Of a DNA stretch of 64,000 nucleotides, positions 1-64,000 are shown piece after piece (position 1 is the first letter of the stretch; each line of letters begins with the position of its first letter). Source of the DNA: a virus; IMG/VR virus record IMGVR_UViG_3300021425_000031, positions 1-64,000 of that record; one strand, written 5' to 3'. The notes beneath the pieces were generated by a model. It was not told where the DNA came from and searched no databases. It saw only the letters and a list, made by a program, of their open reading frames with translations. Both the position numbers and the translations under genes were made by a program.

Positions 1-369
1 TGGATTGAAGTTGCACACCGCAATCCTGATCTGAAGTTCTACTGCTACTCTAAGAGTTTGCAACTCTTTCTGAACTTTAAGATGCCTGAGAACTTCTACA
101 TGACGGCATCATATGGTGGCAAGTGGGATCACCTAATTGATGAGGGATTGTTTAAGCGTTACGCTAAAGTCTTTATGACAGAAGGTGATGCAAACGCTGC
201 AGGTTTAGAAGTTGATCACGATGATTCACACTGTTTCGGTGACAAACCGTTTGCGCTGTTAGTGCATGGAACTCAACCGAAAGGTTCTATCTGGGGCAAG
301 GCAATTCGCCTCCGTCGTTCACAACAACAGTTCTCAGGTTACAGTAAGAAACTACCTGTGACGGTCTGA
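1..369 (+). CDS. GP88-like phage protein, 5' truncated
   Basis: The reading frame is open from the first base of the window, so the start lies upstream; the 122 visible codons are the C-terminal part. They contain a KFYCYSKS segment, a TASYGGKWDHLID segment, a histidine/aspartate cluster (DHDDSHCFGDKP) and a basic end (KAIRLRRSQQQ). This resembles the C-terminal half of the GP88 family (mycobacteriophage L5 gp88-like), common in phages and without an established biochemical role. The stop codon lies in the loop of a small hairpin (360-377), followed by a second GC hairpin at 384-401. The family call is from memory and tentative; that it is a genuine coding fragment is secure from its composition. 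Confidence 0.6.
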   Translation, partial: WIEVAHRNPDLKFYCYSKSLQLFLNFKMPENFYMTASYGGKWDHLIDEGLFKRYAKVFMTEGDANAAGLEVDHDDSHCFGDKPFALLVHGTQPKGSIWGKAIRLRRSQQQFSGYSKKLPVTV

Positions 370-401
370 GAACCGTCCACCAAGGGGGCAGCAATGCCCC
401 C
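360..401 (+). terminator. Tandem hairpins after the GP88-like gene
   Basis: Two perfect hairpins lie back to back. The first has 6-bp arms at 360-365 and 372-377 with the TGA stop in the loop. The second has 7-bp arms at 384-390 and 395-401 closed by a GCAA tetraloop. No U-run follows, so it may be an RNA-stabilising 3' end rather than a classical intrinsic terminator. Confidence 0.5.
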
Positions 402-408
402 ATTGATC

Positions 409-417
409 TGATAGGAT
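409..417 (+). promoter_or_regulatory. Possible extended -10 element (TGATAGGAT)
   Basis: TGATAGGAT lies about 42 bases before the ATG at 459 and just after the hairpin pair. It has the TG-n-TANNAT form seen again at 1564-1571 and 58266-58274. No good -35 hexamer is visible, so the call rests on the recurring layout. Confidence 0.3.
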
Positions 418-458
418 AGGCACAAGCGGGACAGGGATCCCGCACCACACCCAAACCA

Positions 459-653
459 ATGGCAGCACTACCTTTCACCGAGCACAATCCCGATGGACGG
501 GGCGACTTCTTTAGCAGCACCGTGCTGCGTCCGCCGCATACTGATCTGAACGCCAATCCCTGGATCTACTACAGTTGGGATATGGAAAGGTTCACAAACC
601 TGATGCGGATTCAGGGTAAAGAATTGCCCGACTTTGTGAAGTCCAAAGTATAA
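459..653 (+). CDS. Hypothetical 64-residue protein
   Basis: Small ORF starting ATGGCAGCACTACC after a CA-rich leader (CACACCACACCCAAACC). It ends a few bases before a strong intrinsic terminator. The protein has an aromatic central patch (NPWIYYSWDMERF) and a basic C-terminus, and no signal peptide or membrane segment. The leader-ORF-terminator cassette is the main argument that it is real. No family recognised. Confidence 0.6.
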   Translation: MAALPFTEHNPDGRGDFFSSTVLRPPHTDLNANPWIYYSWDMERFTNLMRIQGKELPDFVKSKV

Positions 654-655
654 TT

Positions 656-681
656 AAGGGGGGCAACTTCGCCCCCTTTTT
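656..681 (+). terminator. Strong intrinsic terminator
   Basis: A nine-pair stem (656-664 with 671-679, counting terminal A-T and G-T pairs), a 6-nt AACTTC loop and a T-run right after the stop at 653. The T-run runs straight into TGTATACT, a possible -10 box, giving a terminator-promoter fusion like those at 53751-53780 and 57069-57103. Confidence 0.8.
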
Positions 682-892
682 GTATACTTTTTTGGGCAAA
701 AAAAGTTTGCAGGGTCGGTGTCGAACTTTTTCGTCTACGGTGATACCCCCCACCTCATCTGATTGTCCCCATAGTCTACAGGCACCACAGACCCATAAGA
801 CCGCCACAGTGGACAGTCTGACAGGTGGCACAACCTGGTGGCATGGTGCTCCGTTTGCCCCCATACTGGTATCAGTTCACCACACCACTCCA
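682..892 (+). other. Intergenic regulatory stretch without a gene
   Basis: About 210 bases with no convincing ORF (a frame opening upstream only becomes protein-like from 893). It holds a TATACT box (683-688), an AT-only 8-bp hairpin (686-693 with 698-705), the element AGTGGACAGTCTG at 808-820 (reverse complement of the CAAACTGTCCACT element near 53736), and two GGTGGCA direct repeats around 825-843. It looks like a 5' regulatory region for the gene at 893. Confidence 0.4.
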
Positions 893-1153
893 ATGAACTT
901 CCGCACCATCATCCGCACCGCAGTCCGCAGCACACTGATTCAGCAGGGACCCCAGACCTGCTCCGACCTTGTGCGTGGCATGGGACTCAACCCTAGCAAG
1001 CACAAGGGAACTGTTCACGCTCTCATGGTTGAAATGGAGCGTGAGGGTATCCTGGACGCCACCCGTAGCGACAACGGCAAGCGCGACCTCTGGTTCATTG
1101 TGCCCACTGCAATCCGCAAGCGTGATCGACTCGCCGCTGCTCTGATCGGTTGA
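893..1153 (+). CDS. Small winged-helix-like hypothetical protein
   Basis: 86 residues from the ATG at 893, chosen over an upstream in-frame ATG because the preceding codons look like regulatory DNA and the start follows a CA-rich leader (CACCACACCACTCCA) like other small genes here. A helix, a turn around TCSDLVRGMGLNP, a second helix (KGTVHALMVEMEREGIL) and a short hairpin (LWFIVP) with a basic tail suggest a compact winged helix-turn-helix fold. It could be a DNA-binding regulator; no specific family recognised. A GC hairpin follows at 1161-1180. Confidence 0.6.
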   Translation: MNFRTIIRTAVRSTLIQQGPQTCSDLVRGMGLNPSKHKGTVHALMVEMEREGILDATRSDNGKRDLWFIVPTAIRKRDRLAAALIG

Positions 1154-1160
1154 TTCTCTC

Positions 1161-1180
1161 AGGGGGCGCTCTGCGCCCCT
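1161..1180 (+). terminator. GC hairpin between small genes
   Basis: AGGGGGCGC pairs with GCGCCCCT around a 3-nt loop with one bulged G, between the stop at 1153 and the ATG at 1188. There is only a short pyrimidine tract after it, so it may be a weak terminator or a 3'-end stabiliser. Confidence 0.5.
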
Positions 1181-1187
1181 TCCTATC

Positions 1188-1355
1188 ATGCTCAAAGCAC
1201 TGACACGCTCACGCTCTGCAGACTTCCACCGTGCCACCATGCTCCGTCTTCTGATTGCCGCTTTGTTGCTCTACTGGTTGTGGGAACCGATGCGACCCAT
1301 ACGCCATATGACAGGTGAGGCACTGTCCACTGCCGCTGAAATGATCCGCCGTTGA
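1188..1355 (+). CDS. Small single-pass membrane protein, hypothetical
   Basis: 55 residues. A basic N-terminus (KALTRSRSADFHRATM) precedes a hydrophobic stretch (residues about 18-32, MLRLLIAALLLYWLW), then a charged tail. The positive-inside rule would place the N-terminus in the cytoplasm. The start is 8 bases after the preceding hairpin. An ACTGTCCACT element lies inside the gene at 1322-1331. Function unknown; it could be a small host-membrane-acting early protein. Confidence 0.55.
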   Translation: MLKALTRSRSADFHRATMLRLLIAALLLYWLWEPMRPIRHMTGEALSTAAEMIRR

Positions 1356-1358
1356 CCC

Positions 1359-1366
1359 TGTACAAT
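1359..1366 (+). promoter_or_regulatory. Possible -10 element TGTACAAT
   Basis: TG followed directly by TACAAT, 26 bases before the ATG at 1392 and just after the TGA at 1353-1355. The leader to the ATG is CA-rich (CACACCACACCACCG). No -35 hexamer at the usual distance. Confidence 0.35.
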
Positions 1367-1391
1367 TCTCTCAGTTCACACCACACCACCG

Positions 1392-1565
1392 ATGCGAACC
1401 TTCTCACCCGCTTCTGATCTTCAAACCCGCCAGATTGTGTGGGCACTGCTGAAGAACGGATCCCCAGTCTGCGCCAAGGGTGAACCTGGCATCCTAACAG
1501 CAGTGGAGATCGCTGGGTTCTTCTTCAGGAAGTACGGCAAGGATCTCAAACCGCTGAAGATCTGA
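1392..1565 (+). CDS. Hypothetical 57-residue protein
   Basis: Starts at the ATG after a CACCACACCACC leader and ends with a TGA forming the start of a TGATACAAT box. Helical propensity in QTRQIVWALLKNG and in TAVEIAGFFFRKYG; basic C-terminus. No membrane segment or recognised domain. Genuine coding is supported by the cassette layout (leader, ORF, promoter-like box, hairpin) and by codon composition matching its neighbours. Confidence 0.5.
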   Translation: MRTFSPASDLQTRQIVWALLKNGSPVCAKGEPGILTAVEIAGFFFRKYGKDLKPLKI

Positions 1566-1591
1566 TACAATACAGGGGGGAGCGATCCCCC
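1563..1591 (+). promoter_or_regulatory. Stop codon, extended -10 box and hairpin nested
   Basis: The stop TGA (1563-1565) supplies the TG of TGATACAAT, whose TACAAT hexamer is at 1566-1571. A hairpin with 6-bp G/C arms (1574-1579 and 1586-1591) follows at once. The same order, stop then -10 then hairpin, is found at 58266-58295. The hairpin probably ends the upstream message while the box starts the next. Confidence 0.45.
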
Positions 1592-1615
1592 CATCACCAC
1601 CATCACATCATCACC

Positions 1616-1771
1616 ATGAACACCTTCCTCACCGCTGAAGAAATCCTGCAGTTAGTGACCACTGGAATGGTTACACTGACTGAGGATCTTATGATCAGAA
1701 TGTCAGAATCTTATGAAGATTCTGAATGGTACAATGATCCTAACAATGTAATGTCCCGTCATCATTATTGA
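1616..1771 (+). CDS. Hypothetical acidic 51-residue protein
   Basis: ATG preceded by a CA-rich leader (CACCACCATCACATCATCACC). The product is acidic (TAEEILQLV, SESYEDSEWYNDPNN) with an amphipathic N-terminal helix and a histidine-rich end. The + strand ORF opening at 1768 in another frame overlaps its end and is judged spurious. No known family. Confidence 0.55.
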   Translation: MNTFLTAEEILQLVTTGMVTLTEDLMIRMSESYEDSEWYNDPNNVMSRHHY

Positions 1772-1862
1772 ATCTCGACGAGACGCGCACACATTCATTA
1801 CATCTAGTCGAGATGCACACATCATACACATCTCGACTAGATGCACACATCACAACTAGATC
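1772..1862 (+). repeat. Perfect 15-bp inverted repeat with direct repeats
   Basis: The 15-bp arms at 1801-1815 and 1829-1843 are exact reverse complements around a 13-nt loop. The 14-mer AGATGCACACATCA occurs twice directly (1811-1824 and 1839-1852). The core ATCTCGAC recurs at 1772-1779 and 1830-1837, with its complement at 1807-1814. It sits in the leader of the gene at 1863; a protein-binding operator or RNA hairpin are both possible. Confidence 0.7.
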
Positions 1863-2027
1863 ATGCACAACACATCACAACAAATCAATTCAATCGGTTT
1901 CACAATTACATACCAAACTCCATACAATTCTTGTGAATGGCGCACACAATCATTCACCACAAGAGAAGAGGCAGAAAGAATGATCGCATTCTATCAGTCT
2001 TGTGGTTCACCTGCTAAGTTTATCTGA
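1863..2027 (+). CDS. Small conserved-type phage protein, 54 residues
   Basis: From the ATG at 1863 the product has a protein-like profile: a beta-rich front (GFTITYQTPYNSCEWRTQSF), then a helix (TTREEAERMIAFYQSCG) and an SPAKFI end. The TREEAERM pattern resembles small cyanophage proteins I recall without a function. It ends 11 bases before the next start, whose AGGAG follows the stop directly, so the two are probably cotranscribed. The competing frame opening at 1768 gives a low-complexity His/Thr/Ser product and is rejected. Confidence 0.65.
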   Translation: MHNTSQQINSIGFTITYQTPYNSCEWRTQSFTTREEAERMIAFYQSCGSPAKFI

Positions 2028-2038
2028 GGAGAAAAACA

Positions 2039-2164
2039 ATGTTCGGACGTTGGATTCACAAAGGTGGCAAATCACGCCCTGATCGTAGATTCAAGAACGT
2101 AAAGTCTCAAGCAAAGACTAACGGAGCAAGAAAGGCAGCGAATACAAGAAAGAAGAAAAAGTAG
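2039..2164 (+). CDS. Very basic 41-residue protein
   Basis: Good ribosome site (AGGAG, 10 bases upstream). More than a third of residues are Lys/Arg, with the end NTRKKKK and a middle of SRPDRRFKNVKSQAK. This suggests nucleic-acid binding or ribosome association. Similar small basic proteins occur at 4870 and 52802 in this window. Function unknown. Confidence 0.6.
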   Translation: MFGRWIHKGGKSRPDRRFKNVKSQAKTNGARKAANTRKKKK

Positions 2165-2170
2165 AGGCAT

Positions 2171-2267
2171 AAAGTATGAAGAACTAACTCAGGATTAAGT
2201 GTAGTTTGTGAGTCAGTGGTGTGGTTTAGTTCTCTACACTTAGTCCTGTCTTAGTTCTTTATACTTT
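2171..2267. repeat. 34-bp imperfect inverted repeat
   Basis: The left arm 2171-2204 matches the reverse complement of 2234-2267 at 30 of 34 positions, with a 29-nt loop. As RNA it would form a very long stem. It lies right after the small basic gene ending at 2164, and also at the 3' end of the doubtful minus-strand ORF 2289-2489, so it could be a bidirectional terminator. Confidence 0.75.
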
Positions 2268-2563
2268 TCACTGTTTGAGTTCTTTATACTAACTGCCTGC
2301 TGCTGCGATTCCAACCACACCAGCGCCCGATCCGTCAAGTGTTTGCCCATAAGCGTCGCTGATCAGTCGGATCTGCTTTTCGGTATCCTGCGATACCTTT
2401 TGCCTCTTGCGGGATCGGTGCCCATCCCGTACAGTGAGCGAAGCGAACCTAGACAACTGAATAGCAGGATCGGGCGGTGCCGAAGGCATCGCGGGCGATG
2501 GGTCGGGCGGGTTCTACCGTCGCGCCGATTCTGCTGTTTTATAGTTTCAAGTTTCGCCATTTG

Positions 2564-2595
2564 GTTCACTTTTTGTTCACTTTTTGTTCACTTTA
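2564..2595 (+). repeat. Tandem 11-base repeat in a leader
   Basis: GTTCACTTTTT at 2564-2574 and 2575-2585 and a partial third copy at 2586-2595, ending 2 bases before the ATG at 2598. The spacing equals about one helical turn per unit, so factor binding or strand slippage are possible. Confidence 0.6.
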
Positions 2596-2597
2596 TC

Positions 2598-2912
2598 ATG
2601 ACAATGATCACTGATCCACAGGAACAAATTTCACACCTTATTGAGGCAATCAATGAGCAAAAGCAAAAGGTTGAGTATGAAACAAGCGTGCTAAAAGCAC
2701 GTCAGGAGATGTTACTCAAACTCATGGATTCCCATGGGTTTGAGAGAATCAAGACCGACAATGGTTCGGTCACAGTGTGCGCTGGAAAGCGTACAGTTGC
2801 TGTAACTGATCCCACCTTAAAGGCGGAAATTAAGTTACTTCAAGAGCGCGGAGTTCGCACCGGTAGGTGTGAAGAACGGATCGGGCAACGTTATTGCATG
2901 ATCCGCCGCTAA
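2598..2912 (+). CDS. Coiled-coil hypothetical protein, 104 residues
   Basis: The ATG at 2598 is preferred to an in-frame ATG at 2343 because the intervening codons are an arginine-rich translation of the GC-rich island. Residues 5-45 form a likely coiled coil (HLIEAINEQKQKVEYETSVL). The rest has a basic, beta-like end (VTVCAGKRTVAV) and the tail RYCMIRR. A hairpin terminator follows 11 bases after the stop. No named family. Confidence 0.6.
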   Translation: MTMITDPQEQISHLIEAINEQKQKVEYETSVLKARQEMLLKLMDSHGFERIKTDNGSVTVCAGKRTVAVTDPTLKAEIKLLQERGVRTGRCEERIGQRYCMIRR

Positions 2913-2922
2913 GTTACAAACA

Positions 2923-2946
2923 GGGAGGCACAATCGCCTCCCTTTC
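2923..2946 (+). terminator. Intrinsic terminator
   Basis: GGGAGGC (2923-2929) pairs with GCCTCCC (2936-2942) around ACAATC, followed by TTTCTC. It separates the genes ending at 2912 and starting at 2974. Confidence 0.7.
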
Positions 2947-2973
2947 TCTCACTTTTCCACCGCAACTTTCGCC

Positions 2974-3279
2974 ATGACCGCTACACTTTCCAAGCAAATT
3001 CGCATCCGTTGGGAATACTCTGGATTGGAAGATACAGTCAACGTGTTGATGGAAATTAACCGCAACGGTTCACCTAACGCGGAAAGTAAGGCAGCATACA
3101 TTAGAACAATTGCCTACAATTATGCTGTGGCATGTGAACTTAAAGGTGAGATCCCAACTATAACTGGAACTGGCGGATGGTACGTTACATTCTTTCCGGC
3201 AGAATCTGAGGAGTTCGATTATGGCGTGGAGGTTACTTTAATGCCCTACGTTGTAGCGAAACACCTAGGATTGCGTTGA
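2974..3279 (+). CDS. Hypothetical 101-residue protein
   Basis: ATG after a CACCGCAACTTTCGCC leader. Mixed alpha/beta profile: QIRIRWEYSGLEDTVNVLMEI, a helix (AESKAAYIRTIAYNYAVACEL), a GTGGWYVTFFP strand, and the end VVAKHLGLR. No transmembrane or catalytic motif and no recognised family. A large bulged hairpin follows (3290-3337). Confidence 0.55.
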   Translation: MTATLSKQIRIRWEYSGLEDTVNVLMEINRNGSPNAESKAAYIRTIAYNYAVACELKGEIPTITGTGGWYVTFFPAESEEFDYGVEVTLMPYVVAKHLGLR

Positions 3280-3289
3280 GTTAGGTATA

Positions 3290-3337
3290 CGTTCGTGGGC
3301 GGCAGTTGTTTATACTCTGCCGCCCTAATCACGAACG
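3290..3337 (+). terminator. Bulged long hairpin after the 2974 gene
   Basis: CGTTCGTG/CACGAACG and GGCGGCAG/CTGCCGCC pair as two stacked stems separated by a small right-side bulge, loop TTGTTTATACT. There is no T-run, so it may be an RNA 3' end, an operator or a binding site rather than an intrinsic terminator. A TATACT box sits in the loop. Confidence 0.45.
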
Positions 3338-3542
3338 ATTAGGATACTTTATTCATTCGTGTTTGACAGTTAAGCGATCCTTATAGGTGGATCGGGGGGC
3401 GCGATATAAAAACGCAACACTACCCTAACCTACAAAGTGTTACCCAAGCGTGTCTTTTATTTCACTCATAAGAAAAAAAATCCGCCCAGTATAAAAAATG
3501 ACATAACCTTCATATATAAAAATCGAAACATATATTGAAAAA
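3338..3542 (+). other. Non-coding boundary between GC-richer and AT-rich DNA
   Basis: About 200 bases with no ORF. Base composition changes here, from the GC-richer small-gene strip to the AT-rich block that follows. It contains a TTGACA (3363-3368) without a convincing -10 partner, a G-run (3394-3400), and the interrupted palindrome AACACT/AGTGTT around 3415-3441. Confidence 0.4.
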
Positions 3543-3719
3543 ATGAAAAAAAATTCCTCAGAAAATTTTAGGCCCCTAGAAGTCGATCCAATTAGTGGGG
3601 AATATTATGTTACAATACCTGAGTGGATTGTAAATGATCTTGCATGGTATGAAGATACTGAAATAGAATTTACAATTGATGGAAAAGAAATTATACTTTC
3701 AGAGAGGGAAGATGACTGA
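3543..3719 (+). CDS. AbrB/MazE-like small protein
   Basis: 58 residues. The second half, YYVTIPEWIVNDLAWYEDTE followed by IEFTIDGKEIILSE, has the strand-helix-strand-strand pattern of swapped-hairpin AbrB/SpoVT DNA-binding domains (V-x-I-P-x-x-x-x-x-x-L-x-x-x-x-G/D-D/T-x-I/V). It could be a transcription regulator or an orphan antitoxin-like protein; no toxin-like partner was recognised. Its end overlaps the next start by 8 bases (ATGACTGA), so translation is coupled. Confidence 0.5.
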   Translation: MKKNSSENFRPLEVDPISGEYYVTIPEWIVNDLAWYEDTEIEFTIDGKEIILSEREDD

Positions 3720-3903
3720 AACATTCTATCACATATACTTAAAAGAAAAGTGCATATACCATTCATTAACTGAAGATGAATTTAATTCTACTTGGAAGGT
3801 AATCTCAGATTTTCTTTCAATCGTAGATGAGCATAAAAAGACACAACTTTCATATGAGAAGGTAATCCTTTCAAAAGAGATTATATTAAACTCTTCCCAT
3901 TGA
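3712..3903 (+). CDS. Small cyanophage protein, paralogue of the 4703 gene
   Basis: The ATG at 3712 (63 residues) overlaps the upstream gene's end and is preferred to an in-frame ATG at 3676. The pattern FYHIYLKEKCIYHSLTEDEF then a helix and LSYEKVILSKE matches the protein at 4703 (YYNILCKGRKIYTNLTEEEY), so the two genes flanking the glycosyltransferase-like gene are related. Its stop TGA is part of a TTGACA box. Function unknown. Confidence 0.65.
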   Translation: MTETFYHIYLKEKCIYHSLTEDEFNSTWKVISDFLSIVDEHKKTQLSYEKVILSKEIILNSSH

Positions 3904-3928
3904 CAAAACACTATATACTTGGTATGAT
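3900..3928 (+). promoter_or_regulatory. Sigma70-type promoter TTGACA-17-TATGAT
   Basis: A consensus TTGACA (3900-3905), a 17-base spacer and TATGAT (3923-3928), 23 bases before the ATG at 3951. The -35 box overlaps the previous gene's TGA (3901-3903). This is the best host-sigma promoter in the window and should fire early, before gp55-dependent late transcription. Confidence 0.8.
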
Positions 3929-3950
3929 ACTGAAGTAACTACTTTCAATT

Positions 3951-4703
3951 ATGGCAAAAGGATTTACTGTAAAAGCAAAAGCGCCGGAGAAAACAGAACC
4001 AGAATGGGACTATGATCTGGCAAAAGAAATGATAAAGGGGAAATCAGTAGTTTTCTGTTTACCTGGAAGAGGAGTTTCTTATACTTACCTCAAAAATTTT
4101 GTTCAACTTTGTTTTGATATTGTTCAGTCTGGGGGAAGTATTCAAATCTCGCAGGACTATTCATCGATGGTAAACTTTGCAAGATGCAAATGTTTAGGTG
4201 CGAATGTACTGCGTGGACCTGATCAAATTCCCTGGAACGGAAAGTTAAATTATGATTGGCAACTTTGGATTGACTCAGATATTGTCTTTACAACTGAAAA
4301 ATTCTGGCAATTAATTTTACTTGATAAAGATATTGCATCTGGATGGTATTGCACAGAAGATGGCAGAACAACCTCAGTTGCTCACTGGATGGAAGAAGAC
4401 GACTTTAGAAATAATGGAGGAGTCATGAATCATGAAACTCTTGAAAGTATTTCAAAGCGTCGCAAGCCTTTCACCGTTGACTATGCAGGATTCGGATGGA
4501 TTCTAATTAAAAATGGCGTATTTGAACATCCAGAAATGAAGTATCCGTGGTTTGCCCCAAAAATGCAAGTCTTTGAATCTGGAGAAGTTCAGGATATGTG
4601 TGGAGAAGATGTATCATTCTGTTTGGATGCAAAGGAAGCAGGATTTGAAATTTGGTGCGACCCACGTATTAGAGTCGGTCACGAAAAAACAAGAATTATT
4701 TGA
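3951..4703 (+). CDS. GT-A-type glycosyltransferase-like protein
   Basis: 250 residues. Features typical of a nucleotide-sugar-binding GT-A fold: an N-terminal strand (KSVVFCLPGRGVSY, 31-44), the metal-binding DxD in WIDSD (106-110), a GED at 218-220 and a late VGHEK (242-246). Related family-2-like proteins are common in T4-like cyanophages, where sugar modification of virion, DNA or host surface has been proposed without proof. It has its own strong promoter and its TGA overlaps the next ATG (TGATG). The substrate cannot be read from sequence. Confidence 0.65.
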   Translation: MAKGFTVKAKAPEKTEPEWDYDLAKEMIKGKSVVFCLPGRGVSYTYLKNFVQLCFDIVQSGGSIQISQDYSSMVNFARCKCLGANVLRGPDQIPWNGKLNYDWQLWIDSDIVFTTEKFWQLILLDKDIASGWYCTEDGRTTSVAHWMEEDDFRNNGGVMNHETLESISKRRKPFTVDYAGFGWILIKNGVFEHPEMKYPWFAPKMQVFESGEVQDMCGEDVSFCLDAKEAGFEIWCDPRIRVGHEKTRII

Positions 4704-4867
4704 TGTCTAACGAATATTACAATATTCTTTGCAAGGGTCGTAAAATATATACTAACCTTACAGAAGAAGAATACTTAGATGTAATGATAGACCTGTCTCA
4801 GGATTTTTATGAGACAGGTTCTCCAAAACCTGAAGATCTTGAAACTGAAATTGTATTGAGGAATTAA
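4703..4867 (+). CDS. Small cyanophage protein, paralogue of the 3712 gene
   Basis: 54 residues, coupled to the upstream gene by TGATG. It shares the Y-x-I-x-x-K-x-x-x-I-Y-x-x-L-T-E-E-E-[FY] pattern of the product at 3712, then an acidic helix and ETEIVLRN. Two such paralogues bracketing one gene suggest a local duplication. No function known. Confidence 0.65.
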   Translation: MSNEYYNILCKGRKIYTNLTEEEYLDVMIDLSQDFYETGSPKPEDLETEIVLRN

Positions 4868-4869
4868 AC

Positions 4870-5013
4870 ATGGCAAAAGGTGGATCATTTAAAAACAATT
4901 CTTATATTCCCGGACCTCCCAAAAAGTCTCGCCAAGGCAAGGGTGCAGGAACTAAATATGCTGCTTCTTCTCGAAATGGTGCAAAAAAGAAATATAGGGG
5001 ACAAGGAAAATAA
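4870..5013 (+). CDS. Basic, Gly/Ser-rich 47-residue protein
   Basis: Begins 2 bases after the preceding stop. The sequence is low-complexity and basic (MAKGGSFKNNSYIPGPPKKS, then KYAASSRNGAKKKYRGQGK). Small proteins of this style recur in cyanophages next to this gene set; the composition suggests a nucleic-acid-binding or disordered protein. A strong terminator follows the stop. Another frame covers this DNA but only becomes protein-like at the speD start. Confidence 0.65.
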   Translation: MAKGGSFKNNSYIPGPPKKSRQGKGAGTKYAASSRNGAKKKYRGQGK

Positions 5014-5024
5014 TATTATTTTTT

Positions 5025-5050
5025 GGAGTCGGAACATTCCGACTTTTTTA
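5025..5050 (+). terminator. Intrinsic terminator before speD
   Basis: GTCGG/CCGAC arms (extendable to GTCGGA/TCCGAC, 5028-5033 with 5038-5043) followed by six T. It cuts the early small-gene transcript and isolates speD, which then has its own late-type box at 5059-5067. Confidence 0.8.
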
Positions 5051-5058
5051 TTATCCAA

Positions 5059-5067
5059 AATAAATAA
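5059..5067 (+). promoter_or_regulatory. Late promoter-like AATAAATAA before speD
   Basis: AATAAATAA, a near match to the T4-type late box TATAAATA, lies 35 bases before the speD ATG and right after a terminator. It implies gp55-dependent expression. Confidence 0.45.
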
Positions 5068-5101
5068 TTTTTTACATAAAAATGAATTGGAACACTTTTC
5101 A

Positions 5102-5428
5102 ATGGGAAAACATCTGCTCTTAGAAGTCTATGATGTTGATTTTTTATTACTCAATGACAGTAATACCCTTCAAAATATCATGATTAGGGGTATAAATCGT
5201 GCAAAAATGACTATTTTGAATGTTTTTTCTCATTGTTTTGTTCCTCAAGGATGTACAATCGTTATTGCTCTTGCAGAAAGTCATGTTTCTTGTCACACAT
5301 GGCCCGAAAATGGATGTCTTGCTATTGATGTGTACACTTGTGGAGATAAAAATCCCAAATTAATCGCCGTAGAACTCTTAAAATACTTAAATTCTGATAA
5401 TTATAGTATTAGAGAAATAAATCGTTAA
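5102..5428 (+). CDS. speD: S-adenosylmethionine decarboxylase proenzyme
   Basis: 108 residues from the ATG at 5102 (MGKHLLLEVYDVDF is the normal family start; the frame is open further upstream but covers a terminator). Class-1B AdoMetDC cleaves itself to make a pyruvoyl cofactor. The site is clear in ALAESHVSCHTWPENGCLAI: E59/S60 cleavage with S60 the pyruvoyl precursor, H65 and C80 (in VYTCG) the conserved catalytic partners. The product, decarboxylated SAM, supplies aminopropyl groups for spermidine synthesis. No speE or polyamine partner is visible nearby, so the host would have to supply it. speD is a known auxiliary metabolic gene of cyanophages. Confidence 0.93.
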   Translation: MGKHLLLEVYDVDFLLLNDSNTLQNIMIRGINRAKMTILNVFSHCFVPQGCTIVIALAESHVSCHTWPENGCLAIDVYTCGDKNPKLIAVELLKYLNSDNYSIREINR

Positions 5429-5436
5429 ATAAAAAT

Positions 5437-5490
5437 AAGGAGATAGCAACCTCCTTTATAAAAGTTCTGTTTTATTCATTAAAACAGGAG
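5437..5490 (+). promoter_or_regulatory. Two leader hairpins, one touching the ribosome site
   Basis: AAGGAG/CTCCTT (5437-5442, 5451-5456) followed by a perfect 8-bp hairpin CTGTTTTA/TAAAACAG (5467-5474, 5480-5487). The right arm runs into the AGGAG (5486-5490) of the gene at 5496, so folding would partly mask its ribosome site. The first hairpin may terminate speD transcription. Confidence 0.5.
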
Positions 5491-5495
5491 CTAAA

Positions 5496-5747
5496 ATGTC
5501 CAATTTACCAGTCGATAGAGACGAAAACTACATGTATAAAATGTGGGGAACAAAATCATTGTCAACTGATTACAATAGTTTAAACAAAAAACCAAAAGTA
5601 ATTCAAGAAATTATGCATGATGATGTTTCAAAAAGTCAACATTATTTAAAAGAGCAGTCTGAATTGCATCAAAAAATAAGAAATCTGGATGATTATGATG
5701 ATTGGGAGTATGGTACTGAGCCAAATTATGGTGTTTCTTGGAAATAG
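5496..5747 (+). CDS. Hypothetical 83-residue protein upstream of gp25
   Basis: Good AGGAG 5-6 bases before the ATG. Hydrophilic, charged and rich in Asp/Tyr (NLDDYDDWEYGTEPNYGVSW at the end), with a probable helix in HDDVSKSQHYLKEQSELHQK. No signal peptide or known domain. Its place directly before the baseplate operon suggests a late virion-assembly role, but this is inference only. Confidence 0.65.
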   Translation: MSNLPVDRDENYMYKMWGTKSLSTDYNSLNKKPKVIQEIMHDDVSKSQHYLKEQSELHQKIRNLDDYDDWEYGTEPNYGVSWK

Positions 5748-5748
5748 A

Positions 5749-5757
5749 GATAAATAA
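5749..5757 (+). promoter_or_regulatory. Late promoter GATAAATAA before gp25
   Basis: GATAAATAA, 21 bases before the gp25 ATG, at the start of the baseplate operon. It matches the T4-type late -10 box recognised by gp55-RNA polymerase in all but the first base. Confidence 0.65.
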
Positions 5758-5777
5758 GTAAAGAATTTGTGTAAATA

Positions 5778-6179
5778 ATGTCAGTTACTAGGATATCTAG
5801 ATCTTTTAAAGATATTAGTTTATCTTTTGAGCCACATCCCGTAACTAAAGATTTGCCCGTTTTGACCAATCAACGGGCAATTATAAGATCTGTTCGCAAT
5901 TTAGTTGAAACTATTCCCACTGAAAGATTTTTTAATCCTACAATAGGTTCTAATGTAAGAGAAAGTTTATTTGATTTCGTTGATTATGCAACTGCAGACA
6001 TAATTAAAGACCAAATTTTTGAAGCGATTACCAACTATGAACCAAGAGTTACAAATATAATTGTACAAGTTGATCCAATCCCAGATTTAAATGAGTTTGA
6101 GGTTACTATTACCTTTAATATTATTGGTCAAGACATTCCCACACAGCAATTTTCATTCATATTAGAGGCAACAAGATAA
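5778..6179 (+). CDS. gp25: Baseplate wedge subunit gp25
   Basis: 133 residues, the normal length for the gpW/gp25 family (T4 gp25 132). The diagnostic EPR motif (NYEPRV, 88-90) near the core of the gp25/TssE fold is present, as are the N-terminal loop (VTKDLPVLTNQRAIIRSVRN) and the TERFFNP segment. gp25 joins the inner baseplate to the sheath and forms the wedge core with gp6 and gp53. It starts the operon 25-6-7-8, one base before gp6. Confidence 0.93.
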   Translation: MSVTRISRSFKDISLSFEPHPVTKDLPVLTNQRAIIRSVRNLVETIPTERFFNPTIGSNVRESLFDFVDYATADIIKDQIFEAITNYEPRVTNIIVQVDPIPDLNEFEVTITFNIIGQDIPTQQFSFILEATR

Positions 6180-6180
6180 A

Positions 6181-8136
6181 ATGCCTTTCACTAAATTTAC
6201 AAATCTAGATTTTGATCAAATAAAAACCTCAATCAAAGATTATCTCCGTGCCAACTCATCATTCACGGACTTTGATTTTGAGGGTTCTAATTTTTCTATA
6301 TTAATTGATACTTTAGCGTATAACACGTATATCACAGCTTTTAACTCAAATATGGTCATAAATGAGTCTTTTTTAGACTCAGCAACCGTTAGAGAAAACG
6401 TAGTTTCTCTTGCAAGAAACATCGGTTATGTACCATATTCCAGAAACGCTGCAAGTGCTACAATATCATTTACTGTAAATGTACCTCCAAGCAGTTTTTT
6501 AAGCGATAATACGCCAGTTTATACACCAACAGTAACTCTACAAGCAGGACTTGTCTGCACTGGTTCGGTAAGAGGAACATCTTATGTATTTTCTACTCCA
6601 GAAAATATTACAGTTCCAGTTATAAATGGTGTGGCAACATTTAGCAATATTATAATCAAAGAAGGAACTTTTCTTACCAAAAAGTTTACTGTTAATGCAT
6701 CTTTAGATCAAAAATTTATACTTGATAACTCCTTTATTGATACTTCCACAATTAGAGTCTACGTAAAAGGTTCTAGTGATAGTGGATTGGGAATAAAATA
6801 TTCTTTGGCAGACAATATTTTTAATGTAAATTCAAATTCTCAAATCTTTTTAATTCAGGAAGTACAAGACGAAAAATATCAACTTCTTTTTGGTGATGGA
6901 TTCTTTGGACAAAAACCAGAAAATGGGGCAATAATTACTAGTAACTACATCATTACAAGTGGAAAAGATGGTAATGGTGTAGAAACATTCTCTTTTGCAG
7001 GTTCTTTAAGAGATGCCGACGATGGTAACGTAATACCGCAGAATACAATTACAGTTATTACGAATCAAAGGTCACAAAATGGATCTGACATTGAAACCAT
7101 AGACTCTATTCGTTATTTTGCTCCTCGACTATATGCATCTCAATATAGAGCAGTAACTGCAAGTGACTATGAAACTATCATTAAGTCCAAGATATATGGT
7201 AATGCGGAGTCAATTTCTGTGATTGGTGGAGAAGAGTTAACACCACCACAGTTTGGAACAGTCTTAATCAGCATAAAACCAAAAAATGGTACATTTGTTT
7301 CGGATTTTGATAAAGAAAATATACTTGCAAAACTAAGGCAGTATAGTGTTTCTGGAATTAATCCTAAAATAATCGACCTTAAGATTCTTTATGTTGAGAT
7401 TGAGTCATACATTTACTATAATCAAAACCAGGTTGCATCTGCTTCCGACCTAAAAACTAGGGTAAATAACTCTCTTACGAAGTATTCAGAGTCTGTAGAT
7501 TTAAATAAATTTGGTGGAAGATTTAAATATAGTAAACTTTTACAAGTTATAGACAATACTGATAGTGCCATTACTTCAAATATAACAAGAGTTAGAATAA
7601 GAAGAGATTTTAAGGCTCTTGTAAATCAGCAGGCACAATATGAGATATGTTTTGGAAATCAATTTCATGCAAATCAATATGGATACAATATTAAATCGAC
7701 TGGATTTAAGATTTTAAACGAACCTGACACTGTTTATTTTAGCGACGTTCCTAATTCTGATGGCAAAACTGGCGTAATTGCTATCGTAAAACCTACCACA
7801 GAAACTAGTGTAGAAGAACAGGCAAATCTTTCTCTACAACCATATGTTGTTGTGCAGTCTGCTGGAGTTGTTAATTATGAAACTGGTGAAATAACTATCA
7901 ATACAATTACATTAACATCAACCGAAAGAGATAATGATATTATTGAAATACAAGCATACCCCGAATCAAATGATGTTGTTGGTCTGAAAGATCTTTATGT
8001 TTCTTTTGACATTTCAAAAAGTCAAATAAATATGGTAAAGGATACTATTGCATCTGGTGAGGATATTTCTGGTGTTGTCTTCACAAAAAATTCTTATCGC
8101 TCAAGTTATTCAAATGGAAGTTTAACGAGGTCATAA
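6181..8136 (+). CDS. gp6: Baseplate wedge subunit gp6
   Basis: 651 residues (T4 gp6 is 660), a baseplate J-like protein forming the ring that holds the wedges together. The N-terminus (FTKFTNLDFDQIKTSIKDYL, then GSNFSILIDTLAYNTYITAF and VRENVVSLARNIGYVPYS) is the strongly conserved part of the family. The middle carries RAVTASDYETII and YGNAESISVIGGE, typical of gpJ-like folds. It begins one base after gp25's stop and ends one base before the next ORF, so translation is probably coupled. Confidence 0.93.
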   Translation: MPFTKFTNLDFDQIKTSIKDYLRANSSFTDFDFEGSNFSILIDTLAYNTYITAFNSNMVINESFLDSATVRENVVSLARNIGYVPYSRNAASATISFTVNVPPSSFLSDNTPVYTPTVTLQAGLVCTGSVRGTSYVFSTPENITVPVINGVATFSNIIIKEGTFLTKKFTVNASLDQKFILDNSFIDTSTIRVYVKGSSDSGLGIKYSLADNIFNVNSNSQIFLIQEVQDEKYQLLFGDGFFGQKPENGAIITSNYIITSGKDGNGVETFSFAGSLRDADDGNVIPQNTITVITNQRSQNGSDIETIDSIRYFAPRLYASQYRAVTASDYETIIKSKIYGNAESISVIGGEELTPPQFGTVLISIKPKNGTFVSDFDKENILAKLRQYSVSGINPKIIDLKILYVEIESYIYYNQNQVASASDLKTRVNNSLTKYSESVDLNKFGGRFKYSKLLQVIDNTDSAITSNITRVRIRRDFKALVNQQAQYEICFGNQFHANQYGYNIKSTGFKILNEPDTVYFSDVPNSDGKTGVIAIVKPTTETSVEEQANLSLQPYVVVQSAGVVNYETGEITINTITLTSTERDNDIIEIQAYPESNDVVGLKDLYVSFDISKSQINMVKDTIASGEDISGVVFTKNSYRSSYSNGSLTRS

Positions 8137-8137
8137 T

Positions 8138-11100
8138 ATGGTGCAGAATGGTTTCGAATCAAGAGTAAAAGTACAACAAATAATTGATAGTCAATTACCA
8201 GAGTTTATTTTAGATGAAAGTTCAAAAGCATCTGAATTTTTAAAGCAATATTATATCTCTCAAGAATATCAGGGTGGACCAACAGATATTGTTGAGAACT
8301 TAGACCAATATATAAATCTCGATAGTCTCATCCCTGAGGTTATAATAGGTAGTGTTGTTCTTGAAAATAACATTACTACAACCAGTACTACAATAGAAGT
8401 AGAGAGTACTAAAGGATTTCCTTCACAGTATGGTTTATTGAAAATTGATGATGAGATTATAACTTATACTGGTTCAACTGAGACATCTTTCACTGGATGT
8501 ATTCGTGGATTCAGTGGCATTACGAATTATCATAAAGATCTCCAGTATGAAGAGTTAGTTTTTAGTGAATCTTCTGCGGCAGCACATACTTCTGGTGCCA
8601 CAATTCAAAATTTAAGTTCTCTGTTTTTACAAGAATTTTATAAAAAGATCAAGTTTAGTTTAACTCCTGGTTTAGAATCTGTAGATTTTACCGAAAATCT
8701 AAATGTTGGTAATTTCATAAAGGAAGCAAGATCTCTTTATGAATCTAAGGGGACAAATGAGTCTTTTAGAATTCTATTTAATGTTTTATTTGGAGAAACG
8801 CCAAGCGTAGTAGACTTAGAAAGATTTTTAATTAAACCATCAGACGCCAGTTTTATAAGAAGAGATGTAGCAGTAGTTGATGTTATATCTGGAGATCCTA
8901 CTAGATTAAAAGGTCAGACAATTTATAAATCTACTGACGAAAATACTAGTGCTTCTGTTTCTGAAGTGGAAGCAATTACTAGAAAGGGAAAGACTTATTA
9001 TAAACTTAATTTCTTTGTAGGTTATGATGATAGTTATCCCAACGTTACGGGAACTTTTTCAATAACACCAAATACTAAGGTAGTTGAAAATGTAACCTTA
9101 GATTCTACCAATAGTGGTGTAATTACAGTAGATTCTACTGTAGGATTTAGAGAATCTGGGTTTGTTTTTTATAATGGAAATCAAATTTTTTATACAGAAA
9201 AAACTATCAACCAATTTTTAGGTTGCTATGTAAATTCTAATCAATCTATTAATATTAACAAAAAATCATCTTTAGCATCTGATGAAACCTATTATGGATA
9301 TGAAAATGGTGATACTTCTAAAAAAGTAGAATTTATAATTACTGGAGTACTATCCAATATTATTATTGATTCTAATTCATATAGTTTTCTGGAAGGAGAA
9401 GAGATATATCCACAAAATCTTGGGCAAATTATAGAAAAAGGTAGTAGCACAAAACAAATATTTGCTAATAGTTGGATTTATAATACAAGTTCCAGATATC
9501 AACTAGATTCATTTGCAAGCAATACTATAACAACAAAATCTACAATCGATAACACAAGTTTATCTGTTGGGGACAAAATTGAAATCTTAAGAAGAAATAC
9601 TGAATCTGTAGTTACAACTTTTGATGATGTCAATGTTTTATCAATCTCCAACAATACTATTACTATCGATAAAAATACATCAGGATTGAATTCTTTAGAT
9701 AAGTATGATATTAGAAGAAAGGTTAAAAAGGTATCATCTTCATTAGTACCTATTCAATTTGGGAATGATAAGATAACATCAGATGTGCAAAATGTTTATT
9801 CTGAAAATTCCAAAGATCTTTATGTATCTTCTAATTCACTTCCATCATATCCTTTACAAACAAATGTTTTTGAGTATACTGTAATTGGTTTGTTAGAAAA
9901 AAGTGAAAATGAAAATTATAGTGTTATTGATTTTGGAATTAATCAGGTAGTTTCTTTTATAACTGGAGATAGGGTATATTACTATCCAGATGAAACTGGT
10001 TTAATAGAGGGTTTAGAAGAGAGAGATTACTATGTTGAAGTCTTAAAGAATGATGATGTTGATGTCAGCAATCGCAGAATTAGACTTTACTTGAGCAATC
10101 CTAGTATTGGATCAGACGACTATGTTTCTTTTGGAAAATTATCTAATGGAGTTGTAACTGGAACACATAAATTTGTATTATACTCTCAAAGATCAAAATT
10201 AATTTCTCCACAAAAACTTCTTAAAAAGTTTAGTATAGAGCAGACAATTGGTAATAATAAAATATATGAAACCATTCCTGGACCAATTGGTCTTTTGAAA
10301 AATGGAGTTGAAATATACAACTACAAAACAAATGATAAAATTTACTATGGCCCATTAGAAACTGTTAATGTTTTAAGTGGTGGGAGTGGATATGATGTTA
10401 TAAATCCACCCTCTCTTACTTTATCTAGTGGAAGTGCTCTTATACAACCTGTAGTAAAAGGATCTGTTGAAAAAATATTTGTAGACCCGCAAGATTTTGA
10501 TATTGATATTGTAGTCTCTATAACACTAACAGGTGGAAATGGATTTGGGGCAAGTTTTGAACCAGTTATAGAAAAATTTGTTAGAGAAATTGAATTTGAT
10601 GCTAGACCAATTTCTAGTGGAGGTGGATTAGATTCTATAAATGAAAGAATCGCATTTACAAAAAATCATAACTTAACTAATGGTCAACCAATTATCTACA
10701 ATAGTAACAATTCTAGTGCTATAGGAATTGGAACTTTTGGTGGATCTGAGTTAGACCAGTCTAAAACTTTGTTAAATGGATCCACCTATTATCCAAAGGT
10801 AATCAATGATAGAACTATAGAAATATATGAATCTTTTTCCGACTATGCTTCTGGAATCAATACGGTAGGATTTACTACTATTGGAAATTCTGGTATTCAG
10901 AAATTTAAAACTAATCTTACAAATAGACTAACAGGAATTAAAGTTATTGATGGTGGAAGTGATTATAGCAATAGAAAACTTAGAGTCAAACCAGTTGGTA
11001 TTTCTACATATACTCACACTGTAGAATTTAAGAATCACGGATTTTCCGATGGAGAAATTGTAACATATACTTATGAAACTAATGGAATAGTCGGTTTATC

Positions 11101-14100
11101 GACATTAAATAGTTATCAGATATTAAAGGTAGATTCTGATAAATTTAGACTTTGTAACGCTGGTCTTGGAGGAACAAATCAAACAAATTATCAAGTAGGT
11201 AATTATGTAAAGTTTTCAACCACTGGTTCCGGATATCAAATTTTTAGTTATCCTGATATTGTTTTATCAGTTGATTATACTTCTGTTGGTTTGGGAAGTA
11301 CTCAAGTTAAGGGATCTATTGTTGCAACTCCAATAATTAGAGGTGAAATTGACCAAGTTTATGTTTATGAGAAAGGCTCAGATTATGGTTCATTAGTTTT
11401 AAATAATCACCAAAGACCACAAATTATTCTTAAGAATGGAAAAGATTCACAATTTAAACCATTAATTCAAAATGGTAGAATTGTTGGTGTAACTATCTTA
11501 TACGGTGGGCAAGATTATTACTCTACTCCAGATTTAATTGTATCTGGCAGTGGTATTGGTGCAAATCTTAGACCTGTAGTTTCTAGTAATAAAATTGTAG
11601 ATGTGATTGTTGTTAATTCTGGTGCAGGTTACAGTAGCACAGATACAGTTATTCGTGTTATTCCTGCAGGTAAAAATGCAGTCTTTGAATCTAACGTAAG
11701 ATCTCTAACACTCAATAATTCATATAAGTATGGTATTCAAAATGAGAATTATAGAGATCCTGCAACAGAAATATTGATTGGGACTGAAAATAATCTAGAA
11801 TATGCAGTTGTTGGATATTCTGAATCTCTAAAGAATAATCTAAAAGATTCTGGCGGTAATACTACACACTCCGATATTATTGGTTGGGCATACGATGGAA
11901 ACCCAATTTATGGTTCTTACGGATATTCAGATCCAAATAATACTGGAAATATTAAAAAATTAGAACCTGGATATTCTCTGGCAACTATCGAAAATAGACC
12001 ATCTACTTCTATTTTCCCTACAGGATACTTTGTTGAAGATTATGTGTTTACTGATAGTGGGGATTTAGACCAATATAATGGCAGATTCGGAAAAACTAAA
12101 GATTTTCCAGAAGGTGTCTATGCATACTTTGCAACAGTTGAGGATAATATTCAAAGTCAGTCTGTCGGTAAGTTTCCATATTTTATTGGAAACGAATATA
12201 GGTCTCCATATCTTAAAGAAAATCTTTCATTAAATCAATCATTTGATTTCAATAATTCTTCTTTAATTAGAAATACTCTTCCATATAAGGTAAATGATGA
12301 ATATGCTGATAACGATTTTATTGTAGAATCAAATGAAGTTATAGAGCAAAAAACTCTAATCGAATCTGTTTCTTCAGGAAGCGTCTCTTCATTACAAATA
12401 GTTAACTCTGGATCCGACTATAAAGTTGGGGATGAAATATTATTTGATGAAACTGGGACAGAAGGTGGTGGAATATATGCAAAAGTATCTAAGGTAAAAG
12501 GAAAGCAAATTAATCAAATTGATACTAATATAGAATCTTATGCAGATTCGGTCATAACTTGGGAAAATGGCAATACTGTAAGAGTTCAAGTATTTCCATA
12601 CCACGAATTTTTGAGTGGAGACAATATCAATATATCGGGATTATCTACACAAGTTTCCAATTTAAATGGATCTTATAAAATAGGTCTTATAACTTATTCG
12701 ACAATACTAGATAAAGAAATTCCCGCATATGCTTCCACAGGAATAGTTACAGATATTTATCTTTCTTCAATACCTGAAACTGTTTCTATTGGAAGTAGTT
12801 TTAAAATTGATGGGGAAATTTTCTCAATTCTAAACATTTATAACAACTTTGGTGTTGTAAAGGTAAGTAGAGATACAAGCGGAGGTATACACACTCAAAC
12901 TACACCAGTATATTTTCTTTCAAATACATTTACTGTTAATAACTCTGGGGATTATTTTGAATCTAAGGTAAATGATAAAGTTTATTATAATCCTACAAAG
13001 TCTGTAGGAATCGGTACTACTCCTGGTACAGGAATCAATGTAAATTATAATATTGGCATAACGACATATAGTACTTTTATACCAACTCAAAGTATTTTTA
13101 TACCAAATCACCCATTTAAAACTGGACAGAAAGTAATCCTTAGAAAACCAAGTGGTGCTAACCCAATATCAGTTTCAAATACTTCTACCAGTGCTTCATT
13201 TAATATTTTAAGTGGAGATAGTGAAACTTTATATACGATTAATAAATCTAAAGACTATATTGGATTGGTAACTAGTATTGGATTTACAACTAACACAAGT
13301 GGACTATTCTTTAGAAATACCAATTGGTCTGCAGCAAATGATAATTATCAGTATTCAATAGAATCTAATTTTGAGCAAATCAAAGTAGATATCAATAAAA
13401 TAAACGCTGTTGTTTCTGTATCAACATCTCATCAACTGGAAATTGGTAATAGAGTATCTTTAAATGTAAAACCAAATTTATCGGTAGGTATAGGAACTTC
13501 AACTGCTATAAGAGTTAAGCGTAACTCGTTAATTGATAATATTATTATAAATCCCATTGGATTCAGTTCTTCAGGGATTAGTACAGAAACTAATCAAATT
13601 ACAATAAATTCTCATGGACTTAAAACTGGCGACAAAATTTTATATCAGTCAGAATCTATTCCATCTGGCATAGAAACTGGTACTTATTATGTTTATAAAG
13701 TAGATGATAATACTATAAAATTGTCTGAAACTTACTTAGAATCTTCTAGTGCTTACCCATCTTTTGTAAACTTGATAACTACTGGAATTGGTGCTCAGGA
13801 AATTAGTTTAGTAACCCCACAAATTCAAATTGCAAAAAATAATAATTTAGTATTTGATTTATCAGATTCTTCACTTTCTGGTTATGAATTAAAAATTTAC
13901 TATGACAACAATTTCAAAAAAGAATTTGTCTCAGTTGCAACTACCAATTCTTTATCAGTTTCTGGTATTGGAACTGTAGGAGTATCTGCAAATGCATCAT
14001 TAACTTTAAACTATACTAATTCAGTTCCAGAAAAACTCTATTATAATTTAGAAAAGTCTGGATATATCAGCACTGCAGATACTGATGTTGTTAACTATTC

Positions 14101-17100
14101 TGAATTATCATTTTTTGATAGTGTTTATAATGGAAATTATACTGTAGTTAGTATTGGGGATACTACTTTTACTGTTTCTCTAACAAATAGTCCAGAAAAT
14201 CTAAATTACAAAAAAGAAGAATGTGATGTATTAGAGTATTCTTCAAACTCTACTTCAATAATTGGGGGAATTGGAGAAGTAAATCTAATTTCCGGAGGGT
14301 ATGGATATAAGTTACTTCCTAGATTTGTAGGATCCGATTCTGCATCTGGTGAGGGTGCGTATATCGTACCATCTTCGGATAATATTGGTAAGATAACTCA
14401 AAGTAGAATTATAAATGAAGGATTCGAATATGCTTCAGATAAAACTTTAAGACCAACAGCAACTATTCCACAATCAGTTTATATTTCTTCATCAAATACT
14501 ATTGATACTATCACAATTATAAATGGTGGGCAAAATTATACATCTGCTCCAGATTTAATACTGGTTAATTCTGATACAGGAGAACTCATTGATTCTGGAT
14601 TCTTAAAGGCAAATTTAACTGGGTCTTCTATCGGTGAAGTGGAAATTGAAGTAGAACCTAAGGGATTACCTATTAAACCAGTTACAATTAGGGCAATTAA
14701 TAATTCCAATTCAGTATCGATAGACAAGGTAGAGTCTTCTTCATCTGGAATAGTTACTTGTATTTTGACCACACCAATTGCAGGATTTACATCCGCACCT
14801 TTTGCAGTTGGGGATAGAATATTTGTTGAAGGAATTGAAAAAACAGATTCTTCTGGAGACGGATTCAACTCCGAAAATTATGGATATAGATTTTTTACAG
14901 TAACAAATTATTTTGGATTAAATCCGGATAAACTTGAGTTTAGTGTTTCTGGATTAACAACTAATCCTGGAGTAGCAAAAACTATTCAAGAATCATATGC
15001 ATCTATCACAAATTATAAAAATTATCCTGAGTTTGAAGTTACTCAAAAGTTTTTACCATTCTCCGTTGGAGAATCTTTAGAATCAGATAGTGGATTAGGA
15101 TTCCAGTCGAGAGATTTGATTGTTACCGCGTGTGATGAAAATACAGTAAGAGTAACAGGAAATTATAAACTTTCTCCAAATGAAAGAATTAGAGGATTGC
15201 AATCTTTTAGTGAAGCAACATCTGATGTAGTTTCCACTACTGAAGGAATTTACAATATTGACTATTTTAATCTTCAAAATTTTGGATGGAGAGAGGAAAC
15301 TGGCAAACTTAATAACGATTCTCAAGTAACACCCGATAATGACTACTATCAAAATCTTTCATATACAGTAAAAAGTAGTAAAACTTGGGAAGAAATAGTA
15401 ACACCAGTTAATAACTTGTTGCATACTAGCGGTACAAAGAACTTTGCAGATACACAACTATCTCAAAGTACACAGTCTGGTATAGGAATTACCGAATCTA
15501 CATTATCACTTGTTAATATGTTTATTAGTGATAACAGAGTTGATACTATTAATAATTTTGATCTTGTTTTTGATGTAGACATTTCAAACAATAGATCTAA
15601 ATTTGTAAAATTTGATACTATTAAACTTGTAGATTATATCACATGTAAAACTAATAGAGTTTTAAAAATCGATGATGTTAGTTCACAATTTTCTAGTACA
15701 GATGATGTGAGAGAAAATGTATCTAATATACTTCCATTAAATTTTTCCAATGGATATAATAGATTTTTAATTCAGGTAAGAGGCATATTTGATCAAGAAA
15801 CTCAATTTACTGAAATAGTTTCAATTAATAACTCTCAAGATATTTTTACATTAAACAAGGGAGAAATTTTTCTAGGAAACAATGAGAAGTATGATCTATC
15901 ATTGGCAGATATTAGAGGTTATGTTGATGAGTCCGGTAAATTTTATTTAAGGTTTGAACCAGAAGATCCATTTGATACTTCTTTTGAAATTAAAATATTG
16001 CAAGACACCTTTATAAGTAATTCCGAAAGTGGATCAACAGTAAGTTTAAATTGTATTGATTTAATATCACAAAACAAAACAGTCTATAGCGGAATAACTA
16101 CAGATATTATAAAATTAGATTCAGGAAAATATTCTTCAATTTATTCAAATATTCATTTATTGAACAATGATGGTTCTAAAATGAATTATGTTGAGCTTTA
16201 TTTGACTCATGATGGAACAAATACTTATATTTCAGAATATTACTTTGATAATGAAGATTCTGATAGTTATGAATCTATTGGAGAATTTAGTGCTTCATTA
16301 ACTGGGGGAATGTTAACTCTAAATTACACAAATACAGAATTTGAAAACATAATATTAAAATCTAAGAATATTGGATTTGGAACAACAGCACTTGGCGAAG
16401 ATTTTTATAGATTTAAACTTCCCGGACAAATAAATGGAAATGAAAGAACGGTTGTTTTTGAATCAAACTATAATAATGTTTCTTCTGGATCAACAAGTGT
16501 GTTTATTTTAGATAAAAACTTATTTACATCAGTAAAATCTGTGGTGCGTATAGGGATGGGAGAAACTAGTGCCTTACATCAAGTTATGGTAGTCTATGAT
16601 GGTTTGGATGTTTCTACTTTACAATATCCATTCTTGTCTATTGGAAGTACTAGTGGCATAGGTACTTTTGGAGCGCATGTTGATTCAACAAATATTGTTC
16701 TCAATTTTTATCCTGATCCATCTATTAGTTCAGATATTGAAATAATTTCTTTTAATGAATGTTTTTATACTTTTGTAGATTATATAAATACGCCTCCAGA
16801 CTTAGTTTATTCTCCATTAAAACAATCTGTAAAAACTTCATCATATTATGGATCTAATTCAGCACTTCTCAATAAATTAGATTTTGAAGCAAATTATGAA
16901 GGAAATCCAATATTTATGAGAACTTTTGATCCATCAGATTCAATTGACTTAGTTACCGGCATATGCACAATTCCAAATCATTTTTTCAATACTGGTGAAG
17001 AAATAATTTACAGTCCAAAATCTACTTTTATTGGAATTGGTGCTTCTGCTTTAGGCATAGGGGCAACTGAAAATTATGTTGGAGTAGTTACAACTATACT

Positions 17101-19888
17101 TCCAGAGGTTGTTTATGCAATTAGGGAAGATTCAAATTCATTGAGAATAGCGACTAAGAAAGAATATGCTGAACAAGGTATTGGAGTAACTTTCACTTCA
17201 TTGGGTCTTGGCAATGCTCATGAATTGGAGATGTTTAAAAAGAATGAAAAATCTTTAATAACAATTAATAATTTAGTTCAATATCCAATTTCATATTCTT
17301 ATATAACCCACAATTTATCTGATAATGGTGGTCAGATTAGTGCTGCATCAACTATTTTTTCTTTAAGTGGTATTAGTTCCATTAACCCCTCAGACTTATT
17401 AAGAATTGATGATGAATATGTTAGGGTTGAAAATGTTGGATTTGGTACTACAAATTCGGGCCCAATAACATTTACTGGTAATGTTCCCTTAGTTGAAGTT
17501 AGAAGGGGATTTGTGGGGTCTAGTGCAGGAATACATACAGATTCTTCGCTTGTTAGGGTTTATAAAGGTTCTTACAACATTTCAGGCAATAAAATTTACT
17601 TTACACAACCACCAAGAGGAAATCAACTTGATTTAATTGGACCAGATATAAGTTCTCTCTCAAGAGAGAGGGCAACATTTACCGGTAGAGTTTTCTTAAG
17701 ACAGGATTATACTACAAATCAACTATATGATAATATATCAGATCAATTTACTGGAATTGGTCAAACTTTTATATTAACTACACAAGAAGTTAATTCTGTT
17801 GGATTGGGAACTAGTGGAGGAAATGGTATTGCTTTTATCAATGGAATTTTCCAATCACCAACCACTTCTAATAATTCGGGAAACAACTACTTTATTGAAG
17901 AAGATATTACATCAGGAATAAGTAGTATTGTATTTACCGGAATCAGAACTGATGGAAATAATTATATTTCACAATATGATATCAATATGAATCAATTACC
18001 TCGTGGAGGTATTATTGTTTCTTTAGGATCTAGTTCTGGATTGGGGTATGCTCCTCTTGTAGGTGCTTCTGTAACTGCAGTAGTAGGTGCTGGAGGATCT
18101 ATCGTTTCTGTTGGACTAAGTAATTTAGATATACTTGGATCTGGTTATAGGGGAAGTGTTTCTGTGGCAGTTACAGAGACAGGACATACGGGAACTGCCG
18201 CAAGTCTTACTGTTTCTGTTGGTGCTGGAGGAACCCTTTCATTTGAAATTATTGACGGTGGAAATGGGTACTCAAATCCAATAATTAATGTGTCTTCACC
18301 TTCCTATGAAAATTTACCCATTATTGGTGTTTCTCGTTTGGGTATAGGAACAACTACGGAAACTGGTGTTGGATTATTGTTAAATGTAGAAGTTGGTGCA
18401 AGCTCTACTACAGGAATAGGATCAACATATTTTGAAGTAACTAATTTTAAAATTACAAGAAATGGATATGGTTTTAGAAGAGGTGATGTATTTAAACCTG
18501 TAGGACTAGTAACTGATTCAAGGTTAGCGTCTCCAATTAATGAGTTTGAATTAACCGTTCTTGACACCTTTAGTGATTCATTTGCTGCTTGGCAATTTGG
18601 TGAATTAGACTACATTGATTCTATTAAAAATTATCAGGATGGTATAAGAAATAGATTCCCACTATTTTATAATTCAGAACTGTTAAGTTTTGAGGTTGAT
18701 AGTGAGATATCTGATTCTCAATTGATAGATTTGGATTCAGTCTTAGTAATATTTACTAATGGAGTATTACAAGAACCTGGAAATTCTTATCAATTTAGTG
18801 GAGGATCTTCATTTACATTTTCTGTTGCCCCCAAACCTGAAGATGATATTGCAATATTCTTTTATAGGGGAACTAGAGGACAAGATACTATAGATGGTGA
18901 TATTATAGAAACTATTAAAGTTGGTGATGATATACAGATATTCAGCAATAATAATATTTTTAATACAATTACTCAAAATAATAGAACTGTATACGATATT
19001 ACTGGTTCTGATAAAATAGAAACTAATTTATATAATCAGCAAGGTGTTGATGTACAAAACAAAAAACCACTTTATTGGACAAAACAAAAAGTTGATTTAT
19101 TTGTTAATGGTGAAATTGTTTCAAAATCAAGAAATTCCATAGAATCCCAAATTTACCCAACATCAAATATAATAGGAAATTTGGATTTAAATGATACACA
19201 AATATTTGTTGATAATGCAGAATTATTTAATTATGAAGATCAAAATCCAATTAATTTTAGTGCTACTGTTTTTACTAATAACATAGGTATAGGAACCACA
19301 AATTTTTCTACGCAATTTGAAGTTATATCTAATATTTCTAATATTAGTGGATTTAATGCTTCGGTGATAGGAATTAGAACTACGGATGGAATCGGAATTG
19401 GAAATTCTTTGGCAATAGAATTTGAAATAAGAAATATTTCAAATAACAACCCACTAGATTTCTCAAATCTACAAGTTGGATATCCTGTTTATATCTCAAA
19501 TACTACTGTAGGAAGTGGTGTTACATCTATTGATACTTCAGATTCTGATATTGTTGCGATTAGCACATCAAATTTAAATAATGTATATAAAATTCATTCC
19601 TTTGATTCTGCAACAGGTATTATGACATGCAATATTGCATCCGACAGTTACGTAGTTGGAATTGCTACAACAGGAACTATTAACTATCCTGTGGGTAGAA
19701 TGAGTTGGGGTAGATTATCTGGATTTACCAGATCTTCATCACCAATTTCAATCACAGTTGATGGATATGTATCGAGTGTGGGTATAAGTAGTGAAAGTTA
19801 TAATGTAGGATTATCAACTTATCCAGTTATTCAAAGAAGGAACTTTGGATTGAGAAGCAATGGGTCTCTTTCCATTAGTTTGCTATAA
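8138..19888 (+). CDS. gp7: Giant baseplate/tail protein, gp7 position, YHYH domain
   Basis: 3916 residues, nearly four times T4 gp7 (1032), in the gp7 position between gp6 and gp8. The N-terminus (about 1-250: SRVKVQQIIDSQLPEFILDE, LYESKGTNESFRILFNVLFG) is the phage-wedge-like part conserved in cyanophages. Residues 80-140 and about 3070-3150 are two copies of a module with IDDEIITY/IDDEYVRV and RGF. At about 1246-1370 lies a YHYH-type domain (IIGWAYDGNPIYGSYGYSDP, NGRFG, GVYAYFAT). About a dozen G-x-[GD]-Y repeats are spread from about 745 to 3440, with frequent GIGT turns. Beta-rich and probably fibrous. The orthology to gp7 is from position and N-terminus; most of the length is unlike T4. 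Confidence 0.75.
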   Translation: MVQNGFESRVKVQQIIDSQLPEFILDESSKASEFLKQYYISQEYQGGPTDIVENLDQYINLDSLIPEVIIGSVVLENNITTTSTTIEVESTKGFPSQYGLLKIDDEIITYTGSTETSFTGCIRGFSGITNYHKDLQYEELVFSESSAAAHTSGATIQNLSSLFLQEFYKKIKFSLTPGLESVDFTENLNVGNFIKEARSLYESKGTNESFRILFNVLFGETPSVVDLERFLIKPSDASFIRRDVAVVDVISGDPTRLKGQTIYKSTDENTSASVSEVEAITRKGKTYYKLNFFVGYDDSYPNVTGTFSITPNTKVVENVTLDSTNSGVITVDSTVGFRESGFVFYNGNQIFYTEKTINQFLGCYVNSNQSININKKSSLASDETYYGYENGDTSKKVEFIITGVLSNIIIDSNSYSFLEGEEIYPQNLGQIIEKGSSTKQIFANSWIYNTSSRYQLDSFASNTITTKSTIDNTSLSVGDKIEILRRNTESVVTTFDDVNVLSISNNTITIDKNTSGLNSLDKYDIRRKVKKVSSSLVPIQFGNDKITSDVQNVYSENSKDLYVSSNSLPSYPLQTNVFEYTVIGLLEKSENENYSVIDFGINQVVSFITGDRVYYYPDETGLIEGLEERDYYVEVLKNDDVDVSNRRIRLYLSNPSIGSDDYVSFGKLSNGVVTGTHKFVLYSQRSKLISPQKLLKKFSIEQTIGNNKIYETIPGPIGLLKNGVEIYNYKTNDKIYYGPLETVNVLSGGSGYDVINPPSLTLSSGSALIQPVVKGSVEKIFVDPQDFDIDIVVSITLTGGNGFGASFEPVIEKFVREIEFDARPISSGGGLDSINERIAFTKNHNLTNGQPIIYNSNNSSAIGIGTFGGSELDQSKTLLNGSTYYPKVINDRTIEIYESFSDYASGINTVGFTTIGNSGIQKFKTNLTNRLTGIKVIDGGSDYSNRKLRVKPVGISTYTHTVEFKNHGFSDGEIVTYTYETNGIVGLSTLNSYQILKVDSDKFRLCNAGLGGTNQTNYQVGNYVKFSTTGSGYQIFSYPDIVLSVDYTSVGLGSTQVKGSIVATPIIRGEIDQVYVYEKGSDYGSLVLNNHQRPQIILKNGKDSQFKPLIQNGRIVGVTILYGGQDYYSTPDLIVSGSGIGANLRPVVSSNKIVDVIVVNSGAGYSSTDTVIRVIPAGKNAVFESNVRSLTLNNSYKYGIQNENYRDPATEILIGTENNLEYAVVGYSESLKNNLKDSGGNTTHSDIIGWAYDGNPIYGSYGYSDPNNTGNIKKLEPGYSLATIENRPSTSIFPTGYFVEDYVFTDSGDLDQYNGRFGKTKDFPEGVYAYFATVEDNIQSQSVGKFPYFIGNEYRSPYLKENLSLNQSFDFNNSSLIRNTLPYKVNDEYADNDFIVESNEVIEQKTLIESVSSGSVSSLQIVNSGSDYKVGDEILFDETGTEGGGIYAKVSKVKGKQINQIDTNIESYADSVITWENGNTVRVQVFPYHEFLSGDNINISGLSTQVSNLNGSYKIGLITYSTILDKEIPAYASTGIVTDIYLSSIPETVSIGSSFKIDGEIFSILNIYNNFGVVKVSRDTSGGIHTQTTPVYFLSNTFTVNNSGDYFESKVNDKVYYNPTKSVGIGTTPGTGINVNYNIGITTYSTFIPTQSIFIPNHPFKTGQKVILRKPSGANPISVSNTSTSASFNILSGDSETLYTINKSKDYIGLVTSIGFTTNTSGLFFRNTNWSAANDNYQYSIESNFEQIKVDINKINAVVSVSTSHQLEIGNRVSLNVKPNLSVGIGTSTAIRVKRNSLIDNIIINPIGFSSSGISTETNQITINSHGLKTGDKILYQSESIPSGIETGTYYVYKVDDNTIKLSETYLESSSAYPSFVNLITTGIGAQEISLVTPQIQIAKNNNLVFDLSDSSLSGYELKIYYDNNFKKEFVSVATTNSLSVSGIGTVGVSANASLTLNYTNSVPEKLYYNLEKSGYISTADTDVVNYSELSFFDSVYNGNYTVVSIGDTTFTVSLTNSPENLNYKKEECDVLEYSSNSTSIIGGIGEVNLISGGYGYKLLPRFVGSDSASGEGAYIVPSSDNIGKITQSRIINEGFEYASDKTLRPTATIPQSVYISSSNTIDTITIINGGQNYTSAPDLILVNSDTGELIDSGFLKANLTGSSIGEVEIEVEPKGLPIKPVTIRAINNSNSVSIDKVESSSSGIVTCILTTPIAGFTSAPFAVGDRIFVEGIEKTDSSGDGFNSENYGYRFFTVTNYFGLNPDKLEFSVSGLTTNPGVAKTIQESYASITNYKNYPEFEVTQKFLPFSVGESLESDSGLGFQSRDLIVTACDENTVRVTGNYKLSPNERIRGLQSFSEATSDVVSTTEGIYNIDYFNLQNFGWREETGKLNNDSQVTPDNDYYQNLSYTVKSSKTWEEIVTPVNNLLHTSGTKNFADTQLSQSTQSGIGITESTLSLVNMFISDNRVDTINNFDLVFDVDISNNRSKFVKFDTIKLVDYITCKTNRVLKIDDVSSQFSSTDDVRENVSNILPLNFSNGYNRFLIQVRGIFDQETQFTEIVSINNSQDIFTLNKGEIFLGNNEKYDLSLADIRGYVDESGKFYLRFEPEDPFDTSFEIKILQDTFISNSESGSTVSLNCIDLISQNKTVYSGITTDIIKLDSGKYSSIYSNIHLLNNDGSKMNYVELYLTHDGTNTYISEYYFDNEDSDSYESIGEFSASLTGGMLTLNYTNTEFENIILKSKNIGFGTTALGEDFYRFKLPGQINGNERTVVFESNYNNVSSGSTSVFILDKNLFTSVKSVVRIGMGETSALHQVMVVYDGLDVSTLQYPFLSIGSTSGIGTFGAHVDSTNIVLNFYPDPSISSDIEIISFNECFYTFVDYINTPPDLVYSPLKQSVKTSSYYGSNSALLNKLDFEANYEGNPIFMRTFDPSDSIDLVTGICTIPNHFFNTGEEIIYSPKSTFIGIGASALGIGATENYVGVVTTILPEVVYAIREDSNSLRIATKKEYAEQGIGVTFTSLGLGNAHELEMFKKNEKSLITINNLVQYPISYSYITHNLSDNGGQISAASTIFSLSGISSINPSDLLRIDDEYVRVENVGFGTTNSGPITFTGNVPLVEVRRGFVGSSAGIHTDSSLVRVYKGSYNISGNKIYFTQPPRGNQLDLIGPDISSLSRERATFTGRVFLRQDYTTNQLYDNISDQFTGIGQTFILTTQEVNSVGLGTSGGNGIAFINGIFQSPTTSNNSGNNYFIEEDITSGISSIVFTGIRTDGNNYISQYDINMNQLPRGGIIVSLGSSSGLGYAPLVGASVTAVVGAGGSIVSVGLSNLDILGSGYRGSVSVAVTETGHTGTAASLTVSVGAGGTLSFEIIDGGNGYSNPIINVSSPSYENLPIIGVSRLGIGTTTETGVGLLLNVEVGASSTTGIGSTYFEVTNFKITRNGYGFRRGDVFKPVGLVTDSRLASPINEFELTVLDTFSDSFAAWQFGELDYIDSIKNYQDGIRNRFPLFYNSELLSFEVDSEISDSQLIDLDSVLVIFTNGVLQEPGNSYQFSGGSSFTFSVAPKPEDDIAIFFYRGTRGQDTIDGDIIETIKVGDDIQIFSNNNIFNTITQNNRTVYDITGSDKIETNLYNQQGVDVQNKKPLYWTKQKVDLFVNGEIVSKSRNSIESQIYPTSNIIGNLDLNDTQIFVDNAELFNYEDQNPINFSATVFTNNIGIGTTNFSTQFEVISNISNISGFNASVIGIRTTDGIGIGNSLAIEFEIRNISNNNPLDFSNLQVGYPVYISNTTVGSGVTSIDTSDSDIVAISTSNLNNVYKIHSFDSATGIMTCNIASDSYVVGIATTGTINYPVGRMSWGRLSGFTRSSSPISITVDGYVSSVGISSESYNVGLSTYPVIQRRNFGLRSNGSLSISLL

Positions 19889-19893
19889 CTTCA

Positions 19894-19901
19894 TATAAAT
19901 A
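19894..19901 (+). promoter_or_regulatory. Late promoter TATAAATA before gp8
   Basis: An exact T4 late box, 20 bases before the gp8 ATG and just after the giant gene's stop. A second TATAAAT overlaps the ATG itself (19916-19922). It lets gp8 and the following genes be made independently of the 11.7-kb gene upstream. Confidence 0.75.
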
Positions 19902-19920
19902 TATAAAAACATCGATATAA

Positions 19921-21486
19921 ATGTCTGCACTTGTAACAGATCAATTTAGAATTTTAAACACCAGTAATTTTATAGAGTCTGTAAATGATACTACCGATTC
20001 TTATTATGTTTGGGTTGGTCTACCAAATCCAAACATATACACAGGATTTGGTAGAAATATAAATTGGGATGGTGGTGATGGAGTAACTGAAAATATTGTT
20101 CCAAATCCCATAGATAATTTAGATTATGTACCACATTATGAAAGTACAATTCTTTTTGGAAAAAAAATAACATCTTCAAACATAAGAAGAGTTATAAAAA
20201 GAGTAGATTGGGTAAGAGGGAAAAAATATGATATGTATAGACATGACTATAGTATTACAAATCTTAGTCCTATAGCAAAAAGGGCAAGACTATATGATTC
20301 GGAATATTATGTAATCAATAGTGACTATAAAGTTTATATTTGTATTCAAAATGGATCTAGTGGTATCAATACAACTGGAAATCAGTCATTATATGAACCA
20401 ACACACACCGATTTAGAACCTACCATTGCAGGTACTGGTGATGGATACTTGTGGAAATATTTGTACACAGTTTCTCCTGCGGATATTGTAAAATTTGATT
20501 CTACGGAATATGTCACATTACCAAATGATTGGAGCACATCTACAGATCCACAGATTGTTTCTGTGAGAGAAAATGGAGATTCTACAATAAATGATAATCA
20601 AATAAAAACAATTTATATTGATAATCCCGGAAGTAATTATCAAAATTCTGCAGAAGTTGATATTTTAGGTGATGGAATTGGTGGTAGAGCATATGTTGAA
20701 GTAAATGCAAATGGTGAGATAATTAATGTTAATGTTACTTCTGGCGGTAAAGATTATACTTATGGTATTGTCGATTTGGGATCTTTACAACCAGGTGGGA
20801 ATATTTCAAATCCAGCAAAATTAATTCCCATAATTCCACCATCTAGAGGTCATGGTTATGATTTATATAAAGAACTCGGCGCAGACCGAGTAATGATTTA
20901 TAGTAGATTTGATGATTCTTCTAGAGATTTTCCAATCAACACCAAGTTTTGTCAGATAGGAATATTAAAAAATCCCAGTAGATTCATATCGACAGAGACC
21001 TTTACAAACTCCGAATTTTCTGGTCTTTATGCAATTAATTTTTCCTCTGTAAATGATACTCTTCCAATTATAGGTGAGAAAATTATACAGACTAATACTG
21101 GAGCAGTAGGATATGTTGCATCATATGATTCTGATACTAAAATATTAAAATATTTTAAAGACAGATCTTTGCATTATGGCCCAACATATGATCAAACAGA
21201 TTATGTTGGAGTTTCTACAGGAGGAAATGCAAATATTGATTTTAGCAATGCTGGAGGGAACATAATTGGTCAAAATAGTTCATTTGTTGGACAAATTTCA
21301 TCCTTTAGTGGAATAACTACAACAGTAAACAATTCAATCATAAATTTAGGAGTTACATTTACAAATGGACTTGCAAATCCTGAGATAAATAAAAAGACGG
21401 GAGATATAATTTATATTGATAATAGACCCCTCGTTTCCCGCAATATTAGGCAAAAAGAAGACATTAAAATTATCCTGGAATTTTAA
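19921..21486 (+). CDS. gp8: Baseplate wedge subunit gp8
   Basis: 521 residues (T4 gp8 334). The N-terminus has the gp8 signature: DQFRILNTSNFIESV, TDSYYVWVGLPN, then TILFGKKITSSNIRRVIKRV and KKYDMYRHDYS, and DGYLWKYLYTVSPADIVKF. gp8 bridges gp7, gp6 and gp10 in the wedge. The extra length is mostly residues 225-300, which hold two G-x-[GD]-Y repeats (PGSNYQNSAEVDIL, GGKDYTYGIVDLG) like those in the giant protein and gp14. The next gene begins 3 bases after the stop. Confidence 0.9.
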   Translation: MSALVTDQFRILNTSNFIESVNDTTDSYYVWVGLPNPNIYTGFGRNINWDGGDGVTENIVPNPIDNLDYVPHYESTILFGKKITSSNIRRVIKRVDWVRGKKYDMYRHDYSITNLSPIAKRARLYDSEYYVINSDYKVYICIQNGSSGINTTGNQSLYEPTHTDLEPTIAGTGDGYLWKYLYTVSPADIVKFDSTEYVTLPNDWSTSTDPQIVSVRENGDSTINDNQIKTIYIDNPGSNYQNSAEVDILGDGIGGRAYVEVNANGEIINVNVTSGGKDYTYGIVDLGSLQPGGNISNPAKLIPIIPPSRGHGYDLYKELGADRVMIYSRFDDSSRDFPINTKFCQIGILKNPSRFISTETFTNSEFSGLYAINFSSVNDTLPIIGEKIIQTNTGAVGYVASYDSDTKILKYFKDRSLHYGPTYDQTDYVGVSTGGNANIDFSNAGGNIIGQNSSFVGQISSFSGITTTVNNSIINLGVTFTNGLANPEINKKTGDIIYIDNRPLVSRNIRQKEDIKIILEF

Positions 21487-21489
21487 GAA

Positions 21490-24400
21490 ATGGCACAAAA
21501 GACAAACCTAAATGTAAGTCCTTATTTTGATGACTTTGATGCCCAAAAGAATTTTTATAAAGTTCTTTTTACTCCAGGAAGACCAGTACAGGCAAGAGAA
21601 TTAAATAATATTCAATCAATATTACAAAATCAAATTGAATCTTTTGGAAGTCACATATTTAAAGAAGGATCTGTAGTAATTCCAGGGAACACTACTTATG
21701 ATCCCAATTTTTTTGCAGTTAAGTTAAATTCAACATCTTTTGGCGTTAACATATCAGCATATATTGATCAATATATTGGAAAACTAATCGAAGGTCAAAT
21801 TTCTGGTGTTACTGCATCAGTCCAGAAAGTTGAAGTTCCAAATTCATCTAATGGATTAGATTATGTTACGTTATATGTAAAATATATAGATTCTGATAAT
21901 GATTTTAATTTCAATCCATTTCAAGATGGGGAATCATTAGTTTCTAATGAAAGTGTAGTTTATGGTAACACTACAATTACATCTGGAACTCCTTTTGCAT
22001 CTTTAATATCCACTGATGCTACTGCTATAGGATCTGCAGCTTCCATTAATGATGGAATTTATTTTGTAAGGGGCACTTTTGCAAATATAACCAAGCAAAC
22101 TATTATTCTTGATTATTATTCCAATACTCCATCATATAGAATAGGATTAAAAGTATCGGAAGAAATTATAACCGCTAAGGAAGATTCTTCTTTATATGAT
22201 AATGCAAAGGGATTTACAAACTATGCAGCTCCTGGGGCAGATAGATTTAAAATAGGATTATCTCTCACTAAAAAAACTTTAGATGGTGTTGATACTGACA
22301 CTGATTTTATTGAAATTCTTAGAATTGAAAATGGTGAGATTAAGAAAGTTAATACTAAAACACAATATTCAACAATAAGAGATTATCTAGCCCAAAGAAC
22401 TTTTGATGAGTCTGGAAATTATTCAGTAGAACCTTTTAAAATTTCTTTACACAATTCTCTTAATAATAGACTTGGCAATAATGGACTATTTTTTGACAAC
22501 CAGAAAACAGAATATGGAAATAATCCATCAGATGACTTAATGTGTGTAAAGTTGTCTCCAGGAAAAGCATATGTTAAGGGTTATGATATAGAAAAAGTTA
22601 CTACTACTATTCTCGATGTAAACAAACCAAGAGAAACTCAGAATGTAGAAAACGTAAATATTCCTTTCGAAATGGGAAATTTACTTAGAATTAATAATAT
22701 AACAGGATCTCCAAAGCAAAATGAGTCCGTAGAAATTCACTCCGTCAGAAGAAGTGATTCTGGCAACCCATCTGCAAATACAAAAATTGGAGATGCTAGA
22801 GTTTATAATTTTAGATTAACTGATGCTGCATATTCTGGAGCATCTACCAATTGGGACTTATACCTTTACGATATACAAACATATACTACCTTAGTATTGA
22901 ATCAAGGTCTTTCTGCAGTAGAATTGCCAGAATCATCTTATGTAAAAGGTAAAAGCAGTGGAGCATCTGGATACGCCGCTGTTGCTGGTGATGGTACAGC
23001 AACAGTTAAGTTGAGACAAACATCGGGTATTTTTGTAAGAGGTGAGCAATTAATTATCAATGGATTGGAGTTATATCCAAGATCTATCTCTGAAATAACT
23101 GTATATGATACTTCCGACATTAAGCAGATTTACCAACCAACATCTGTTTCTGGATTTACCACACCATTTATTGGAGACTCTGTATTAGATAGACAACTTC
23201 CCATTGGGTTTAATGCTTCAGATACTATCAACATCACTGCAGGTGGTGTAGTAACTTCTCCCGGAAAGTTTTTTAACACTATCAAACCTGGTTCTATAGT
23301 AAGATTCCAGGCACCAGATAAAACAACTGAAACTTTTAATGTTGTCTCCAGTGTAAATTCTACTGGAACATCTATGGTTGTTGCAGGGATTGCTACAGTT
23401 ACGGGTGTTTGTGATGGTGGAGTAGGAGTTGCGACAAATTTATCATTTAGTTTAGGAATACCTAAGATTAGAAATTCAGATAAGGGATACTTATATACAG
23501 AATTGCCAAATAAAAATGTATCTCAAGTAGATTTAAATGATTCTATATTAACTTTTAGCGCACAATCTACAAGTGCGAAGTCATCGAGTAGTCCAATAGT
23601 TCTATCAGTATCAGACTTTTCTCTTTCTTCAGGACTGTCAACCGCATTATTTGCATCATTTGATGAAGAGCGTTATTCAGTCCATTATACTGACGGAACC
23701 ACACAATCTCTAACTTCTGACCAATTTTCCCTATCAAATAATCAAGTAACTTTATCAAATCTTACAACAGGAAAAACAACCTCATCAATTAATGCCACCT
23801 TTATCAAGAATGGTGTACAAAGCAAGCAAAAACAATTTAATCGCAGCGAGTCTATAAATGTAGTTTATTCTAAATACCCAGAATCTGGTACAGGAATTAG
23901 CACTTCAATTAACGATGGTTTAGAATATAATCAGTATTATGGACTTAGAGTACAAGATGAAGAGATTTCTCTCAACTATCCTGATGTATCAAAAGTCTTG
24001 GCAGTTTATGAATCTTTAGACGCATCAAATCCATCTGTAGACACTTTATCATTCAGTGTAATTTTAAATATTGGAGAAAATGCAATCATAGGTGAAAATA
24101 TTTTAGGATCAGAAAGTGGTTGTATTGCTAGAGTTATATCTAGATCTACTAATAGTGTTGGAATTGTTTATCTAAATTCAAATCGCTTTAATGAAAATGA
24201 GTCTGTAACTTTCCAGGAATCAAATATTGTTGGTGAAATTGATTTTCTAACTCCAGGAAATTATAATGACATCACTAATAAATTTATTTTAGATAAAGCG
24301 CAAAAAGAACAATACTATGACTATTCAAGACTTGTTCGTAACGAAGGAGAAACTGAACCATCAAAGAGATTATTAATTGTATTTGACTACTACACCATAC

Positions 24401-27400
24401 CTTCAACTGATAATGGTGATGTATTTACTGTGGCAAGTTATAACAAAGAGCAATTTGCTTCAGATGTACCTTTAATCGGAAATAATATTAGAGCGACAGA
24501 CACATTAGATTTTAGACCAAGAGTTTCTGTTTTCTCAGCAAATACTTCCTCCCCTTTTGATTTTTCTAATAGAGATTTTAGTTCTTCTATCAAGTTAAAT
24601 CTAACACCCAACGAAAGCACTATTCTTGGATATGATTGCTATCTTGGTAGAGTTGATAAAATTTATTTGAATAAAAACGGAGAATTTATCTACCTGGAAG
24701 GATTGTCATCCATAAGTCCAAAATCCCCATTAAAGACTGATGATTTAATGGAGTTAGGAACGATTACTCTTCCCCCATATCTTTACAATGTCAAGAATGC
24801 TATATTATCTCTTGTAGATAATAGAAGATATACTATGAGAGACATTGGATTGATTGAAAATCGAGTAAAAAATCTTGAGAGGGTAACTTCATTATCACTT
24901 TTAGAATTAAGCACGCAAACACTTCAAATACAAGATTCTGAAGGATTTAACAGATTTAAAACTGGATTTTTTGTAGATGACTTTAAGGATTTTTCAAGAA
25001 TAAACAATTTATTTTCATCAATTGAAATTGATTCAGATTTTCAAGAGATGAGACCCATCATCTCTAGAAATAGTTTAAAAAATTATCTTGCACCAGCACA
25101 AAATATAACAGATGAATCTTTAGACTTATCTACAAACTATAGTCTCTTAGATTCAAATACTCAAAAAACTGGAGATACAGTTTCACTCAAATATAGTCCT
25201 GAAAAATGGATATCACAACCATTGGCAACTCAGGTTGAAAACGTAAACCCATTCCATGTAGTATCTTATAGTGGAACGATAAAATTGTCTCCAGAAAGCG
25301 ATAATTGGGTTAGAACAATACAGTTGCCCGATAAAACAGTTTCTGTTACTGATTATGTTTTAGTCGAAAGATCTAGAGTTGAAGTTGGATCTAGAAGTGT
25401 AAGAGTAGCAAATTGGGATAGAAGGGGTCAAATTGAAACATCTATTGAAGTGTCTCAAAATACAACTAATTCCACAAATACAACTACATCATCTTCAAGT
25501 GTTACTACATTAGTAGAATCTAGACCTGAAGAATATATGAGATCTAGAAATACTGAATTTTCCATTTCCAATTTGAAACCATCTACGGAATATTATCAAT
25601 TCCTAGATGGAAACGGGTCTGTAGACTTTATTCCGAAACTTATTGAAATATCGGATAGTTCTTCTTTACAAAATCCTGGAGCATCATCTACATTTTCAAT
25701 CGGAGAAACTATTTTTGGATATGATTCAACAAATAATAAAATTATTTCCTTCAGAGTTGCGCGACCAGATCACAAGTTTGGGGCATATAATTCTCCAACC
25801 ACATCATTTACTATAAATCCTTATATTAAAACAGAGTCTCTACCAACTACATATAGTAATTCTTCAAAAGTATTGAATGTAGACACTTATTCATTATCAG
25901 AAGAAGCACAGGGTTTATATTCTGGATATTTAGTTACAGGTGCAAAACTTGTTGGACAAACAAGTGGTGCCATAGCATATGTAAAAGATCTTAGACTAAT
26001 ATCTGATAACTTTGGAGATTTAATAGGATCTTTCTTTATCAGAGATCCAAATACTTCACCTGCACCTGACGTTAGAATTAATACAGGAAATAAAACTTAT
26101 AAAGTCACATCAAGTCCTACAAACGAAACTGCAGCACCTGGTAGTACTTCCATTTCTAGTGCCTCTACCAACTATGTTTCAGAAGGAACTCTAGAGTTAT
26201 ATGAAACTACTATTACAAATACTACTACAGTAACTACCACTAGAACTACGACTACAACTATAACAAATGTTACAACTGAATTTTATGATCCTTTAGCACA
26301 GTCGTTTAGTGTTGGTGGAAGTGAAACTGCAAATGACGAGGAGGATGGTGCTTATTTAACAGGTGTAGATTTATTCTTCTATAAAAAAGACACTAATAAT
26401 AATCCTCTAACAGTTCAAGTAAGAACTGTAGAACTTGGAACTCCAACAAGAACGGTTATTGGAAATCCAGTTACATTACGACCAAATCAAATTAATATTT
26501 CAGATGATGCATCTGCAGTAACTGAAGTAACATTTGATTATCCAATTTATCTTGCTCCTGGACTAGAATATGCAATTGTCCTCCTTGCTCCAGAAAGCAT
26601 AGAGTATGAGGTTTTCATTGCAGAAATGGGTAAAAAGACTATTCAGTCTGCAAATCTACCTGATGCTAATGCTGTTGTTTATAGTCAACAATTTGCTTTG
26701 GGAAGTCTATTTAAGTCTCAAAATGGATCTATATGGACAGCAAATCAATATCAAGATATGAAGTTTACACTATATCGTGCAAACTTTGTAACAGATACTC
26801 CTTCTACAGCATACTTCTATAATCCAACTCTAAATGAAAGTAATGGATATATCAAAAATCTCCAAAATAATCCGCTAACTGCACTTCCTAGATTGTTGAG
26901 TGTTGGTATTACAACTACCACCGATACTAATGCTATTAGCATCTTGACCACTGGTAGAAAAGTAAGTGAGAGCATAAAAACATATAATTATGGATATATC
27001 GTCGGCAAAGGATGCTCAGTATCTTCTGTCGGAGTAACTACAAGTGGATCTAATTATGTTACAGATTCTGATGTATCTACATTCAATATTATTGGTAATG
27101 GATCTGGTCTCACTTTAAATATTACTGCTTCTGGCGGTGGAATTACTGCTGCTACTGTAGTAAATCCTGGAACAGGATATGCAATCGGAGATGTTGTTGG
27201 TATTGTAACTTCTTCAGTTTCCAGTAACAGTGGAAGAAACGCAACTATAACGATTACTGGCAATAACAATGGGGTTGACACTTTATATCTGAGCAATGTC
27301 CAAGGCAACTCTTTCACTGCAGATGGAACGGCAAACTTAGTCTATTACGATAACTCAAATAATTCAGTAACTATGGGATCTACTTATATTACAAGTTCAA

Positions 27401-28767
27401 CCCCCACTGGATCTCTATATAATGGCAATTTTGTTAAGGTAAATCACTTTAATCATGGAATGTATGCAGCGAATAATAAAGTTTCCATCTCTGGAGTTTT
27501 ACCAAATGTTATTCCAACCACATTATCTCAATCTATAACTGCATCTTCTACAACCATTTCTGTTGCAAATGCATCAAACTTTGCGACTTTTGAGGGTAAA
27601 GCAGTTGGTGAAAGTAATCCTGGATATGCTATCGTCGAAAATGAAATTATTAAGTATGAAAGTGTTGGATCTGGTACATTAGAAACAATAACAAGAGCAC
27701 AATCATCCACACTCGCAGTTCCTCACGACACTAATTCACAAATCTATAAGTATGAATTTAACGGAGTATCCTTAAGAAGAATTAATACAACTCACGATAT
27801 TAGTGATTTTGGTTTAGATATCGATAGTTACTATATTGAAATTGATAGGACTTCTAATGGTGTAGATAGAAGTGTAGATAATACTCCTACAGGTTATCCA
27901 CAACTTTCATTTGAAACTGAATTAAATTCTGGTGGGAATAATGTTTTTGCTACAGAAAATATTCAATATGATTCTATTATTCCATTTTATAGGATTATAT
28001 CTCCAACTGATGCGACTTCTGTGTCCGCAAAAATTAGAAGTGTAAGTGGAACAAGTATATCAGGAAATGAAGTATCATTCAACGACTTAGGTTATGAGGA
28101 TATACAACTTAATTCCTTAAATCAATTGTCTTCCACAAGAATTGTTTGCTCAAAAGTCAATGAAGATACATATCTAACTACTCTTCCTAGAAATAAATCT
28201 TTTACTACCGCAGTTACTTTACAAACAAACAATAAGTATCTATCTCCACAAATATTTTTAGATAATTGCTTCACAGATTTCCACAGTAACAGAATTAATT
28301 CACCTATATCAAATTATTCCACCGACAACAGAGTTAATTCAGTTATTGAAGATCCACATTCTTCTGTTTATGTATCTAATACCGTTATACTATCACAGTC
28401 TGCAACTTCTCTAAAAGTCATACTATCTGCTTATAGACATTCTTCTGCCGACTTTAGAGTTCTTTATAGTTTGATTAGACCTGATTCCAGCGAAATTGCT
28501 CAAGCATTTGAATTATTCCCAGGATATGACAACTTAACTATAGATAATAATAATGATGGATATTTAGATATAGTAAATCCAGCAAACAATAGTGGATTGC
28601 CAGATACCTTTGTAAGAAGCGGTAAGGATAATGAATTCTTAGAATATGAGTTTTCTGCTAATAATCTTGGCGAATTTAGTGGATATATAATTAAAATTGT
28701 TATGTCTTCAACTAATCAAGCATATCCTCCAAGATTTAAAGATTTAAGGAGCATTGCAATCAGATGA
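21490..28767 (+). CDS. DUF4815 virion structural protein
   Basis: 2425 residues. The N-terminus (KTNLNVSPYFDDFDAQKNFY, VLFTPGRPVQARELNNIQSI) is the DUF4815 domain found in tail or baseplate proteins of T4-like cyanophages, where the position corresponds to T4 gp9/gp10. Later parts: a Ser/Thr-rich linker at about 1320-1345, a long Thr-rich tract near 1575-1600 (TITNTTTVTTTRTTTTTITN), then a conserved-looking FYDPLAQSFSVGG region and a GVDLFFYKKD strand region, two G-x-[GD]-Y repeats (about 1850 and 1890) and one EIIKY/TRAQ module (about 2035-2100). Probably a large peripheral baseplate or fibre-attachment protein; exact T4 equivalence is uncertain. Confidence 0.8.
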   Translation: MAQKTNLNVSPYFDDFDAQKNFYKVLFTPGRPVQARELNNIQSILQNQIESFGSHIFKEGSVVIPGNTTYDPNFFAVKLNSTSFGVNISAYIDQYIGKLIEGQISGVTASVQKVEVPNSSNGLDYVTLYVKYIDSDNDFNFNPFQDGESLVSNESVVYGNTTITSGTPFASLISTDATAIGSAASINDGIYFVRGTFANITKQTIILDYYSNTPSYRIGLKVSEEIITAKEDSSLYDNAKGFTNYAAPGADRFKIGLSLTKKTLDGVDTDTDFIEILRIENGEIKKVNTKTQYSTIRDYLAQRTFDESGNYSVEPFKISLHNSLNNRLGNNGLFFDNQKTEYGNNPSDDLMCVKLSPGKAYVKGYDIEKVTTTILDVNKPRETQNVENVNIPFEMGNLLRINNITGSPKQNESVEIHSVRRSDSGNPSANTKIGDARVYNFRLTDAAYSGASTNWDLYLYDIQTYTTLVLNQGLSAVELPESSYVKGKSSGASGYAAVAGDGTATVKLRQTSGIFVRGEQLIINGLELYPRSISEITVYDTSDIKQIYQPTSVSGFTTPFIGDSVLDRQLPIGFNASDTINITAGGVVTSPGKFFNTIKPGSIVRFQAPDKTTETFNVVSSVNSTGTSMVVAGIATVTGVCDGGVGVATNLSFSLGIPKIRNSDKGYLYTELPNKNVSQVDLNDSILTFSAQSTSAKSSSSPIVLSVSDFSLSSGLSTALFASFDEERYSVHYTDGTTQSLTSDQFSLSNNQVTLSNLTTGKTTSSINATFIKNGVQSKQKQFNRSESINVVYSKYPESGTGISTSINDGLEYNQYYGLRVQDEEISLNYPDVSKVLAVYESLDASNPSVDTLSFSVILNIGENAIIGENILGSESGCIARVISRSTNSVGIVYLNSNRFNENESVTFQESNIVGEIDFLTPGNYNDITNKFILDKAQKEQYYDYSRLVRNEGETEPSKRLLIVFDYYTIPSTDNGDVFTVASYNKEQFASDVPLIGNNIRATDTLDFRPRVSVFSANTSSPFDFSNRDFSSSIKLNLTPNESTILGYDCYLGRVDKIYLNKNGEFIYLEGLSSISPKSPLKTDDLMELGTITLPPYLYNVKNAILSLVDNRRYTMRDIGLIENRVKNLERVTSLSLLELSTQTLQIQDSEGFNRFKTGFFVDDFKDFSRINNLFSSIEIDSDFQEMRPIISRNSLKNYLAPAQNITDESLDLSTNYSLLDSNTQKTGDTVSLKYSPEKWISQPLATQVENVNPFHVVSYSGTIKLSPESDNWVRTIQLPDKTVSVTDYVLVERSRVEVGSRSVRVANWDRRGQIETSIEVSQNTTNSTNTTTSSSSVTTLVESRPEEYMRSRNTEFSISNLKPSTEYYQFLDGNGSVDFIPKLIEISDSSSLQNPGASSTFSIGETIFGYDSTNNKIISFRVARPDHKFGAYNSPTTSFTINPYIKTESLPTTYSNSSKVLNVDTYSLSEEAQGLYSGYLVTGAKLVGQTSGAIAYVKDLRLISDNFGDLIGSFFIRDPNTSPAPDVRINTGNKTYKVTSSPTNETAAPGSTSISSASTNYVSEGTLELYETTITNTTTVTTTRTTTTTITNVTTEFYDPLAQSFSVGGSETANDEEDGAYLTGVDLFFYKKDTNNNPLTVQVRTVELGTPTRTVIGNPVTLRPNQINISDDASAVTEVTFDYPIYLAPGLEYAIVLLAPESIEYEVFIAEMGKKTIQSANLPDANAVVYSQQFALGSLFKSQNGSIWTANQYQDMKFTLYRANFVTDTPSTAYFYNPTLNESNGYIKNLQNNPLTALPRLLSVGITTTTDTNAISILTTGRKVSESIKTYNYGYIVGKGCSVSSVGVTTSGSNYVTDSDVSTFNIIGNGSGLTLNITASGGGITAATVVNPGTGYAIGDVVGIVTSSVSSNSGRNATITITGNNNGVDTLYLSNVQGNSFTADGTANLVYYDNSNNSVTMGSTYITSSTPTGSLYNGNFVKVNHFNHGMYAANNKVSISGVLPNVIPTTLSQSITASSTTISVANASNFATFEGKAVGESNPGYAIVENEIIKYESVGSGTLETITRAQSSTLAVPHDTNSQIYKYEFNGVSLRRINTTHDISDFGLDIDSYYIEIDRTSNGVDRSVDNTPTGYPQLSFETELNSGGNNVFATENIQYDSIIPFYRIISPTDATSVSAKIRSVSGTSISGNEVSFNDLGYEDIQLNSLNQLSSTRIVCSKVNEDTYLTTLPRNKSFTTAVTLQTNNKYLSPQIFLDNCFTDFHSNRINSPISNYSTDNRVNSVIEDPHSSVYVSNTVILSQSATSLKVILSAYRHSSADFRVLYSLIRPDSSEIAQAFELFPGYDNLTIDNNNDGYLDIVNPANNSGLPDTFVRSGKDNEFLEYEFSANNLGEFSGYIIKIVMSSTNQAYPPRFKDLRSIAIR

Positions 28768-28958
28768 TGATACCAGTAAAAGGACACCCAAACTTGTATA
28801 GGGATGAAGAATCTGGAGCAATTGTCAACTGTGACAATACTTCCTATAATCAATATGTCAATAGTTTGAACAATAGAAAATCCCAAAAGATGGAATTGGA
28901 TCAAATAAAAAAAGATATTGAAGAAATAAAAAATTTATTAAAACAAATTCTAACGTAG
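28764..28958 (+). CDS. Small conserved protein before gp13
   Basis: 64 residues, overlapping the upstream stop (ATGATGA; the second ATG at 28767 is equally possible). An N-terminal KGHPNLYRDEESGAIVNCDN portion is followed by a coiled-coil-like helix (SQKMELDQIKKDIEEIKNLL). Small proteins of this form occur between the tail-structure genes and gp13 in cyanophages as I recall. It could be an assembly or trimerisation factor; no function known. Confidence 0.7.
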   Translation: MMIPVKGHPNLYRDEESGAIVNCDNTSYNQYVNSLNNRKSQKMELDQIKKDIEEIKNLLKQILT

Positions 28959-28969
28959 AGGTATGATTA

Positions 28970-29809
28970 ATGTCAAAACCTTCAAGTAAACAAGAATTAA
29001 TAGAATACTGCTTGAGAAAACTAGGATATCCAATCTTAGAAATTAATTTGGCAGATGAGCAAATAGATGATCTAGTAGATGATGCATTACAATATTTTAA
29101 TGAAAGACATTTTGATGGTGTAGAGAGAATGTATTTAAAATACAAAATAACTCAAGAAGATATTGATAGGGGAAGATCAAGAAATACATCAGGTGTTGGG
29201 ATAGTGACAACTACAGGTACTTCAACAATAGATGGAGTATCCAAAGAGTTTAATTTTTATGAAACTTCTAATTATATTCAAGTACCAGATTCAATAATTG
29301 GTATTGAAAGAATTTTTAAATTTGATACCAGTTCAATCTCTGGAGGAATGTTTAGTATTAAATATCAATTATTTTTAAATGATTTATATTATTTCAATTC
29401 CGTTGAACTTCTTCAATATGCAATGGTAAAAAGTTACTTAGAAGACATTGATTTCTTGTTAACAACTGATAAGCAAATTAGATTTAATAAAAGACAAAAT
29501 AGACTATATTTAGATATAGATTGGTCATCACAATCTGCTGATAACTATATTGTTATAGATTGCTATAGAATTTTAAATCCAAATGATTTTACAAAAATTT
29601 ATAATGATAGTTTTTTGAAAAAATATTTGACTGCTTTAATGAAGCGCCAGTGGGGGCAAAATTTAATCAAATTCAGAGGCGTTAAACTTCCTGGAGGTAT
29701 AGAATTAAATGGTAGAGAATTATACGAAGATGGAGAAAAAGAGATTGAAAGTATAATGCAAAAAATGTCAACAGATTACGAACTTCCACCATACGACTTT
29801 ATTGGATAA
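28970..29809 (+). CDS. gp13: Neck protein gp13
   Basis: 279 residues (T4 gp13 309). Characteristic segments: KQELIEYCLRKLGYPILEIN, EQIDDLVDDALQYFNERHFD, then LLQYAMVKSYLEDIDFLL, and a C-terminal helix with WGQNLIKFRGVKLPGGIELN. gp13 forms the ring under the portal and, with gp14, completes the head for tail joining. Its TAA overlaps the gp14 ATG by one base. Confidence 0.93.
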   Translation: MSKPSSKQELIEYCLRKLGYPILEINLADEQIDDLVDDALQYFNERHFDGVERMYLKYKITQEDIDRGRSRNTSGVGIVTTTGTSTIDGVSKEFNFYETSNYIQVPDSIIGIERIFKFDTSSISGGMFSIKYQLFLNDLYYFNSVELLQYAMVKSYLEDIDFLLTTDKQIRFNKRQNRLYLDIDWSSQSADNYIVIDCYRILNPNDFTKIYNDSFLKKYLTALMKRQWGQNLIKFRGVKLPGGIELNGRELYEDGEKEIESIMQKMSTDYELPPYDFIG

Positions 29810-31200
29810 TGGCACTCAATCCATTTTTTTTACACGGATCTCCAAACGAGCAAAGGCTTGTCCAAGAATTAGTAAATGAACAACTTCGCATGTACGGTGT
29901 AGAAGTAATTTATATTCCAAGAAAATTTGTTCGTAAAGAAACTATTATAAAAGAAATATCTTCATCAAAATTTGATGACAATTTTGCTATTGAAGCATAT
30001 TTAAATAATTTTGATGGTTACACTGGTCAGGGAGATATATTAACGAAATTTGGAATGAATTTAAGAGATGAAGTTAGTTTAATTATTTCAAAGGAAAGAT
30101 TTGAGGATTTTATCGCTCCATTTTTAGAACAAGATGATCCGGAAATAGAAATTTTTTCTAGACCTAGAGAGGGTGATTTAGTATATTTTCCCTTGGGTCA
30201 AAGAATATTTGAAGTTAAATTTGTCGAGCATGAAAATCCTTTTTATCAATTGGGAAAATTATATGTTTATGAATTAAAATGTGAACTATTTGAATATGAG
30301 GATGAAATGGGAGGTTGGAATGATATTAATACTACTGTTGAAGAAATTGATTCTACTCTTGAAAATAGAGGATATATCACTACATTAAAACTCATATCTT
30401 CAGGAAGACAAGCGGTTTCAACTGCAAATACTGCTACTGGTTATATTAGAAAAATTATACTAACTAATGACGGTTATGGTTACACTTCAACACCAACTAT
30501 AGGTATTTCTACAGCTCCTGTTAATGGAATAGATGCATCAGCTGTGGCATTCACAAAATGTATAAATGGGGTGTGCTCTGTTAAGGAAATTCTTTTAACA
30601 AATTGTGGATCTGGATATACTATTGCACCAGAAATTACTATAAATGGTGTTGGCGTTGGAGCAGCTGCTACATCTATTTTGGTTACAAATTATAATGGAA
30701 TAAGAACAGTTAGTATTGGTGATTCAGGTAATGGTTACCCAGATTCTCCTACCATAACTTTTGAATCTCCTACCGTAGGATTAGCGATAACCGCAGTTGG
30801 AAGAGTTTTAGTTAATGATGAAGGACAAATATCTCAAGTTTTACTTTCTGACGCTGGTATTGGATATACTCAAAGTCATCAAGCTATTATTAGTCCTCCA
30901 CCAGTCTTAACTGGCATTGGAACATTCATATTTAATGAAGTTATAACAGGTTCTATTTCCGGAGCATCCGCTAGAGTTAAAAGTTGGGATAAAGATGAAA
31001 ATATTCTTAAAGTTGGCACAACTAAAGGTCAATTTAAATCTGGAGATGTCATTACTGGTCAAACATCTTCGGCCTTATATTCTCTTAAAGAAATAAGAAA
31101 TGCAAAGTTTGAAGATAAATATGGTGACAATGATCAAATTGAATCAGAAGCAGATTCGATATTAGATTTTTCAGAATCAAATCCATTCGGTACTTATTAA
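29809..31200 (+). CDS. gp14: Neck protein gp14 with an inserted repeat domain
   Basis: 463 residues against 256 in T4. The first 190 residues (NPFFLHGSPNEQRLVQELVN, RMYGVEVIYIPRKFVRKETI, PREGDLVYFPLGQRIFEVKF) and the acidic end are gp14-like. Residues about 205-370 are an insertion of four G-x-G-Y repeats (NDGYGYTSTPTI, NCGSGYTIAPEI, DSGNGYPDSPTI, DAGIGYTQSHQA). The repeats resemble those in gp8 and the giant tail protein. gp14 sits between gp13 and the tail terminator gp15. Both ends overlap neighbours by one base. Confidence 0.92.
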   Translation: MALNPFFLHGSPNEQRLVQELVNEQLRMYGVEVIYIPRKFVRKETIIKEISSSKFDDNFAIEAYLNNFDGYTGQGDILTKFGMNLRDEVSLIISKERFEDFIAPFLEQDDPEIEIFSRPREGDLVYFPLGQRIFEVKFVEHENPFYQLGKLYVYELKCELFEYEDEMGGWNDINTTVEEIDSTLENRGYITTLKLISSGRQAVSTANTATGYIRKIILTNDGYGYTSTPTIGISTAPVNGIDASAVAFTKCINGVCSVKEILLTNCGSGYTIAPEITINGVGVGAAATSILVTNYNGIRTVSIGDSGNGYPDSPTITFESPTVGLAITAVGRVLVNDEGQISQVLLSDAGIGYTQSHQAIISPPPVLTGIGTFIFNEVITGSISGASARVKSWDKDENILKVGTTKGQFKSGDVITGQTSSALYSLKEIRNAKFEDKYGDNDQIESEADSILDFSESNPFGTY

Positions 31201-31997
31201 TGCTAGGAAACTATTACTACCATCAAATTATTAGAAAAACAATAATTGCTTTTGGAACTTTGTTTAATGAAATTTACATTAAACATTTGGATAAAGATGG
31301 TGATGTTTATAATGAAATGAAGGTTCCATTAGCATATGGACCTACGCAAAAGTTTTTAGCCAGATTAGAACAACAAGCAGACTTAAATAAACCGATAGCA
31401 ATTACTTTACCCAGAATGTCTTTTGAAATGACATCCATACAATATGATTCGACAAGAAAATCTGGTGTGACACAAAGTTTTAAAGCTTTAGATGGAAATA
31501 ATTTAAAAAAAGTTTTTATGCCAGTTCCATATAATGTCGGAATGCAATTAAATATTATGTCAAAATTAAATGATGATGTATTGCAAATTATTGAGCAAAT
31601 ATTACCATATTTTCAACCATCTTTCAATTTAACAATAGACTTAGTTGATTCTATAGGAGAAAAAAGAGATATCCCTATAGTTTTAGATAGTATTTCTTTT
31701 ACTGATGACTATGAGGGAGATTATTCTACAAGAAGAATTTTAATTTATACTTTGAATTTTACAGCAAAAACGCATTTATTTGGACCTATTGCAGATTCTA
31801 CAGATGGACTGATTCGTAAAGTTCAAGTTGACTATTACAATTCTACCGATATTGTAGGTGCAAAGCGAGAAATGAGATATACAGTTACCCCAGATCCAAT
31901 TGATGTGAATTTGGATGATGATTTTGGATTCAATGAAACTTGGGAAAATTTCACTGATTCTAAATCTTATAGTCCAACACAACAAAAAGATATTTAA
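31200..31997 (+). CDS. gp15: Tail terminator / sheath stabiliser gp15
   Basis: 265 residues (T4 272). Family features: GNYYYHQIIRKTIIAFGTLF at the start, KVPLAYGPTQKFLARLEQQ, ITLPRMSFEMTSIQYDSTRK and PVPYNVGMQLNIMSKLNDDV. gp15 caps the finished tail with a hexameric ring and binds the neck. ATG overlaps gp14's TAA. Confidence 0.94.
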   Translation: MLGNYYYHQIIRKTIIAFGTLFNEIYIKHLDKDGDVYNEMKVPLAYGPTQKFLARLEQQADLNKPIAITLPRMSFEMTSIQYDSTRKSGVTQSFKALDGNNLKKVFMPVPYNVGMQLNIMSKLNDDVLQIIEQILPYFQPSFNLTIDLVDSIGEKRDIPIVLDSISFTDDYEGDYSTRRILIYTLNFTAKTHLFGPIADSTDGLIRKVQVDYYNSTDIVGAKREMRYTVTPDPIDVNLDDDFGFNETWENFTDSKSYSPTQQKDI

Positions 31998-32003
31998 TAA
32001 ATT

Positions 32004-32441
32004 ATGTCCAGCAATTATAATAACTTAGATTCTACTTTTAATATTGAGAGTAATATTGTTGAGGTTGAAAAAGTAAAAGAAAATTTAAATATTGAATTAT
32101 TAAAAGGAGAAGAGATTAAAAAAGATTATGAGTACACTAGAGCAAATCTTTATTCATTGATTGAAAAAGGTCAAGAAGCAATTGATGGGATTATGGAACT
32201 TGCGGGAGAAGGTAATAGCCCAAGAGCTTATGAAGTTGCTGGACAATTAATTAAAAGTGTTGGAGATGTAACTGATAAACTCATAGATCTTCAGAAAAAA
32301 TTAAAGGATATTGAGGATGAGACAGTAAAGACTACCAATAATGTTACAAATAATGCAGTATTTGTAGGATCCACTTCGGAGTTATCAAAATTACTCAAAC
32401 AAGGATTCCTAAATAATAACGAGTCAGATCTTGCTAGTTGA
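32004..32441 (+). CDS. gp16: Small terminase subunit gp16
   Basis: 145 residues (T4 164). Predominantly helical, with the coiled-coil core typical of the small terminase ring (IKSVGDVTDKLIDLQKKLKD) and an upstream helix (RANLYSLIEKGQEAIDGIME). It recognises and loads DNA for gp17. The position before a structural gene and gp17 fits cyanophage order. The TGA overlaps the next ATG (TGATG). Confidence 0.88.
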   Translation: MSSNYNNLDSTFNIESNIVEVEKVKENLNIELLKGEEIKKDYEYTRANLYSLIEKGQEAIDGIMELAGEGNSPRAYEVAGQLIKSVGDVTDKLIDLQKKLKDIEDETVKTTNNVTNNAVFVGSTSELSKLLKQGFLNNNESDLAS

Positions 32442-33904
32442 TGAAAAAGTCCTGTAAAAAAGGATATTATTATTGTTACACTGATAAAAAATGTAAAAAA
32501 ATACCCAAAGGGTGGCATGTTATGCGCTCTGGATATTTAGTAAAAGATGATAATTATCATGATAAAAATGAAACTAAAACTCATAATGATGCAAATTTGA
32601 ATGGAGATTCTAGCAGTGATAGTGGATCCATGGACGAAACTTGGTCTCAAAAATATAAAAAGTCAATCGACTGTGATAATCCAAAAGGTTTTTCGCAACT
32701 TGCTCATTGTCAGGGGCGCAAAAAGAAACTTGATGAAGAGGGATTGCGTAAGTGGTTCCAAAGTAAATCAAAAGATAAAAAACCTGGTTGGGTTGATGTT
32801 GTAGATGGGGATGCATGTGCTAGAGAAGAGGGGGAAACCGCTACTCCTAAATGCGTATCATCTGAAAAGCGTGCTTCAATGAGTAAAGCAGAAAGACTCG
32901 CTTCTCAGGCAAGAAAGCGCCGCAATGATCCAAATCAACCTAAAAAATCAGGTGCTGCTAAACCAACTTATGTAAAAACAGATTATACATTGGAAGGGGA
33001 CATGAATCTTCAAGAAGTAAAAGACAAACCTGGAAAAGGTAGTGGAACAAAAGATACTTGTTATCATAAGGTTAAGTCAAGATATAAAGTTTGGCCTAGT
33101 GCTTACGCTTCTGGAGCACTTGTAAAGTGTCGCAAAATTGGTGCTTCTAATTGGGGAGAATCTACAGAAATGATAAGATATTGTCCAAAATGTAGAAAGG
33201 AAGAAACACGTAAAGAATGCAAATATGGAGAAAAGTTTTGGGATATGTATTCTATGCCAATTAAAATAAAAGATTATACTCCCAATACTCCACATCCAGG
33301 TAACATGCCAGAATCAAAAGATCACGAATATTCTATGGCAAGGTCTGAAATTTCTACGATTATTTCGGCAGCAAAAAGACTTCGTAAAAAAATGAAGGGT
33401 GAGGGGAATATTAAGGCATGGGTTCAATCCAAAATTACAAAAGCAGCAGATTATTTAGATACTGCTGCGGATTATATTGATAGTGGTGAGATTAGTGAGA
33501 ATTTTATTCCAGGACAACACTTAAATGAAAAGTGTTGGCCTGGATATGAAAAAAAAGGTATGAAAAAAATGTTTGGAAAAAAATACCCGAATTGTGTAAA
33601 AAAAGAAGAATTTTCGAATTGGAGAGCGGACTTTGGGTTGTCTGAAGATTGGCAAAAAGTCAATCGCAAAGATAAAACAGATGGTTTAAGTCAAAAAGCA
33701 GTTAATGCATATCGTCGTGAAAATCCAGGTTCTAAACTTCAAACTGCTGTAACTGAGAAAAAACCAAAAGGGAAAAGAGCAAAAAGAAGAAAAAACTTTT
33801 GCAGTCGTATGTCCGGAATGAAAAAAAGATTGACTTCAGAAAAAACTGCAAGAGATCCAGATTCAAGAATTAACAAAGCCCTTCGTCGTTGGAACTGTAA
33901 TTAA
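32441..33904 (+). CDS. Mosaic multi-module protein (DUF5872/DUF6321-type)
   Basis: 487 residues from the ATG at 32441 (a TTG three bases earlier is unnecessary). It reads as a chain of small modules: Cys-rich head (1-34, CKKGYYYCYTDKKCKKIPKG); DETWSQKYKKSIDC (65-100); a DUF5872-like block (102-175, GLRKWFQSKSKDKKPGWVDV, PKCVSSEKRASMSKAERLAS); a CYHKVKSRYKVW...SGALVKCRK block (205-239); a CPKC segment (248-251) with C260; a helical region (298-349); CWPGYEKKGMKKMFGKKYPN (365-384); and a basic Cys-containing end (404-487). Very basic overall. DUF names are from memory. It probably binds DNA or is packaged or attached to the head. Confidence 0.65.
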   Translation: MKKSCKKGYYYCYTDKKCKKIPKGWHVMRSGYLVKDDNYHDKNETKTHNDANLNGDSSSDSGSMDETWSQKYKKSIDCDNPKGFSQLAHCQGRKKKLDEEGLRKWFQSKSKDKKPGWVDVVDGDACAREEGETATPKCVSSEKRASMSKAERLASQARKRRNDPNQPKKSGAAKPTYVKTDYTLEGDMNLQEVKDKPGKGSGTKDTCYHKVKSRYKVWPSAYASGALVKCRKIGASNWGESTEMIRYCPKCRKEETRKECKYGEKFWDMYSMPIKIKDYTPNTPHPGNMPESKDHEYSMARSEISTIISAAKRLRKKMKGEGNIKAWVQSKITKAADYLDTAADYIDSGEISENFIPGQHLNEKCWPGYEKKGMKKMFGKKYPNCVKKEEFSNWRADFGLSEDWQKVNRKDKTDGLSQKAVNAYRRENPGSKLQTAVTEKKPKGKRAKRRKNFCSRMSGMKKRLTSEKTARDPDSRINKALRRWNCN

Positions 33905-33905
33905 A

Positions 33906-34214
33906 ATGAAAAGTTTTAAGCAATTTATTTCAGAAAGCATTACTATCAACGGTGATTTCAATGGAACCTTAAATGTAGGTTCTTCTCAACCAGAGCAAGC
34001 AACTGAATCATTTTTTGCAGATATTGTTTGGGAAGGTAAATTATATCGCCTTGAAGTTGAGGGTAATATTATGGATAAGAATTCTCTTGCGGAGCAACTT
34101 CAGGCAGAATATCCTGGAGCAATAGTGCATAATATCTATCCAATGACATCAAATTCAGTAACAGTTAAAAACGCACAAAGATACAGACCAGAAAGATTAT
34201 CGTGGAGTGATTGA
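33906..34214 (+). CDS. Probable head-packaged protein with capsid-targeting-like N-terminus
   Basis: 102 residues. The N-terminus MKSFKQFISESI closely resembles the capsid-targeting sequence of T4 internal proteins (MKTYQEFIAE), cleaved after the Glu by the prohead protease; ISE here fits the (L/I)-x-E rule. The remainder is a beta-rich domain (NGDFNGTLNVG, FFADIVWEGKLYRLEVEGNI) with a C-terminal part naming a short motif RYRPERLSW. It is placed among head and packaging genes, one base after the mosaic gene. The packaging role is inference. Confidence 0.6.
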   Translation: MKSFKQFISESITINGDFNGTLNVGSSQPEQATESFFADIVWEGKLYRLEVEGNIMDKNSLAEQLQAEYPGAIVHNIYPMTSNSVTVKNAQRYRPERLSWSD

Positions 34215-34217
34215 TTA

Positions 34218-35531
34218 ATGGCACAGTGGAATAAGAATGAACAAGACTTTCTAAACCAAGAAAGAACACTTTTTGAAGTTCCTTTGATAGCAACAAGGGA
34301 TGGAAATGTTGTTGATAATCTCAATAGATTTCCAGTAAGTGTAAATCCTGATGCTTTTGGGAGAACTAGAATATCTCAACCACTTACACTATTTGATAGT
34401 TCTCACAGATATAGGGATAATAATCTTTGGGAGAGTTTAATTGTAGGAACTGGTTCTACAGTTGGATTTGTAACCACTCAGGGATTAGTCAATATTGGAA
34501 TTGGAACTACTGCTGGTTGTTCTGTAATTAGAGAAACTACAAAGACATTTTCATACCAACCAGGAAAATCTTTGCTTGTTTTAAATACTTTTGTTCCTGC
34601 CACACCAAAAACAAATCTAACACAAAGAGTTGGATATTTTGGTGCCGATAATGGAATGTATTTTGAGATTAATGGAACAACTCCTTATTTTGTAGAGAGA
34701 AGTTTATCCACTGGAACTCAAACTGCGGTAGCACAGGATGACTGGAACATTGATAAGTTAGATGGAACTGGTGTTTCTGGTATTACATTAGATATTTCCA
34801 AAGCACAAATTCTTTGGATGGATATTGAGTGGTTAGGTCTTGGTACAGTCCGAATGGGATTTGTGATTGATGGTAAGTTTATTCATGCACATTCATTCCA
34901 CCATTCAAACTTAATTGAATCAACCTATATTACAACAGCATCACTTCCTTTAAGATATGAAATTTTTAATAGTGGAATTACTACAAGTAGTAGCACTATG
35001 AAGCAAGTTTGTTCTTCTGTAATCTCTGAAGGTGGTTATGAACTTCGTGGATTACAACAGGCAGTGAATACGCCAATCACCGCACCAGTAGATTTACCTT
35101 CTCCTGCGGGAACTTATTATCCTGTGATTTCTATTCGCCTCAAATCTTCTCCAAATAGATTAGATGCGATTGTAATTATGACAGCACTATCCATAATGGG
35201 TATTGGAAATGGACCAGAATACAACTGGCAGGTGAGAGCATCAGCAACCACAAGTGGAGGAACTTGGGTGGATGCTGGTGTTGATAGTGCTGTAGAATAT
35301 AAGATTGATGGAGGAACTGTAAGTGGTGGAAGAATTCTAGCATCTGGATTTTTCTCATCATCACAGCAATCTTCCACATCAGTAGATATTCTGAAAGAAG
35401 CACTATTTAAGTTTCAGTTAGAAAGAAATGGATTGACTGGAACTCCTTATGAATTGACCCTTGTATGTGCTACGAATAGTGCTGGTGCTGATGTCTTTGC
35501 TTCTCTGGACTGGGAAGAAATTAGTAGGTAA
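34218..35531 (+). CDS. Virion structural protein, hypothetical
   Basis: 437 residues between gp16 and gp17. Beta-rich, without transmembrane segments or catalytic motif. Segments such as RFPVSVNPDAFGRTRISQPL, FDSSHRYRDNNLWES and GKFIHAHSFHHSNL recall structural proteins annotated in cyanophages and Pelagibacter phages at the same place. The C-terminal half looks like a carbohydrate-binding-like beta sandwich, but this is only a guess. It ends 5 bases before gp17. Confidence 0.7.
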   Translation: MAQWNKNEQDFLNQERTLFEVPLIATRDGNVVDNLNRFPVSVNPDAFGRTRISQPLTLFDSSHRYRDNNLWESLIVGTGSTVGFVTTQGLVNIGIGTTAGCSVIRETTKTFSYQPGKSLLVLNTFVPATPKTNLTQRVGYFGADNGMYFEINGTTPYFVERSLSTGTQTAVAQDDWNIDKLDGTGVSGITLDISKAQILWMDIEWLGLGTVRMGFVIDGKFIHAHSFHHSNLIESTYITTASLPLRYEIFNSGITTSSSTMKQVCSSVISEGGYELRGLQQAVNTPITAPVDLPSPAGTYYPVISIRLKSSPNRLDAIVIMTALSIMGIGNGPEYNWQVRASATTSGGTWVDAGVDSAVEYKIDGGTVSGGRILASGFFSSSQQSSTSVDILKEALFKFQLERNGLTGTPYELTLVCATNSAGADVFASLDWEEISR

Positions 35532-35536
35532 TTTTT

Positions 35537-37234
35537 ATGAGTGATAATGTTTATTTGGGAAATCCAAACCTGAAAAAGGCTAATACTCAGATTCAGTTTA
35601 CTGAAGAACAAATCATTGAGTTCTTAAAGTGTAAAGAAGACCCTGTTTATTTTACTAGAAACTATATTAAGATTGTTTCTCTTGATCATGGTCTTGTGCC
35701 CTTTAAAATGTATCCTTTCCAAGAAAAGCTAATTCAAAATTTCCATGATAATAGGTTTAATATCTGTAAGATGCCACGTCAGACTGGTAAGTCTACTACT
35801 TGTGTATCATATCTTCTACATTACGCTGTTTTTAACGATAATGTTAATATCGCAATCTTAGCAAACAAGGCCTCAACTGCAAGAGATCTTCTTGGTAGAT
35901 TACAACTTGCTTACGAAAATCTACCAAGGTGGATGCAGCAAGGTATTGTATCCTGGAACAAAGGTAGTTTAGAATTAGAGAATGGGTCTAAGATTTCATC
36001 CAACTCTACCTCATCATCTGCAGTTCGAGGTGGATCATATAATGTGATTTTCTTGGACGAATTTGCATTTATTCCAAATCATATTGCTGATGATTTCTTT
36101 GCATCAGTATATCCAACTATTTCTTCTGGACAAAGCACAAAAGTTATTATAGTTTCAACACCACGCGGTATGAATCACTTCTACCGCATGTGGCATGATG
36201 CTGAAAGAGGTAAGAATGAGTATGTGCCCACTGATGTTCATTGGTCTGAAGTTCCTGGAAGAGATGATGCTTGGAAAGAGCAAACAATTGCCAACACTTC
36301 AGAGCAGCAATTCAAAGTTGAATTTGAATGCGAATTCTTAGGATCTGTTAATACTCTTATCAATCCAGCAAAACTTAGAAATCTTGTATATGAAGATCCT
36401 ATAAAAAGAAATGCTGGATTGGACATATATCAAAATCCAAAAAAAGAGAATAATTATCTAATCACAGTCGATGTTGCTCGTGGAATGGGAAATGATTACT
36501 CCGCATTTATTGTTTTTGATATTACAGAGTTTCCATATAAGGTAGTAGCAAAGTATAGGAATAATGAAATTAAACCGATGCTATTTCCAAGTATTATTCA
36601 CGAAGTGGCAAAAGGATATAATGATGCTTGGTTGTTGGTTGAAGTTAATGATATTGGAGACCAAGTAGCAAACATTTTACACTTTGATTTGGAATATGAC
36701 AATGTACTTATGTGCGCAATGAGAGGTCGTGCGGGTCAAATTGTTGGATCTGGATTTAGTGGAAAAAAATCGCAGTTGGGTGTGAGAATGACTGCTGCTG
36801 TGAAAAAGTTAGGATGCTCTAACTTAAAGACTTTATTAGAAGATGATAAACTTCTTACTGTAGATTATGATATCATTTCAGAACTAACCACATTCGCACA
36901 GAGACACAACTCCTTTGAGGCAGAAGAGGGTTGTAATGATGATTTGGCAATGTGCCTTGTAATCTTCTCATGGTTGGTAGCACAGGACTATTTCAAAGAG
37001 ATGACGGATAATGATGTCCGTAAAAGAATTTATGAGGAGCAAAAAAATCAAATAGAGCAGGATATGGCACCATTCGGATTTATTTCTGATGGACTAGAAG
37101 ATATGGAAGTGTTTGTAGAAAAAGAAACAGGTGATAAATGGATGTTGGCATCTTCACAAGACAAAAATAGTTCTCTAGAAGTCTGGAATTTGGACGAATA
37201 TGGTGACAGATCTTATATGTGGGACTATAGATAG
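35537..37234 (+). CDS. gp17: Large terminase subunit gp17
   Basis: 565 residues (T4 610). ATPase: Walker A MPRQTGKST (79-87), Walker B VIFLDEF (170-176; D174, E175 catalytic) and the coupling-motif-like STPRGMNHFY (207-216). RNase-H-like nuclease: ITVDVARGMGNDYSAF (309-324), whose Asp312 is the expected first metal ligand, with later acidic residues near EVNDIGD and EEGCNDDLAM. It pumps DNA through the gp20 portal and cuts concatemers. It is followed by a late promoter for gp18. Confidence 0.96.
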   Translation: MSDNVYLGNPNLKKANTQIQFTEEQIIEFLKCKEDPVYFTRNYIKIVSLDHGLVPFKMYPFQEKLIQNFHDNRFNICKMPRQTGKSTTCVSYLLHYAVFNDNVNIAILANKASTARDLLGRLQLAYENLPRWMQQGIVSWNKGSLELENGSKISSNSTSSSAVRGGSYNVIFLDEFAFIPNHIADDFFASVYPTISSGQSTKVIIVSTPRGMNHFYRMWHDAERGKNEYVPTDVHWSEVPGRDDAWKEQTIANTSEQQFKVEFECEFLGSVNTLINPAKLRNLVYEDPIKRNAGLDIYQNPKKENNYLITVDVARGMGNDYSAFIVFDITEFPYKVVAKYRNNEIKPMLFPSIIHEVAKGYNDAWLLVEVNDIGDQVANILHFDLEYDNVLMCAMRGRAGQIVGSGFSGKKSQLGVRMTAAVKKLGCSNLKTLLEDDKLLTVDYDIISELTTFAQRHNSFEAEEGCNDDLAMCLVIFSWLVAQDYFKEMTDNDVRKRIYEEQKNQIEQDMAPFGFISDGLEDMEVFVEKETGDKWMLASSQDKNSSLEVWNLDEYGDRSYMWDYR

Positions 37235-37251
37235 ATAAAGAAGTAGGAAAT

Positions 37252-37259
37252 TATAAATA
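37252..37259 (+). promoter_or_regulatory. Late promoter TATAAATA before gp18
   Basis: Exact T4-type late box 37 bases before the gp18 ATG in the 61-base gap after gp17. A ribosome site (AGGAG) precedes the ATG. Expected to give the high sheath and tube expression needed late. Confidence 0.8.
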
Positions 37260-37295
37260 CTTTTAGATTAATTCTGGACTTGTAGGAGAATAAAG

Positions 37296-39734
37296 ATGCC
37301 GCTAAATTTAGCATCTCCTGGAATTGTAGTAAGAGAAATTGACTTAACAATTGGAGGAGTTACTCCTTCATCTGATAAAATTGGTGCAATAGTGGCACCT
37401 TTTGCTAAGGGACCGGTAGACTCACCGACTTTAATTGAAAATGAGAATGATTTACTTGTCAATTTTGGAGAACCATATTCAACAGATAAGCATTATGAGC
37501 ATTGGCTAACAGCATCATCATATTTGGCGTATGGTGGAGCACTAAGAGTTGTAAGATCAAATGACTCTGACTTAAGAAATGGATTTGTTCCAACTGCTGT
37601 TGGTGCAGCATCTAGTGTTAAGATTGACAGTTTAGATCATTATAATGCTTTAGGATATGATGAAAATACCCTTGCAGGAGTTGTAGTTGCTGCAAAAAAT
37701 CCTGGATCATGGTCAAATGGTCTTAAGGTTGGTATCATCGATTCTAAAGCAGACCAAACATTAACAGGGATTAGCACTGGTGTTGTTACAAACACAACAT
37801 TTGTCGGTGTTGCCACCGCATCGGATGGTGATGTTGGTATCACTACCACAATAATTACTGGAATTACAACAACTGGAATTATTGCTGGGCAAACATTAAA
37901 AGAACTATCAGGAATCATTGGTTCTGGTGTAACTGTTACTGATATTGGATCTGGTACAGTTACCATCAATCCAGCATCTTTAAATACAGTTGCATTGGAT
38001 AATGTAGAGATTTCTTTTGGAAGTTATACTACGACTACAACATCTGCAGCACTTCAAGTTGGATATGGAGTAACTCAATCTGTTGCAGGCAGAATAAATC
38101 CTGGAACAGGATCTACCTCAGTTCTTGATGGATACTTAAAGGGAATTATTACTGGAATTGGTAATTCTTCAATTGATGTAAAAGTACTAAGTCATGTTTC
38201 TGACGCAGGAACTGAGACTGAGTATGATTATCAACCAAATGGTGTTTGGGCGTTTTCATCTTCAGGATCTGTTGGACTTCATACAAACGGGCAATCTACA
38301 TCATATGGAAGTGCTGCATACACTTCAAGACTTGACTGGTTTGACCAACAAACATTAGGTTTAACTAGCACTTCATCTATTTCTTGGAATAACATTGCTC
38401 CAAGACCTGGCACTTCCGCATACGCTGCACCTAGAGGATCAAGATTTGATGAAGTTCATGTCGTAGTTATTGATGCTCTCGGCACCGTAACTGGAAATGC
38501 TGGCACAATTCTTGAGAGGCACTTAGCACTATCTAAGGCATCTAACGCAGAATTCTCTGTAGGTAATCCATCTTACTGGAGAAAGTATCTTGCAAACAAC
38601 TCAGAGTATATTTTCGGTCTCAATTCACCAACTGGTATCGTAACCACTGGATATAGCACAGGATTCGATCTTGAGTCTGATGTTGCTTGGAATCAGGAAG
38701 CAGAAGGAATTACATTTGCTGCTGCTGGCGCTTCTACAAACACACTTACTGGTGGTTTGGACTATAACGGTCAAGCAAACACTACATCAACAGGATCTTT
38801 AACCGCAACTCTTGCAGAACTTTCTGATGGTTACGACTTATTTGAAAACACTGAAAACTTCCAGGTAGATTTCCTTCTGATGGGATCTGCCGCATATGAT
38901 ATTAATGATGCACAGGCACTTGCAAACAAACTGATTTCTGTTGCAGAATTAAGAAAAGATGCAATCGCATTCATTTCACCATACAGAGGAGCAGCACTTT
39001 CTGATACCTCATCTCAGACTGAAGTAACTGTAAGGTCTGCTGCTGACATCACTGATAATGTTGTGGAGTTCTATGCACCTATAACCTCATCAACTTATGC
39101 AATATTTGATAGTGGTTATAAGTACATGTATGATAGATTTGCAAATACCTTCAGATATGTGCCACTGAATGGAGACATTGCTGGACTTTGTGCCCGCAAT
39201 GACATCAACAACTTTGCCTGGTATTCACCTGCAGGAACTTCTAGAGGTGCGATTCTGAATGCAGTTAAACTTGCATACAATCCATCAAAAACTCAAAGAG
39301 ACGTTCTCTATTCAAATAGAATCAACCCAGTAATCTTCTCACCAGGAACAGGTATTATCCTATTCGGTGATAAGACTGGATTTGGTAAGTCTTCTGCATT
39401 TGACAGAATCAATGTCCGTCGTCTGTTTATCTATCTTGAGGATGCTATTTCTCAAGCAGCAAAAGATGCTCTCTTCGAATTCAATGATGAGATTACGAGA
39501 ACAAACTTCGTAAACACCATTGAACCATTCTTACGCGATGTCCAAGCAAAGAGAGGAATCTTTGATTATGTTGTTATTTGTGATGAAACAAATAACACAG
39601 CTGCGGTGATAGATAGTAATGAATTTGTTGCAGACATCTACATTAAACCGGCAAGATCAATTAACTTCATTGGTCTTAACTTTATTGCCACCAAGACTGG
39701 TGTTGACTTTGAAGAAGTAATCGGAAACTTTTAA
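37296..39734 (+). CDS. gp18: Contractile tail sheath gp18
   Basis: 812 residues (T4 659). Conserved ends: the N-terminal NLASPGIVVREIDLTIGG and VAPFAKGPVDSPTLIENEND segments, and a C-terminal domain with SINFIGLNFIATKTGVDFEE that forms the subunit-to-subunit mesh. The extra length lies in the middle (about 130-260; many Thr/Gly/Val runs such as TGITTTGIIAGQTL), consistent with an extra surface domain outside the contractile core. Confidence 0.95.
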   Translation: MPLNLASPGIVVREIDLTIGGVTPSSDKIGAIVAPFAKGPVDSPTLIENENDLLVNFGEPYSTDKHYEHWLTASSYLAYGGALRVVRSNDSDLRNGFVPTAVGAASSVKIDSLDHYNALGYDENTLAGVVVAAKNPGSWSNGLKVGIIDSKADQTLTGISTGVVTNTTFVGVATASDGDVGITTTIITGITTTGIIAGQTLKELSGIIGSGVTVTDIGSGTVTINPASLNTVALDNVEISFGSYTTTTTSAALQVGYGVTQSVAGRINPGTGSTSVLDGYLKGIITGIGNSSIDVKVLSHVSDAGTETEYDYQPNGVWAFSSSGSVGLHTNGQSTSYGSAAYTSRLDWFDQQTLGLTSTSSISWNNIAPRPGTSAYAAPRGSRFDEVHVVVIDALGTVTGNAGTILERHLALSKASNAEFSVGNPSYWRKYLANNSEYIFGLNSPTGIVTTGYSTGFDLESDVAWNQEAEGITFAAAGASTNTLTGGLDYNGQANTTSTGSLTATLAELSDGYDLFENTENFQVDFLLMGSAAYDINDAQALANKLISVAELRKDAIAFISPYRGAALSDTSSQTEVTVRSAADITDNVVEFYAPITSSTYAIFDSGYKYMYDRFANTFRYVPLNGDIAGLCARNDINNFAWYSPAGTSRGAILNAVKLAYNPSKTQRDVLYSNRINPVIFSPGTGIILFGDKTGFGKSSAFDRINVRRLFIYLEDAISQAAKDALFEFNDEITRTNFVNTIEPFLRDVQAKRGIFDYVVICDETNNTAAVIDSNEFVADIYIKPARSINFIGLNFIATKTGVDFEEVIGNF

Positions 39735-39753
39735 TTTAGAGGTTTAAACAATC

Positions 39754-40344
39754 ATGGCAACTAGACAACAATTTAATCCACCTCCTTTAAGAAAGATTAC
39801 TGACTTCAAAAGTAAGTTAACGGGTGGTGGCGCAAGAAGTAATCTTTTTGAAGTGGTATTATCATTTCCCGACATTGCACCAGCAGACACTAATGTTTTA
39901 GACAAATCAAGATTTTTAGTAAAAGGTGCTAATCTACCCGCATCAAATGTAACACCGTTAGATGTTGCATTTAGAGGAAGAACTTTAAAAGTTGCTGGAG
40001 ATAGAACTTTTGAAAGTTGGACAGTAACCGTAATTAATGACACAGATTTTGCAATTAGATCAGCATTTGAAAACTGGATGAATAGAATTAACAGAGTTTC
40101 AGACAACACTGGAGCAACAGATCCATCTACTTATACAGCAGATGCATTTGTTTATCAGTTAGATCGGGATGGTTCGACTTTAAGATCATATCATTTTTAT
40201 GATATTTTCCCAACTGCAGTTGGCGCAATTAGTCTAGATTATGGCACATCTACAATCCAAGAATTTACAGTAGAATTCCAAATTCTTTGGTGGGAAGCAA
40301 TGAAAGGTAATTCTCCAGCAGCTGGTGGAGAAGATATCAACTAA
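39754..40344 (+). CDS. gp19: Tail tube protein gp19
   Basis: 196 residues (T4 163). The start TRQQFNPPPLRKITDFKSKL and SNLFEVVLSFPDI, then LVKGANLPASNVTPLDVAFR and FESWTVTVINDTDFAIRSAF, are tube-family hallmarks. It polymerises into the rigid inner tube. The TAA overlaps a CTAAATAAA box that may start gp20. Confidence 0.95.
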   Translation: MATRQQFNPPPLRKITDFKSKLTGGGARSNLFEVVLSFPDIAPADTNVLDKSRFLVKGANLPASNVTPLDVAFRGRTLKVAGDRTFESWTVTVINDTDFAIRSAFENWMNRINRVSDNTGATDPSTYTADAFVYQLDRDGSTLRSYHFYDIFPTAVGAISLDYGTSTIQEFTVEFQILWWEAMKGNSPAAGGEDIN

Positions 40345-40349
40345 ATAAA
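40340..40349 (+). promoter_or_regulatory. Late box overlapping the gp19 stop
   Basis: ACTAAATAAA includes gp19's TAA (40342-40344) and lies 27 bases before the gp20 ATG. It is a one-base variant of the late consensus. Confidence 0.45.
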
Positions 40350-40375
40350 TTATACACATAGTTTAAATTTATAAA

Positions 40376-42055
40376 ATGGCGAAACTTTTTGGTTTTTCGA
40401 TTGAAGATGAAGATAAAAAACCCAAATCTATAGTTTCCCCCGTTCCTCCGAGTGATGAGGACGGGGTTGATTATTTTATTCAATCCGGATTTTATGGGCA
40501 ATATGTAGATATTGAAGGTGTTTATAGAACTGAATATGATTTGATTCGTCGTTATCGTGAAATGGCACTGCATCCCGAATGTGATAATGCTATCGAAAGC
40601 GTTGTGAGTGAGGCAATTGTTAGTGATTTATATGATTCTCCTGTAGAAATTGAATTATCAAATTTAAATGCAAGTGATAGATTAAAAGAAGTTATCAGAG
40701 AAGAATTTAAATATATTAAAGAAATTATGGACTTTGATAAAAAGTCTCATGAAATTTTCAGAAATTGGTACGTGGATGGAAGAGTTTTTTATCTAAAAGT
40801 TATTGATCAAAAAAATCCTGAAGCGGGCATTAAGGAATTAAGATATATTGACCCAATGAAAATGAAGCATGTCCGTCAAGAAAAAAAGACGGGGAATGAT
40901 ATAAATGGGGCAAGAAATTTAAATTTACTATCAAAATCTTTTGGACAAGAACAAGAATATAATTTTCCTGAAGTTGAAGAATATTTTATCTATACACCAA
41001 CTCCAAATTATCCTACAGGTACAATTAGTGGTGGATCTAAAAAAGGTGTTAAGATTGCAAAAGATTCAATAACATATTGCACTTCGGGTTTAGTGGATAG
41101 AAATAAAGGAACTATTTTATCATATCTCCATAAAGCAATTAAAGCACTCAATCAATTGAGAATGATTGAAGATTCCCTTGTTATCTACAGATTATCAAGA
41201 GCGCCTGAGCGTCGTATTTTTTATATTGATGTTGGAAATCTACCTAAAGTAAAAGCCGAGCAATATCTCAAAGAGGTCATGTCTCGCTATAGAAATAAAC
41301 TTGTTTATGATGCTAACACTGGAGAAGTTCGTGATGATCGTAAATTTATGAGTATGCTTGAAGATTTTTGGCTTCCTAGAAGAGAAGGTGGTCGTGGAAC
41401 GGAGATCACAACTCTCCCGGGTGGCCAGAATCTTGGAGAACTTTCAGATATTGAATATTTTCAAAAGAAACTTTACAGAGCACTTGGAGTACCCGAAACC
41501 AGAATTGCCGGTGGTGGTGATGGATTTAATCTTGGAAGATCATCAGAAATTCTTAGAGATGAGTTAATGTTTTCCAAGTTTGTTGGAAGGTTAAGGAAAA
41601 GATTTTCAAATCTTTTTACTGATCTTCTTCGCACCCAACTTCTGTTAAAAAACATAGTTTCCGTAGAAGATTGGAAGCAAATGTGTGATCATATTCAATA
41701 TGATTTTCTATATGACAATCATTTTGCAGAACTAAAAGAAGCAGAATTATTAACAAATAGATTAACTTTAGCAACTACTGTAGAACCTTATATTGGAAAA
41801 TATTACTCTACTGAGTATGTTCGTAAAAAAATTCTTCGCCAAACAGATTCTGAAATTATTGAAATTGATTTACAAATTGAAGATGAGATTGCCAAAGGCA
41901 TTTTACCAGATCCTAATGCACAAGTAGATGAAATGGGTAATCCAATTCCTCAAGATGGAGAAGTATCTCAAGGTGAGGGTGGAGAAGTTCCTATCGAACC
42001 AGAAATAGATTCATCATCTGCAGAAATACCAGAACCTAAAGGTGGAAAAATATAA
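40376..42055 (+). CDS. gp20: Portal protein gp20
   Basis: 559 residues (T4 524). Typical stretches: EYDLIRRYREMALHPECDNA, IVSEAIVSDLYDSPVEIELS-like region, KELRYIDPMKMKHVRQEKK, and the clip/crown helices with LYRALGVPETRIAGGGDGFN and RKRFSNLFTDLLRTQLLLKN. A dodecameric ring at one vertex nucleates the prohead and binds gp17. Proline- and Glu-rich C-terminus. Stop inside TATAAATA. Confidence 0.95.
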   Translation: MAKLFGFSIEDEDKKPKSIVSPVPPSDEDGVDYFIQSGFYGQYVDIEGVYRTEYDLIRRYREMALHPECDNAIESVVSEAIVSDLYDSPVEIELSNLNASDRLKEVIREEFKYIKEIMDFDKKSHEIFRNWYVDGRVFYLKVIDQKNPEAGIKELRYIDPMKMKHVRQEKKTGNDINGARNLNLLSKSFGQEQEYNFPEVEEYFIYTPTPNYPTGTISGGSKKGVKIAKDSITYCTSGLVDRNKGTILSYLHKAIKALNQLRMIEDSLVIYRLSRAPERRIFYIDVGNLPKVKAEQYLKEVMSRYRNKLVYDANTGEVRDDRKFMSMLEDFWLPRREGGRGTEITTLPGGQNLGELSDIEYFQKKLYRALGVPETRIAGGGDGFNLGRSSEILRDELMFSKFVGRLRKRFSNLFTDLLRTQLLLKNIVSVEDWKQMCDHIQYDFLYDNHFAELKEAELLTNRLTLATTVEPYIGKYYSTEYVRKKILRQTDSEIIEIDLQIEDEIAKGILPDPNAQVDEMGNPIPQDGEVSQGEGGEVPIEPEIDSSSAEIPEPKGGKI

Positions 42056-42058
42056 ATA
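42051..42058 (+). promoter_or_regulatory. Late promoter TATAAATA overlapping gp20 stop
   Basis: An exact late box whose TAA (42053-42055) is gp20's stop codon, 26 bases before the next ATG at 42084. It probably starts the prohead-core transcript. Confidence 0.7.
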
Positions 42059-42083
42059 GTCCTATAATAATAAAATAATTTTT

Positions 42084-42248
42084 ATGGAAGAACTTATCGA
42101 CTTGATTGCAATTAATGGATCCCCGTCAGATGTTTCTGATAAAATTAAAGAAATTCTTTACACAAAATCTGCCGAAAAAGTAGATCTTGTCCGACCAGAA
42201 ATTGCAAATATGATGTTTGGTAGCACCGAAGAAAGTGGGGATGAATAA
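42084..42248 (+). CDS. Prohead core gp67-like small protein
   Basis: 54 residues between portal and protease, the T4 position of gp67/gp68. Acidic ends (MEELIDLIAI, STEESGDE) with a Lys-rich middle helix (DKIKEILYTKSAEKVDLV), as in prohead core peptides. T4 gp67 is longer (80), so the orthology is positional. It ends 2 bases before the next gene. Confidence 0.55.
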   Translation: MEELIDLIAINGSPSDVSDKIKEILYTKSAEKVDLVRPEIANMMFGSTEESGDE

Positions 42249-42250
42249 TA

Positions 42251-42778
42251 ATGGCAATAAAAATAGTTCAAAATGTTGAAAGAATTTCTCCAACGAATTC
42301 TTCTCCAGCAATTAGCAATCCAATTGCACTTAAAAGTGGTTATATTAGAGTTGCTACAGGATTAACTGCAGTTTATGTTGAAACTGGTGGCAATCCAACA
42401 GTAACAACTAATTCTTTTTATATTTCTCCTTATGGAAATGAAGTATTAAAAGAGAGAATTGCTAGACAAAAAATATCAGGTATTACAACAGGAACATCAA
42501 CAGTTATTACATTTCCAAGTAATGCCGGAAATCCTTTTGTTATTGGAGATTATGTAACAATTGAAAATGCACAACCTTCTGGAATAAATACAATTCATCA
42601 AGTAGTAACTGAATTAACAGAATCCACTTTGACTATATCTGCAGACACTTCTTCTATTGTTGGTATTATTACAGTTACCAATGCTACAGTATCTAGAAGT
42701 GTTAAGGTTGCCGCTCTTTCTGAGGGAAGTTCATCAAATCTAAGTATTACAGAAATAGTCCAATTAGTTTCCGAATAA
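42251..42778 (+). CDS. Hypothetical structural protein before gp21
   Basis: 175 residues, beta-rich, with TAVYVETGGNPTVTTNSFYI, a short helix (NEVLKERIARQKISG), and several VxxIxxxVxV strands. It carries a GIGT-like style shared with tail proteins here (SGITTGTSTVITFPS). No membrane or catalytic motif. Located in the prohead cluster one base before gp21, so a head-decoration or core role is plausible but unproven. Confidence 0.65.
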   Translation: MAIKIVQNVERISPTNSSPAISNPIALKSGYIRVATGLTAVYVETGGNPTVTTNSFYISPYGNEVLKERIARQKISGITTGTSTVITFPSNAGNPFVIGDYVTIENAQPSGINTIHQVVTELTESTLTISADTSSIVGIITVTNATVSRSVKVAALSEGSSSNLSITEIVQLVSE

Positions 42779-42779
42779 A

Positions 42780-43430
42780 ATGAAACTTATTACAGAAGAA
42801 GTACAAAAAGTAGAATTTATTACCGAAGGTAAGGGTTCTTCACAAAAATATTACATTAAAGGAATTTTCCTTCAAGCTGAACAAGTTAATAGAAATGGAA
42901 GGATGTATCCTCTTTCAATTATGGAGAGAGAGGTAAAAAGATATGATACTAATTTCATTCAAAGAGGTCGTGCTCTTGGAGAATTAGGTCATCCAGAAGG
43001 ACCTACAGTAAACCTTGATAGAGTTTCGCATAAAATTTGCGAACTTTATAGAGATGGAAACAATTTTGTTGGCAAAGCACAAATCTTAGATACTCCCATG
43101 GGAAAAATTGCATCTTCTTTAATTAAAGAAGGTGTTTGTCTTGGCGTATCTTCTAGAGGAGTCGGATCATTAAAAGTAACTAATGAAGGTCATAAAATTG
43201 TTGGTGAAGATTTTATGTTAGCAACCGCAGCAGATATTGTTGCAGATCCATCTGCACCTGACGCCTTTGTTCAAGGAATTATGGAAGGTAAAGAATGGAT
43301 TTGGGATGGTGGCATTCTTCGTGAAAAATTCTTAGAAAAGACACAAAAAACAATAAATACATTAGTTGATAGAAAAATACTTGAAAATTATAAATTAGAT
43401 TTGTTCAATGAATTTTTGTCAAATCTTTAA
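42780..43430 (+). CDS. gp21: Prohead core protease gp21
   Basis: 216 residues (T4 gp21 212), a herpesvirus-type serine protease that trims scaffold and capsid proteins after (L/I)-x-E. Visible motifs: AEQVNRNGRMYPLSIMEREV (33-52), GELGHPEG with H71, RVSHKICELY (H84) and GVSSRGVGS with S124/S125. H71 or H84 and S124/S125 are the likely catalytic residues by family position. It has LITE and FITE near its own N-terminus, consistent with self-processing. Confidence 0.92.
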   Translation: MKLITEEVQKVEFITEGKGSSQKYYIKGIFLQAEQVNRNGRMYPLSIMEREVKRYDTNFIQRGRALGELGHPEGPTVNLDRVSHKICELYRDGNNFVGKAQILDTPMGKIASSLIKEGVCLGVSSRGVGSLKVTNEGHKIVGEDFMLATAADIVADPSAPDAFVQGIMEGKEWIWDGGILREKFLEKTQKTINTLVDRKILENYKLDLFNEFLSNL

Positions 43431-43433
43431 ATT

Positions 43434-43441
43434 ATAAATAA
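43434..43441 (+). promoter_or_regulatory. Late promoter TATAAATA before gp22
   Basis: Exact late box 30 bases before gp22, in a 40-base gap after gp21. Confidence 0.75.
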
Positions 43442-43470
43442 ATATAGATTATAACACAATCAATCAAAAA

Positions 43471-44601
43471 ATGTCCGTTGGTAGAAATTTACAAGAAATG
43501 GAAAACGTAGTAACCAAAGGGGCTGCACCTGCCGAACCAATGAGCACTATTGCACAGAATGCTTCAGGAGTTATGATTCCTGGGCAAACTGGAAGTTGGG
43601 AAGATTTAGGCGGTCCTACCCCAGATAATTATCGTCCAGATGACGATTCCGCATCTCTTAAAACTCCTGGATCAACTCTTGCCCAGGTTAAAAATGTGGT
43701 TAATGCTAAAGCATCTCCCGCAGATCCTATGCCATCTATGGCAAAAGAGGAAGTTGAAGAAGATGAAGATCTTGTTGATGAAGAAGAAATCGACGGAGAT
43801 GAAGTTGTAGAAGAAGAATCTGAAAAAGAATCTGAAGAAGAATTTGAAGAAGATACTGAAGAAGAATTTGACATTGAAGAAGATGTCAATGCTCTTTTAG
43901 CAGGTGAAGAATTATCTGAAGAGTTTCAAGAAAAGGCACGTACTATTTTTGAAGCAGCAATTCGCTCTAAAGTTTCAGAAATTAAAGAAGAACTTGAAGC
44001 GACATATGAAAATGCACTTATTGAAGAGGTTAATTTTATCAAACAAGAACTTACTGAGAGAGTAGATTCATATCTTGAGTATGTTGCTGATGAGTGGATT
44101 CAAGAAAATGCACTCGCAGTTGAGCACGGTCTTAAGACTGAAATGACTGAATCATTCCTTGCTGGAATGAAGAATCTTTTTGAAGATCATTATGTAGCAA
44201 TCCCTGAAGATAGATATGATGTAATCGAGAGTATGGTAGATAAACTTGATGAAATGGAAGAAAAACTCAACGAGCAAATTGAAAAAAATATTGCTCTAAA
44301 TCAAAGATTAGCAGAGTCGGTTGCTGATGTAATTTTTGCAGATGTCGCTGAGGGTCTTGCACTTTCTCAGAAAGACAAACTCGCTTCTCTTGCTGAAAAT
44401 GTTGAGTTTGATAGTGAAGAGAGCTATCGTGAGAAACTAGTAACATTGAGGGAATCATATTTCCCAATAAACACTAGTGCTCCAAGAGATGTAACTGAAA
44501 ATTTATCAGAGGAAGTTTCATATGATCAAACCGAAACTACTTCGGTTTCGCCAATCATGGAAGCATATCTTCAAACACTCAGTAGAGTCTCTAAAAAGTG
44601 A
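43471..44601 (+). CDS. gp22: Prohead scaffold gp22
   Basis: 376 residues (T4 269). A very acidic Glu/Asp block (about 90-135) is followed by helical coiled-coil segments (EKARTIFEAAIRSKVSEIKE, LTERVDSYLEYVADEWIQEN). ELSEEF contains an LSE site for gp21, as expected for a scaffold that is digested and expelled. N-terminal MSVGRNLQEMENVVTKGAAP is repeated in part later (AQVKNVVNAKASPADPMPS), suggesting an internal duplication of a short front motif. Confidence 0.9.
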   Translation: MSVGRNLQEMENVVTKGAAPAEPMSTIAQNASGVMIPGQTGSWEDLGGPTPDNYRPDDDSASLKTPGSTLAQVKNVVNAKASPADPMPSMAKEEVEEDEDLVDEEEIDGDEVVEEESEKESEEEFEEDTEEEFDIEEDVNALLAGEELSEEFQEKARTIFEAAIRSKVSEIKEELEATYENALIEEVNFIKQELTERVDSYLEYVADEWIQENALAVEHGLKTEMTESFLAGMKNLFEDHYVAIPEDRYDVIESMVDKLDEMEEKLNEQIEKNIALNQRLAESVADVIFADVAEGLALSQKDKLASLAENVEFDSEESYREKLVTLRESYFPINTSAPRDVTENLSEEVSYDQTETTSVSPIMEAYLQTLSRVSKK

Positions 44602-44610
44602 TTTTTAAAT

Positions 44611-44618
44611 TATAAATC
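44611..44618 (+). promoter_or_regulatory. Late promoter TATAAATC before gp23
   Basis: A near-exact late box 34 bases before the gp23 ATG, with AGAGG as the ribosome site. Confidence 0.6.
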
Positions 44619-44651
44619 AAACAAAACTTTTTTTAAAGAGGTAAAAATCAA

Positions 44652-46067
44652 ATGCAGATGTACAACACCGAGTACCTGCAGGAGAAGTGGGCACCGATCC
44701 TTGATTATCAAGGAATGGATCAAATCAAAGATTCACATCGTAGAGCGGTAACCGCAATCCTGCTAGAAAATCAAGAGAGAGAACTTCGTGAAGAGCGTTC
44801 TTTCCTTAGCGAAGCTTCCCCAACTAATTCCGCCGGTACTGGTGGTTTTAGTGGTAGTGCAGCAAGTGGAACTGGTTCACCTGTTGCAGGTTTCGATCCC
44901 GTTCTGATCTCACTGATCAGACGTTCGATGCCCAATCTGGTTGCTTATGACCTTTGTGGCGTTCAACCAATGAACGGCCCTACAGGACTTATCTTTGCAA
45001 TGCGTTCACGCTATCAGAATCAAAGTGGTCCCGAAACATTCTACAATGAAGTAGATTCCGCATTCTCTGGACAAAATAATAGTCTCGGATTGAATTCAGG
45101 ATTTACTGATGGAACTGTTGGTCTCGGTACTACCGCTCAAGGAGGTACTAATCCTTCAATTCTTTCGCCATCAGATCAAACTGCTAATGCTGCACCTGGC
45201 GATAATCAGTATAATGCTGGCGGCGGAATGACCACCGGTAATGCTGAAGCACTTGGCGATAGCGACAGCAATTACTTCAACGAGATGGCTTTCTCAATTG
45301 AGAAACTCACCGTTACCGCTAAGTCACGCGCCCTGAAAGCTGAGTACTCACTCGAATTAGCACAAGACCTTAAGGCAATTCACGGTCTGAATGCTGAAGC
45401 TGAACTTGCTAATATTCTTAGCACTGAGATTCTCGCTGAAATCAACAGAGAAATCATTCGTACTATCTACAAAGTTGCTGTTCCTGGTGCTCAGGTTAAC
45501 ACCGCTTCTGCTGGTACTTTCGACCTTGATGTTGATTCAAACGGTCGTTGGTCTGTTGAGAAGTTCAAGGGTCTTATTTTCCAAATCGAGCGCGATGCTA
45601 ACGCTATCGCACAACAAACTCGTAGAGGAAAGGGCAACATGATTATGTGTTCTGCTGATGTTGCTTCAGCACTCACTATGGCAGGTGTTCTTGATTACAC
45701 CCCAGCACTTAACTCTAATCTTAATGTTGATGATACCGGCAATACTTTTGCAGGTGTTCTTCAAGGTAAGTATAGAGTTTACATTGATCCATATTCGGCA
45801 AACGTTGCAGCTAATCAATTCTACGTTGTTGGATATAAGGGTTCTTCACCTTATGATGCTGGACTATTCTATTGCCCATATGTACCTCTTCAGATGGTAC
45901 GTGCTGTTGGTGAGCATACTTTCCAACCAAAAATTGGATTTAAGACTCGTTATGGAATTGTTGCAAATCCATTCTCTAAGGGTGGTACTCTCCCAACTGC
46001 GCCAGACAACATTGAAACCAACGCTAACGTCTATTACAGAAGAGTTAAGGTTGCAAATCTTATGTGA
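44652..46067 (+). CDS. gp23: Major capsid protein gp23
   Basis: 471 residues. The start NTEYLQEKWAPILDYQGMD is the family hallmark. The pre-sequence ends at FLSE (51-54): LSE fits the gp21 rule, so mature capsid protein would begin ASPTNS at residue 55 (T4 is cut after E65). HK97 fold parts follow: LIRRSMPNLVAYDLCGVQPM, IFAMRSRYQ, KAEYSLELAQDLKAIHGLNA. Codons are GC-richer than in surrounding genes, as expected for the most abundant protein. It is closed by a strong terminator. Confidence 0.97.
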   Translation: MQMYNTEYLQEKWAPILDYQGMDQIKDSHRRAVTAILLENQERELREERSFLSEASPTNSAGTGGFSGSAASGTGSPVAGFDPVLISLIRRSMPNLVAYDLCGVQPMNGPTGLIFAMRSRYQNQSGPETFYNEVDSAFSGQNNSLGLNSGFTDGTVGLGTTAQGGTNPSILSPSDQTANAAPGDNQYNAGGGMTTGNAEALGDSDSNYFNEMAFSIEKLTVTAKSRALKAEYSLELAQDLKAIHGLNAEAELANILSTEILAEINREIIRTIYKVAVPGAQVNTASAGTFDLDVDSNGRWSVEKFKGLIFQIERDANAIAQQTRRGKGNMIMCSADVASALTMAGVLDYTPALNSNLNVDDTGNTFAGVLQGKYRVYIDPYSANVAANQFYVVGYKGSSPYDAGLFYCPYVPLQMVRAVGEHTFQPKIGFKTRYGIVANPFSKGGTLPTAPDNIETNANVYYRRVKVANLM

Positions 46068-46088
46068 GTTATTTCTCACATTTTCACA

Positions 46089-46116
46089 AGACCTCCCAAA
46101 TGGGGGGTCTTTTTTT
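46089..46116 (+). terminator. Strong terminator after gp23
   Basis: A nine-pair stem (46089-46097 with 46102-46110, one G-U), AAAT loop and a T-run of seven. It ends the capsid message and is followed at once by a late box. Confidence 0.85.
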
Positions 46117-46117
46117 A

Positions 46118-46127
46118 TCTAAATAAA
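46118..46127 (+). promoter_or_regulatory. Late box TCTAAATAAA after the gp23 terminator
   Basis: Directly follows the T-run and lies 10 bases before the ATG at 46137, which leaves a very short leader. It may serve the gp3-uvsY set downstream. Confidence 0.4.
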
Positions 46128-46136
46128 AATAAAAAA

Positions 46137-46289
46137 ATGAAATCGTTTATTATAAAACCGGGCGAACGGTATTCATCTGGCCCTCCCCCAATGAAACTGC
46201 AAAGTTCTCCCAGAATTGAACCAAAAGAAAAAAAAGATAGTTTTGTCGGGAGAATGATTCGCAATACACTCTTATCACCCATACAATAA
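46137..46289 (+). CDS. Hypothetical 50-residue protein before gp3
   Basis: Basic and proline-rich (KPGERYSSGPPPMK, SPRIEPKEKKD) with a short C-terminal helix (FVGRMIRNTLLSPIQ). The TAA overlaps the next ATG by one base, supporting translation. No recognised family; length and position suggest a structural accessory. Confidence 0.55.
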   Translation: MKSFIIKPGERYSSGPPPMKLQSSPRIEPKEKKDSFVGRMIRNTLLSPIQ

Positions 46290-46831
46290 TGGCAACAGCA
46301 TTTGATAAACAGATACAAAATAGAAATTATCTTTCTCCCGTTGGATTTAAATTTACTTTAGCAAAAGAACCAAAAGTTTCATTTTTTTGCACAAGTAGTA
46401 AAATTCCAGAAATTTCATTACAAATTGAAACTCAAAGTACTTATTTAAAAGATATTGATGTTCCCGGTGATAAAATTACATATGGTGATCTATCTTTAAA
46501 ATTTTTAGTCGATGAAGATCTTATAAACTATATGGTAATTCATAATTGGTTGACTGGATTAGGATTTCCAGAAAGTGCTCAAGATTATAGAGATCTATTA
46601 ACTAATCAAGATGATTTGACTCAACCATTGGATCCTAAAAGAGCATTTAGTGATGGAAGTCTTTATATTTTGGATAGCAATTATAACATAAGTGCTATTG
46701 TTAAATTTAAAGATTTATTTCCAGTGTCATTATCTTCCTTAGAATTTGATTCCACACAAACCGATATTCAATACTTTACAGCACAGGCATCTTTCAAGTA
46801 TACTATTTACTCTATTGCTACAGGTTTATGA
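46289..46831 (+). CDS. gp3: Tail completion protein gp3-like
   Basis: 180 residues (T4 gp3 176), between gp23 and uvsY, where gp3 sits in cyanophages. The fold is tube-like: SPVGFKFTLAKEPKVSFFCT, then KIPEISLQIETQSTYLKDID and KITYGDLSLKFLVDEDLINY, a pattern shared with tube (gp19) and tube-initiator (gp54) proteins. gp3 caps the tail tube under gp15. The alternative is a gp54/gp48-like baseplate tube initiator; position favours gp3. Confidence 0.7.
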   Translation: MATAFDKQIQNRNYLSPVGFKFTLAKEPKVSFFCTSSKIPEISLQIETQSTYLKDIDVPGDKITYGDLSLKFLVDEDLINYMVIHNWLTGLGFPESAQDYRDLLTNQDDLTQPLDPKRAFSDGSLYILDSNYNISAIVKFKDLFPVSLSSLEFDSTQTDIQYFTAQASFKYTIYSIATGL

Positions 46832-47259
46832 ATCTTGATGAAATACAGGAAATGTGGCAGAGAGATTCTGTTATAGACCCCGATAACTTACACGATGAAT
46901 CTTTAAAAATTCCACAACTCCATTCGAAATATTATACCATATACAATACAATCACTCTTCTAAGAGAGAAGGCAAGAGAAACTTATAGTAGGGTCAAATT
47001 AGAAAGATACAACTATTACACAGGAAAGGCACCAGCAGAGGTTTATGTTGAAGAACCATTCCCATATAAAGTTAGAGACAAAGAGGCGCTACAGAGGCAT
47101 CTAGATGCCGATGAGAGATTAAATAAAATAGATCTTAAAATTAAATACTATGATATTATATTAAAGTTTCTTGAGGAGATTATTAAAACAATATCAAATA
47201 GAACATATCAAATAAAAAATGCCATTGATTGGCACCAATTTCAATCAGGTTTCAATTAG
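46828..47259 (+). CDS. uvsY: Recombination mediator UvsY
   Basis: 143 residues (T4 137). UvsY helps UvsX load onto gp32-covered single-stranded DNA. Typical: LDEIQEMWQRDSVIDPDNLH, PQLHSKYYTIYNTITLLREK, and a conserved lysine-rich helix (RVKLERYNYYTGKAPAEVY). The C-terminus is helical and drives hexamer formation. ATGA overlap with gp3. Confidence 0.93.
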   Translation: MNLDEIQEMWQRDSVIDPDNLHDESLKIPQLHSKYYTIYNTITLLREKARETYSRVKLERYNYYTGKAPAEVYVEEPFPYKVRDKEALQRHLDADERLNKIDLKIKYYDIILKFLEEIIKTISNRTYQIKNAIDWHQFQSGFN

Positions 47260-47261
47260 TC

Positions 47262-47270
47262 AAATAAATA
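47262..47270 (+). promoter_or_regulatory. Late-like box AAATAAATA before uvsW
   Basis: AAATAAATA, 21 bases before the uvsW ATG. T4 uvsW is also expressed late, so a late promoter here fits known biology. Confidence 0.5.
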
Positions 47271-47291
47271 ATCATAACTGATATGTTATGA

Positions 47292-48755
47292 ATGTCACAT
47301 TTGATTATTTCAAAAAAGAATGAGGTATTTCTTCAAGTTGAGGCAGACCCACACGTCTACTATGAGTTAAGAGACGCATTTCAATTTGAAGTTCCAAACG
47401 CCAAATTCGCACCTGCCTACAAAAATAAGTGGTGGGATGGTTACATTCACTTGTTTAATATTAATACGCAAGAAATATACGTTGGTCTATTAGATAAACT
47501 CATAAGATTCTGTGAGCAACACGAATACACTTATGAGTTTCGAAACAATAAGTATTATGGTCTTCCTTTTGAGGTAAATGAGCACATCTCAAAGGAAGGT
47601 GTAAAAGATTACATGAACTCTATCTGTAAGTACGCTCCCCGCGACTACCAAGTTGAGGGAGTATACGACGCATTAAGACATAATAGAAAGTTGTTGATAT
47701 CTCCAACTGCTTCTGGAAAGTCGTTGATGATATACTCAATTGTGAGATATTACGTTGAGAAAGGACAAAATATTCTCGTAGTTGTCCCAACGACATCCCT
47801 TGTAGAGCAGATGTATAAAGATTTTGAAGATTATGGGTTTGATGTTGGTTCATACTGCCACAAGATTTATGCTGGGAAAGAAAGAAAAACAGATTCTCAG
47901 GTAATTATCACTACCTGGCAGTCCATCTACAAACTTCCTCGCCAATACTTTTCAAGATTTAATGTAGTTGTAGGAGATGAAGCACACCAGTTTAAATCAA
48001 AGTCATTAGTATCTATAATGACAAAACTTTCTAATTGTAAATATCGCTTCGGATTCACTGGCACACTCGATGGAAGTCAAACGCACAAGTGGGTTTTAGA
48101 GGGTTTATTCGGCCCTTCTTATAAGATTATTAAAACTGATGAGTTAATGAAGAAAGGTCATGTTGCCACATTAGACATCAATATTCTTCTATTGAAACAC
48201 CCACCGAATCGTTTTGAGACTTTTGAAGATGAAGTCCAGTATATTATTAATCATGAAAAAAGAAATAAATTTATCAAGAATCTTGCTCTTGATTTAAAAG
48301 GAAACACTTTAATTCTCTTTGCCCGTGTTGAAGGTCATGGACAACCGTTATACGAATTAATAAATAAGAGTATCGGTAATGATCGTCATGTCTTTTTTGT
48401 TCATGGTGGTGTTGCTACCGATGACCGCGAAAAAGTAAGAGAAATCACTGAAAAAGAAAATAATGCAATCATCGTTGCTTCTTACGGTACTTTTTCTACT
48501 GGTGTTAACATCAAAAATTTACATAATGTTATCTTTGCTTCCCCTAGTAAATCAAGAATCAGAAACCTCCAATCAATCGGAAGAGTCTTAAGAAAAGGAA
48601 ATAATAAGACAAAGGCAACTCTATATGACATTGCCGATGACATCAGTTATAAGTCAAGAAAAAATTATACTCTTAATCACTTAATCGAAAGAATCAAAGT
48701 TTATAATGAAGAAAACTTTAATTATGATATTGTAAATATACCTTTTAAAAAATAA
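47292..48755 (+). CDS. uvsW: DNA helicase UvsW
   Basis: 487 residues (T4 503). SF2 helicase unwinding R-loops and D-loops and driving the switch from origin to recombination-dependent replication. Motifs: Walker A SPTASGKS (137-144), DEAH box GDEAHQF (228-234), SAT-like FTGT, and in the second RecA domain VASYGTFSTGVNIKNLHNVI and QSIGRVLRKG (motif VI). The N-terminal small DNA-binding domain (FAPAYKNKWWDGYIHLFN) is present. Confidence 0.95.
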   Translation: MSHLIISKKNEVFLQVEADPHVYYELRDAFQFEVPNAKFAPAYKNKWWDGYIHLFNINTQEIYVGLLDKLIRFCEQHEYTYEFRNNKYYGLPFEVNEHISKEGVKDYMNSICKYAPRDYQVEGVYDALRHNRKLLISPTASGKSLMIYSIVRYYVEKGQNILVVVPTTSLVEQMYKDFEDYGFDVGSYCHKIYAGKERKTDSQVIITTWQSIYKLPRQYFSRFNVVVGDEAHQFKSKSLVSIMTKLSNCKYRFGFTGTLDGSQTHKWVLEGLFGPSYKIIKTDELMKKGHVATLDINILLLKHPPNRFETFEDEVQYIINHEKRNKFIKNLALDLKGNTLILFARVEGHGQPLYELINKSIGNDRHVFFVHGGVATDDREKVREITEKENNAIIVASYGTFSTGVNIKNLHNVIFASPSKSRIRNLQSIGRVLRKGNNKTKATLYDIADDISYKSRKNYTLNHLIERIKVYNEENFNYDIVNIPFKK

Positions 48756-49162
48756 TGGGAGAAGAATTTTACGCAATAATAAAATTAGTATCTGGTGAAG
48801 AAATCATGTCATTAGTTTTAATGGACGAAAACGATGGAGATCCAGTATTAGTTCTTCAAAATCCAGTTTGTATGAGTACTCATAAAAATAGGAATGGAAT
48901 ACTTTTAAAAGTTAAACCATGGATAGAAATGTCTGATGATGATTTTTTTATTATTAAACCAGATAAAATTATTACAATGACTGAGACTAAAGATAAAAAA
49001 TTAATAGATATATACGATAAATTTAATCAATATGATCATGAATCTAATTTTCATGATTCAGAAGGAAAAGTAAAACTTTCTTCTAATATGGGATATCTCT
49101 CTTCAGTTGAAGATGCTAGAAAGAAACTGGAGAGAATCTTTAAAGGTCTTAAAGAAAGCTAA
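48755..49162 (+). CDS. Hypothetical protein between uvsW and gp55
   Basis: 135 residues, ATG overlapping the uvsW stop. The N-terminal half is Sm-like in pattern (FYAIIKLVSGEEIMSLVLMD, VLVLQNPVCMS, LLKVKPWIEMSDDDFFIIKP), a five-strand barrel signature; the C-terminus is a charged helix (VEDARKKLERIFKGLKE). It could bind RNA or proteins. Similar proteins occur at this place in cyanophages; no experimental function known to me. Confidence 0.65.
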   Translation: MGEEFYAIIKLVSGEEIMSLVLMDENDGDPVLVLQNPVCMSTHKNRNGILLKVKPWIEMSDDDFFIIKPDKIITMTETKDKKLIDIYDKFNQYDHESNFHDSEGKVKLSSNMGYLSSVEDARKKLERIFKGLKES

Positions 49163-49211
49163 TATCTCATCTTCAACCGGGACAAAGGTAGTCTACACAC
49201 AATTCTTTAAC

Positions 49212-49241
49212 TTGTCAAGCCCCTATATTTTGTGGTATAAT
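49212..49241 (+). promoter_or_regulatory. Host-sigma promoter before gp55
   Basis: TTGTCA (49212-49217), an 18-base spacer and a perfect TATAAT (49236-49241) with an extended TGG in front, 32 bases before the gp55 ATG. The late sigma gene is thus under an early or middle host-type promoter, as a switch protein must be. Confidence 0.8.
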
Positions 49242-49273
49242 AAGCATAACCTATATTATATAAGTCCAATGCT

Positions 49274-49789
49274 ATGCCTAAGAAAAAGACAGAACACTAT
49301 GTAAACAACAAAGAACTTTTAGAAGCAATGATTGTGTATCGATCCAAAGTCGAAAAGTCATTTAATGAGAAGTTCGATAGAAACCCCACTAAAGAAGATA
49401 GAGGCAAGCATTGGGAAGGTAAACCACCCATTCCGAATTATCTTGGAGAATGTTTTCTGAAGATTGCCACTCACCTTTCATATAAACCAAACTTTGTGAA
49501 TTATATGTTTCGTGAGGATATGATTTCTGATGGTATTGAAAACTGTGTCCAATATATTCACAACTTTGACCCCGAAAAGTCAAAGAATCCTTTCGCATAT
49601 TTCACTCAGATTATTCACTACGCATTCCTGAGAAGAATTCAAAAGGAAAAGAAGCAGTTAGATATTAAGACTAAGATTATCGAACGCACGGGGTTTGATG
49701 AGGTTATGATGGTTGACGACAGCTTGCTTTCTGGGCATAGTTCGGAGTATAATAGCATCAAGGACGCCATCCAATACCGCAATAAATGA
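49274..49789 (+). CDS. gp55: Late sigma factor gp55
   Basis: 171 residues (T4 185). Small sigma70-related factor. The core-binding region 2 is visible as NCVQYIHNFDPEKSKNPFAY, FTQIIHYAFLRRIQKEKKQ; region 4 is missing, as in T4 gp55. The clamp gp45 and RNA polymerase work with it at TATAAATA boxes. ATGA overlap links it to gp47. Confidence 0.94.
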   Translation: MPKKKTEHYVNNKELLEAMIVYRSKVEKSFNEKFDRNPTKEDRGKHWEGKPPIPNYLGECFLKIATHLSYKPNFVNYMFREDMISDGIENCVQYIHNFDPEKSKNPFAYFTQIIHYAFLRRIQKEKKQLDIKTKIIERTGFDEVMMVDDSLLSGHSSEYNSIKDAIQYRNK

Positions 49790-50820
49790 AAGTCGCAATT
49801 TTGAGTGATACCCATTTTGGCGCCCGGAAAGGTTCCAAGCACCTCCACGACCATTTTGAGTTGTTCTACAAGAATGTATTTTTTCCTGCCTTAGAAGAAA
49901 ATAATGTAGAGGCAGTCATTCATATGGGAGATGCCTTTGATAGTCGGAAGTCGATTGACTATCAAAGTCTTGAATGGGCAAAGAGGGTTGTGTTTGACCC
50001 TCTCAAAAAGTATGAAGTCCATATGATTGTGGGAAATCACGATACATATTTTAAGAATACCAATAGTGTAAATTCTCCAGAGCTTCTTCTTCAGACGTAT
50101 TCTAATATAAAGACTTATAGTGACCCGACTGAAGTTAATATTGGTGGATTGAAGATTTTATTTTTACCGTGGATTAATCAAGAAAATGAGGAAAAAACTT
50201 TTAAACTTATTGAAAAGACGATTAGCAAATGTGCGATGGGGCATCTTGAATGTCAAGGATTTAGAGTTAATCGACAACTCATCATGGAGCACGGTTTGGA
50301 GAGCAAACTATTTGAGAAGTTCGATAGGGTCTACTCGGGACACTATCACACTCGATCGAATAATGGAAAAGTCTTCTATCTAGGTAATCCTTATGAGATG
50401 TATTGGACTGATGTGAATGATACTCGCGGTTTCCATATTTTTGATACAGAAACATTAGAGCACACTCCAATCAACAATCCTTATAAATTATTCTATAACA
50501 TTTATTATGAGGATACTCCTTATCAGTTGTTTGATGCAACTGAATATGAAAATAAAATTGTAAAGGTTATTGTTCGTAAAAAATCTAAACCAAAAGATTT
50601 TGAAAAATTTATTGATAAACTCTATAAAGTAGGAGTACAAGACCTCAAAATTGTAGAAAACTTTAACATACAAGAAAATGAAGATTTTGAGATTACTGAA
50701 GAAGAAAACACTATGTCAATTTTAAATCGTTATATTGACGAATCTGAATTTGAATTTGATAAAAATGTTATAAAAGATATTTTTCAAGATCTCTATAGAC
50801 AAGCTTGCGAGGTAGAGTAA
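49786..50820 (+). CDS. gp47: Recombination endonuclease subunit gp47 (Mre11/SbcD-like)
   Basis: 344 residues (T4 339). Metallophosphoesterase motifs in order: SDTHFG (7-12), MGDAFD (47-52), GNHDTY (83-88), MGHLEC (151-156) and SGHYHTR (184-190), all metal-binding residues intact. With gp46 it resects double-strand ends for recombination-dependent replication. Next gene starts immediately after the stop. Confidence 0.95.
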   Translation: MKVAILSDTHFGARKGSKHLHDHFELFYKNVFFPALEENNVEAVIHMGDAFDSRKSIDYQSLEWAKRVVFDPLKKYEVHMIVGNHDTYFKNTNSVNSPELLLQTYSNIKTYSDPTEVNIGGLKILFLPWINQENEEKTFKLIEKTISKCAMGHLECQGFRVNRQLIMEHGLESKLFEKFDRVYSGHYHTRSNNGKVFYLGNPYEMYWTDVNDTRGFHIFDTETLEHTPINNPYKLFYNIYYEDTPYQLFDATEYENKIVKVIVRKKSKPKDFEKFIDKLYKVGVQDLKIVENFNIQENEDFEITEEENTMSILNRYIDESEFEFDKNVIKDIFQDLYRQACEVE

Positions 50821-51090
50821 ATGTTTCTTCTCACTCTCAAAGATAGAAAAGACGATGGTGCTTATGCCGTCCAAGACCAATACGGACATAAAGTTTTATT
50901 TCTCTTTGAAGAAGAAGATGATGCTACTCGATATGCCTTGATGCTTGAAGATCAAGAAGAGAAAGAAATGGATGTTGTTGAAGTTGACGATGACCTTGCC
51001 ATAAAGACTTGTAAACTTTACAACTATAAGTATACTGTGATTACTCCTGACGATATCGTAATTCCTCCTAAAAATGCTAGTATTTCATAA
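50821..51090 (+). CDS. DUF3110-type protein between gp47 and gp46
   Basis: 89 residues. The pattern KVLFLFEEEDDATRYALMLE, then a short acidic part and YNYKYTVITPDDIVIPPKN, matches the cyanobacterial DUF3110 family as I recall it (VLMFEDEDDATRFALLLE). This suggests an origin in the host. The gene begins right after gp47 and overlaps gp46 by 17 bases, so it is made with the nuclease complex; a regulatory or adaptor role is only inference. Confidence 0.65.
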   Translation: MFLLTLKDRKDDGAYAVQDQYGHKVLFLFEEEDDATRYALMLEDQEEKEMDVVEVDDDLAIKTCKLYNYKYTVITPDDIVIPPKNASIS

Positions 51091-52789
51091 GATTAGATAC
51101 AAGAATTTCCTTTCATCGGGGAATCAATTTACTGAGATTGACTTTGAAAAAAATCATACCAATCTAATCATCGGCACAAACGGTGCTGGAAAGTCAACGG
51201 TATTGGATGCTCTTACCTTTGCTCTTTTCAACAAACCGTTTCGGAAAATCAATAAACCACAACTAGTCAATACTACAAATGAAAAAGATTGTTTAGTTGA
51301 AATTGAATTCTCGACGAATAGTAGGGATTATCTTGTCCGTCGTGGAATTAAACCAAATGTCTTTGATATTGAAGTAAATGGTCAACCACTTCATAAGGAA
51401 GCAGATGACCGTGCTAATCAGAGAATTCTAGAAGAGAATATTCTCAAGGTAAATTATAAGTCTTTCACTCAGATTGTGATTCTGGGCAGTAGCACCTTTG
51501 TACCTTTTATGCAACTTCCAACGGCACATCGTCGGGAAGTGATTGAAGATTTGCTGGATATTCGTATTTTCTCTGTGATGAATAATCTCATCAAGGATAG
51601 AATTCGCACACAGAAAGACCAAGTAAAATCTCTTGAGTTGCGTAAAGAGAATTTGAAAGAGAAGATGAAGATGCAGCAAAACTTCATCGAAGAACTTGAG
51701 AATCGTGGAAATGCCAATATAAATGCCAATAAAGAAAAGATTGCCAATTTAGACAAAGAAGTTGGTGTTTATATGATTGAGAATTCGAACACTGAAGAAG
51801 AAATAATCAAGTATACAAAGGAACAAGAAGAGGTTGTTGGTTCTGGTGATAAGTTAGTAAAGCTTAACAATCTTAAGGGTAAAATCTCTCAAAAAGTATT
51901 AACAATTACGAAAGAGCATAAGTTTTTTGCAGAAAATACGGTATGCCCTACTTGTACACAAACTATAGAAGAAGAGTTTCGGTTAAATAGAATTACAGAT
52001 GCTCAAAATAAAGCAAAGGAACTTAGAAATGGTTATGAAGAACTTGAACAAACAATAAAGTTCGAACAAGAACGAGAGCGTCAATTCATTACTTTATCTA
52101 AAGAGATTACTAAATTAACTCATGGCATTTCTCAAAACAATACTCGGATTTCCCTCAACCAGAGACAAATACGAGAACTTGAATCTGAAATTCAAACTAT
52201 TGCCCAAAACCTTGCAAACAGAAATACTGAACATGAGAAACTAGAAGAATTTAAGGAAAATCTCCAACAAACAATTGAAGACCTTTCAAACAAAAAACAA
52301 CAAATCGTACATTACGATTTTGCATATTCCTTACTTAAGGATGATGGTGTAAAAACGAAAATCATTAAGAAGTATCTTCCGTTTATAAATCAGCAGGTGA
52401 ATCGTTATCTTCAAATGATGGATTTTTATATTAATTTCTATCTTGACGAAGAATTTAACGAAAAAATTAAATCTCCAATTCATGAAAATTTTTCATATTC
52501 ATCTTTTTCCGAAGGTGAAAAAATGAGGGTGGATTTATCTCTTCTCTTTACTTGGAGAGAAGTTGCTAAATTAAAAAATTCTGTAAATACTAATCTGCTG
52601 ATTATGGATGAGGTATTTGATTCGTCTCTTGATGGTTTTGGTACTGAAGAGTTTCTTAAGATTATTCGTTATGTGATTAAAGATGCTAACATCTTTGTGA
52701 TCTCTCATAGGACGGGTCTTGAGGACAAATTTGAAAGTGTCATAAGGTTCCATAAAAGAAATGGATTCTCATATAAAATAGAATCATAA
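51074..52789 (+). CDS. gp46: Recombination endonuclease subunit gp46 (Rad50/SbcC-like)
   Basis: 571 residues (T4 560). Walker A GTNGAGKST (34-42), a Q-loop region, a coiled coil interrupted by the zinc hook CPTC (291-294), a signature near SFSEGEKMRVDLSLLF (about 478-493), Walker B LLIMDEVFD with D512/E513, and the switch ISHR. A complete SMC-type ATPase partner of gp47. Confidence 0.95.
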   Translation: MLVFHKIRYKNFLSSGNQFTEIDFEKNHTNLIIGTNGAGKSTVLDALTFALFNKPFRKINKPQLVNTTNEKDCLVEIEFSTNSRDYLVRRGIKPNVFDIEVNGQPLHKEADDRANQRILEENILKVNYKSFTQIVILGSSTFVPFMQLPTAHRREVIEDLLDIRIFSVMNNLIKDRIRTQKDQVKSLELRKENLKEKMKMQQNFIEELENRGNANINANKEKIANLDKEVGVYMIENSNTEEEIIKYTKEQEEVVGSGDKLVKLNNLKGKISQKVLTITKEHKFFAENTVCPTCTQTIEEEFRLNRITDAQNKAKELRNGYEELEQTIKFEQERERQFITLSKEITKLTHGISQNNTRISLNQRQIRELESEIQTIAQNLANRNTEHEKLEEFKENLQQTIEDLSNKKQQIVHYDFAYSLLKDDGVKTKIIKKYLPFINQQVNRYLQMMDFYINFYLDEEFNEKIKSPIHENFSYSSFSEGEKMRVDLSLLFTWREVAKLKNSVNTNLLIMDEVFDSSLDGFGTEEFLKIIRYVIKDANIFVISHRTGLEDKFESVIRFHKRNGFSYKIES

Positions 52790-52801
52790 ACAAACAGAAC
52801 A

Positions 52802-52945
52802 ATGCAAGTTCCCAATCGCTATCACCACTCTAAGAAAGAGCAGAAGCGGAAATTGAAACCGCAAGCACTCCGACAAGCAAAGGCACGCCGTCAAACATTT
52901 AAGAAAAAGCACTCCAAACGGAGTGTTTTTTTTATAAATATCTAA
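52802..52945 (+). CDS. Basic small protein whose 3' end contains a terminator
   Basis: 47 residues, strongly basic (HHSKKEQKRKLKPQALRQAK, then RRQTFKKKHSKRSVFFINI). A hairpin with a T-run (52910-52933) lies inside the last codons, which therefore read KHSKRSVFF, and the TAA falls just after a TATAAATA box. The N-terminal part looks like small basic cyanophage peptides; the exact C-terminus is forced by the regulatory DNA. Confidence 0.55.
   Translation: MQVPNRYHHSKKEQKRKLKPQALRQAKARRQTFKKKHSKRSVFFINI
52910..52933 (+). terminator. Terminator within the 52802 gene's end
   Basis: CACTCC (52910-52915), AAAC loop, GGAGTG (52920-52925) and eight T. It should stop the gp47-gp46 transcript; the overlap with coding means most messages for the small gene would lack its stop codon unless the terminator leaks. 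Confidence 0.8.
52933..52940 (+). promoter_or_regulatory. Late promoter TATAAATA
   Basis: Exact late box directly joined to the terminator's T-run and 20 bases before the ATG at 52960. Confidence 0.75.
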
Positions 52946-52959
52946 AAAGTCTTGTAAAA

Positions 52960-53634
52960 ATGAGAAATCAAGAAATCATTGGATTAGTGGAAGCATATTC
53001 TTCGATTTATGCCAATCTTTCCGAATCACATTTCAAAGTTGGTGATGAAGTTGTTTGTAAAAAAAGTGGAATGGAAGGTGAGGTTGTAAAAGTTGATCCT
53101 GAAGAGAAAGGTAAGTATTATACCGTGAAACGTGAAGATGGTAAGATGGTAAAGTATGCTCCCGATGAGTTGAAACTTGATAAGGAAGAAGACGAAGAAG
53201 AGGGTGCGGATAAAGAGGAAGAAACTAAATTTCATTCCGAGCTAGATAAAATGGTTCATAAGACTTTTGGTAAGAGAAAAGAAGAGAAGGGAATGAAAGA
53301 AGAAGTTTCTGAGGATCTTCAACAAAAAGTAGGTAAAGTACTAGACGCTGCTGCTAAGAATCCTGTAGTAAAGGCAATTGGTAAGGTCATTGCTCCTGTT
53401 GGTAAGGGTAGAAAAACTCCAACGGCAACAAGTGGGGGATATCGTCCAGAAGAAGTAGAAGTTGATATTTTTGATGTTATTCTAGAGCACCTAGTCGCAG
53501 AAGGTTATGCTGACACCAATCAGGCAGCACTTGCTATTATGGCAAATATGAGTGAAGAGTGGAAGCAGAGTATTGTTGAAGCATATGGTTCTTTCGGTGC
53601 TAATATGGCTGGCGCAGAACTTCAAAGAAGATAG
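52960..53634 (+). CDS. Head-type protein with KOW-like domain and shared C-terminal motif, amber-ended
   Basis: 224 residues to TAG. NLSE (19-22) is a possible gp21 cleavage site. Residues 25-72 read as a KOW-like barrel (FKVGDEVVCKKSGMEGEVVK), then an acidic linker and, at 171-208, the motif FDVILEHLVAEGYADTN...SEEWKQSIVE shared with the protein at 56153. After the TAG (53632-53634) the frame stays open for 29 more protein-like codons (TEKVRQQEREKIEQEK..., ...SGASSQVKGA) to a TGA at 53722-53724. The repeat TCCACTTTCC follows that TGA as it follows the stop of the paralogue. The gene is probably interrupted by a nonsense change or read through. Late promoter in front. Confidence 0.7.
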   Translation: MRNQEIIGLVEAYSSIYANLSESHFKVGDEVVCKKSGMEGEVVKVDPEEKGKYYTVKREDGKMVKYAPDELKLDKEEDEEEGADKEEETKFHSELDKMVHKTFGKRKEEKGMKEEVSEDLQQKVGKVLDAAAKNPVVKAIGKVIAPVGKGRKTPTATSGGYRPEEVEVDIFDVILEHLVAEGYADTNQAALAIMANMSEEWKQSIVEAYGSFGANMAGAELQRR

Positions 53635-53724
53635 ACTGAAAAAGTCCGTCAGCAAGAAAGAGAAAAAATTGAGCAAGAAAAGAAAGGTGGATCTGGAGCA
53701 TCTTCTCAGGTAAAAGGTGCCTGA
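53635..53724 (+). pseudogene. In-frame 29-codon tail beyond an amber stop
   Basis: Continues the frame of the 52960 gene after TAG. It encodes a charged helix and a Gly/Ser-Ala end, a natural-looking C-terminus. The sense codon most easily giving TAG here is CAG (Gln), one transition away. It could be translated by readthrough, or be a remnant; a sequencing error is also possible. Confidence 0.55.
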
Positions 53725-53725
53725 G

Positions 53726-53743
53726 TCCACTTTCCAAACTGTC
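53726..53743 (+). repeat. Copy 1 of TCCACTTTCCAAACTGTC
   Basis: Identical over 18 bases to 57047-57064. Both copies lie just after a TGA and before a terminator and TATAAT box that precede the VWA and MoxR genes. It may be an upstream promoter element or regulator site. Confidence 0.8.
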
Positions 53744-53748
53744 CACTA

Positions 53749-53780
53749 GGGGGGGTCGCAAGACCTCCTTTTTGTATAAT
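53749..53780 (+). promoter_or_regulatory. Terminator fused to TATAAT promoter for the VWA gene
   Basis: GGGGGTC (53751-53757), GCAA tetraloop, GACCTCC (53762-53768), five T, then TGTATAAT with TATAAT at 53775-53780, 24 bases before the ATG at 53804. Upstream transcription stops where the next begins. Confidence 0.7.
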
Positions 53781-53803
53781 ACGGTCATTCAAACCAAATC
53801 ACT

Positions 53804-55948
53804 ATGACCGTTCGCCACGAAATCAAGTCCCAACTTGCTAAACTTCTTGCCACCGAAGACCTTGTGGTGGAGCATAAGAAAGTAGAGACTGCTTACTTCA
53901 ATGTCCATACTCGTGTGCTGACTCTGCCGATGTGGGAGAAGGCAAGCAGCACCGTCTATGACCTTCTGGTGGGTCACGAGGTCGGTCACGCACTTTACAC
54001 TCCCGATGGGGATTGGTTAAAGGAGCACAAGATTCCACCGCAGTTTGTGAATGTGGTTGAGGATGCTCGCATTGAGAAACTGATGAAGCGTCGTTATGCT
54101 GGTCTCGCCAAGACCTTCTATAATGGTTACAAGGAGTTGTCTGATGAAGACTTTTTCCAACTCGAAGATGAAGATATTACTACCTATAATCTTGCCGATA
54201 AGGTCAATCTATATTACAAGATTGGGAACTTTGTAGATGTTCCTTTTAATGATTTTGATGAGATGCCCATCGTTCGTATGATCGGTGAGTGTGAGACTTT
54301 CTCTGATGTTCTGATTGCCGCAGAATTTCTCTACAAGTTCTGTAAGAAAAAACAGCAAGAAGAAACCAAGACTCCGATGGATGATTTGGAGTCGCAACAG
54401 AGTGGTAGCAATCAACCTGCTTCTGATTTCTCCGATCAACCTGAAGGTGAGAATGAAGGTGAACAGGAGCAACCTAGTGAAACTGAGTCTTATGGTGGCA
54501 CTGCTGAGCAGGAGAAACAACCCACTTCTATGGGTGGTCAAACCAATGAAGAACCCGAAGTGAAAACTATGGAATCGCTTGAGGAAGCACTCAAGGACTT
54601 GGTTGATCACAATGGTATTGAGAATGTTTATTTGGAACTTCCTAAACTTGACCTGAATAAAATTATTGTTCCTAACTCCGAAATCCACGACAAGTGTAAA
54701 GAATACTGGGGTTCTTGGATGGAAGAACAGGAATATACCACCGAAGAAATCTTTGGTGAAGTTGATAAGAAGTTCGTGGAATTTAAGCGTTCTGCACAGA
54801 AAGAAGTCAACTATCTGGTCAAAGAGTTTGAGTGTCGCAAGGCAGCAGACTCCTATGCCCGTGCCACCACTGCCCGCACTGGTGTATTGGACTGCACCAA
54901 ACTTCATACCTACAAGTACAATGAAGACCTCTTTAAGAAGGTCACCACTCTTGCTGATGGTAAGAATCACGGTCTGGTGTTTATCCTTGACTGGTCTGGT
55001 TCTATGGGCGATGTGATGTCTGATACTGTCAAACAACTCTTTAATCTTGTTTGGTTCTGTAAGAAAGTTGCCATTCCTTTTGAGGTTTATGCTTTCACCA
55101 ATGACTATCCTCTGGTGAAATATGATGAAGATAACAAGGCATCTATCCGTGAACTTGCTTATACCAAGAAAGATGGTTTGGTTCAGGTTGGCGAGTGGTT
55201 CTCTCTGATGAATATTCTTACCAGCAAGACTAATGGTAAGACACTGGAAGAACAGATGAAAAACATTTTCCGTCTTGCCACTGCCTTCCGATATAACTGC
55301 TATACCCAATACAACATTCCCCATGGTCTGAGTCTTTCTGGCACCCCTCTGAATGAAACTCTTGTTGCCCTTCATCAAATTCTTCCTCAGTTCCAAAAGG
55401 AGAACAAACTCCAGAAAGTTCAGTGCGTCATTTTGACCGATGGTGAGGCGGCAATGCCCAAGTATCACCATGAAGTTCAGCGTCGTTGGGAAGATGAACC
55501 TTTTATGGGCACCAATTACATTGGACCCAACTCTTTTCTTCGTGACCGTAAGACTGGTATAACCTACTCTCTTGACTGTGAGTGGTATGAGTTTACTGAT
55601 ATTCTCCTCCACAACCTTCGTGACAAGTTTAAGGATATCAACTTCATTGGCATCCGTGTGCTTGAGTCCCGTGATGCTGGTAGTTTTATTCGCCGTTACT
55701 GCGGGTATTATGGACCCGAGTATGAAAAGACTATTGGTATTTGGAGAAAGCAACGGGCATTTACCATTAAGAAGTCTGGGTATCATTCTTACTTCGGTCT
55801 TTCTGCTAATGCTCTGGCACAAGATGCTGACTTTGAGGTTGCTGAGGATGCCACTAAGACTCAAATCAAAAGTGCTTTTGCCAAGAGCCTTAAGTCCAAG
55901 AAGATGAATAAAAAGATTCTTGGAGAGTTTGTAGAACTTGTTGCCTGA
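53804..55948 (+). CDS. VWA-domain metallopeptidase-like protein (CobT-like)
   Basis: 714 residues. N-terminus: a zinc-protease motif LLVGHEVGHALYTP (HEVGH at 58-62) with a second acidic helix VNVVEDARIEKLMK (83-95), as in VWA-associated peptidases. A low-complexity Gln/Glu/Ser linker (about 190-255) leads to a C-terminal von Willebrand A domain with a complete MIDAS start, FILDWSGSMGD (DWSGS from 396), TPLNETL (the MIDAS Thr) and CVILTDGEA. The neighbour at 57138 is a MoxR/CobS AAA+ ATPase, the usual partner of such proteins. Together they may act as a remodelling or proteolytic machine. CobT homology is only to the VWA half, so a cobalamin role is doubtful. Stop overlaps a late box. Confidence 0.8.
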   Translation: MTVRHEIKSQLAKLLATEDLVVEHKKVETAYFNVHTRVLTLPMWEKASSTVYDLLVGHEVGHALYTPDGDWLKEHKIPPQFVNVVEDARIEKLMKRRYAGLAKTFYNGYKELSDEDFFQLEDEDITTYNLADKVNLYYKIGNFVDVPFNDFDEMPIVRMIGECETFSDVLIAAEFLYKFCKKKQQEETKTPMDDLESQQSGSNQPASDFSDQPEGENEGEQEQPSETESYGGTAEQEKQPTSMGGQTNEEPEVKTMESLEEALKDLVDHNGIENVYLELPKLDLNKIIVPNSEIHDKCKEYWGSWMEEQEYTTEEIFGEVDKKFVEFKRSAQKEVNYLVKEFECRKAADSYARATTARTGVLDCTKLHTYKYNEDLFKKVTTLADGKNHGLVFILDWSGSMGDVMSDTVKQLFNLVWFCKKVAIPFEVYAFTNDYPLVKYDEDNKASIRELAYTKKDGLVQVGEWFSLMNILTSKTNGKTLEEQMKNIFRLATAFRYNCYTQYNIPHGLSLSGTPLNETLVALHQILPQFQKENKLQKVQCVILTDGEAAMPKYHHEVQRRWEDEPFMGTNYIGPNSFLRDRKTGITYSLDCEWYEFTDILLHNLRDKFKDINFIGIRVLESRDAGSFIRRYCGYYGPEYEKTIGIWRKQRAFTIKKSGYHSYFGLSANALAQDADFEVAEDATKTQIKSAFAKSLKSKKMNKKILGEFVELVA

Positions 55949-55954
55949 TAAATA
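55947..55954 (+). promoter_or_regulatory. Late promoter GATAAATA overlapping the VWA gene stop
   Basis: The TGA (55946-55948) and the box share bases. It lies 28 bases before the ATG at 55982. Confidence 0.55.
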
Positions 55955-55981
55955 CTCTTACAGAATTCAATCAATTATCCG

Positions 55982-56131
55982 ATGAGTAGATTCACTGACC
56001 TATTCCAACCAAATCCAGAATCAGTTGTTAAAGAACCAGTAAAGAATAAGGCATCTTCTAAACCCAATGCTAAAATTATTGAGATTGATAGGTGGAAAAC
56101 TACAAAAACAAATAAAAAAACCAATAAATAA
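55982..56131 (+). CDS. Hypothetical 49-residue protein
   Basis: Basic Lys/Asn/Thr-rich tail (KTTKTNKKTNK) after MSRFTDLFQPNPES and a KIIEIDRW strand. The SRFTDLF start with a proline-rich continuation recalls small T4-like cyanophage proteins. Stop TAA overlaps an AATAAATAA box for the next gene. No known function. Confidence 0.6.
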   Translation: MSRFTDLFQPNPESVVKEPVKNKASSKPNAKIIEIDRWKTTKTNKKTNK

Positions 56132-56132
56132 A
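56123..56132 (+). promoter_or_regulatory. Late-like box AATAAATAAA before the 56153 gene
   Basis: Includes the preceding TAA stop and lies 21 bases before the ATG. One-base variant of the late consensus. Confidence 0.45.
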
Positions 56133-56152
56133 AATATAGTAAAATAAGAAAA

Positions 56153-57046
56153 ATGAATTCGCATCAAGTAAACGATTTAAAGATTCTTTATCATGCAGTT
56201 TATGATGAAAATCTTAGAGAGCAAGCGGAAGAGTACAATAACACTCTTTTTGATGGGGACATTGTAGAAGTTGCAACAGAATATTTTTACACTTATGGAC
56301 TCAATGAAGATGGTATTGATATTCTGATTGAAAAGGTTGGTCTTGATAATTTTGTAGAATTTGTTTATGGTCTTTCTGAAGATTTAACAGTTCTTACTGA
56401 GGCAAGAGCAGCAAGAAGAAGAAAAGGCGGAGAATCTTATGAAGAGGTAAAAGCAAAAATTGATGCTAAAGAAGCGGCAAAGAAAAAAGCAAAGGAAGAA
56501 GCACGAAAAAGATCTGAAACTGAAAATAAGGAACCAGAATCAAAGGGTGCCGATACCGAAGCAAAAAAAGAGCAACCAAAGAAAAAACCAATTCGTGATG
56601 CAATTGCAAGACAAGTTCTTGCTGGAATGGAGCGTCATCGTAAAGCAATGGAACTTGTTGGAGAAACTGGTAAAACAGTTGCAAAGGCAGCAGCAGTAAC
56701 TCATGAAGCAGGTCGTCGTGCAGGTGAGCACGTTAAAAAGCATGGTTTAAAATCTCTTGCAAATGAAGAGTTTGAAGGTGATATGTTTGATTATATCCTT
56801 GAGCACCTGGTTGCTGAAGGGTATGCTGACACCAATGAGAACGCTTTGAAGATTATGGCAAATATGAGTGAAGAGTGGAGACAGAGTATTGTTGAGCAAC
56901 TTTCTCCAGAACAGGAAGGTCGCAGACGTGAATTGAGTAAGATGATTAACAGAGCTGGAACTCCAAAGGGTATGCCTCTTGATAGTCCCCAACTCAAAGA
57001 TATGCGGGGTGAGTACATTAAACTTCAAAAACTGAAAGGAGTTTGA
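56153..57046 (+). CDS. Head-type protein with shared C-terminal motif, coiled linker
   Basis: 297 residues. The N-terminal domain (LKILYHAVYDENLREQAEEY, VEVATEYFYTYGLNEDGIDI) is followed by GLSE (73-76) and LTE (81-83), possible gp21 sites, then a long charged helix (EEVKAKIDAKEAAKKKAKEE). At 212-249 is the motif FDYILEHLVAEGYADTN...SEEWRQSIVE shared with the protein at 52960. The tail is KMINRAGTPKGMPLDSPQL. Cyanophage proteins of this type are usually annotated as structural or scaffold-like. The TCCACTTTCC repeat begins at the base after its TGA. Confidence 0.7.
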   Translation: MNSHQVNDLKILYHAVYDENLREQAEEYNNTLFDGDIVEVATEYFYTYGLNEDGIDILIEKVGLDNFVEFVYGLSEDLTVLTEARAARRRKGGESYEEVKAKIDAKEAAKKKAKEEARKRSETENKEPESKGADTEAKKEQPKKKPIRDAIARQVLAGMERHRKAMELVGETGKTVAKAAAVTHEAGRRAGEHVKKHGLKSLANEEFEGDMFDYILEHLVAEGYADTNENALKIMANMSEEWRQSIVEQLSPEQEGRRRELSKMINRAGTPKGMPLDSPQLKDMRGEYIKLQKLKGV

Positions 57047-57064
57047 TCCACTTTCCAAACTGTC
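57047..57064 (+). repeat. Copy 2 of TCCACTTTCCAAACTGTC
   Basis: Exact copy of 53726-53743, beginning at the base after the TGA of the 56153 gene and upstream of the terminator-promoter module at 57069-57103. Confidence 0.8.
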
Positions 57065-57068
57065 ACAT

Positions 57069-57103
57069 GGGGCACTTACCTGCCCCTTTTTTGTGGGTAT
57101 AAT
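57069..57103 (+). promoter_or_regulatory. Terminator fused to TATAAT promoter for the MoxR gene
   Basis: GGGGCA/TGCCCC stem (57069-57074, 57081-57086), six T, then GTGGG and TATAAT (57098-57103), 34 bases before the ATG at 57138. Same order as 53749-53780. No clear -35; the hairpin occupies that place. Confidence 0.7.
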
Positions 57104-57137
57104 ATGGGAGTTCAAATGAAACACACCTAACTACATC

Positions 57138-58268
57138 ATGCCTCGTAAAATTTCTGTGACCGACGAACAACTCATCTCCGATCTTAAATCTTTATTTGGT
57201 ACAGAGTTTTCTGCTGGTGATATTCGCGGTTATTGTGCATCTAAGGGCATTTCTTACCCCACCGTAACTAACCGTCTTGAACCTTTTAAGACTGCTCGTG
57301 GTCGTTGGAATCTTGAAGTGACTGAAGAACGTGTCGAAGAGATTGAGCGTTCTTATCAGGCACCTGCTGCTCTCCCTGCTGTGGAACAAAACCTTATTCC
57401 AGAAAAAGATGATACCTTCGTCAAGTTTGGTAATTTTAACGATATTAAGAAAATTATTCAGTCCAATCTATTTTACCCTACGTTCATTACGGGTCTTTCG
57501 GGTAATGGTAAAACGTTCAGTGTGGAGCAAGCGTGTGCTCAACTTAAGCGTGAACTGATTCGTGTAAATATTACTATCGAAACTGATGAAGATGACCTTA
57601 TCGGTGGTTTCCGCCTTGTTGATGGGAACACTGCATGGCATAACGGTCCCGTCATCGAAGCACTGGAGCGAGGAGCAATCCTTCTCCTTGATGAAATCGA
57701 TCTTGCTTCCAATAAGATCCTCTGCCTTCAGTCCATTCTAGAAGGTAAGGGAGTCTTCTTGAAAAAGATTGGTAAGTGGGTAAAACCTACCGCTGGTTTC
57801 AATGTGATTGCTACTGCCAACACCAAGGGTAAGGGTAGTGACGATGGGCGCTTCATCGGCACTAATGTGCTCAATGAGGCATTCCTGGAGCGTTTTCCTG
57901 TGACCTTTGAGCAGTCCTATCCTGCTCCTGCCACCGAACAGAAGATCCTGGAAGGGGTTGCTCTGGATCTTGGGGTGGAAGATCGTGACTTCTGTAAGCG
58001 CCTGGTGGACTGGGGCGATATTATCCGCAAGACCTTCTATGATGGTGGTATTGAGGAAATCATCAGCACCCGTCGTCTTGTTCACATCATCCGTGCCTAC
58101 AGCATCTTCCAAGACAAGGCAAAGGCAATTCAAGTTTGCGTGAATCGATTTGATGACGAAACCAAGCAAGCATTTCTGGAACTTTATGATAAGGTAGATG
58201 CTGATTTCCAAATGCCGTCGCAACCTGAACTGACTGTAGAATACGTTGACTATCCCACTCAAATTTGA
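57138..58268 (+). CDS. cobS: MoxR/CobS-type AAA+ ATPase with N-terminal HTH-like domain
   Basis: 376 residues. Residues 8-60 look like a small winged helix-turn-helix domain (TDEQLISDLKSLFGTEFSAG, then IRGYCASKGISYPTVTNRLE), ahead of the ATPase: Walker A TGLSGNGKT (118-126), Walker B AILLLDEID (180-188), sensor-1 IATANTKGKG (224-233) and the arginine finger in FLERFP (249-254). Phages call this gene cobS after the cobaltochelatase subunit, but the neighbour with a VWA domain and metallopeptidase motif argues for a MoxR-VWA chaperone-like pair rather than cobalt insertion. Its TGA forms the TG of the next promoter box. Confidence 0.85.
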   Translation: MPRKISVTDEQLISDLKSLFGTEFSAGDIRGYCASKGISYPTVTNRLEPFKTARGRWNLEVTEERVEEIERSYQAPAALPAVEQNLIPEKDDTFVKFGNFNDIKKIIQSNLFYPTFITGLSGNGKTFSVEQACAQLKRELIRVNITIETDEDDLIGGFRLVDGNTAWHNGPVIEALERGAILLLDEIDLASNKILCLQSILEGKGVFLKKIGKWVKPTAGFNVIATANTKGKGSDDGRFIGTNVLNEAFLERFPVTFEQSYPAPATEQKILEGVALDLGVEDRDFCKRLVDWGDIIRKTFYDGGIEEIISTRRLVHIIRAYSIFQDKAKAIQVCVNRFDDETKQAFLELYDKVDADFQMPSQPELTVEYVDYPTQI

Positions 58269-58295
58269 TATAATTGGGGGAGGTATATTCCCCCC
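58266..58295 (+). promoter_or_regulatory. Stop codon, TGATATAAT box and hairpin nested
   Basis: The TGA stop (58266-58268) and TATAAT (58269-58274) form an extended -10, followed by GGGGGA/TCCCCC (58276-58281, 58289-58294) and a weak T-stretch. 31 bases before the ATG at 58305. Same design as 1563-1591. Confidence 0.55.
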
Positions 58296-58304
58296 TTTAT
58301 TATT

Positions 58305-58715
58305 ATGGACGAGCACTCCTACGGGACTGAATATTTGTTTTCAGTCAACACAAACGATATGATTGAAATTGAAAAACGACCTGTAACTATGAACGAATCT
58401 ACTAATCATCTTTGGAAATATAATGAAGATAAAATCCTGAAAGACGTTCAGGACTATGTGATAAGCACTTATCACGGTCACTACTGTGGGGATGAAGATG
58501 GTTACAATGACATTCAAACTATTGACCTGATGGCAGCGAAGAAACTTGCCGCTGGCTTCTGTCAAGCAAATATCCTGAAATATGGAAGTCGTTATGGTGA
58601 CAAAGATGGGCGTAACAAGCGTGACCTGATGAAAGTGATTCATTATGCTATGCTTCTGCTCCACTTTGACGGTCACTATTCCCGTAAAGATAATGGTCTG
58701 ACTGAATTCCGCTGA
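58305..58715 (+). CDS. DUF3310-like protein
   Basis: 136 residues. TYHGHYCGDEDGYNDIQTID then LMAAKKLAAGFCQANILKYG and SRYGDKDGRNKRDLMKVIHY has the pattern of DUF3310 (nucleotide-kinase-like phage proteins; GNAIKY-x-x-R-x-G-x-K-x-x-x-x-DLKKA). The N-terminal 40 residues are variable. It ends a few bases before gp45 and is probably cotranscribed with the clamp. Function in phages not established. Confidence 0.6.
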   Translation: MDEHSYGTEYLFSVNTNDMIEIEKRPVTMNESTNHLWKYNEDKILKDVQDYVISTYHGHYCGDEDGYNDIQTIDLMAAKKLAAGFCQANILKYGSRYGDKDGRNKRDLMKVIHYAMLLLHFDGHYSRKDNGLTEFR

Positions 58716-58738
58716 TTATGAAAATCCAAAACAAAACT

Positions 58739-59404
58739 ATGAAACTCTCTGACAACACCCTGACTATTCTCAAGAACTTTGCTGGAATCAACAACTCTAT
58801 TCTTGTAAAGCGGGGTAATAAACTTCGCACGATTTCTGTCGCTAAAAATATTTTGGCCGAGGCAGATATCACTGAAGAGTTTCCTCGTGACTTTGCCATT
58901 TACGATCTCAATCAATTTCTGAATGGTCTGAGTCTTCACAATGACCCCGACCTTGATTTCAAAGAAGATTCTTATCTGAGTATCAAAGAAGGTAAGCGTC
59001 GTGTGAAGTATTTCTTTGCCGATCCTAACGTCATTATCTCTCCTCCAGATAAAGGTATTCAACTTCCTTCTAAGGATGTTTGTTTCCAACTAGACAGCAC
59101 TTCTCTAGAGAAACTGGTGAAGGCAGCAGCAGTGTATCAACTCCCCGATCTTTCTGCTATTGGTGAGGCAGGTGTTGTGAAACTGGTGGTTCGTGACAAG
59201 AAGAATGATACTTCTAACGAATATGCCATTGTGGTTGGGGAGACCGACCAGGAGTTTACCTTCAACTTCAAGGTAGAAAACATCAAGATTATTCCTGGTG
59301 CCTATGATGTTGTAGTGTCTTCTAAACTTCTGTCGCAGTTCACTAATACCAAATACAATCTAATTTATTATATCGCTCTGGAACCTGATTCCACTTTTGG
59401 TTGA
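58739..59404 (+). CDS. gp45: Sliding clamp gp45
   Basis: 221 residues from the ATG at 58739; T4 gp45 (228) starts MKLS in the same way, so the in-frame ATG at 58718 (seven residues longer) is less likely though possible. Conserved: KLSDNTLTILKNFAGINNSI, DFAIYDLNQFLNGLSL, and the end YIALEPDST. The trimeric ring is the processivity factor for gp43 polymerase and a co-activator with gp55 at late promoters. TGATG overlap with the next gene. Confidence 0.94.
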   Translation: MKLSDNTLTILKNFAGINNSILVKRGNKLRTISVAKNILAEADITEEFPRDFAIYDLNQFLNGLSLHNDPDLDFKEDSYLSIKEGKRRVKYFFADPNVIISPPDKGIQLPSKDVCFQLDSTSLEKLVKAAAVYQLPDLSAIGEAGVVKLVVRDKKNDTSNEYAIVVGETDQEFTFNFKVENIKIIPGAYDVVVSSKLLSQFTNTKYNLIYYIALEPDSTFG

Positions 59405-59835
59405 TGGAATTTCTTCTTTATTTTTCTACCCAAGGAATGGAGATCTATAATATGATTTCCAAAAAAATTCGGGTAGTTGAAAATACACCAATATGTCAAA
59501 AATATGATATATTTGGTTGGTATGATAATCGATCAAAAACTATAGTATTTTGTACTGATAAGATTCTTTCAAAACCAAATCCACATTACAATTTTAATAT
59601 GGTTTTATTTCACGAATCTGTTCATGTTGCTCAGGCATGTAAACAAAATATGAGAGAAATTAAAGCATTTGGAATTTCTCCATTTGCGATGAGTCTTTCT
59701 GAAAATTTGGAAAAAGATTTAAAAGTTTCAGTAAAAAACTTTGGTTCCACTATTGCCAATATAGAAAGAGAAGCATTTTGGATGGAAACTAATCCAGATA
59801 AAGTAAAGTACGTACTTCAAAAGTATTGTTTCTGA
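59404..59835 (+). CDS. Small HExxH metalloprotein
   Basis: 143 residues from the ATG at 59404 (a TTG one codon upstream is unnecessary). FHESVHVAQ gives the zinc motif H-E-x-x-H, and IEREAFWME could provide the third ligand (Glu). The front half is beta-rich (KKIRVVENTPICQKYDIFGW). Related small HESVH proteins occur in T4-like cyanophages; the target is unknown. It lies between clamp and loader genes, so it is made with the replisome set. Confidence 0.6.
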   Translation: MEFLLYFSTQGMEIYNMISKKIRVVENTPICQKYDIFGWYDNRSKTIVFCTDKILSKPNPHYNFNMVLFHESVHVAQACKQNMREIKAFGISPFAMSLSENLEKDLKVSVKNFGSTIANIEREAFWMETNPDKVKYVLQKYCF

Positions 59836-59845
59836 GGAACTAACT

Positions 59846-60358
59846 TTGAATATCTTTGTCACTTCCCCTTGGCCCGCAGAGAGTGCCATTTGTCTCCCCG
59901 ACAAACACATTGTCAAAATGCCTCTAGAGTGCTGTCAGATGCTCTCTATCGTGGCATCAGAGAAGTGGGGGTACGGATATGGCACTCTCCCTAAGGCAGA
60001 TGGAACCTCCTACAAGACCGAGAAAGGAGCATTCCGCAATCATCCCTGTACCAAGTGGGCAATGGAGAGTATCCATAATGCCTATTGGTTAATCAAATGG
60101 GGATTGAATTTGTCAGATGAATACTGCCTGCGGTATAATAAAACTCACTCCTGTTACAAAACACTTGTGAATGCATATTATTTGTTTCCAAAAGGTAAGA
60201 TTACAGAAGTGACTCCATTTGCTAGGGCAATGCCTGAAGAATGGAAATTTGATGAAAGCATTGATACATTCACTGCTTATAAAAGGTATATCGCATCCAA
60301 ACCTTGGGTTGCATCTAATTATCTTCGTATGCCGCAACGAAAACCTGATTGGGTATGA
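59846..60358 (+). CDS. Pyrimidine-dimer DNA glycosylase-like (Pyr_excise) protein
   Basis: 170 residues from a TTG start at 59846 (MNIFV), supported by GAGG 9 bases upstream; no ATG gives a full protein. MNIFVTSPWPAESAICLPDK, then HIVKM (21-25), FRNHPCTKWAMES (63-75) and EVTPFARAMPEEW (121-133) follow the Pyr_excise family, which includes T4 DenV (138 residues). Larger family members have unproven activity. In a sunlit marine phage an excision-repair role would make sense. Overlaps the next ORF by 4 bases. Confidence 0.65.
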   Translation: MNIFVTSPWPAESAICLPDKHIVKMPLECCQMLSIVASEKWGYGYGTLPKADGTSYKTEKGAFRNHPCTKWAMESIHNAYWLIKWGLNLSDEYCLRYNKTHSCYKTLVNAYYLFPKGKITEVTPFARAMPEEWKFDESIDTFTAYKRYIASKPWVASNYLRMPQRKPDWV

Positions 60359-60477
60359 TGCACAATAAAGGCGACATTTTCCTTGACAAGGATACACATA
60401 AGTTGTATATTTTTGATGGGAATGAATGGTGGGAGATTATCCCCACCTGTGAATTGAAAAAACCAGAATGGGTCTAA
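60355..60477 (+). CDS. 40-residue conserved-type protein
   Basis: ATGATG start (60355 or 60358) overlapping the TGA of the previous gene. Hydrophilic with strand-like LYIFDGNEWWEI and the end KKPEWV. KGDIFLDKDTHKLYIFDG resembles short hypothetical proteins of cyanophages. Three bases before gp44. Confidence 0.55.
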   Translation: MMHNKGDIFLDKDTHKLYIFDGNEWWEIIPTCELKKPEWV

Positions 60478-60480
60478 ATT

Positions 60481-61425
60481 ATGAACAGTGATTTTTTGTG
60501 GGTAGCAAAGTATGCCCCAAAGACAATTGAAGATTGTATTCTTCCTGAAAGCACAAAACAGACTTTCCAGGAGTTTCTAAATAGGGGTGAAATTCCCAAT
60601 ATGCTTCTTGCTGGTCCTCCTGGTATTGGAAAGACCACAGTTGCTAAGGCACTTTGTAACGAACTTGGAGTAGATGTATATGTCATCAATGGATCCGACG
60701 AGGGTAGATTCCTCGATACTGTCCGAAACAATGCGAAAAACTTCGCTTCGACCGTATCGCTTTCGTCAGATGCTAAACATAAAGTCATCATCATTGACGA
60801 AGCAGATAACACAGGAAACGACGTTCAACTCCTCCTACGGGCGTTTATTGAGGAATTTGCTGGAAATTGCCGATTCATCTTCACCTGTAACTACAAAAAC
60901 AAAATCATCGAACCTCTCCACTCCCGATGTGCCGTTGTCGAGTTTGGAATCAAAGGAAAAGACAAAACAAAACTGGCAGGAAATTTCTTTCGACGACTTC
61001 AACAAATCCTTGTCAAGGAGAATGTGGAGTGCGATGAGAAAGTCCTTGCGGAATTGGTATCTAAGCATTTTCCCGATTTCAGGCGAGTTTTGAATGAATG
61101 CCAACGATATTCTGTTGGTGGGAGAATCGACTCTGGTATTCTTGCTGCTTTTTCTGATGTTGCTGTAAATGACCTTATCCAAAACCTTAAGGAAAAGAAC
61201 TTTTCCGAAGTCCGTAAGTGGGTGGTATCTAATCTTGATAATGATGTCACTGTACTTTTGCGTCGTATTTACGATGCTCTTTATAATGCCCTTGAAAACA
61301 GTAGCATTCCTGCTGCTGTGCTTGTGCTTGCTAAGTATCAGTATCAATCAGCATTCGTAGCAGACCAAGAAATCAATATGCTTGCCTGCCTAACTGAAAT
61401 TATGTGTGAGTGCGAATTTCAATGA
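60481..61425 (+). CDS. gp44: Clamp loader large subunit gp44
   Basis: 314 residues (T4 319). Walker A GPPGIGKT (45-52), Walker B IIIDEAD (103-109), sensor-1 FTCNYKNKI (134-142) and the trans-acting SRC arginine finger (148-150). With gp62 it opens gp45 and loads it at primer ends. ATGA overlap with the next ORF. Confidence 0.96.
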   Translation: MNSDFLWVAKYAPKTIEDCILPESTKQTFQEFLNRGEIPNMLLAGPPGIGKTTVAKALCNELGVDVYVINGSDEGRFLDTVRNNAKNFASTVSLSSDAKHKVIIIDEADNTGNDVQLLLRAFIEEFAGNCRFIFTCNYKNKIIEPLHSRCAVVEFGIKGKDKTKLAGNFFRRLQQILVKENVECDEKVLAELVSKHFPDFRRVLNECQRYSVGGRIDSGILAAFSDVAVNDLIQNLKEKNFSEVRKWVVSNLDNDVTVLLRRIYDALYNALENSSIPAAVLVLAKYQYQSAFVADQEINMLACLTEIMCECEFQ

Positions 61426-61628
61426 ATCCATATAAAATAGATCATAAGTCTTTGAAGGAGACACCAGTAAAAACAACTCCCGAGAATGTGAAAGAGGCAA
61501 ATGAAGGTCTCTTTCGTGCTAAAATGACTCTTCCTGCTGCTGCAAAGCATTGTGGTATGACGCAGAAAGAAATGAAACTCACATTTTTTGAGTATTTGAA
61601 GTATCACAAACCTGATTATGAATTCTAA
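61422..61628 (+). CDS. Small HTH-like protein after gp44
   Basis: 68 residues from the ATG at 61422 overlapping gp44's stop (an upstream in-frame ATG at 61410 lies inside gp44). A helix-turn-helix-like part reads EGLFRAKMTLPAAAKHCGMT then QKEMKLTFFEYLKYHKP. A small protein like this follows gp44 in other cyanophages as I recall. DNA-binding is plausible. Overlaps the next gene by 11 bases. Confidence 0.65.
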   Translation: MNPYKIDHKSLKETPVKTTPENVKEANEGLFRAKMTLPAAAKHCGMTQKEMKLTFFEYLKYHKPDYEF

Positions 61629-62208
61629 TTTTTCCAAACTTCAAAAGAAACAAAAGTATCGTATTGAAACTTACTGTAAAATTGCTTTTAATGGTTTAAA
61701 GGCAAATGTTAACGAATGGTTTCAAAACAGAAATTGTAAGGATACTGTCCGTGCAATTACACATTCATTCTATAATACGGTGCATTCACTTTCAGTTCCT
61801 TCTGGATTGATTAGTGTTGAAGCAGTAAATAAAAAAAGAAAAGAACCAGAATGGGCACTTTGTAAGGATCATTGCTATTCTCCTCAGTTTATTGGTAGAA
61901 TGATAATGGATAATTCTGATAAGTACTTAAATGATTATGATCTTTATAGAAAATTGTTTATTACTGCATGTACTACAATAATTGTTACTCCTGAAGAAAA
62001 TAGAAGTCTTTCTTTTTTAACTTCTAATAGGAATAATGATTTTAAAATTTATGCTCATACCGATAAAAAATATCAGCATTTAAATATTGAGTTATTAGAA
62101 AAATCGGAAGGTTTAAGGTGGTATATGAAAGATATGAAACCTGCTAGTAACTATATTGAAACGCCAAAAGAACTTATTGAATATGAAACTCAATTTTTAC
62201 TAGTATGA
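61618..62208 (+). CDS. Unknown protein paired with the DUF4338-like gene
   Basis: 196 residues. Mostly helical N-terminus (KKQKYRIETYCKIAFNGLK), then a segment with cysteine and histidine, EWALCKDHCYSPQFIGRMIM (79-98), reminiscent of nucleases or metal sites but not matching a family I can name, and a C-terminal half with TACTTIIVTPEENRSL and HTDKKYQHLNIELL. The gene overlaps its neighbours on both sides by 11 and 4 bases. AT-richer than gp44. No function assigned. Confidence 0.6.
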   Translation: MNSNFSKLQKKQKYRIETYCKIAFNGLKANVNEWFQNRNCKDTVRAITHSFYNTVHSLSVPSGLISVEAVNKKRKEPEWALCKDHCYSPQFIGRMIMDNSDKYLNDYDLYRKLFITACTTIIVTPEENRSLSFLTSNRNNDFKIYAHTDKKYQHLNIELLEKSEGLRWYMKDMKPASNYIETPKELIEYETQFLLV

Positions 62209-63269
62209 ATTTATTATCAGAAAATGATGCGATTTGGGCGGCAGATCAATTTATCAAATACTATTCAAAATTTAATCGTATTGACGATTATCTAAGGTAT
62301 GTTAAGCAAAGTAGAATTTCTAATTCTTTGGGTAAGTTATTTGGACCGGAAGATGAAATATTCTCTGACTTTAGTATTAATCCAAATGATATGTCATTTA
62401 CAATTCATGAGGTTGACACTAGATCTAAACCAAAATCAAAGTACAATCAAGACTTATATTCTGAGATTCTAAATATAACCGCTTCAAATCCAATTGAAGA
62501 GGCAATTCCTGGCAGAACAATTAAATGGATTGTTACGGAAGACACTACAAATAAAATTATTGGTGTAGTTAGATTTGGATCCCCAACTATTAATTCAAAA
62601 CCTAGAAATGAGTATTTTGGTGAAGTTTTACCTTTATCAAAAATTAATCAAGAGTTTGTAATGGGATTTAACATTGTTCCAGTACAACCATTCGGGTATA
62701 ATTATCTTGGTGGAAAACTTCTTGCTCTTTTAGCATCTTCTAATGAACTTAAACGACAATTTGATTCAAAGTATGGAACTGATTTACGATACTTTGAAAC
62801 AACTTCATTATACGGTACAACAAAAGGAGTATCCATGTATGATGGTCTTAAACCTTATCTTCGACACATAGGAGACACTGAAAGTAATTTTTTACCTTTA
62901 TTTCACGATGATTATTTTCGTGAAATGTTTTGGTGGTTTAACAATAATGCTAATGGTGGAGAAAGATTAATCTCTGCAGATAAATCTTCTAAAAAATTAA
63001 AAATTCAAACTAAGATGATTTCGATCATTATAAAGTCACTCAAAAACTCTTCAAAACTGCACGAGTTCAAGCAGTGTATTGAACACGCAAAATCTCTGAC
63101 TGAAAAAAAGAGATATTATATCTCCAAGTTTGGTTATGAACCAGAAGAAATTATTGAATGGTGGAAGATCAAGGCAACACGTAGATACAATAAGTTACTT
63201 CAAGACAACAAACTTAGAAGTGAACTAGAGTTATGGAAACCGGGAATTGATTTGGAGATTATTAGATAG
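62205..63269 (+). CDS. DUF4338/DruA-like protein
   Basis: 354 residues. The core (about 105-225) follows the DUF4338 pattern of Druantia DruA-like proteins: an early strand pair (KIIGVVRFGSP), IVPVQPFGYNYLGGKLLALL (157-176), YGTDLRYFETTSLYGTTKG (190-208) and YLRHIGDTE (218-226), corresponding to the DruA runs NLASKVL, ETFVD and GTCY...IGET. The C-terminal third is basic and helical (KKRYYISKFGYEPEEIIEWW), a possible DNA-binding part. Function of DUF4338 is not established. Located inside the clamp-loader operon with ATGA overlap upstream and a 1-base gap to gp62. Confidence 0.55.
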   Translation: MNLLSENDAIWAADQFIKYYSKFNRIDDYLRYVKQSRISNSLGKLFGPEDEIFSDFSINPNDMSFTIHEVDTRSKPKSKYNQDLYSEILNITASNPIEEAIPGRTIKWIVTEDTTNKIIGVVRFGSPTINSKPRNEYFGEVLPLSKINQEFVMGFNIVPVQPFGYNYLGGKLLALLASSNELKRQFDSKYGTDLRYFETTSLYGTTKGVSMYDGLKPYLRHIGDTESNFLPLFHDDYFREMFWWFNNNANGGERLISADKSSKKLKIQTKMISIIIKSLKNSSKLHEFKQCIEHAKSLTEKKRYYISKFGYEPEEIIEWWKIKATRRYNKLLQDNKLRSELELWKPGIDLEIIR

Positions 63270-63270
63270 T

Positions 63271-63651
63271 ATGGAACTAAAAGACTGGTTGAATAGTGTT
63301 AATCAGACAAAACAGAATTTAATTGATGAAGATCCCTCACTGGAAAAGGAATATCCTCCTTATATTATAAATCGATGTTTATCGGGACATATTGATTCGA
63401 TTATGTATTCTAATGAAATGAATCGATATCATTTTCTTGCTAAAAAAATGCAATATGATTTTTTGCTAAATAGTCTGAGGAAAAAGAAGAGATTTTCTCC
63501 CTGGATCCGACAAGATAAAATCAAAGATCTTGATTATGTCAAACAATACTATGGTTATAGTAATGAAAAGGCAAAACAGGCTTTGAAGATTCTTACCAAA
63601 GAACAACTTACTTTTATTAAATCGAAATTTGAAACTGGAGGAACAAAATGA
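63271..63651 (+). CDS. gp62: Clamp loader small subunit gp62
   Basis: 126 residues from the ATG at 63271 (an in-frame TTG upstream is within the previous gene). T4 gp62 is 187, and cyanophage versions are shorter. Family segments: LKDWLNSVNQTKQNLIDEDP, YPPYIINRCLSGHIDSIMYS and FSPWIRQDKIKDLDYVKQYY. One copy per gp44 tetramer. Overlaps regA by ATGA. Confidence 0.88.
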   Translation: MELKDWLNSVNQTKQNLIDEDPSLEKEYPPYIINRCLSGHIDSIMYSNEMNRYHFLAKKMQYDFLLNSLRKKKRFSPWIRQDKIKDLDYVKQYYGYSNEKAKQALKILTKEQLTFIKSKFETGGTK

Positions 63652-64000
63652 GTGTCGTTCAAGAACCTGAAGTTAAATGGTCAACAGATCAAATGGTTGA
63701 AGTAACCCTCAATCAACCAGATGATTTTTTGAAGGTGCGTGAAACTTTGACTCGTATCGGAGTTGCCTCAAGAAAGGAAAAGAAAATCTATCAATCGTGT
63801 CATATTCTTCACAAACAAGGTCGTTATTTTGTTGTGCATTTTAAGGAATTATTTGCACTCGACGGTAAGCACGCAAACCTGACCGTGAATGATGTGCAGC
63901 GTCGCAATCGTATCGCCCAACTTCTTGCTGATTGGGGTCTGATTGAGATTGTTGATGTCACTAAGATTCAGGATATTGCTCCCCTGAATCAAATCAAGGT
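63648..64000 (+). CDS. regA: Translational repressor RegA, 3' truncated
   Basis: The first 117 residues are visible; T4 RegA is 122, so little is missing. GGAGG ribosome site. VEVTLNQPDDFLKVRETLTR, KIYQSCHILHKQGRYFVVHF and DVQRRNRIAQLLADWGLIEI match the family. RegA binds early messages near start codons to shut their translation, often including clamp-loader mRNAs and its own. Confidence 0.92.
   Translation, partial: MSVVQEPEVKWSTDQMVEVTLNQPDDFLKVRETLTRIGVASRKEKKIYQSCHILHKQGRYFVVHFKELFALDGKHANLTVNDVQRRNRIAQLLADWGLIEIVDVTKIQDIAPLNQIK

Follow-up and report, generated by a model that had tools for sequence, protein, structure and literature searches.

A repeated beta unit, mostly paired, in neck and baseplate proteins of a relative of Synechococcus phage S-SRM01, probably inserted as surface decoration

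A homologous unit of about 39 residues with a G-x-[GDN]-Y turn, here called module A, recurs in four virion proteins of the phage examined in this study, and we consider it likely that it is a mobile beta unit, mostly paired, which is inserted into the surfaces of virion proteins as decoration. The stretch of DNA analysed (64,000 nt; the window) is part of a 66.6-kb virus record, and its close relative is Synechococcus phage S-SRM01. The four host proteins, in window coordinates, are the following.

8138-19888, plus strand: giant baseplate protein, 3,916 residues (phrog_2885, 'baseplate wedge subunit')
19921-21486, plus strand: gp8 (PF09215)
21490-28767, plus strand: DUF4815 protein, 2,425 residues (PF16075; named 'VriC' in S-SRM01)
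29809-31200, plus strand: gp14, neck (PF11649)

By strong PHROG matches, the giant, gp8 and DUF4815 proteins are members of phrog_2885, phrog_438 and phrog_358, respectively, and the gp14 array matched phrog_460, the gp14 family. These are clusters of whole proteins, in which the shared repeat unit is unnamed. As separate features of the window, we noted a YHYH domain (PF14240, 5.9e-25) at residues 1236-1338 of the giant protein (11843-12151), and a 551-codon open frame on the minus strand (54209-55864), antisense to an ORF of 714 residues (53804-55948), which is probably a by-product of codon use.

A preliminary description of this DNA had proposed that repeats of the form hydrophobic-x-x-x-G-x-[GD]-Y-x-x-x-P-x-[IV]-x-[IV] occur about twelve times in the giant protein, twice each in gp8 and the DUF4815 protein and four times in gp14. 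Taken literally, this pattern matched gp14 twice (residues 218 and 263; 0.000 in shuffles) but proved too strict for the other three proteins, in which it had no match. The short motif G-x-[GD]-Y was found 11 times in the giant protein, where 2.6 occurrences were expected, and 4 times in gp14, against an expectation of 0.26. We constructed a profile HMM with gp14 homologues as the sole training set, and used 1,200 composition shuffles and reversed sequences as controls, the best of which reached 5.8 bits. Segments at residue 2122 of the giant protein (10.9 bits), 228 of gp8 (10.6 bits), and 1115 and 1153 of the giant protein (7.1 and 6.0 bits) all exceeded this value. An HMM further trained on relatives, with the window left out (modA), gave 31-34 bits for the four gp14 units, 17-26 bits for giant units 1115, 1153, 1415, 2044 and 2122, 11.4 bits for giant 742 and 20.8 bits for gp8 228, against 6.9 bits for the best shuffle of equal composition. 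Among all window ORFs of at least 50 codons, strong matches were confined to three, all of them virion genes; the tail sheath of the window (812 residues) had no module A.

The DUF4815 pair stayed below significance with the modA HMM (6.1 bits versus 6.9 bits for the best shuffle). Profile-profile comparison by hhalign, using an alignment of 33 sequences, gave 88.6% at residue 1885 and 42.8% at residue 1844, with shuffled columns reaching at most 1.7% and two other stretches of the same protein staying under 1%. With homologues included, hhalign gave 89.5% at giant 3368 and 59.5% at giant 931 (column-shuffled controls, at most 2.4%); giant residues 770-830 received no hhalign support, and the unit placed there comes from alignment. 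The units assigned to module A in the window, all on the plus strand, are as follows.

30442-30549, plus: gp14 unit 1, residues 212-247; modA HMM 34.0 bits, AlphaFold2 pLDDT about 90
30577-30675, plus: gp14 unit 2, residues 257-289; 30.9 bits
30697-30807, plus: gp14 unit 3, residues 297-333; 34.2 bits
30829-30945, plus: gp14 unit 4, residues 341-379; 31.6 bits
20602-20703, plus: gp8 unit 1, residues 228-261; 20.8 bits, PHROG cross-match to the gp14 family
20719-20820, plus: gp8 unit 2, diverged, about residues 267-300; 3.3 bits alone, seen in relatives
10361-10435, plus: giant unit, residues 742-766; 11.4 bits, best shuffle 6.9
10463-10573, plus: giant decayed unit, about residues 776-812; alignment with relatives L138 and L146, no support from hhalign alone
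10934-11002, plus: giant unit, residues 933-955, strands parted by an inserted C module; hhalign 59.5%, insert absent in L146
11354-11461, plus: giant unit, about residues 1073-1108; alignment of relatives, hhalign only 9.9%
11480-11584, plus: giant unit, residues 1115-1149; 25.9 bits
11594-11692, plus: giant unit, residues 1153-1185; 20.7 bits
12380-12487, plus: giant unit, residues 1415-1450; 23.1 bits
14267-14374, plus: giant unit, residues 2044-2079; 17.2 bits
14501-14581, plus: giant unit, residues 2122-2148; 23.3 bits
18239-18352, plus: giant unit, residues 3368-3405; 7.7 bits, hhalign 89.5%
27016-27129, plus: DUF4815 unit 1, about residues 1843-1880; hhalign 42.8%, column shuffles at most 1.7%
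27142-27252, plus: DUF4815 unit 2, residues 1885-1921; hhalign 88.6%

The profile built without the window and the profile-profile comparison, measured against shuffles, bore out the occurrence of the repeat in all four proteins, including the four copies in gp14 and the two in the DUF4815 protein. Of the twelve positions named in the giant protein, about eight stand alone, and the alignment of relatives shows 1077 clearly; 2091, 3331 and 3439 were individually not significant. The first gp8 copy was clear; the second was not when scored alone, though it is visible in relatives. The idea that gp14 and gp8 exceed their T4 counterparts by roughly the repeat region held for gp14 (207 residues over the T4-type protein, with an array of about 168) but not for gp8 (207 residues over, with a pair of only about 75), in which part of the surplus beyond the pair is a second shared module. 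The PHROG search also connected gp8 with the gp14 family (5e-7), and in it the gp14 array matched 17 families, which comprise neck, wedge, hub, fibre and structural proteins. A tblastn search of phages with the repeat consensus gave no match, which we do not take as absence because the low-complexity filter is the likely cause; a literature search for the motif letters found nothing.

Besides module A, at least three more modules (B, C and D) are either common to several of the four proteins or present in several copies. Module B (consensus GE.I.G..SGA.A.V.SWD....L.V....G.F..GE.I.G) occurs in gp14, gp8 and the DUF4815 protein. Module C ([HN]HGL..G..I.Y...YYV.KVD..TI.L, or [HN]HG...G..I.Y....YYV.KVD..TI.L) was observed in six copies between residues 605 and 3005 of the giant protein (9950-17152), and it was not among the Pfam matches for that protein. 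Module D (T.I.V.....F...G.L.I..EII.Y......RG...) was observed three times in the giant protein and once in the DUF4815 protein. From this distribution, the four proteins have several parts in common, not one.

30910-31083, plus: gp14 module B, residues 368-425, start overlapping unit 4; modB HMM 79.1 bits (the gp14 copy is the model seed)
21067-21288, plus: gp8 module B, residues 383-456; 41.9 bits, best shuffle 9.3
21775-21954, plus: DUF4815 module B, residues 96-155; 25.0 bits
22936-23061, plus: DUF4815 module B, residues 483-524; 26.0 bits
24079-24231, plus: DUF4815 module B, residues 864-914; 41.1 bits
9950-10090, plus: giant module C, residues 605-651; 26.1 bits
10649-10843, plus: giant module C, residues 838-902; 56.5 bits (model seed)
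11024-11158, plus: giant module C, residues 963-1007, nested in a module A unit; 43.3 bits, absent from L146
13097-13276, plus: giant module C, residues 1654-1713; 26.4 bits
13604-13735, plus: giant module C, residues 1823-1866; 47.4 bits
16970-17137, plus: giant module C, residues 2945-3000; 30.7 bits
8378-8563, plus: giant module D, residues 81-142; 66.8 bits (model seed)
9104-9298, plus: giant module D, residues 323-387; 55.9 bits
17342-17563, plus: giant module D, residues 3069-3142; 22.9 bits
27541-27756, plus: DUF4815 module D, residues 2018-2089; 70.6 bits, best shuffle 10.0

The number and placement of module A units differ among related phages. The gp14 proteins of S-SM1 and S-WAM1 have no unit and an uninterrupted module B, that of ACG-2014b has two units, that of ACG-2014f about three, that of the window four and that of L065 six; RB7 (T4-type) and PhaxI lack both A units and module B in gp14. 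The ACG-2014b pair divides module B into two parts (model positions 2-15 ahead of it and 19-57 behind it), while the four-unit array of the window precedes an intact module B. Since these sites differ relative to module B, the two arrays are probably independent insertions, which is the simplest reading of the sequences. In the giant protein of the window, one A unit has a C module nested within it, which the distant relative L146 lacks. The gp8 pair is present in every cyanophage compared, and is degraded in ACG-2014f.

We searched whole genomes with the profile. S-SRM01 has 14 places in seven virion proteins, namely gp14, the giant protein, gp8, VriC/DUF4815, the hub lysozyme, the distal long tail fibre and a wedge subunit; S-SM1 has 24 places, ACG-2014b 26, S-WAM1 19 and ACG-2014f 11. 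The whole genomes of RB7 (T4 group) and the Ackermannvirus PhaxI have no unit. Tail tube (PF16460; L162, L280) and sheath proteins (L164, L192, L308, L313) of other viruses and prophages are also interrupted by units. The tubes at L162:3581-4381 and L280:3575-4384 are of the lambda type, and their Pfam domain is broken by an inserted A pair, which in L280 follows roughly profile position 101. In all 80 loci fetched from cellular genome assemblies with the consensus query, the profile trained on cyanophages found units, with none in shuffled ORFs; some of these loci are prophage genes, and none of the 80 has module B, C or D. Three proteins of 1,459-2,207 residues, from archaeal Methanoperedens (L187), Omnitrophota (L161) and Neobacillus (L172), carry multicopper oxidase domains together with 9-22 A units. 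The structure of Anabaena myophage A-1(L) has a wedge insertion domain, but a text search did not find the repeat there. The view that baseplate and neck were colonised by one exchangeable beta module finds support in homology, in the strand order common to gp14 and the giant protein, in presence and absence among phages and in the two gp14 sites, but its scope was too narrow in view of the hub lysozyme, long tail fibre and further wedge protein of S-SRM01, the tubes and sheaths of other phages, and modules B-D.

AlphaFold2 models of gp14 residues 190-430 (pLDDT about 80-95) and giant residues about 734-1191 (block means mostly about 90) predict the shape of a unit. In both, a long strand leads through the G-x-G-Y turn to a short strand of about 4 residues and then to a second long strand, from which the chain turns into the next unit. 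The shallow alignments gave poor models of the T4-like gp14 core and the YHYH part. The gp14 insertion, whose fold the preliminary description had left to prediction, is thus modelled with the same three-strand unit as the giant protein, and the strand order suggests that the units of both have one fold. Foldseek against solved structures gave no significant match for the giant-region model, and none for the gp14 model except T4 gp14 for the core; weak eIF2-gamma and SelB fold matches of gp14 were not significant and were set aside. A viral structure library returned many phage structural proteins, some of them named as P22 gp10-like, baseplate wedge or neck proteins. The gp14 model also matched, by fold, a protein of the giant virus Sylvanvirus, BFVD A0A3G5AH46 (E 1.8e-5).

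Exactly two units make up 106 of the 204 non-redundant contiguous arrays, and arrays of at least three units are even in 45 cases and odd in 23; part of the set was collected with the pair as query, which biases two over one but not four over three. Odd arrays and single units also occur, and unit spacing peaks sharply at 39 residues. These counts point to two units, together about 78 residues, as the natural exchange piece, and we infer that such a pair probably forms a single six-stranded beta barrel or sandwich.

Fraser and colleagues, as cited in PMC10684548, are said to have described, in 2006, promiscuous Ig-like domains in tailed phages. Phage Ig-like domains are small beta domains, exchanged horizontally among many virion proteins, and are thought to aid weak surface contact. 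Like module A, they are inserted into varied virion proteins; module A differs in having no Ig-family sequence match, in consisting of two homologous units of about 39 residues and in being extendable into arrays. None of 15 diverse pairs matched any Pfam model at E 0.01, nor did the gp14 array. Module A is absent from the domain databases searched, though one crystal structure probably contains it.

The candidate structure is the tailspike Dpo31. Its residues 450-506 were the top match of our first PDB profile search (17.6 bits, E 0.025, a weak score), with both half-motifs at the unit spacing. A broader profile lowered the match to E 0.086, behind unrelated chains, and it is therefore likely rather than proven. 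The BURRH and sarcosine oxidase matches in the PDB were rejected as chance similarities of repetitive or nucleotide-binding glycine loops. The region lies in domain D3* of Dpo31 from podovirus Carin-1 (PDB 28lx, 28mg and 8ck1), which spans residues 434-536 and is inserted, protruding and soluble alone (PMC13317679). It is termed Ig-like there, with DALI Z-scores of at most 2.9 (2.8-2.9) to sugar-binding domains, and the passages of that account considered here mention neither a repeat nor relatives in other proteins (PMC13317679). As both GxGY half-motifs lie at unit spacing inside this inserted domain, as in a module A pair, D3* probably contains one such pair.

Domain I of the T4 sheath gp18 is a six-stranded barrel with a helix, inserted and solvent-exposed (PMC3004832); it corresponds to PF22639, residues 98-188. 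Three predicted strands in each of two units would likewise give six. Compared with the pair profile, the domain I region of 25 T4-group sheaths gave 65.6%, which is below the usual cut-off; the reversed alignment gave 0.1 and shuffles at most 8.3%, with 0 of 60 reaching the observed value. The first half of the domain resembles a unit, whereas the second is degenerate and carries the helix, unlike a module A pair. In the sheath at L308, the array follows the N-terminal part of domain III, which is the slot of gp18 domain I. PF22639 matches neither the 15 pairs nor this sheath; the RB7 sheath does match it. These suggestive similarities are consistent with the idea that T4 sheath domain I may be a distant relative of module A.

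Three other explanations need to be weighed. The unit is short and rich in G, S, T and V, and its weak copies are individually insignificant, as would be the case if G/T/V-rich beta repeats in unrelated proteins had become alike through composition. Such convergence is nevertheless very improbable, since hundreds of real units reach a threshold that no shuffled ORF of equal composition does, their spacing is sharply defined, strong window matches fall only in three ORFs, all virion genes, and the whole genomes of RB7 and PhaxI have no unit. We also think it unlikely that the repeats are ancestral, duplicated internally and lost in T4-type phages with no movement between genes. Tandem copies in one gene arise easily by unequal recombination, and the ubiquity of the gp8 pair among the cyanophages, despite its degradation in ACG-2014f, would fit; against this, gp14 has two sites relative to module B, B is unbroken in phages without units, and the unit is found inside unrelated domains (tail tube, sheath and probably a tailspike).

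Membership of module A in the known phage Ig-like domains of the Big, PKD or fn3 types would agree with the same way of use and with the authors' term for D3*. We nonetheless doubt it, because none of the 15 pairs matched a Pfam Ig-like model at E 0.01, the pair has an internal two-fold repeat, Foldseek gave no significant Ig match for either model, and the DALI Z-scores reported for D3* are just 2.8-2.9 (PMC13317679).

The best reading, by analogy, is that the module A pair is used like the promiscuous phage Ig-like domains. A pair would insert into a surface region of the host protein, leaving its assembly domain in place and adding a decoration that protrudes; pairs would be gained, lost and multiplied, and could land within other modules. 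In the window phage, the parts decorated in this way would be the neck, through gp14, and the baseplate, through the giant, gp8 and DUF4815 proteins. We infer that module A is solvent-exposed there, and surface decoration fits the kept assembly domains, the outward slots in sheath and tailspike and the variable unit number. The role would be weak contact with glycans on the host surface, or stabilising or spacing of the baseplate, rather than catalysis. For glycan contact, the only hints are the D3* resemblance and the comparison with Ig-like domains of phages (PMC9230969); a stabilising or spacing function in a large baseplate seems equally possible. A wider proposal, which we find possible while leaning slightly against it, is that the pair, as a mobile piece of one origin, spread into tube, sheath, neck, baseplate, hub, fibre and tailspike proteins and also into large proteins of bacteria and archaea, and that T4 sheath domain I is a diverged member of this family.

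Cyanophage baseplates contain giant proteins with almost no annotated domains, and the module profile makes many of their decorations recognisable at once; it also marks out predicted surface inserts in neck, sheath and tube proteins. The Dpo31 crystal structure may already hold the module A fold, unrecognised. Module A offers a direct test of whether phages draw on a shared stock of plug-in beta domains beyond the Ig-like ones and, if the single origin including T4 sheath domain I is true, decorations now treated as unrelated would be kin.

Follow-up and report, generated by a model that had tools for sequence, protein, structure and literature searches.

A young amber allele in an exchangeable tail cassette of a T4-like cyanophage protein family with predicted prohead protease sites

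The amber codon that ends a 224-residue gene of a T4-like cyanophage is a young nonsense allele, and it lies within an exchangeable C-terminal tail. The window, which is the whole stretch of 64,000 nucleotides that was analysed, is part of a virus record of 66,583 bases. Its DNA matches 456 phage records whose names refer to Synechococcus, Prochlorococcus, cyanophage or marine virus, and its genes include gp21, gp22, gp23, a tail tube, a UvsW-type helicase, a late sigma factor, a clamp, a peptidase and a MoxR-type ATPase. From this gene content and these matches, the virus is identified as a T4-like cyanophage. Small T4-like cyanophage proteins made of exchangeable parts form a family that includes the product of the amber gene. 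From the N-terminus onward, these parts are a segment of about 11 residues with a predicted protease site, a first variable slot, a conserved 39-residue motif ending in another predicted site, and a second variable slot occupied by a basic tail. The family was assembled from 174 domain hits, 143 of which were near-complete; dropping 15 without the aligned Trp left 128, and 119 of these are complete ORFs (117 distinct proteins). The window contains two members, and their features are as follows, with a slash marking each predicted cut.

52960–53634, plus strand: family gene, 224 amino acids, ending in the amber TAG; its motif is matched by PHROG 3708 and PHROG 22522 (unknown function)
52960–52992, plus strand: N-terminal segment MRNQEIIGLVE/, 11 residues; predicted site LVE/A; proposed capsid targeting sequence
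53023–53025, plus strand: Glu22 of a second predicted site, LSE/S, with the P3–P1 letters of the gp23 site LSE/A of the window genome
53032–53187, plus strand: predicted small SH3/KOW-like barrel (sub-threshold PF20297, E 0.0055; strands in an AlphaFold2 model of the L004 homologue)
53464–53580, plus strand: conserved 39-residue motif DIFDVILEHLVAEGYADTNQAALAIMANMSEEWKQSIVE, ending in the predicted site IVE/A (Glu207)
53581–53631, plus strand: part of the tail cassette that is still translated (its first 17 residues), from the ORF translation and allele comparison
53632–53634, plus strand: amber TAG; CAG (Gln) in L004/L181 and L183–L185, GCA (Ala) in L186–L189
53635–53724, plus strand: remaining 29 codons of the tail cassette and the probable ancestral stop TGA (53722–53724), from homologous tails
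53726–53785, plus strand: intergenic element with TCCACTTTCCAAACTGTC, a hairpin with a T-run, and TATAAT; 3' breakpoint region of cassette exchange
56153–57046, plus strand: second family member, 297 amino acids; predicted site IVE/Q at Glu248 (56894–56896) and a 49-residue tail
57047–57105, plus strand: second copy of the intergenic element, with a terminator-like hairpin at 57069–57086

Interleaved with the two family genes are a PHROG 459 protein annotated as a peptidase (53804–55948) and a MoxR/CbbQ-like ATPase (57138–58268), and the same interleaving is present in S-SRM01. Between gp46 and the amber gene, a short frame at 52802–52945 would encode a very basic peptide of about 45 residues, as judged by eye.

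Past the TAG, the frame encodes 29 further codons (TEKVRQQEREKIEQEKKGGSGASSQVKGA) before the TGA, and the gene, the amber, the extension and the second stop all lie where the first-pass annotation had placed them. An open frame of 29 codons is by itself unsurprising in DNA of about 37% GC; the extension is taken as real coding sequence because homologues carry the tail. When virus contigs were searched with the tail and the best 80 loci kept (the same limit was used for each family search), nine loci aligned along the full 70-residue query with an identity of at least 80%, which makes ten tail-bearing loci with the window. Of these at least ten loci, two carry TAG at the codon (the window and L182), four carry CAG (L181, L183, L184 and L185) and four carry GCA (L186–L189); L183–L185 are similar to one another, as are L186–L189, and the loci within each group are not independent counts. 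All eight sense-codon loci among the matches listed continue to the same TGA, and none of them stops where the amber lies and lacks the 29 residues. Since eight of the ten tail-bearing loci listed read through to TGA, the TGA is very probably the ancestral end, as had been proposed from the window alone, and the TAG a nonsense allele of a Gln CAG. The proposed CAG to TAG change is borne out by L004/L181, which has CAG in a tail otherwise identical to that of the window and differs nowhere between the TAG and the TGA. Among the eight sense-codon loci listed, Gln occupies the position in four and Ala in the other four.

The repeat that had been noted directly after both the stop of the paralogue and the second stop of the amber gene is present at both positions. 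The 18-mer TCCACTTTCCAAACTGTC occurs exactly twice in the window (53726 and 57047) with up to three mismatches allowed, against a chance expectation of 0.03, and none of 100 shuffles contained two copies. It begins 0 nt after the gene stop at 57046 and 1 nt after the TGA of the amber gene. Among the matches listed, the element lies 1–15 nt after the stop in 99 of 119 complete ORFs and was not found in 18; the two outliers are the TAG allele L173 (92 nt) and L128 (75 nt). Hairpins fold in both window copies, although not beyond shuffles (z of -0.8 and -1.7). A scan for sigma-70 promoter and terminator consensus returned a terminator for the 57047 copy only and a promoter at neither; the TATAAT was recognized by eye.

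That the tail is an exchangeable cassette, carried also by an unrelated gene, goes beyond the first-pass annotation and follows from its alignments. Compared with its nearest orthologue, L004, the window is 42–44% identical at 53340–53459 and 97–100% identical at 53460–53759, with identity declining through the next gene. Compared with L185, identity reaches 90–100% at 53540–53739 only; the L185 gene is a different one, located after nrdB. The window tail sits on this gene, whose body is unrelated, throughout L183–L189 (of these seven, two were read over the whole locus). These two profiles put one breakpoint region in the DNA that encodes the motif and the other in the element that follows the stop. 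Across the complete ORFs listed there are 61 tail-sharing pairs, 40 of them with non-alignable bodies. Tails also appear in the other slot: the L072 tail is 97.5% identical over 81 residues to the N-terminal slot of L143, and the L022 tail is 65–76% identical to the N-terminal slots of L226, L145, L082, L007 and L013 among the matches listed (self-matches of L234, which has two motif copies, were left out as evidence). By these comparisons, tails move between unrelated genes and between the two slots.

The tails are diverse in sequence and uniform in charge. The 119 complete ORFs listed fall into 77 tail clusters, and where the Trp is followed by more than 30 residues, all 102 distinct tails listed are net positive, versus 59 of 107 random body stretches. 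Twenty-four of the 102 distinct tails listed end in Gly-Val or Gly-Ala at the stop, as at 53716–53724 and 57038–57046, so the 3' exchange border may extend into the last codons. For conserved residues, the frequency of identical codons was 0.76 for the motif and 0.61 for the peptidase, the motif being higher in 44 of 45 loci. A role of the motif DNA as a recombination anchor was considered on this basis and set aside, since at four-fold sites the values were only 0.67 versus 0.59 with codon bias left in.

Family cassettes also occur in marine cyanophage proteins of T4-GC 1454 / PHROG 764, which are annotated as cytidyltransferase or hypothetical and differ from the family in having no 39-residue motif in the family form. 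The S-RIM8 protein has two of these cassettes, YDRNR..VPGVGYVSP (by eye) and a C-terminal MYRRAGNLAR..KIVSAI, and the S-SM1 protein has the MYRRAGNLAR..KIVSAI cassette. With its hairpin and promoter-like TATAAT bordering exchanged units, the intergenic element may resemble PeSL elements (PMC4503421). It shares their position at the borders of exchanged modules, since identity to both L004 and L185 drops inside the element or immediately behind it. Unlike the units between PeSL elements, the exchanged unit here is part of a gene, with one border in the intergenic element and the other inside a coding motif.

A second nonsense case was found in the family. The loci L245 and L114 are 99.9% identical (six differences in 6508 bases), and in L245 a GGA to TGA change falls on the first codon after IVE, with the rest of the tail (55 residues) in frame behind (L245 3820–3997 versus L114 3606–3783). 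Among the closed-end ORFs of the 128 that were checked for a tail past the stop, one follows directly in frame only in L173 and L245 (matches listed); a third past-stop match, in L022, begins 77 codons on and is probably the next gene's. The tails listed thus hold two stops in about 7170 codons, compared with one clear mid-gene stop (gp46 of L246) in 182,779 listed codons of peptidase, moxR and gp46, a count that omits three moxR matches, two close to the natural C-terminus and one at the gene's start. The gp46 of L246 (1769–3481) has two in-frame stops by tblastn, which may reflect gene breakage, an insertion or faulty assembly. The apparent enrichment of tails in nonsense codons, with p = 0.004 when the window is counted and 0.07 when it is not, is only suggestive, given two cases of which one was the starting point. 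Tail loss by point mutation may recur, through relaxed constraint or through host selection, and two cases do not separate these causes.

Besides nonsense mutation, which accounts best for the data, the first-pass annotation had offered sequencing error and regulated readthrough, and both lost ground, as did recoding; all three are unlikely. A single-base sequencing or assembly error would involve a common change, C to T, in contigs of metagenome origin. The same TAG is nevertheless present in a separate contig, IMGVR 3300010297_001648 (handles L003, L173 and L182), which is identical to the window at 6363 of 6385 bases and differs at two sites in its first 6238. The other 20 of the 22 differences cluster near the contig end (L173 6239–6302; window 53977–54040), which looks as if it were derived from another strain. 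This is a second contig of the window genotype, not a second lineage; the shared TAG makes an error very improbable, and this contig does not establish the age of the allele. A pattern search with N at the amber base likewise returned, besides the window, only L173 (TAG) and L176 (CAG) among the matches listed. Programmed or leaky readthrough, which would yield a short form and one longer by 29 residues, could draw on the intact, unchanged frame behind the stop and on L245, where the tail is also intact behind a stop at its start. The frame is intact because the allele is young, with no difference from L004 up to the TGA. In L245 the stop is a different codon at a different position, and its near-identical relative has GGA there. 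The stop is also not conserved: TAG occurs in two of the ten loci listed, both of the same genotype, and the others have CAG or GCA. In seven other family members that end in TAG, the stop appears to be genuine, and in most of them the intergenic element follows at once; a search of the window for tRNA genes found none. Readthrough is accordingly improbable, if slightly less so than an error. Some gut phages recode TAG as Gln, and Gln is the residue replaced here. TAG, however, is a working stop in the window virus: it ends 8 of the 57 kept ORFs, including one of 565 amino acids ending at 37234, and five of the eight have another in-frame stop within eight codons; read with the standard code, the core genes have their full length. 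The amber gene is the only plus-strand TAG-ended ORF of the window with a long in-frame extension. Recoding is contradicted by this stop usage and was rejected, its probability being negligible.

The borders of the cassettes suggest what the tails may be. The T4 prohead protease gp21 cleaves after Glu in L/I-X-E, and T4 internal proteins have removable targeting segments of 10–19 residues (PMC9026906). Three head genes of the window are relevant.

42780–43430, plus strand: prohead protease of the gp21 type (PF03420, E 4e-40; PHROG 207, E 7.5e-80); proposed cutting enzyme
43471–44601, plus strand: head scaffold gp22 (PF25623, PHROG 237), with a C-terminus of ...SPIME/AYLQTLSRVSKK
44652–46067, plus strand: major capsid protein gp23 (PF07068), with FLSE/A at residue 54 as the site calibration

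By sequence, both family sites fit the T4 rule, and the window encodes a protease of the matching type. Among the complete ORFs listed, 111 of 119 have [LI]xE within the first 24 residues (shuffle mean 44, maximum 61), and [LI]xE/AY occurs in 82 of 119, with the Glu at residue 11 in 77 (shuffle mean 0.4). At the other border, 112 of 119 have [LI]xE no more than nine residues after the motif Trp (shuffle mean 23, maximum 35). The N-terminal site is absent in eight and the C-terminal site in seven of the 119 listed, and some starts are possibly misassigned. Sequence conservation ends right at the Glu of the motif-end site, and the variants ILSE, ILDE and IMIEE shift the site yet keep an [LI]xE. 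In a comparison of 125 ORFs that includes some open at the start (matches listed), no site is left in three of the six with tails of 13 residues or fewer versus 4 of 119 with longer tails (Fisher p = 0.002). The C-terminus of the window gp22, IME/AYLQTL, resembles the LxE/AY of the family N-terminus. By eye, candidate sites were also seen in S-CRM01 g292 (ALDE/AYRNLY and SILE/G; the S-CRM01 motif match is weak, E 0.4) and in ACG-2014f gp263 (QLKE/AYTNVH and EILE/A). An avoidance of internal sites in tails was considered and dropped: the raw counts listed were 16 sites at 7924 tail positions and 372 at 18835 body positions, and after duplicate removal and shuffling they became 13 versus 19.7 expected (p = 0.07).

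In several respects the family resembles IPI, IPII and IPIII of T4, with an N-terminus of about ten residues ending in L/I-X-E, a small basic mature part, and variability between related phages (PMC9026906). The segment of the window gene, ending in LVE with Glu at residue 11, falls within the T4 range of lengths and ends. It differs from the T4 internal proteins in its N-terminus LxE/AY..VY, its 39-residue motif, and a variable basic part that lies behind a second, C-terminal site. Predicted C-terminal processing has a parallel in Alt and gp21 of T4, for which C-terminal cutting by gp21 is on record; in the parts of PMC9026906 drawn on here, those pieces are described as propeptides, not as exchangeable cassettes.

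A T4-type targeting pattern, M..[FLYI]..F[LIFVM].E, was built from T4 sequences, and the N-terminus of the window gene does not fit it. At 33906–34214, a 102-residue protein (PHROG 1742, unknown function) has a start, MKSFKQFISE/S, that resembles a T4-type capsid targeting sequence. At 32438–33904 lies a 488-residue protein with a TTG start and a basic C-terminal DUF6321 domain (PF19846). In S-CREM2, all four ORFs with an ATG-initiated segment of this pattern appear in the virion list given in Table 3 of PMC10665884, and gp14 also fits if the first residue of the annotated CDS is read as Met. In S-CREM2 gp137, which is in that list, the C-terminus is like that of the DUF6321 protein, as judged by eye. 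A blastp search of S-CREM2 for the family gave no match. This suggests that T4 targeting logic works in T4-like cyanophages and does not imply that the family uses it.

The best account combines a nonsense allele, cassette exchange and a capsid-internal, protease-processed protein; taken together it is moderately favoured, with most of the weight on the nonsense part. A Gln CAG would have become TAG in a C-terminal cassette moved between phages by recombination. The N-terminus would target the family protein into the prohead core, and the phage's own gp21-type protease would cut after LVE and IVE. Once freed, the basic tail would remain inside the head alongside the DNA, in the manner of T4 internal proteins, and might pass into the host. 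The amber would shrink the released tail from 47 residues (net charge +3) to 17 (+1), and the tail may have been lost by drift or host selection. The analysis itself shows the states of the allele, the homology of the tails, their exchange and its breakpoints, the conservation of the sites and the presence of the protease gene. The proposed capsid part, which covers capsid location, cleavage, packaging and any effect in the host, stands at about even chances or slightly above, and the earlier label of a structural-type gene is plausible.

The main competitor accepts the nonsense allele and the exchange and dispenses with processing by the prohead protease. The [LI]xE would then be structural, in the motif and in an N-terminal helix, and the basic tails would be disordered ends with an intracellular role such as DNA or RNA binding. 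An AlphaFold2 model of the L004 homologue is poor (pLDDT 65.7, pTM 0.29) and draws the tail and the motif end as one helix; compared with the PDB, it gave weak SH3/KOW-like matches, none at E ≤ 0.001. In such a predicted helix, IxE may be conserved as the helix close of the motif, and a further [LI]xE, ILE176, fits the rule within the motif and would presumably need to stay uncut. The family also gave no blastp match in S-CREM2, whose virion proteins are tabulated. Against these points stand two independent sites, one at each cassette border, the AY that follows LxE in the family and IME in gp22, the loss of the Glu in half of the almost tail-less ORFs listed, and the shifted variants that retain [LI]xE. 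Processing by the prohead protease is preferred, and its absence is the less likely case, though a substantial one. A broader scheme is more doubtful still. Family proteins would be head-targeted polyproteins whose basic cassettes, lying between prohead protease sites, are cut free at head maturation and delivered together with the DNA. Cassettes would be swapped between genes, slots and phages through recombination at two places, the motif DNA and the intergenic element, and a point nonsense would switch a cassette off when the host makes it costly. On this view, both the window amber and the L245 TGA would represent cassettes switched off.

Taken alone, the stop codon is nothing unusual. Its yield is a family of unannotated cyanophage proteins, belonging to PHROGs 3708 and 22522 with no known function, whose parts are bordered by sites that fit the head protease. 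Among the papers listed by the literature searches, none pointed to the family. Head packaging and release by the head protease are proposed from the anatomy of the proteins. The T4 internal protein IPI counters a host restriction enzyme (PMC9026906), and if the family is indeed packaged into heads, its members would be candidates for proteins injected into cyanobacteria, comparable to IPI.
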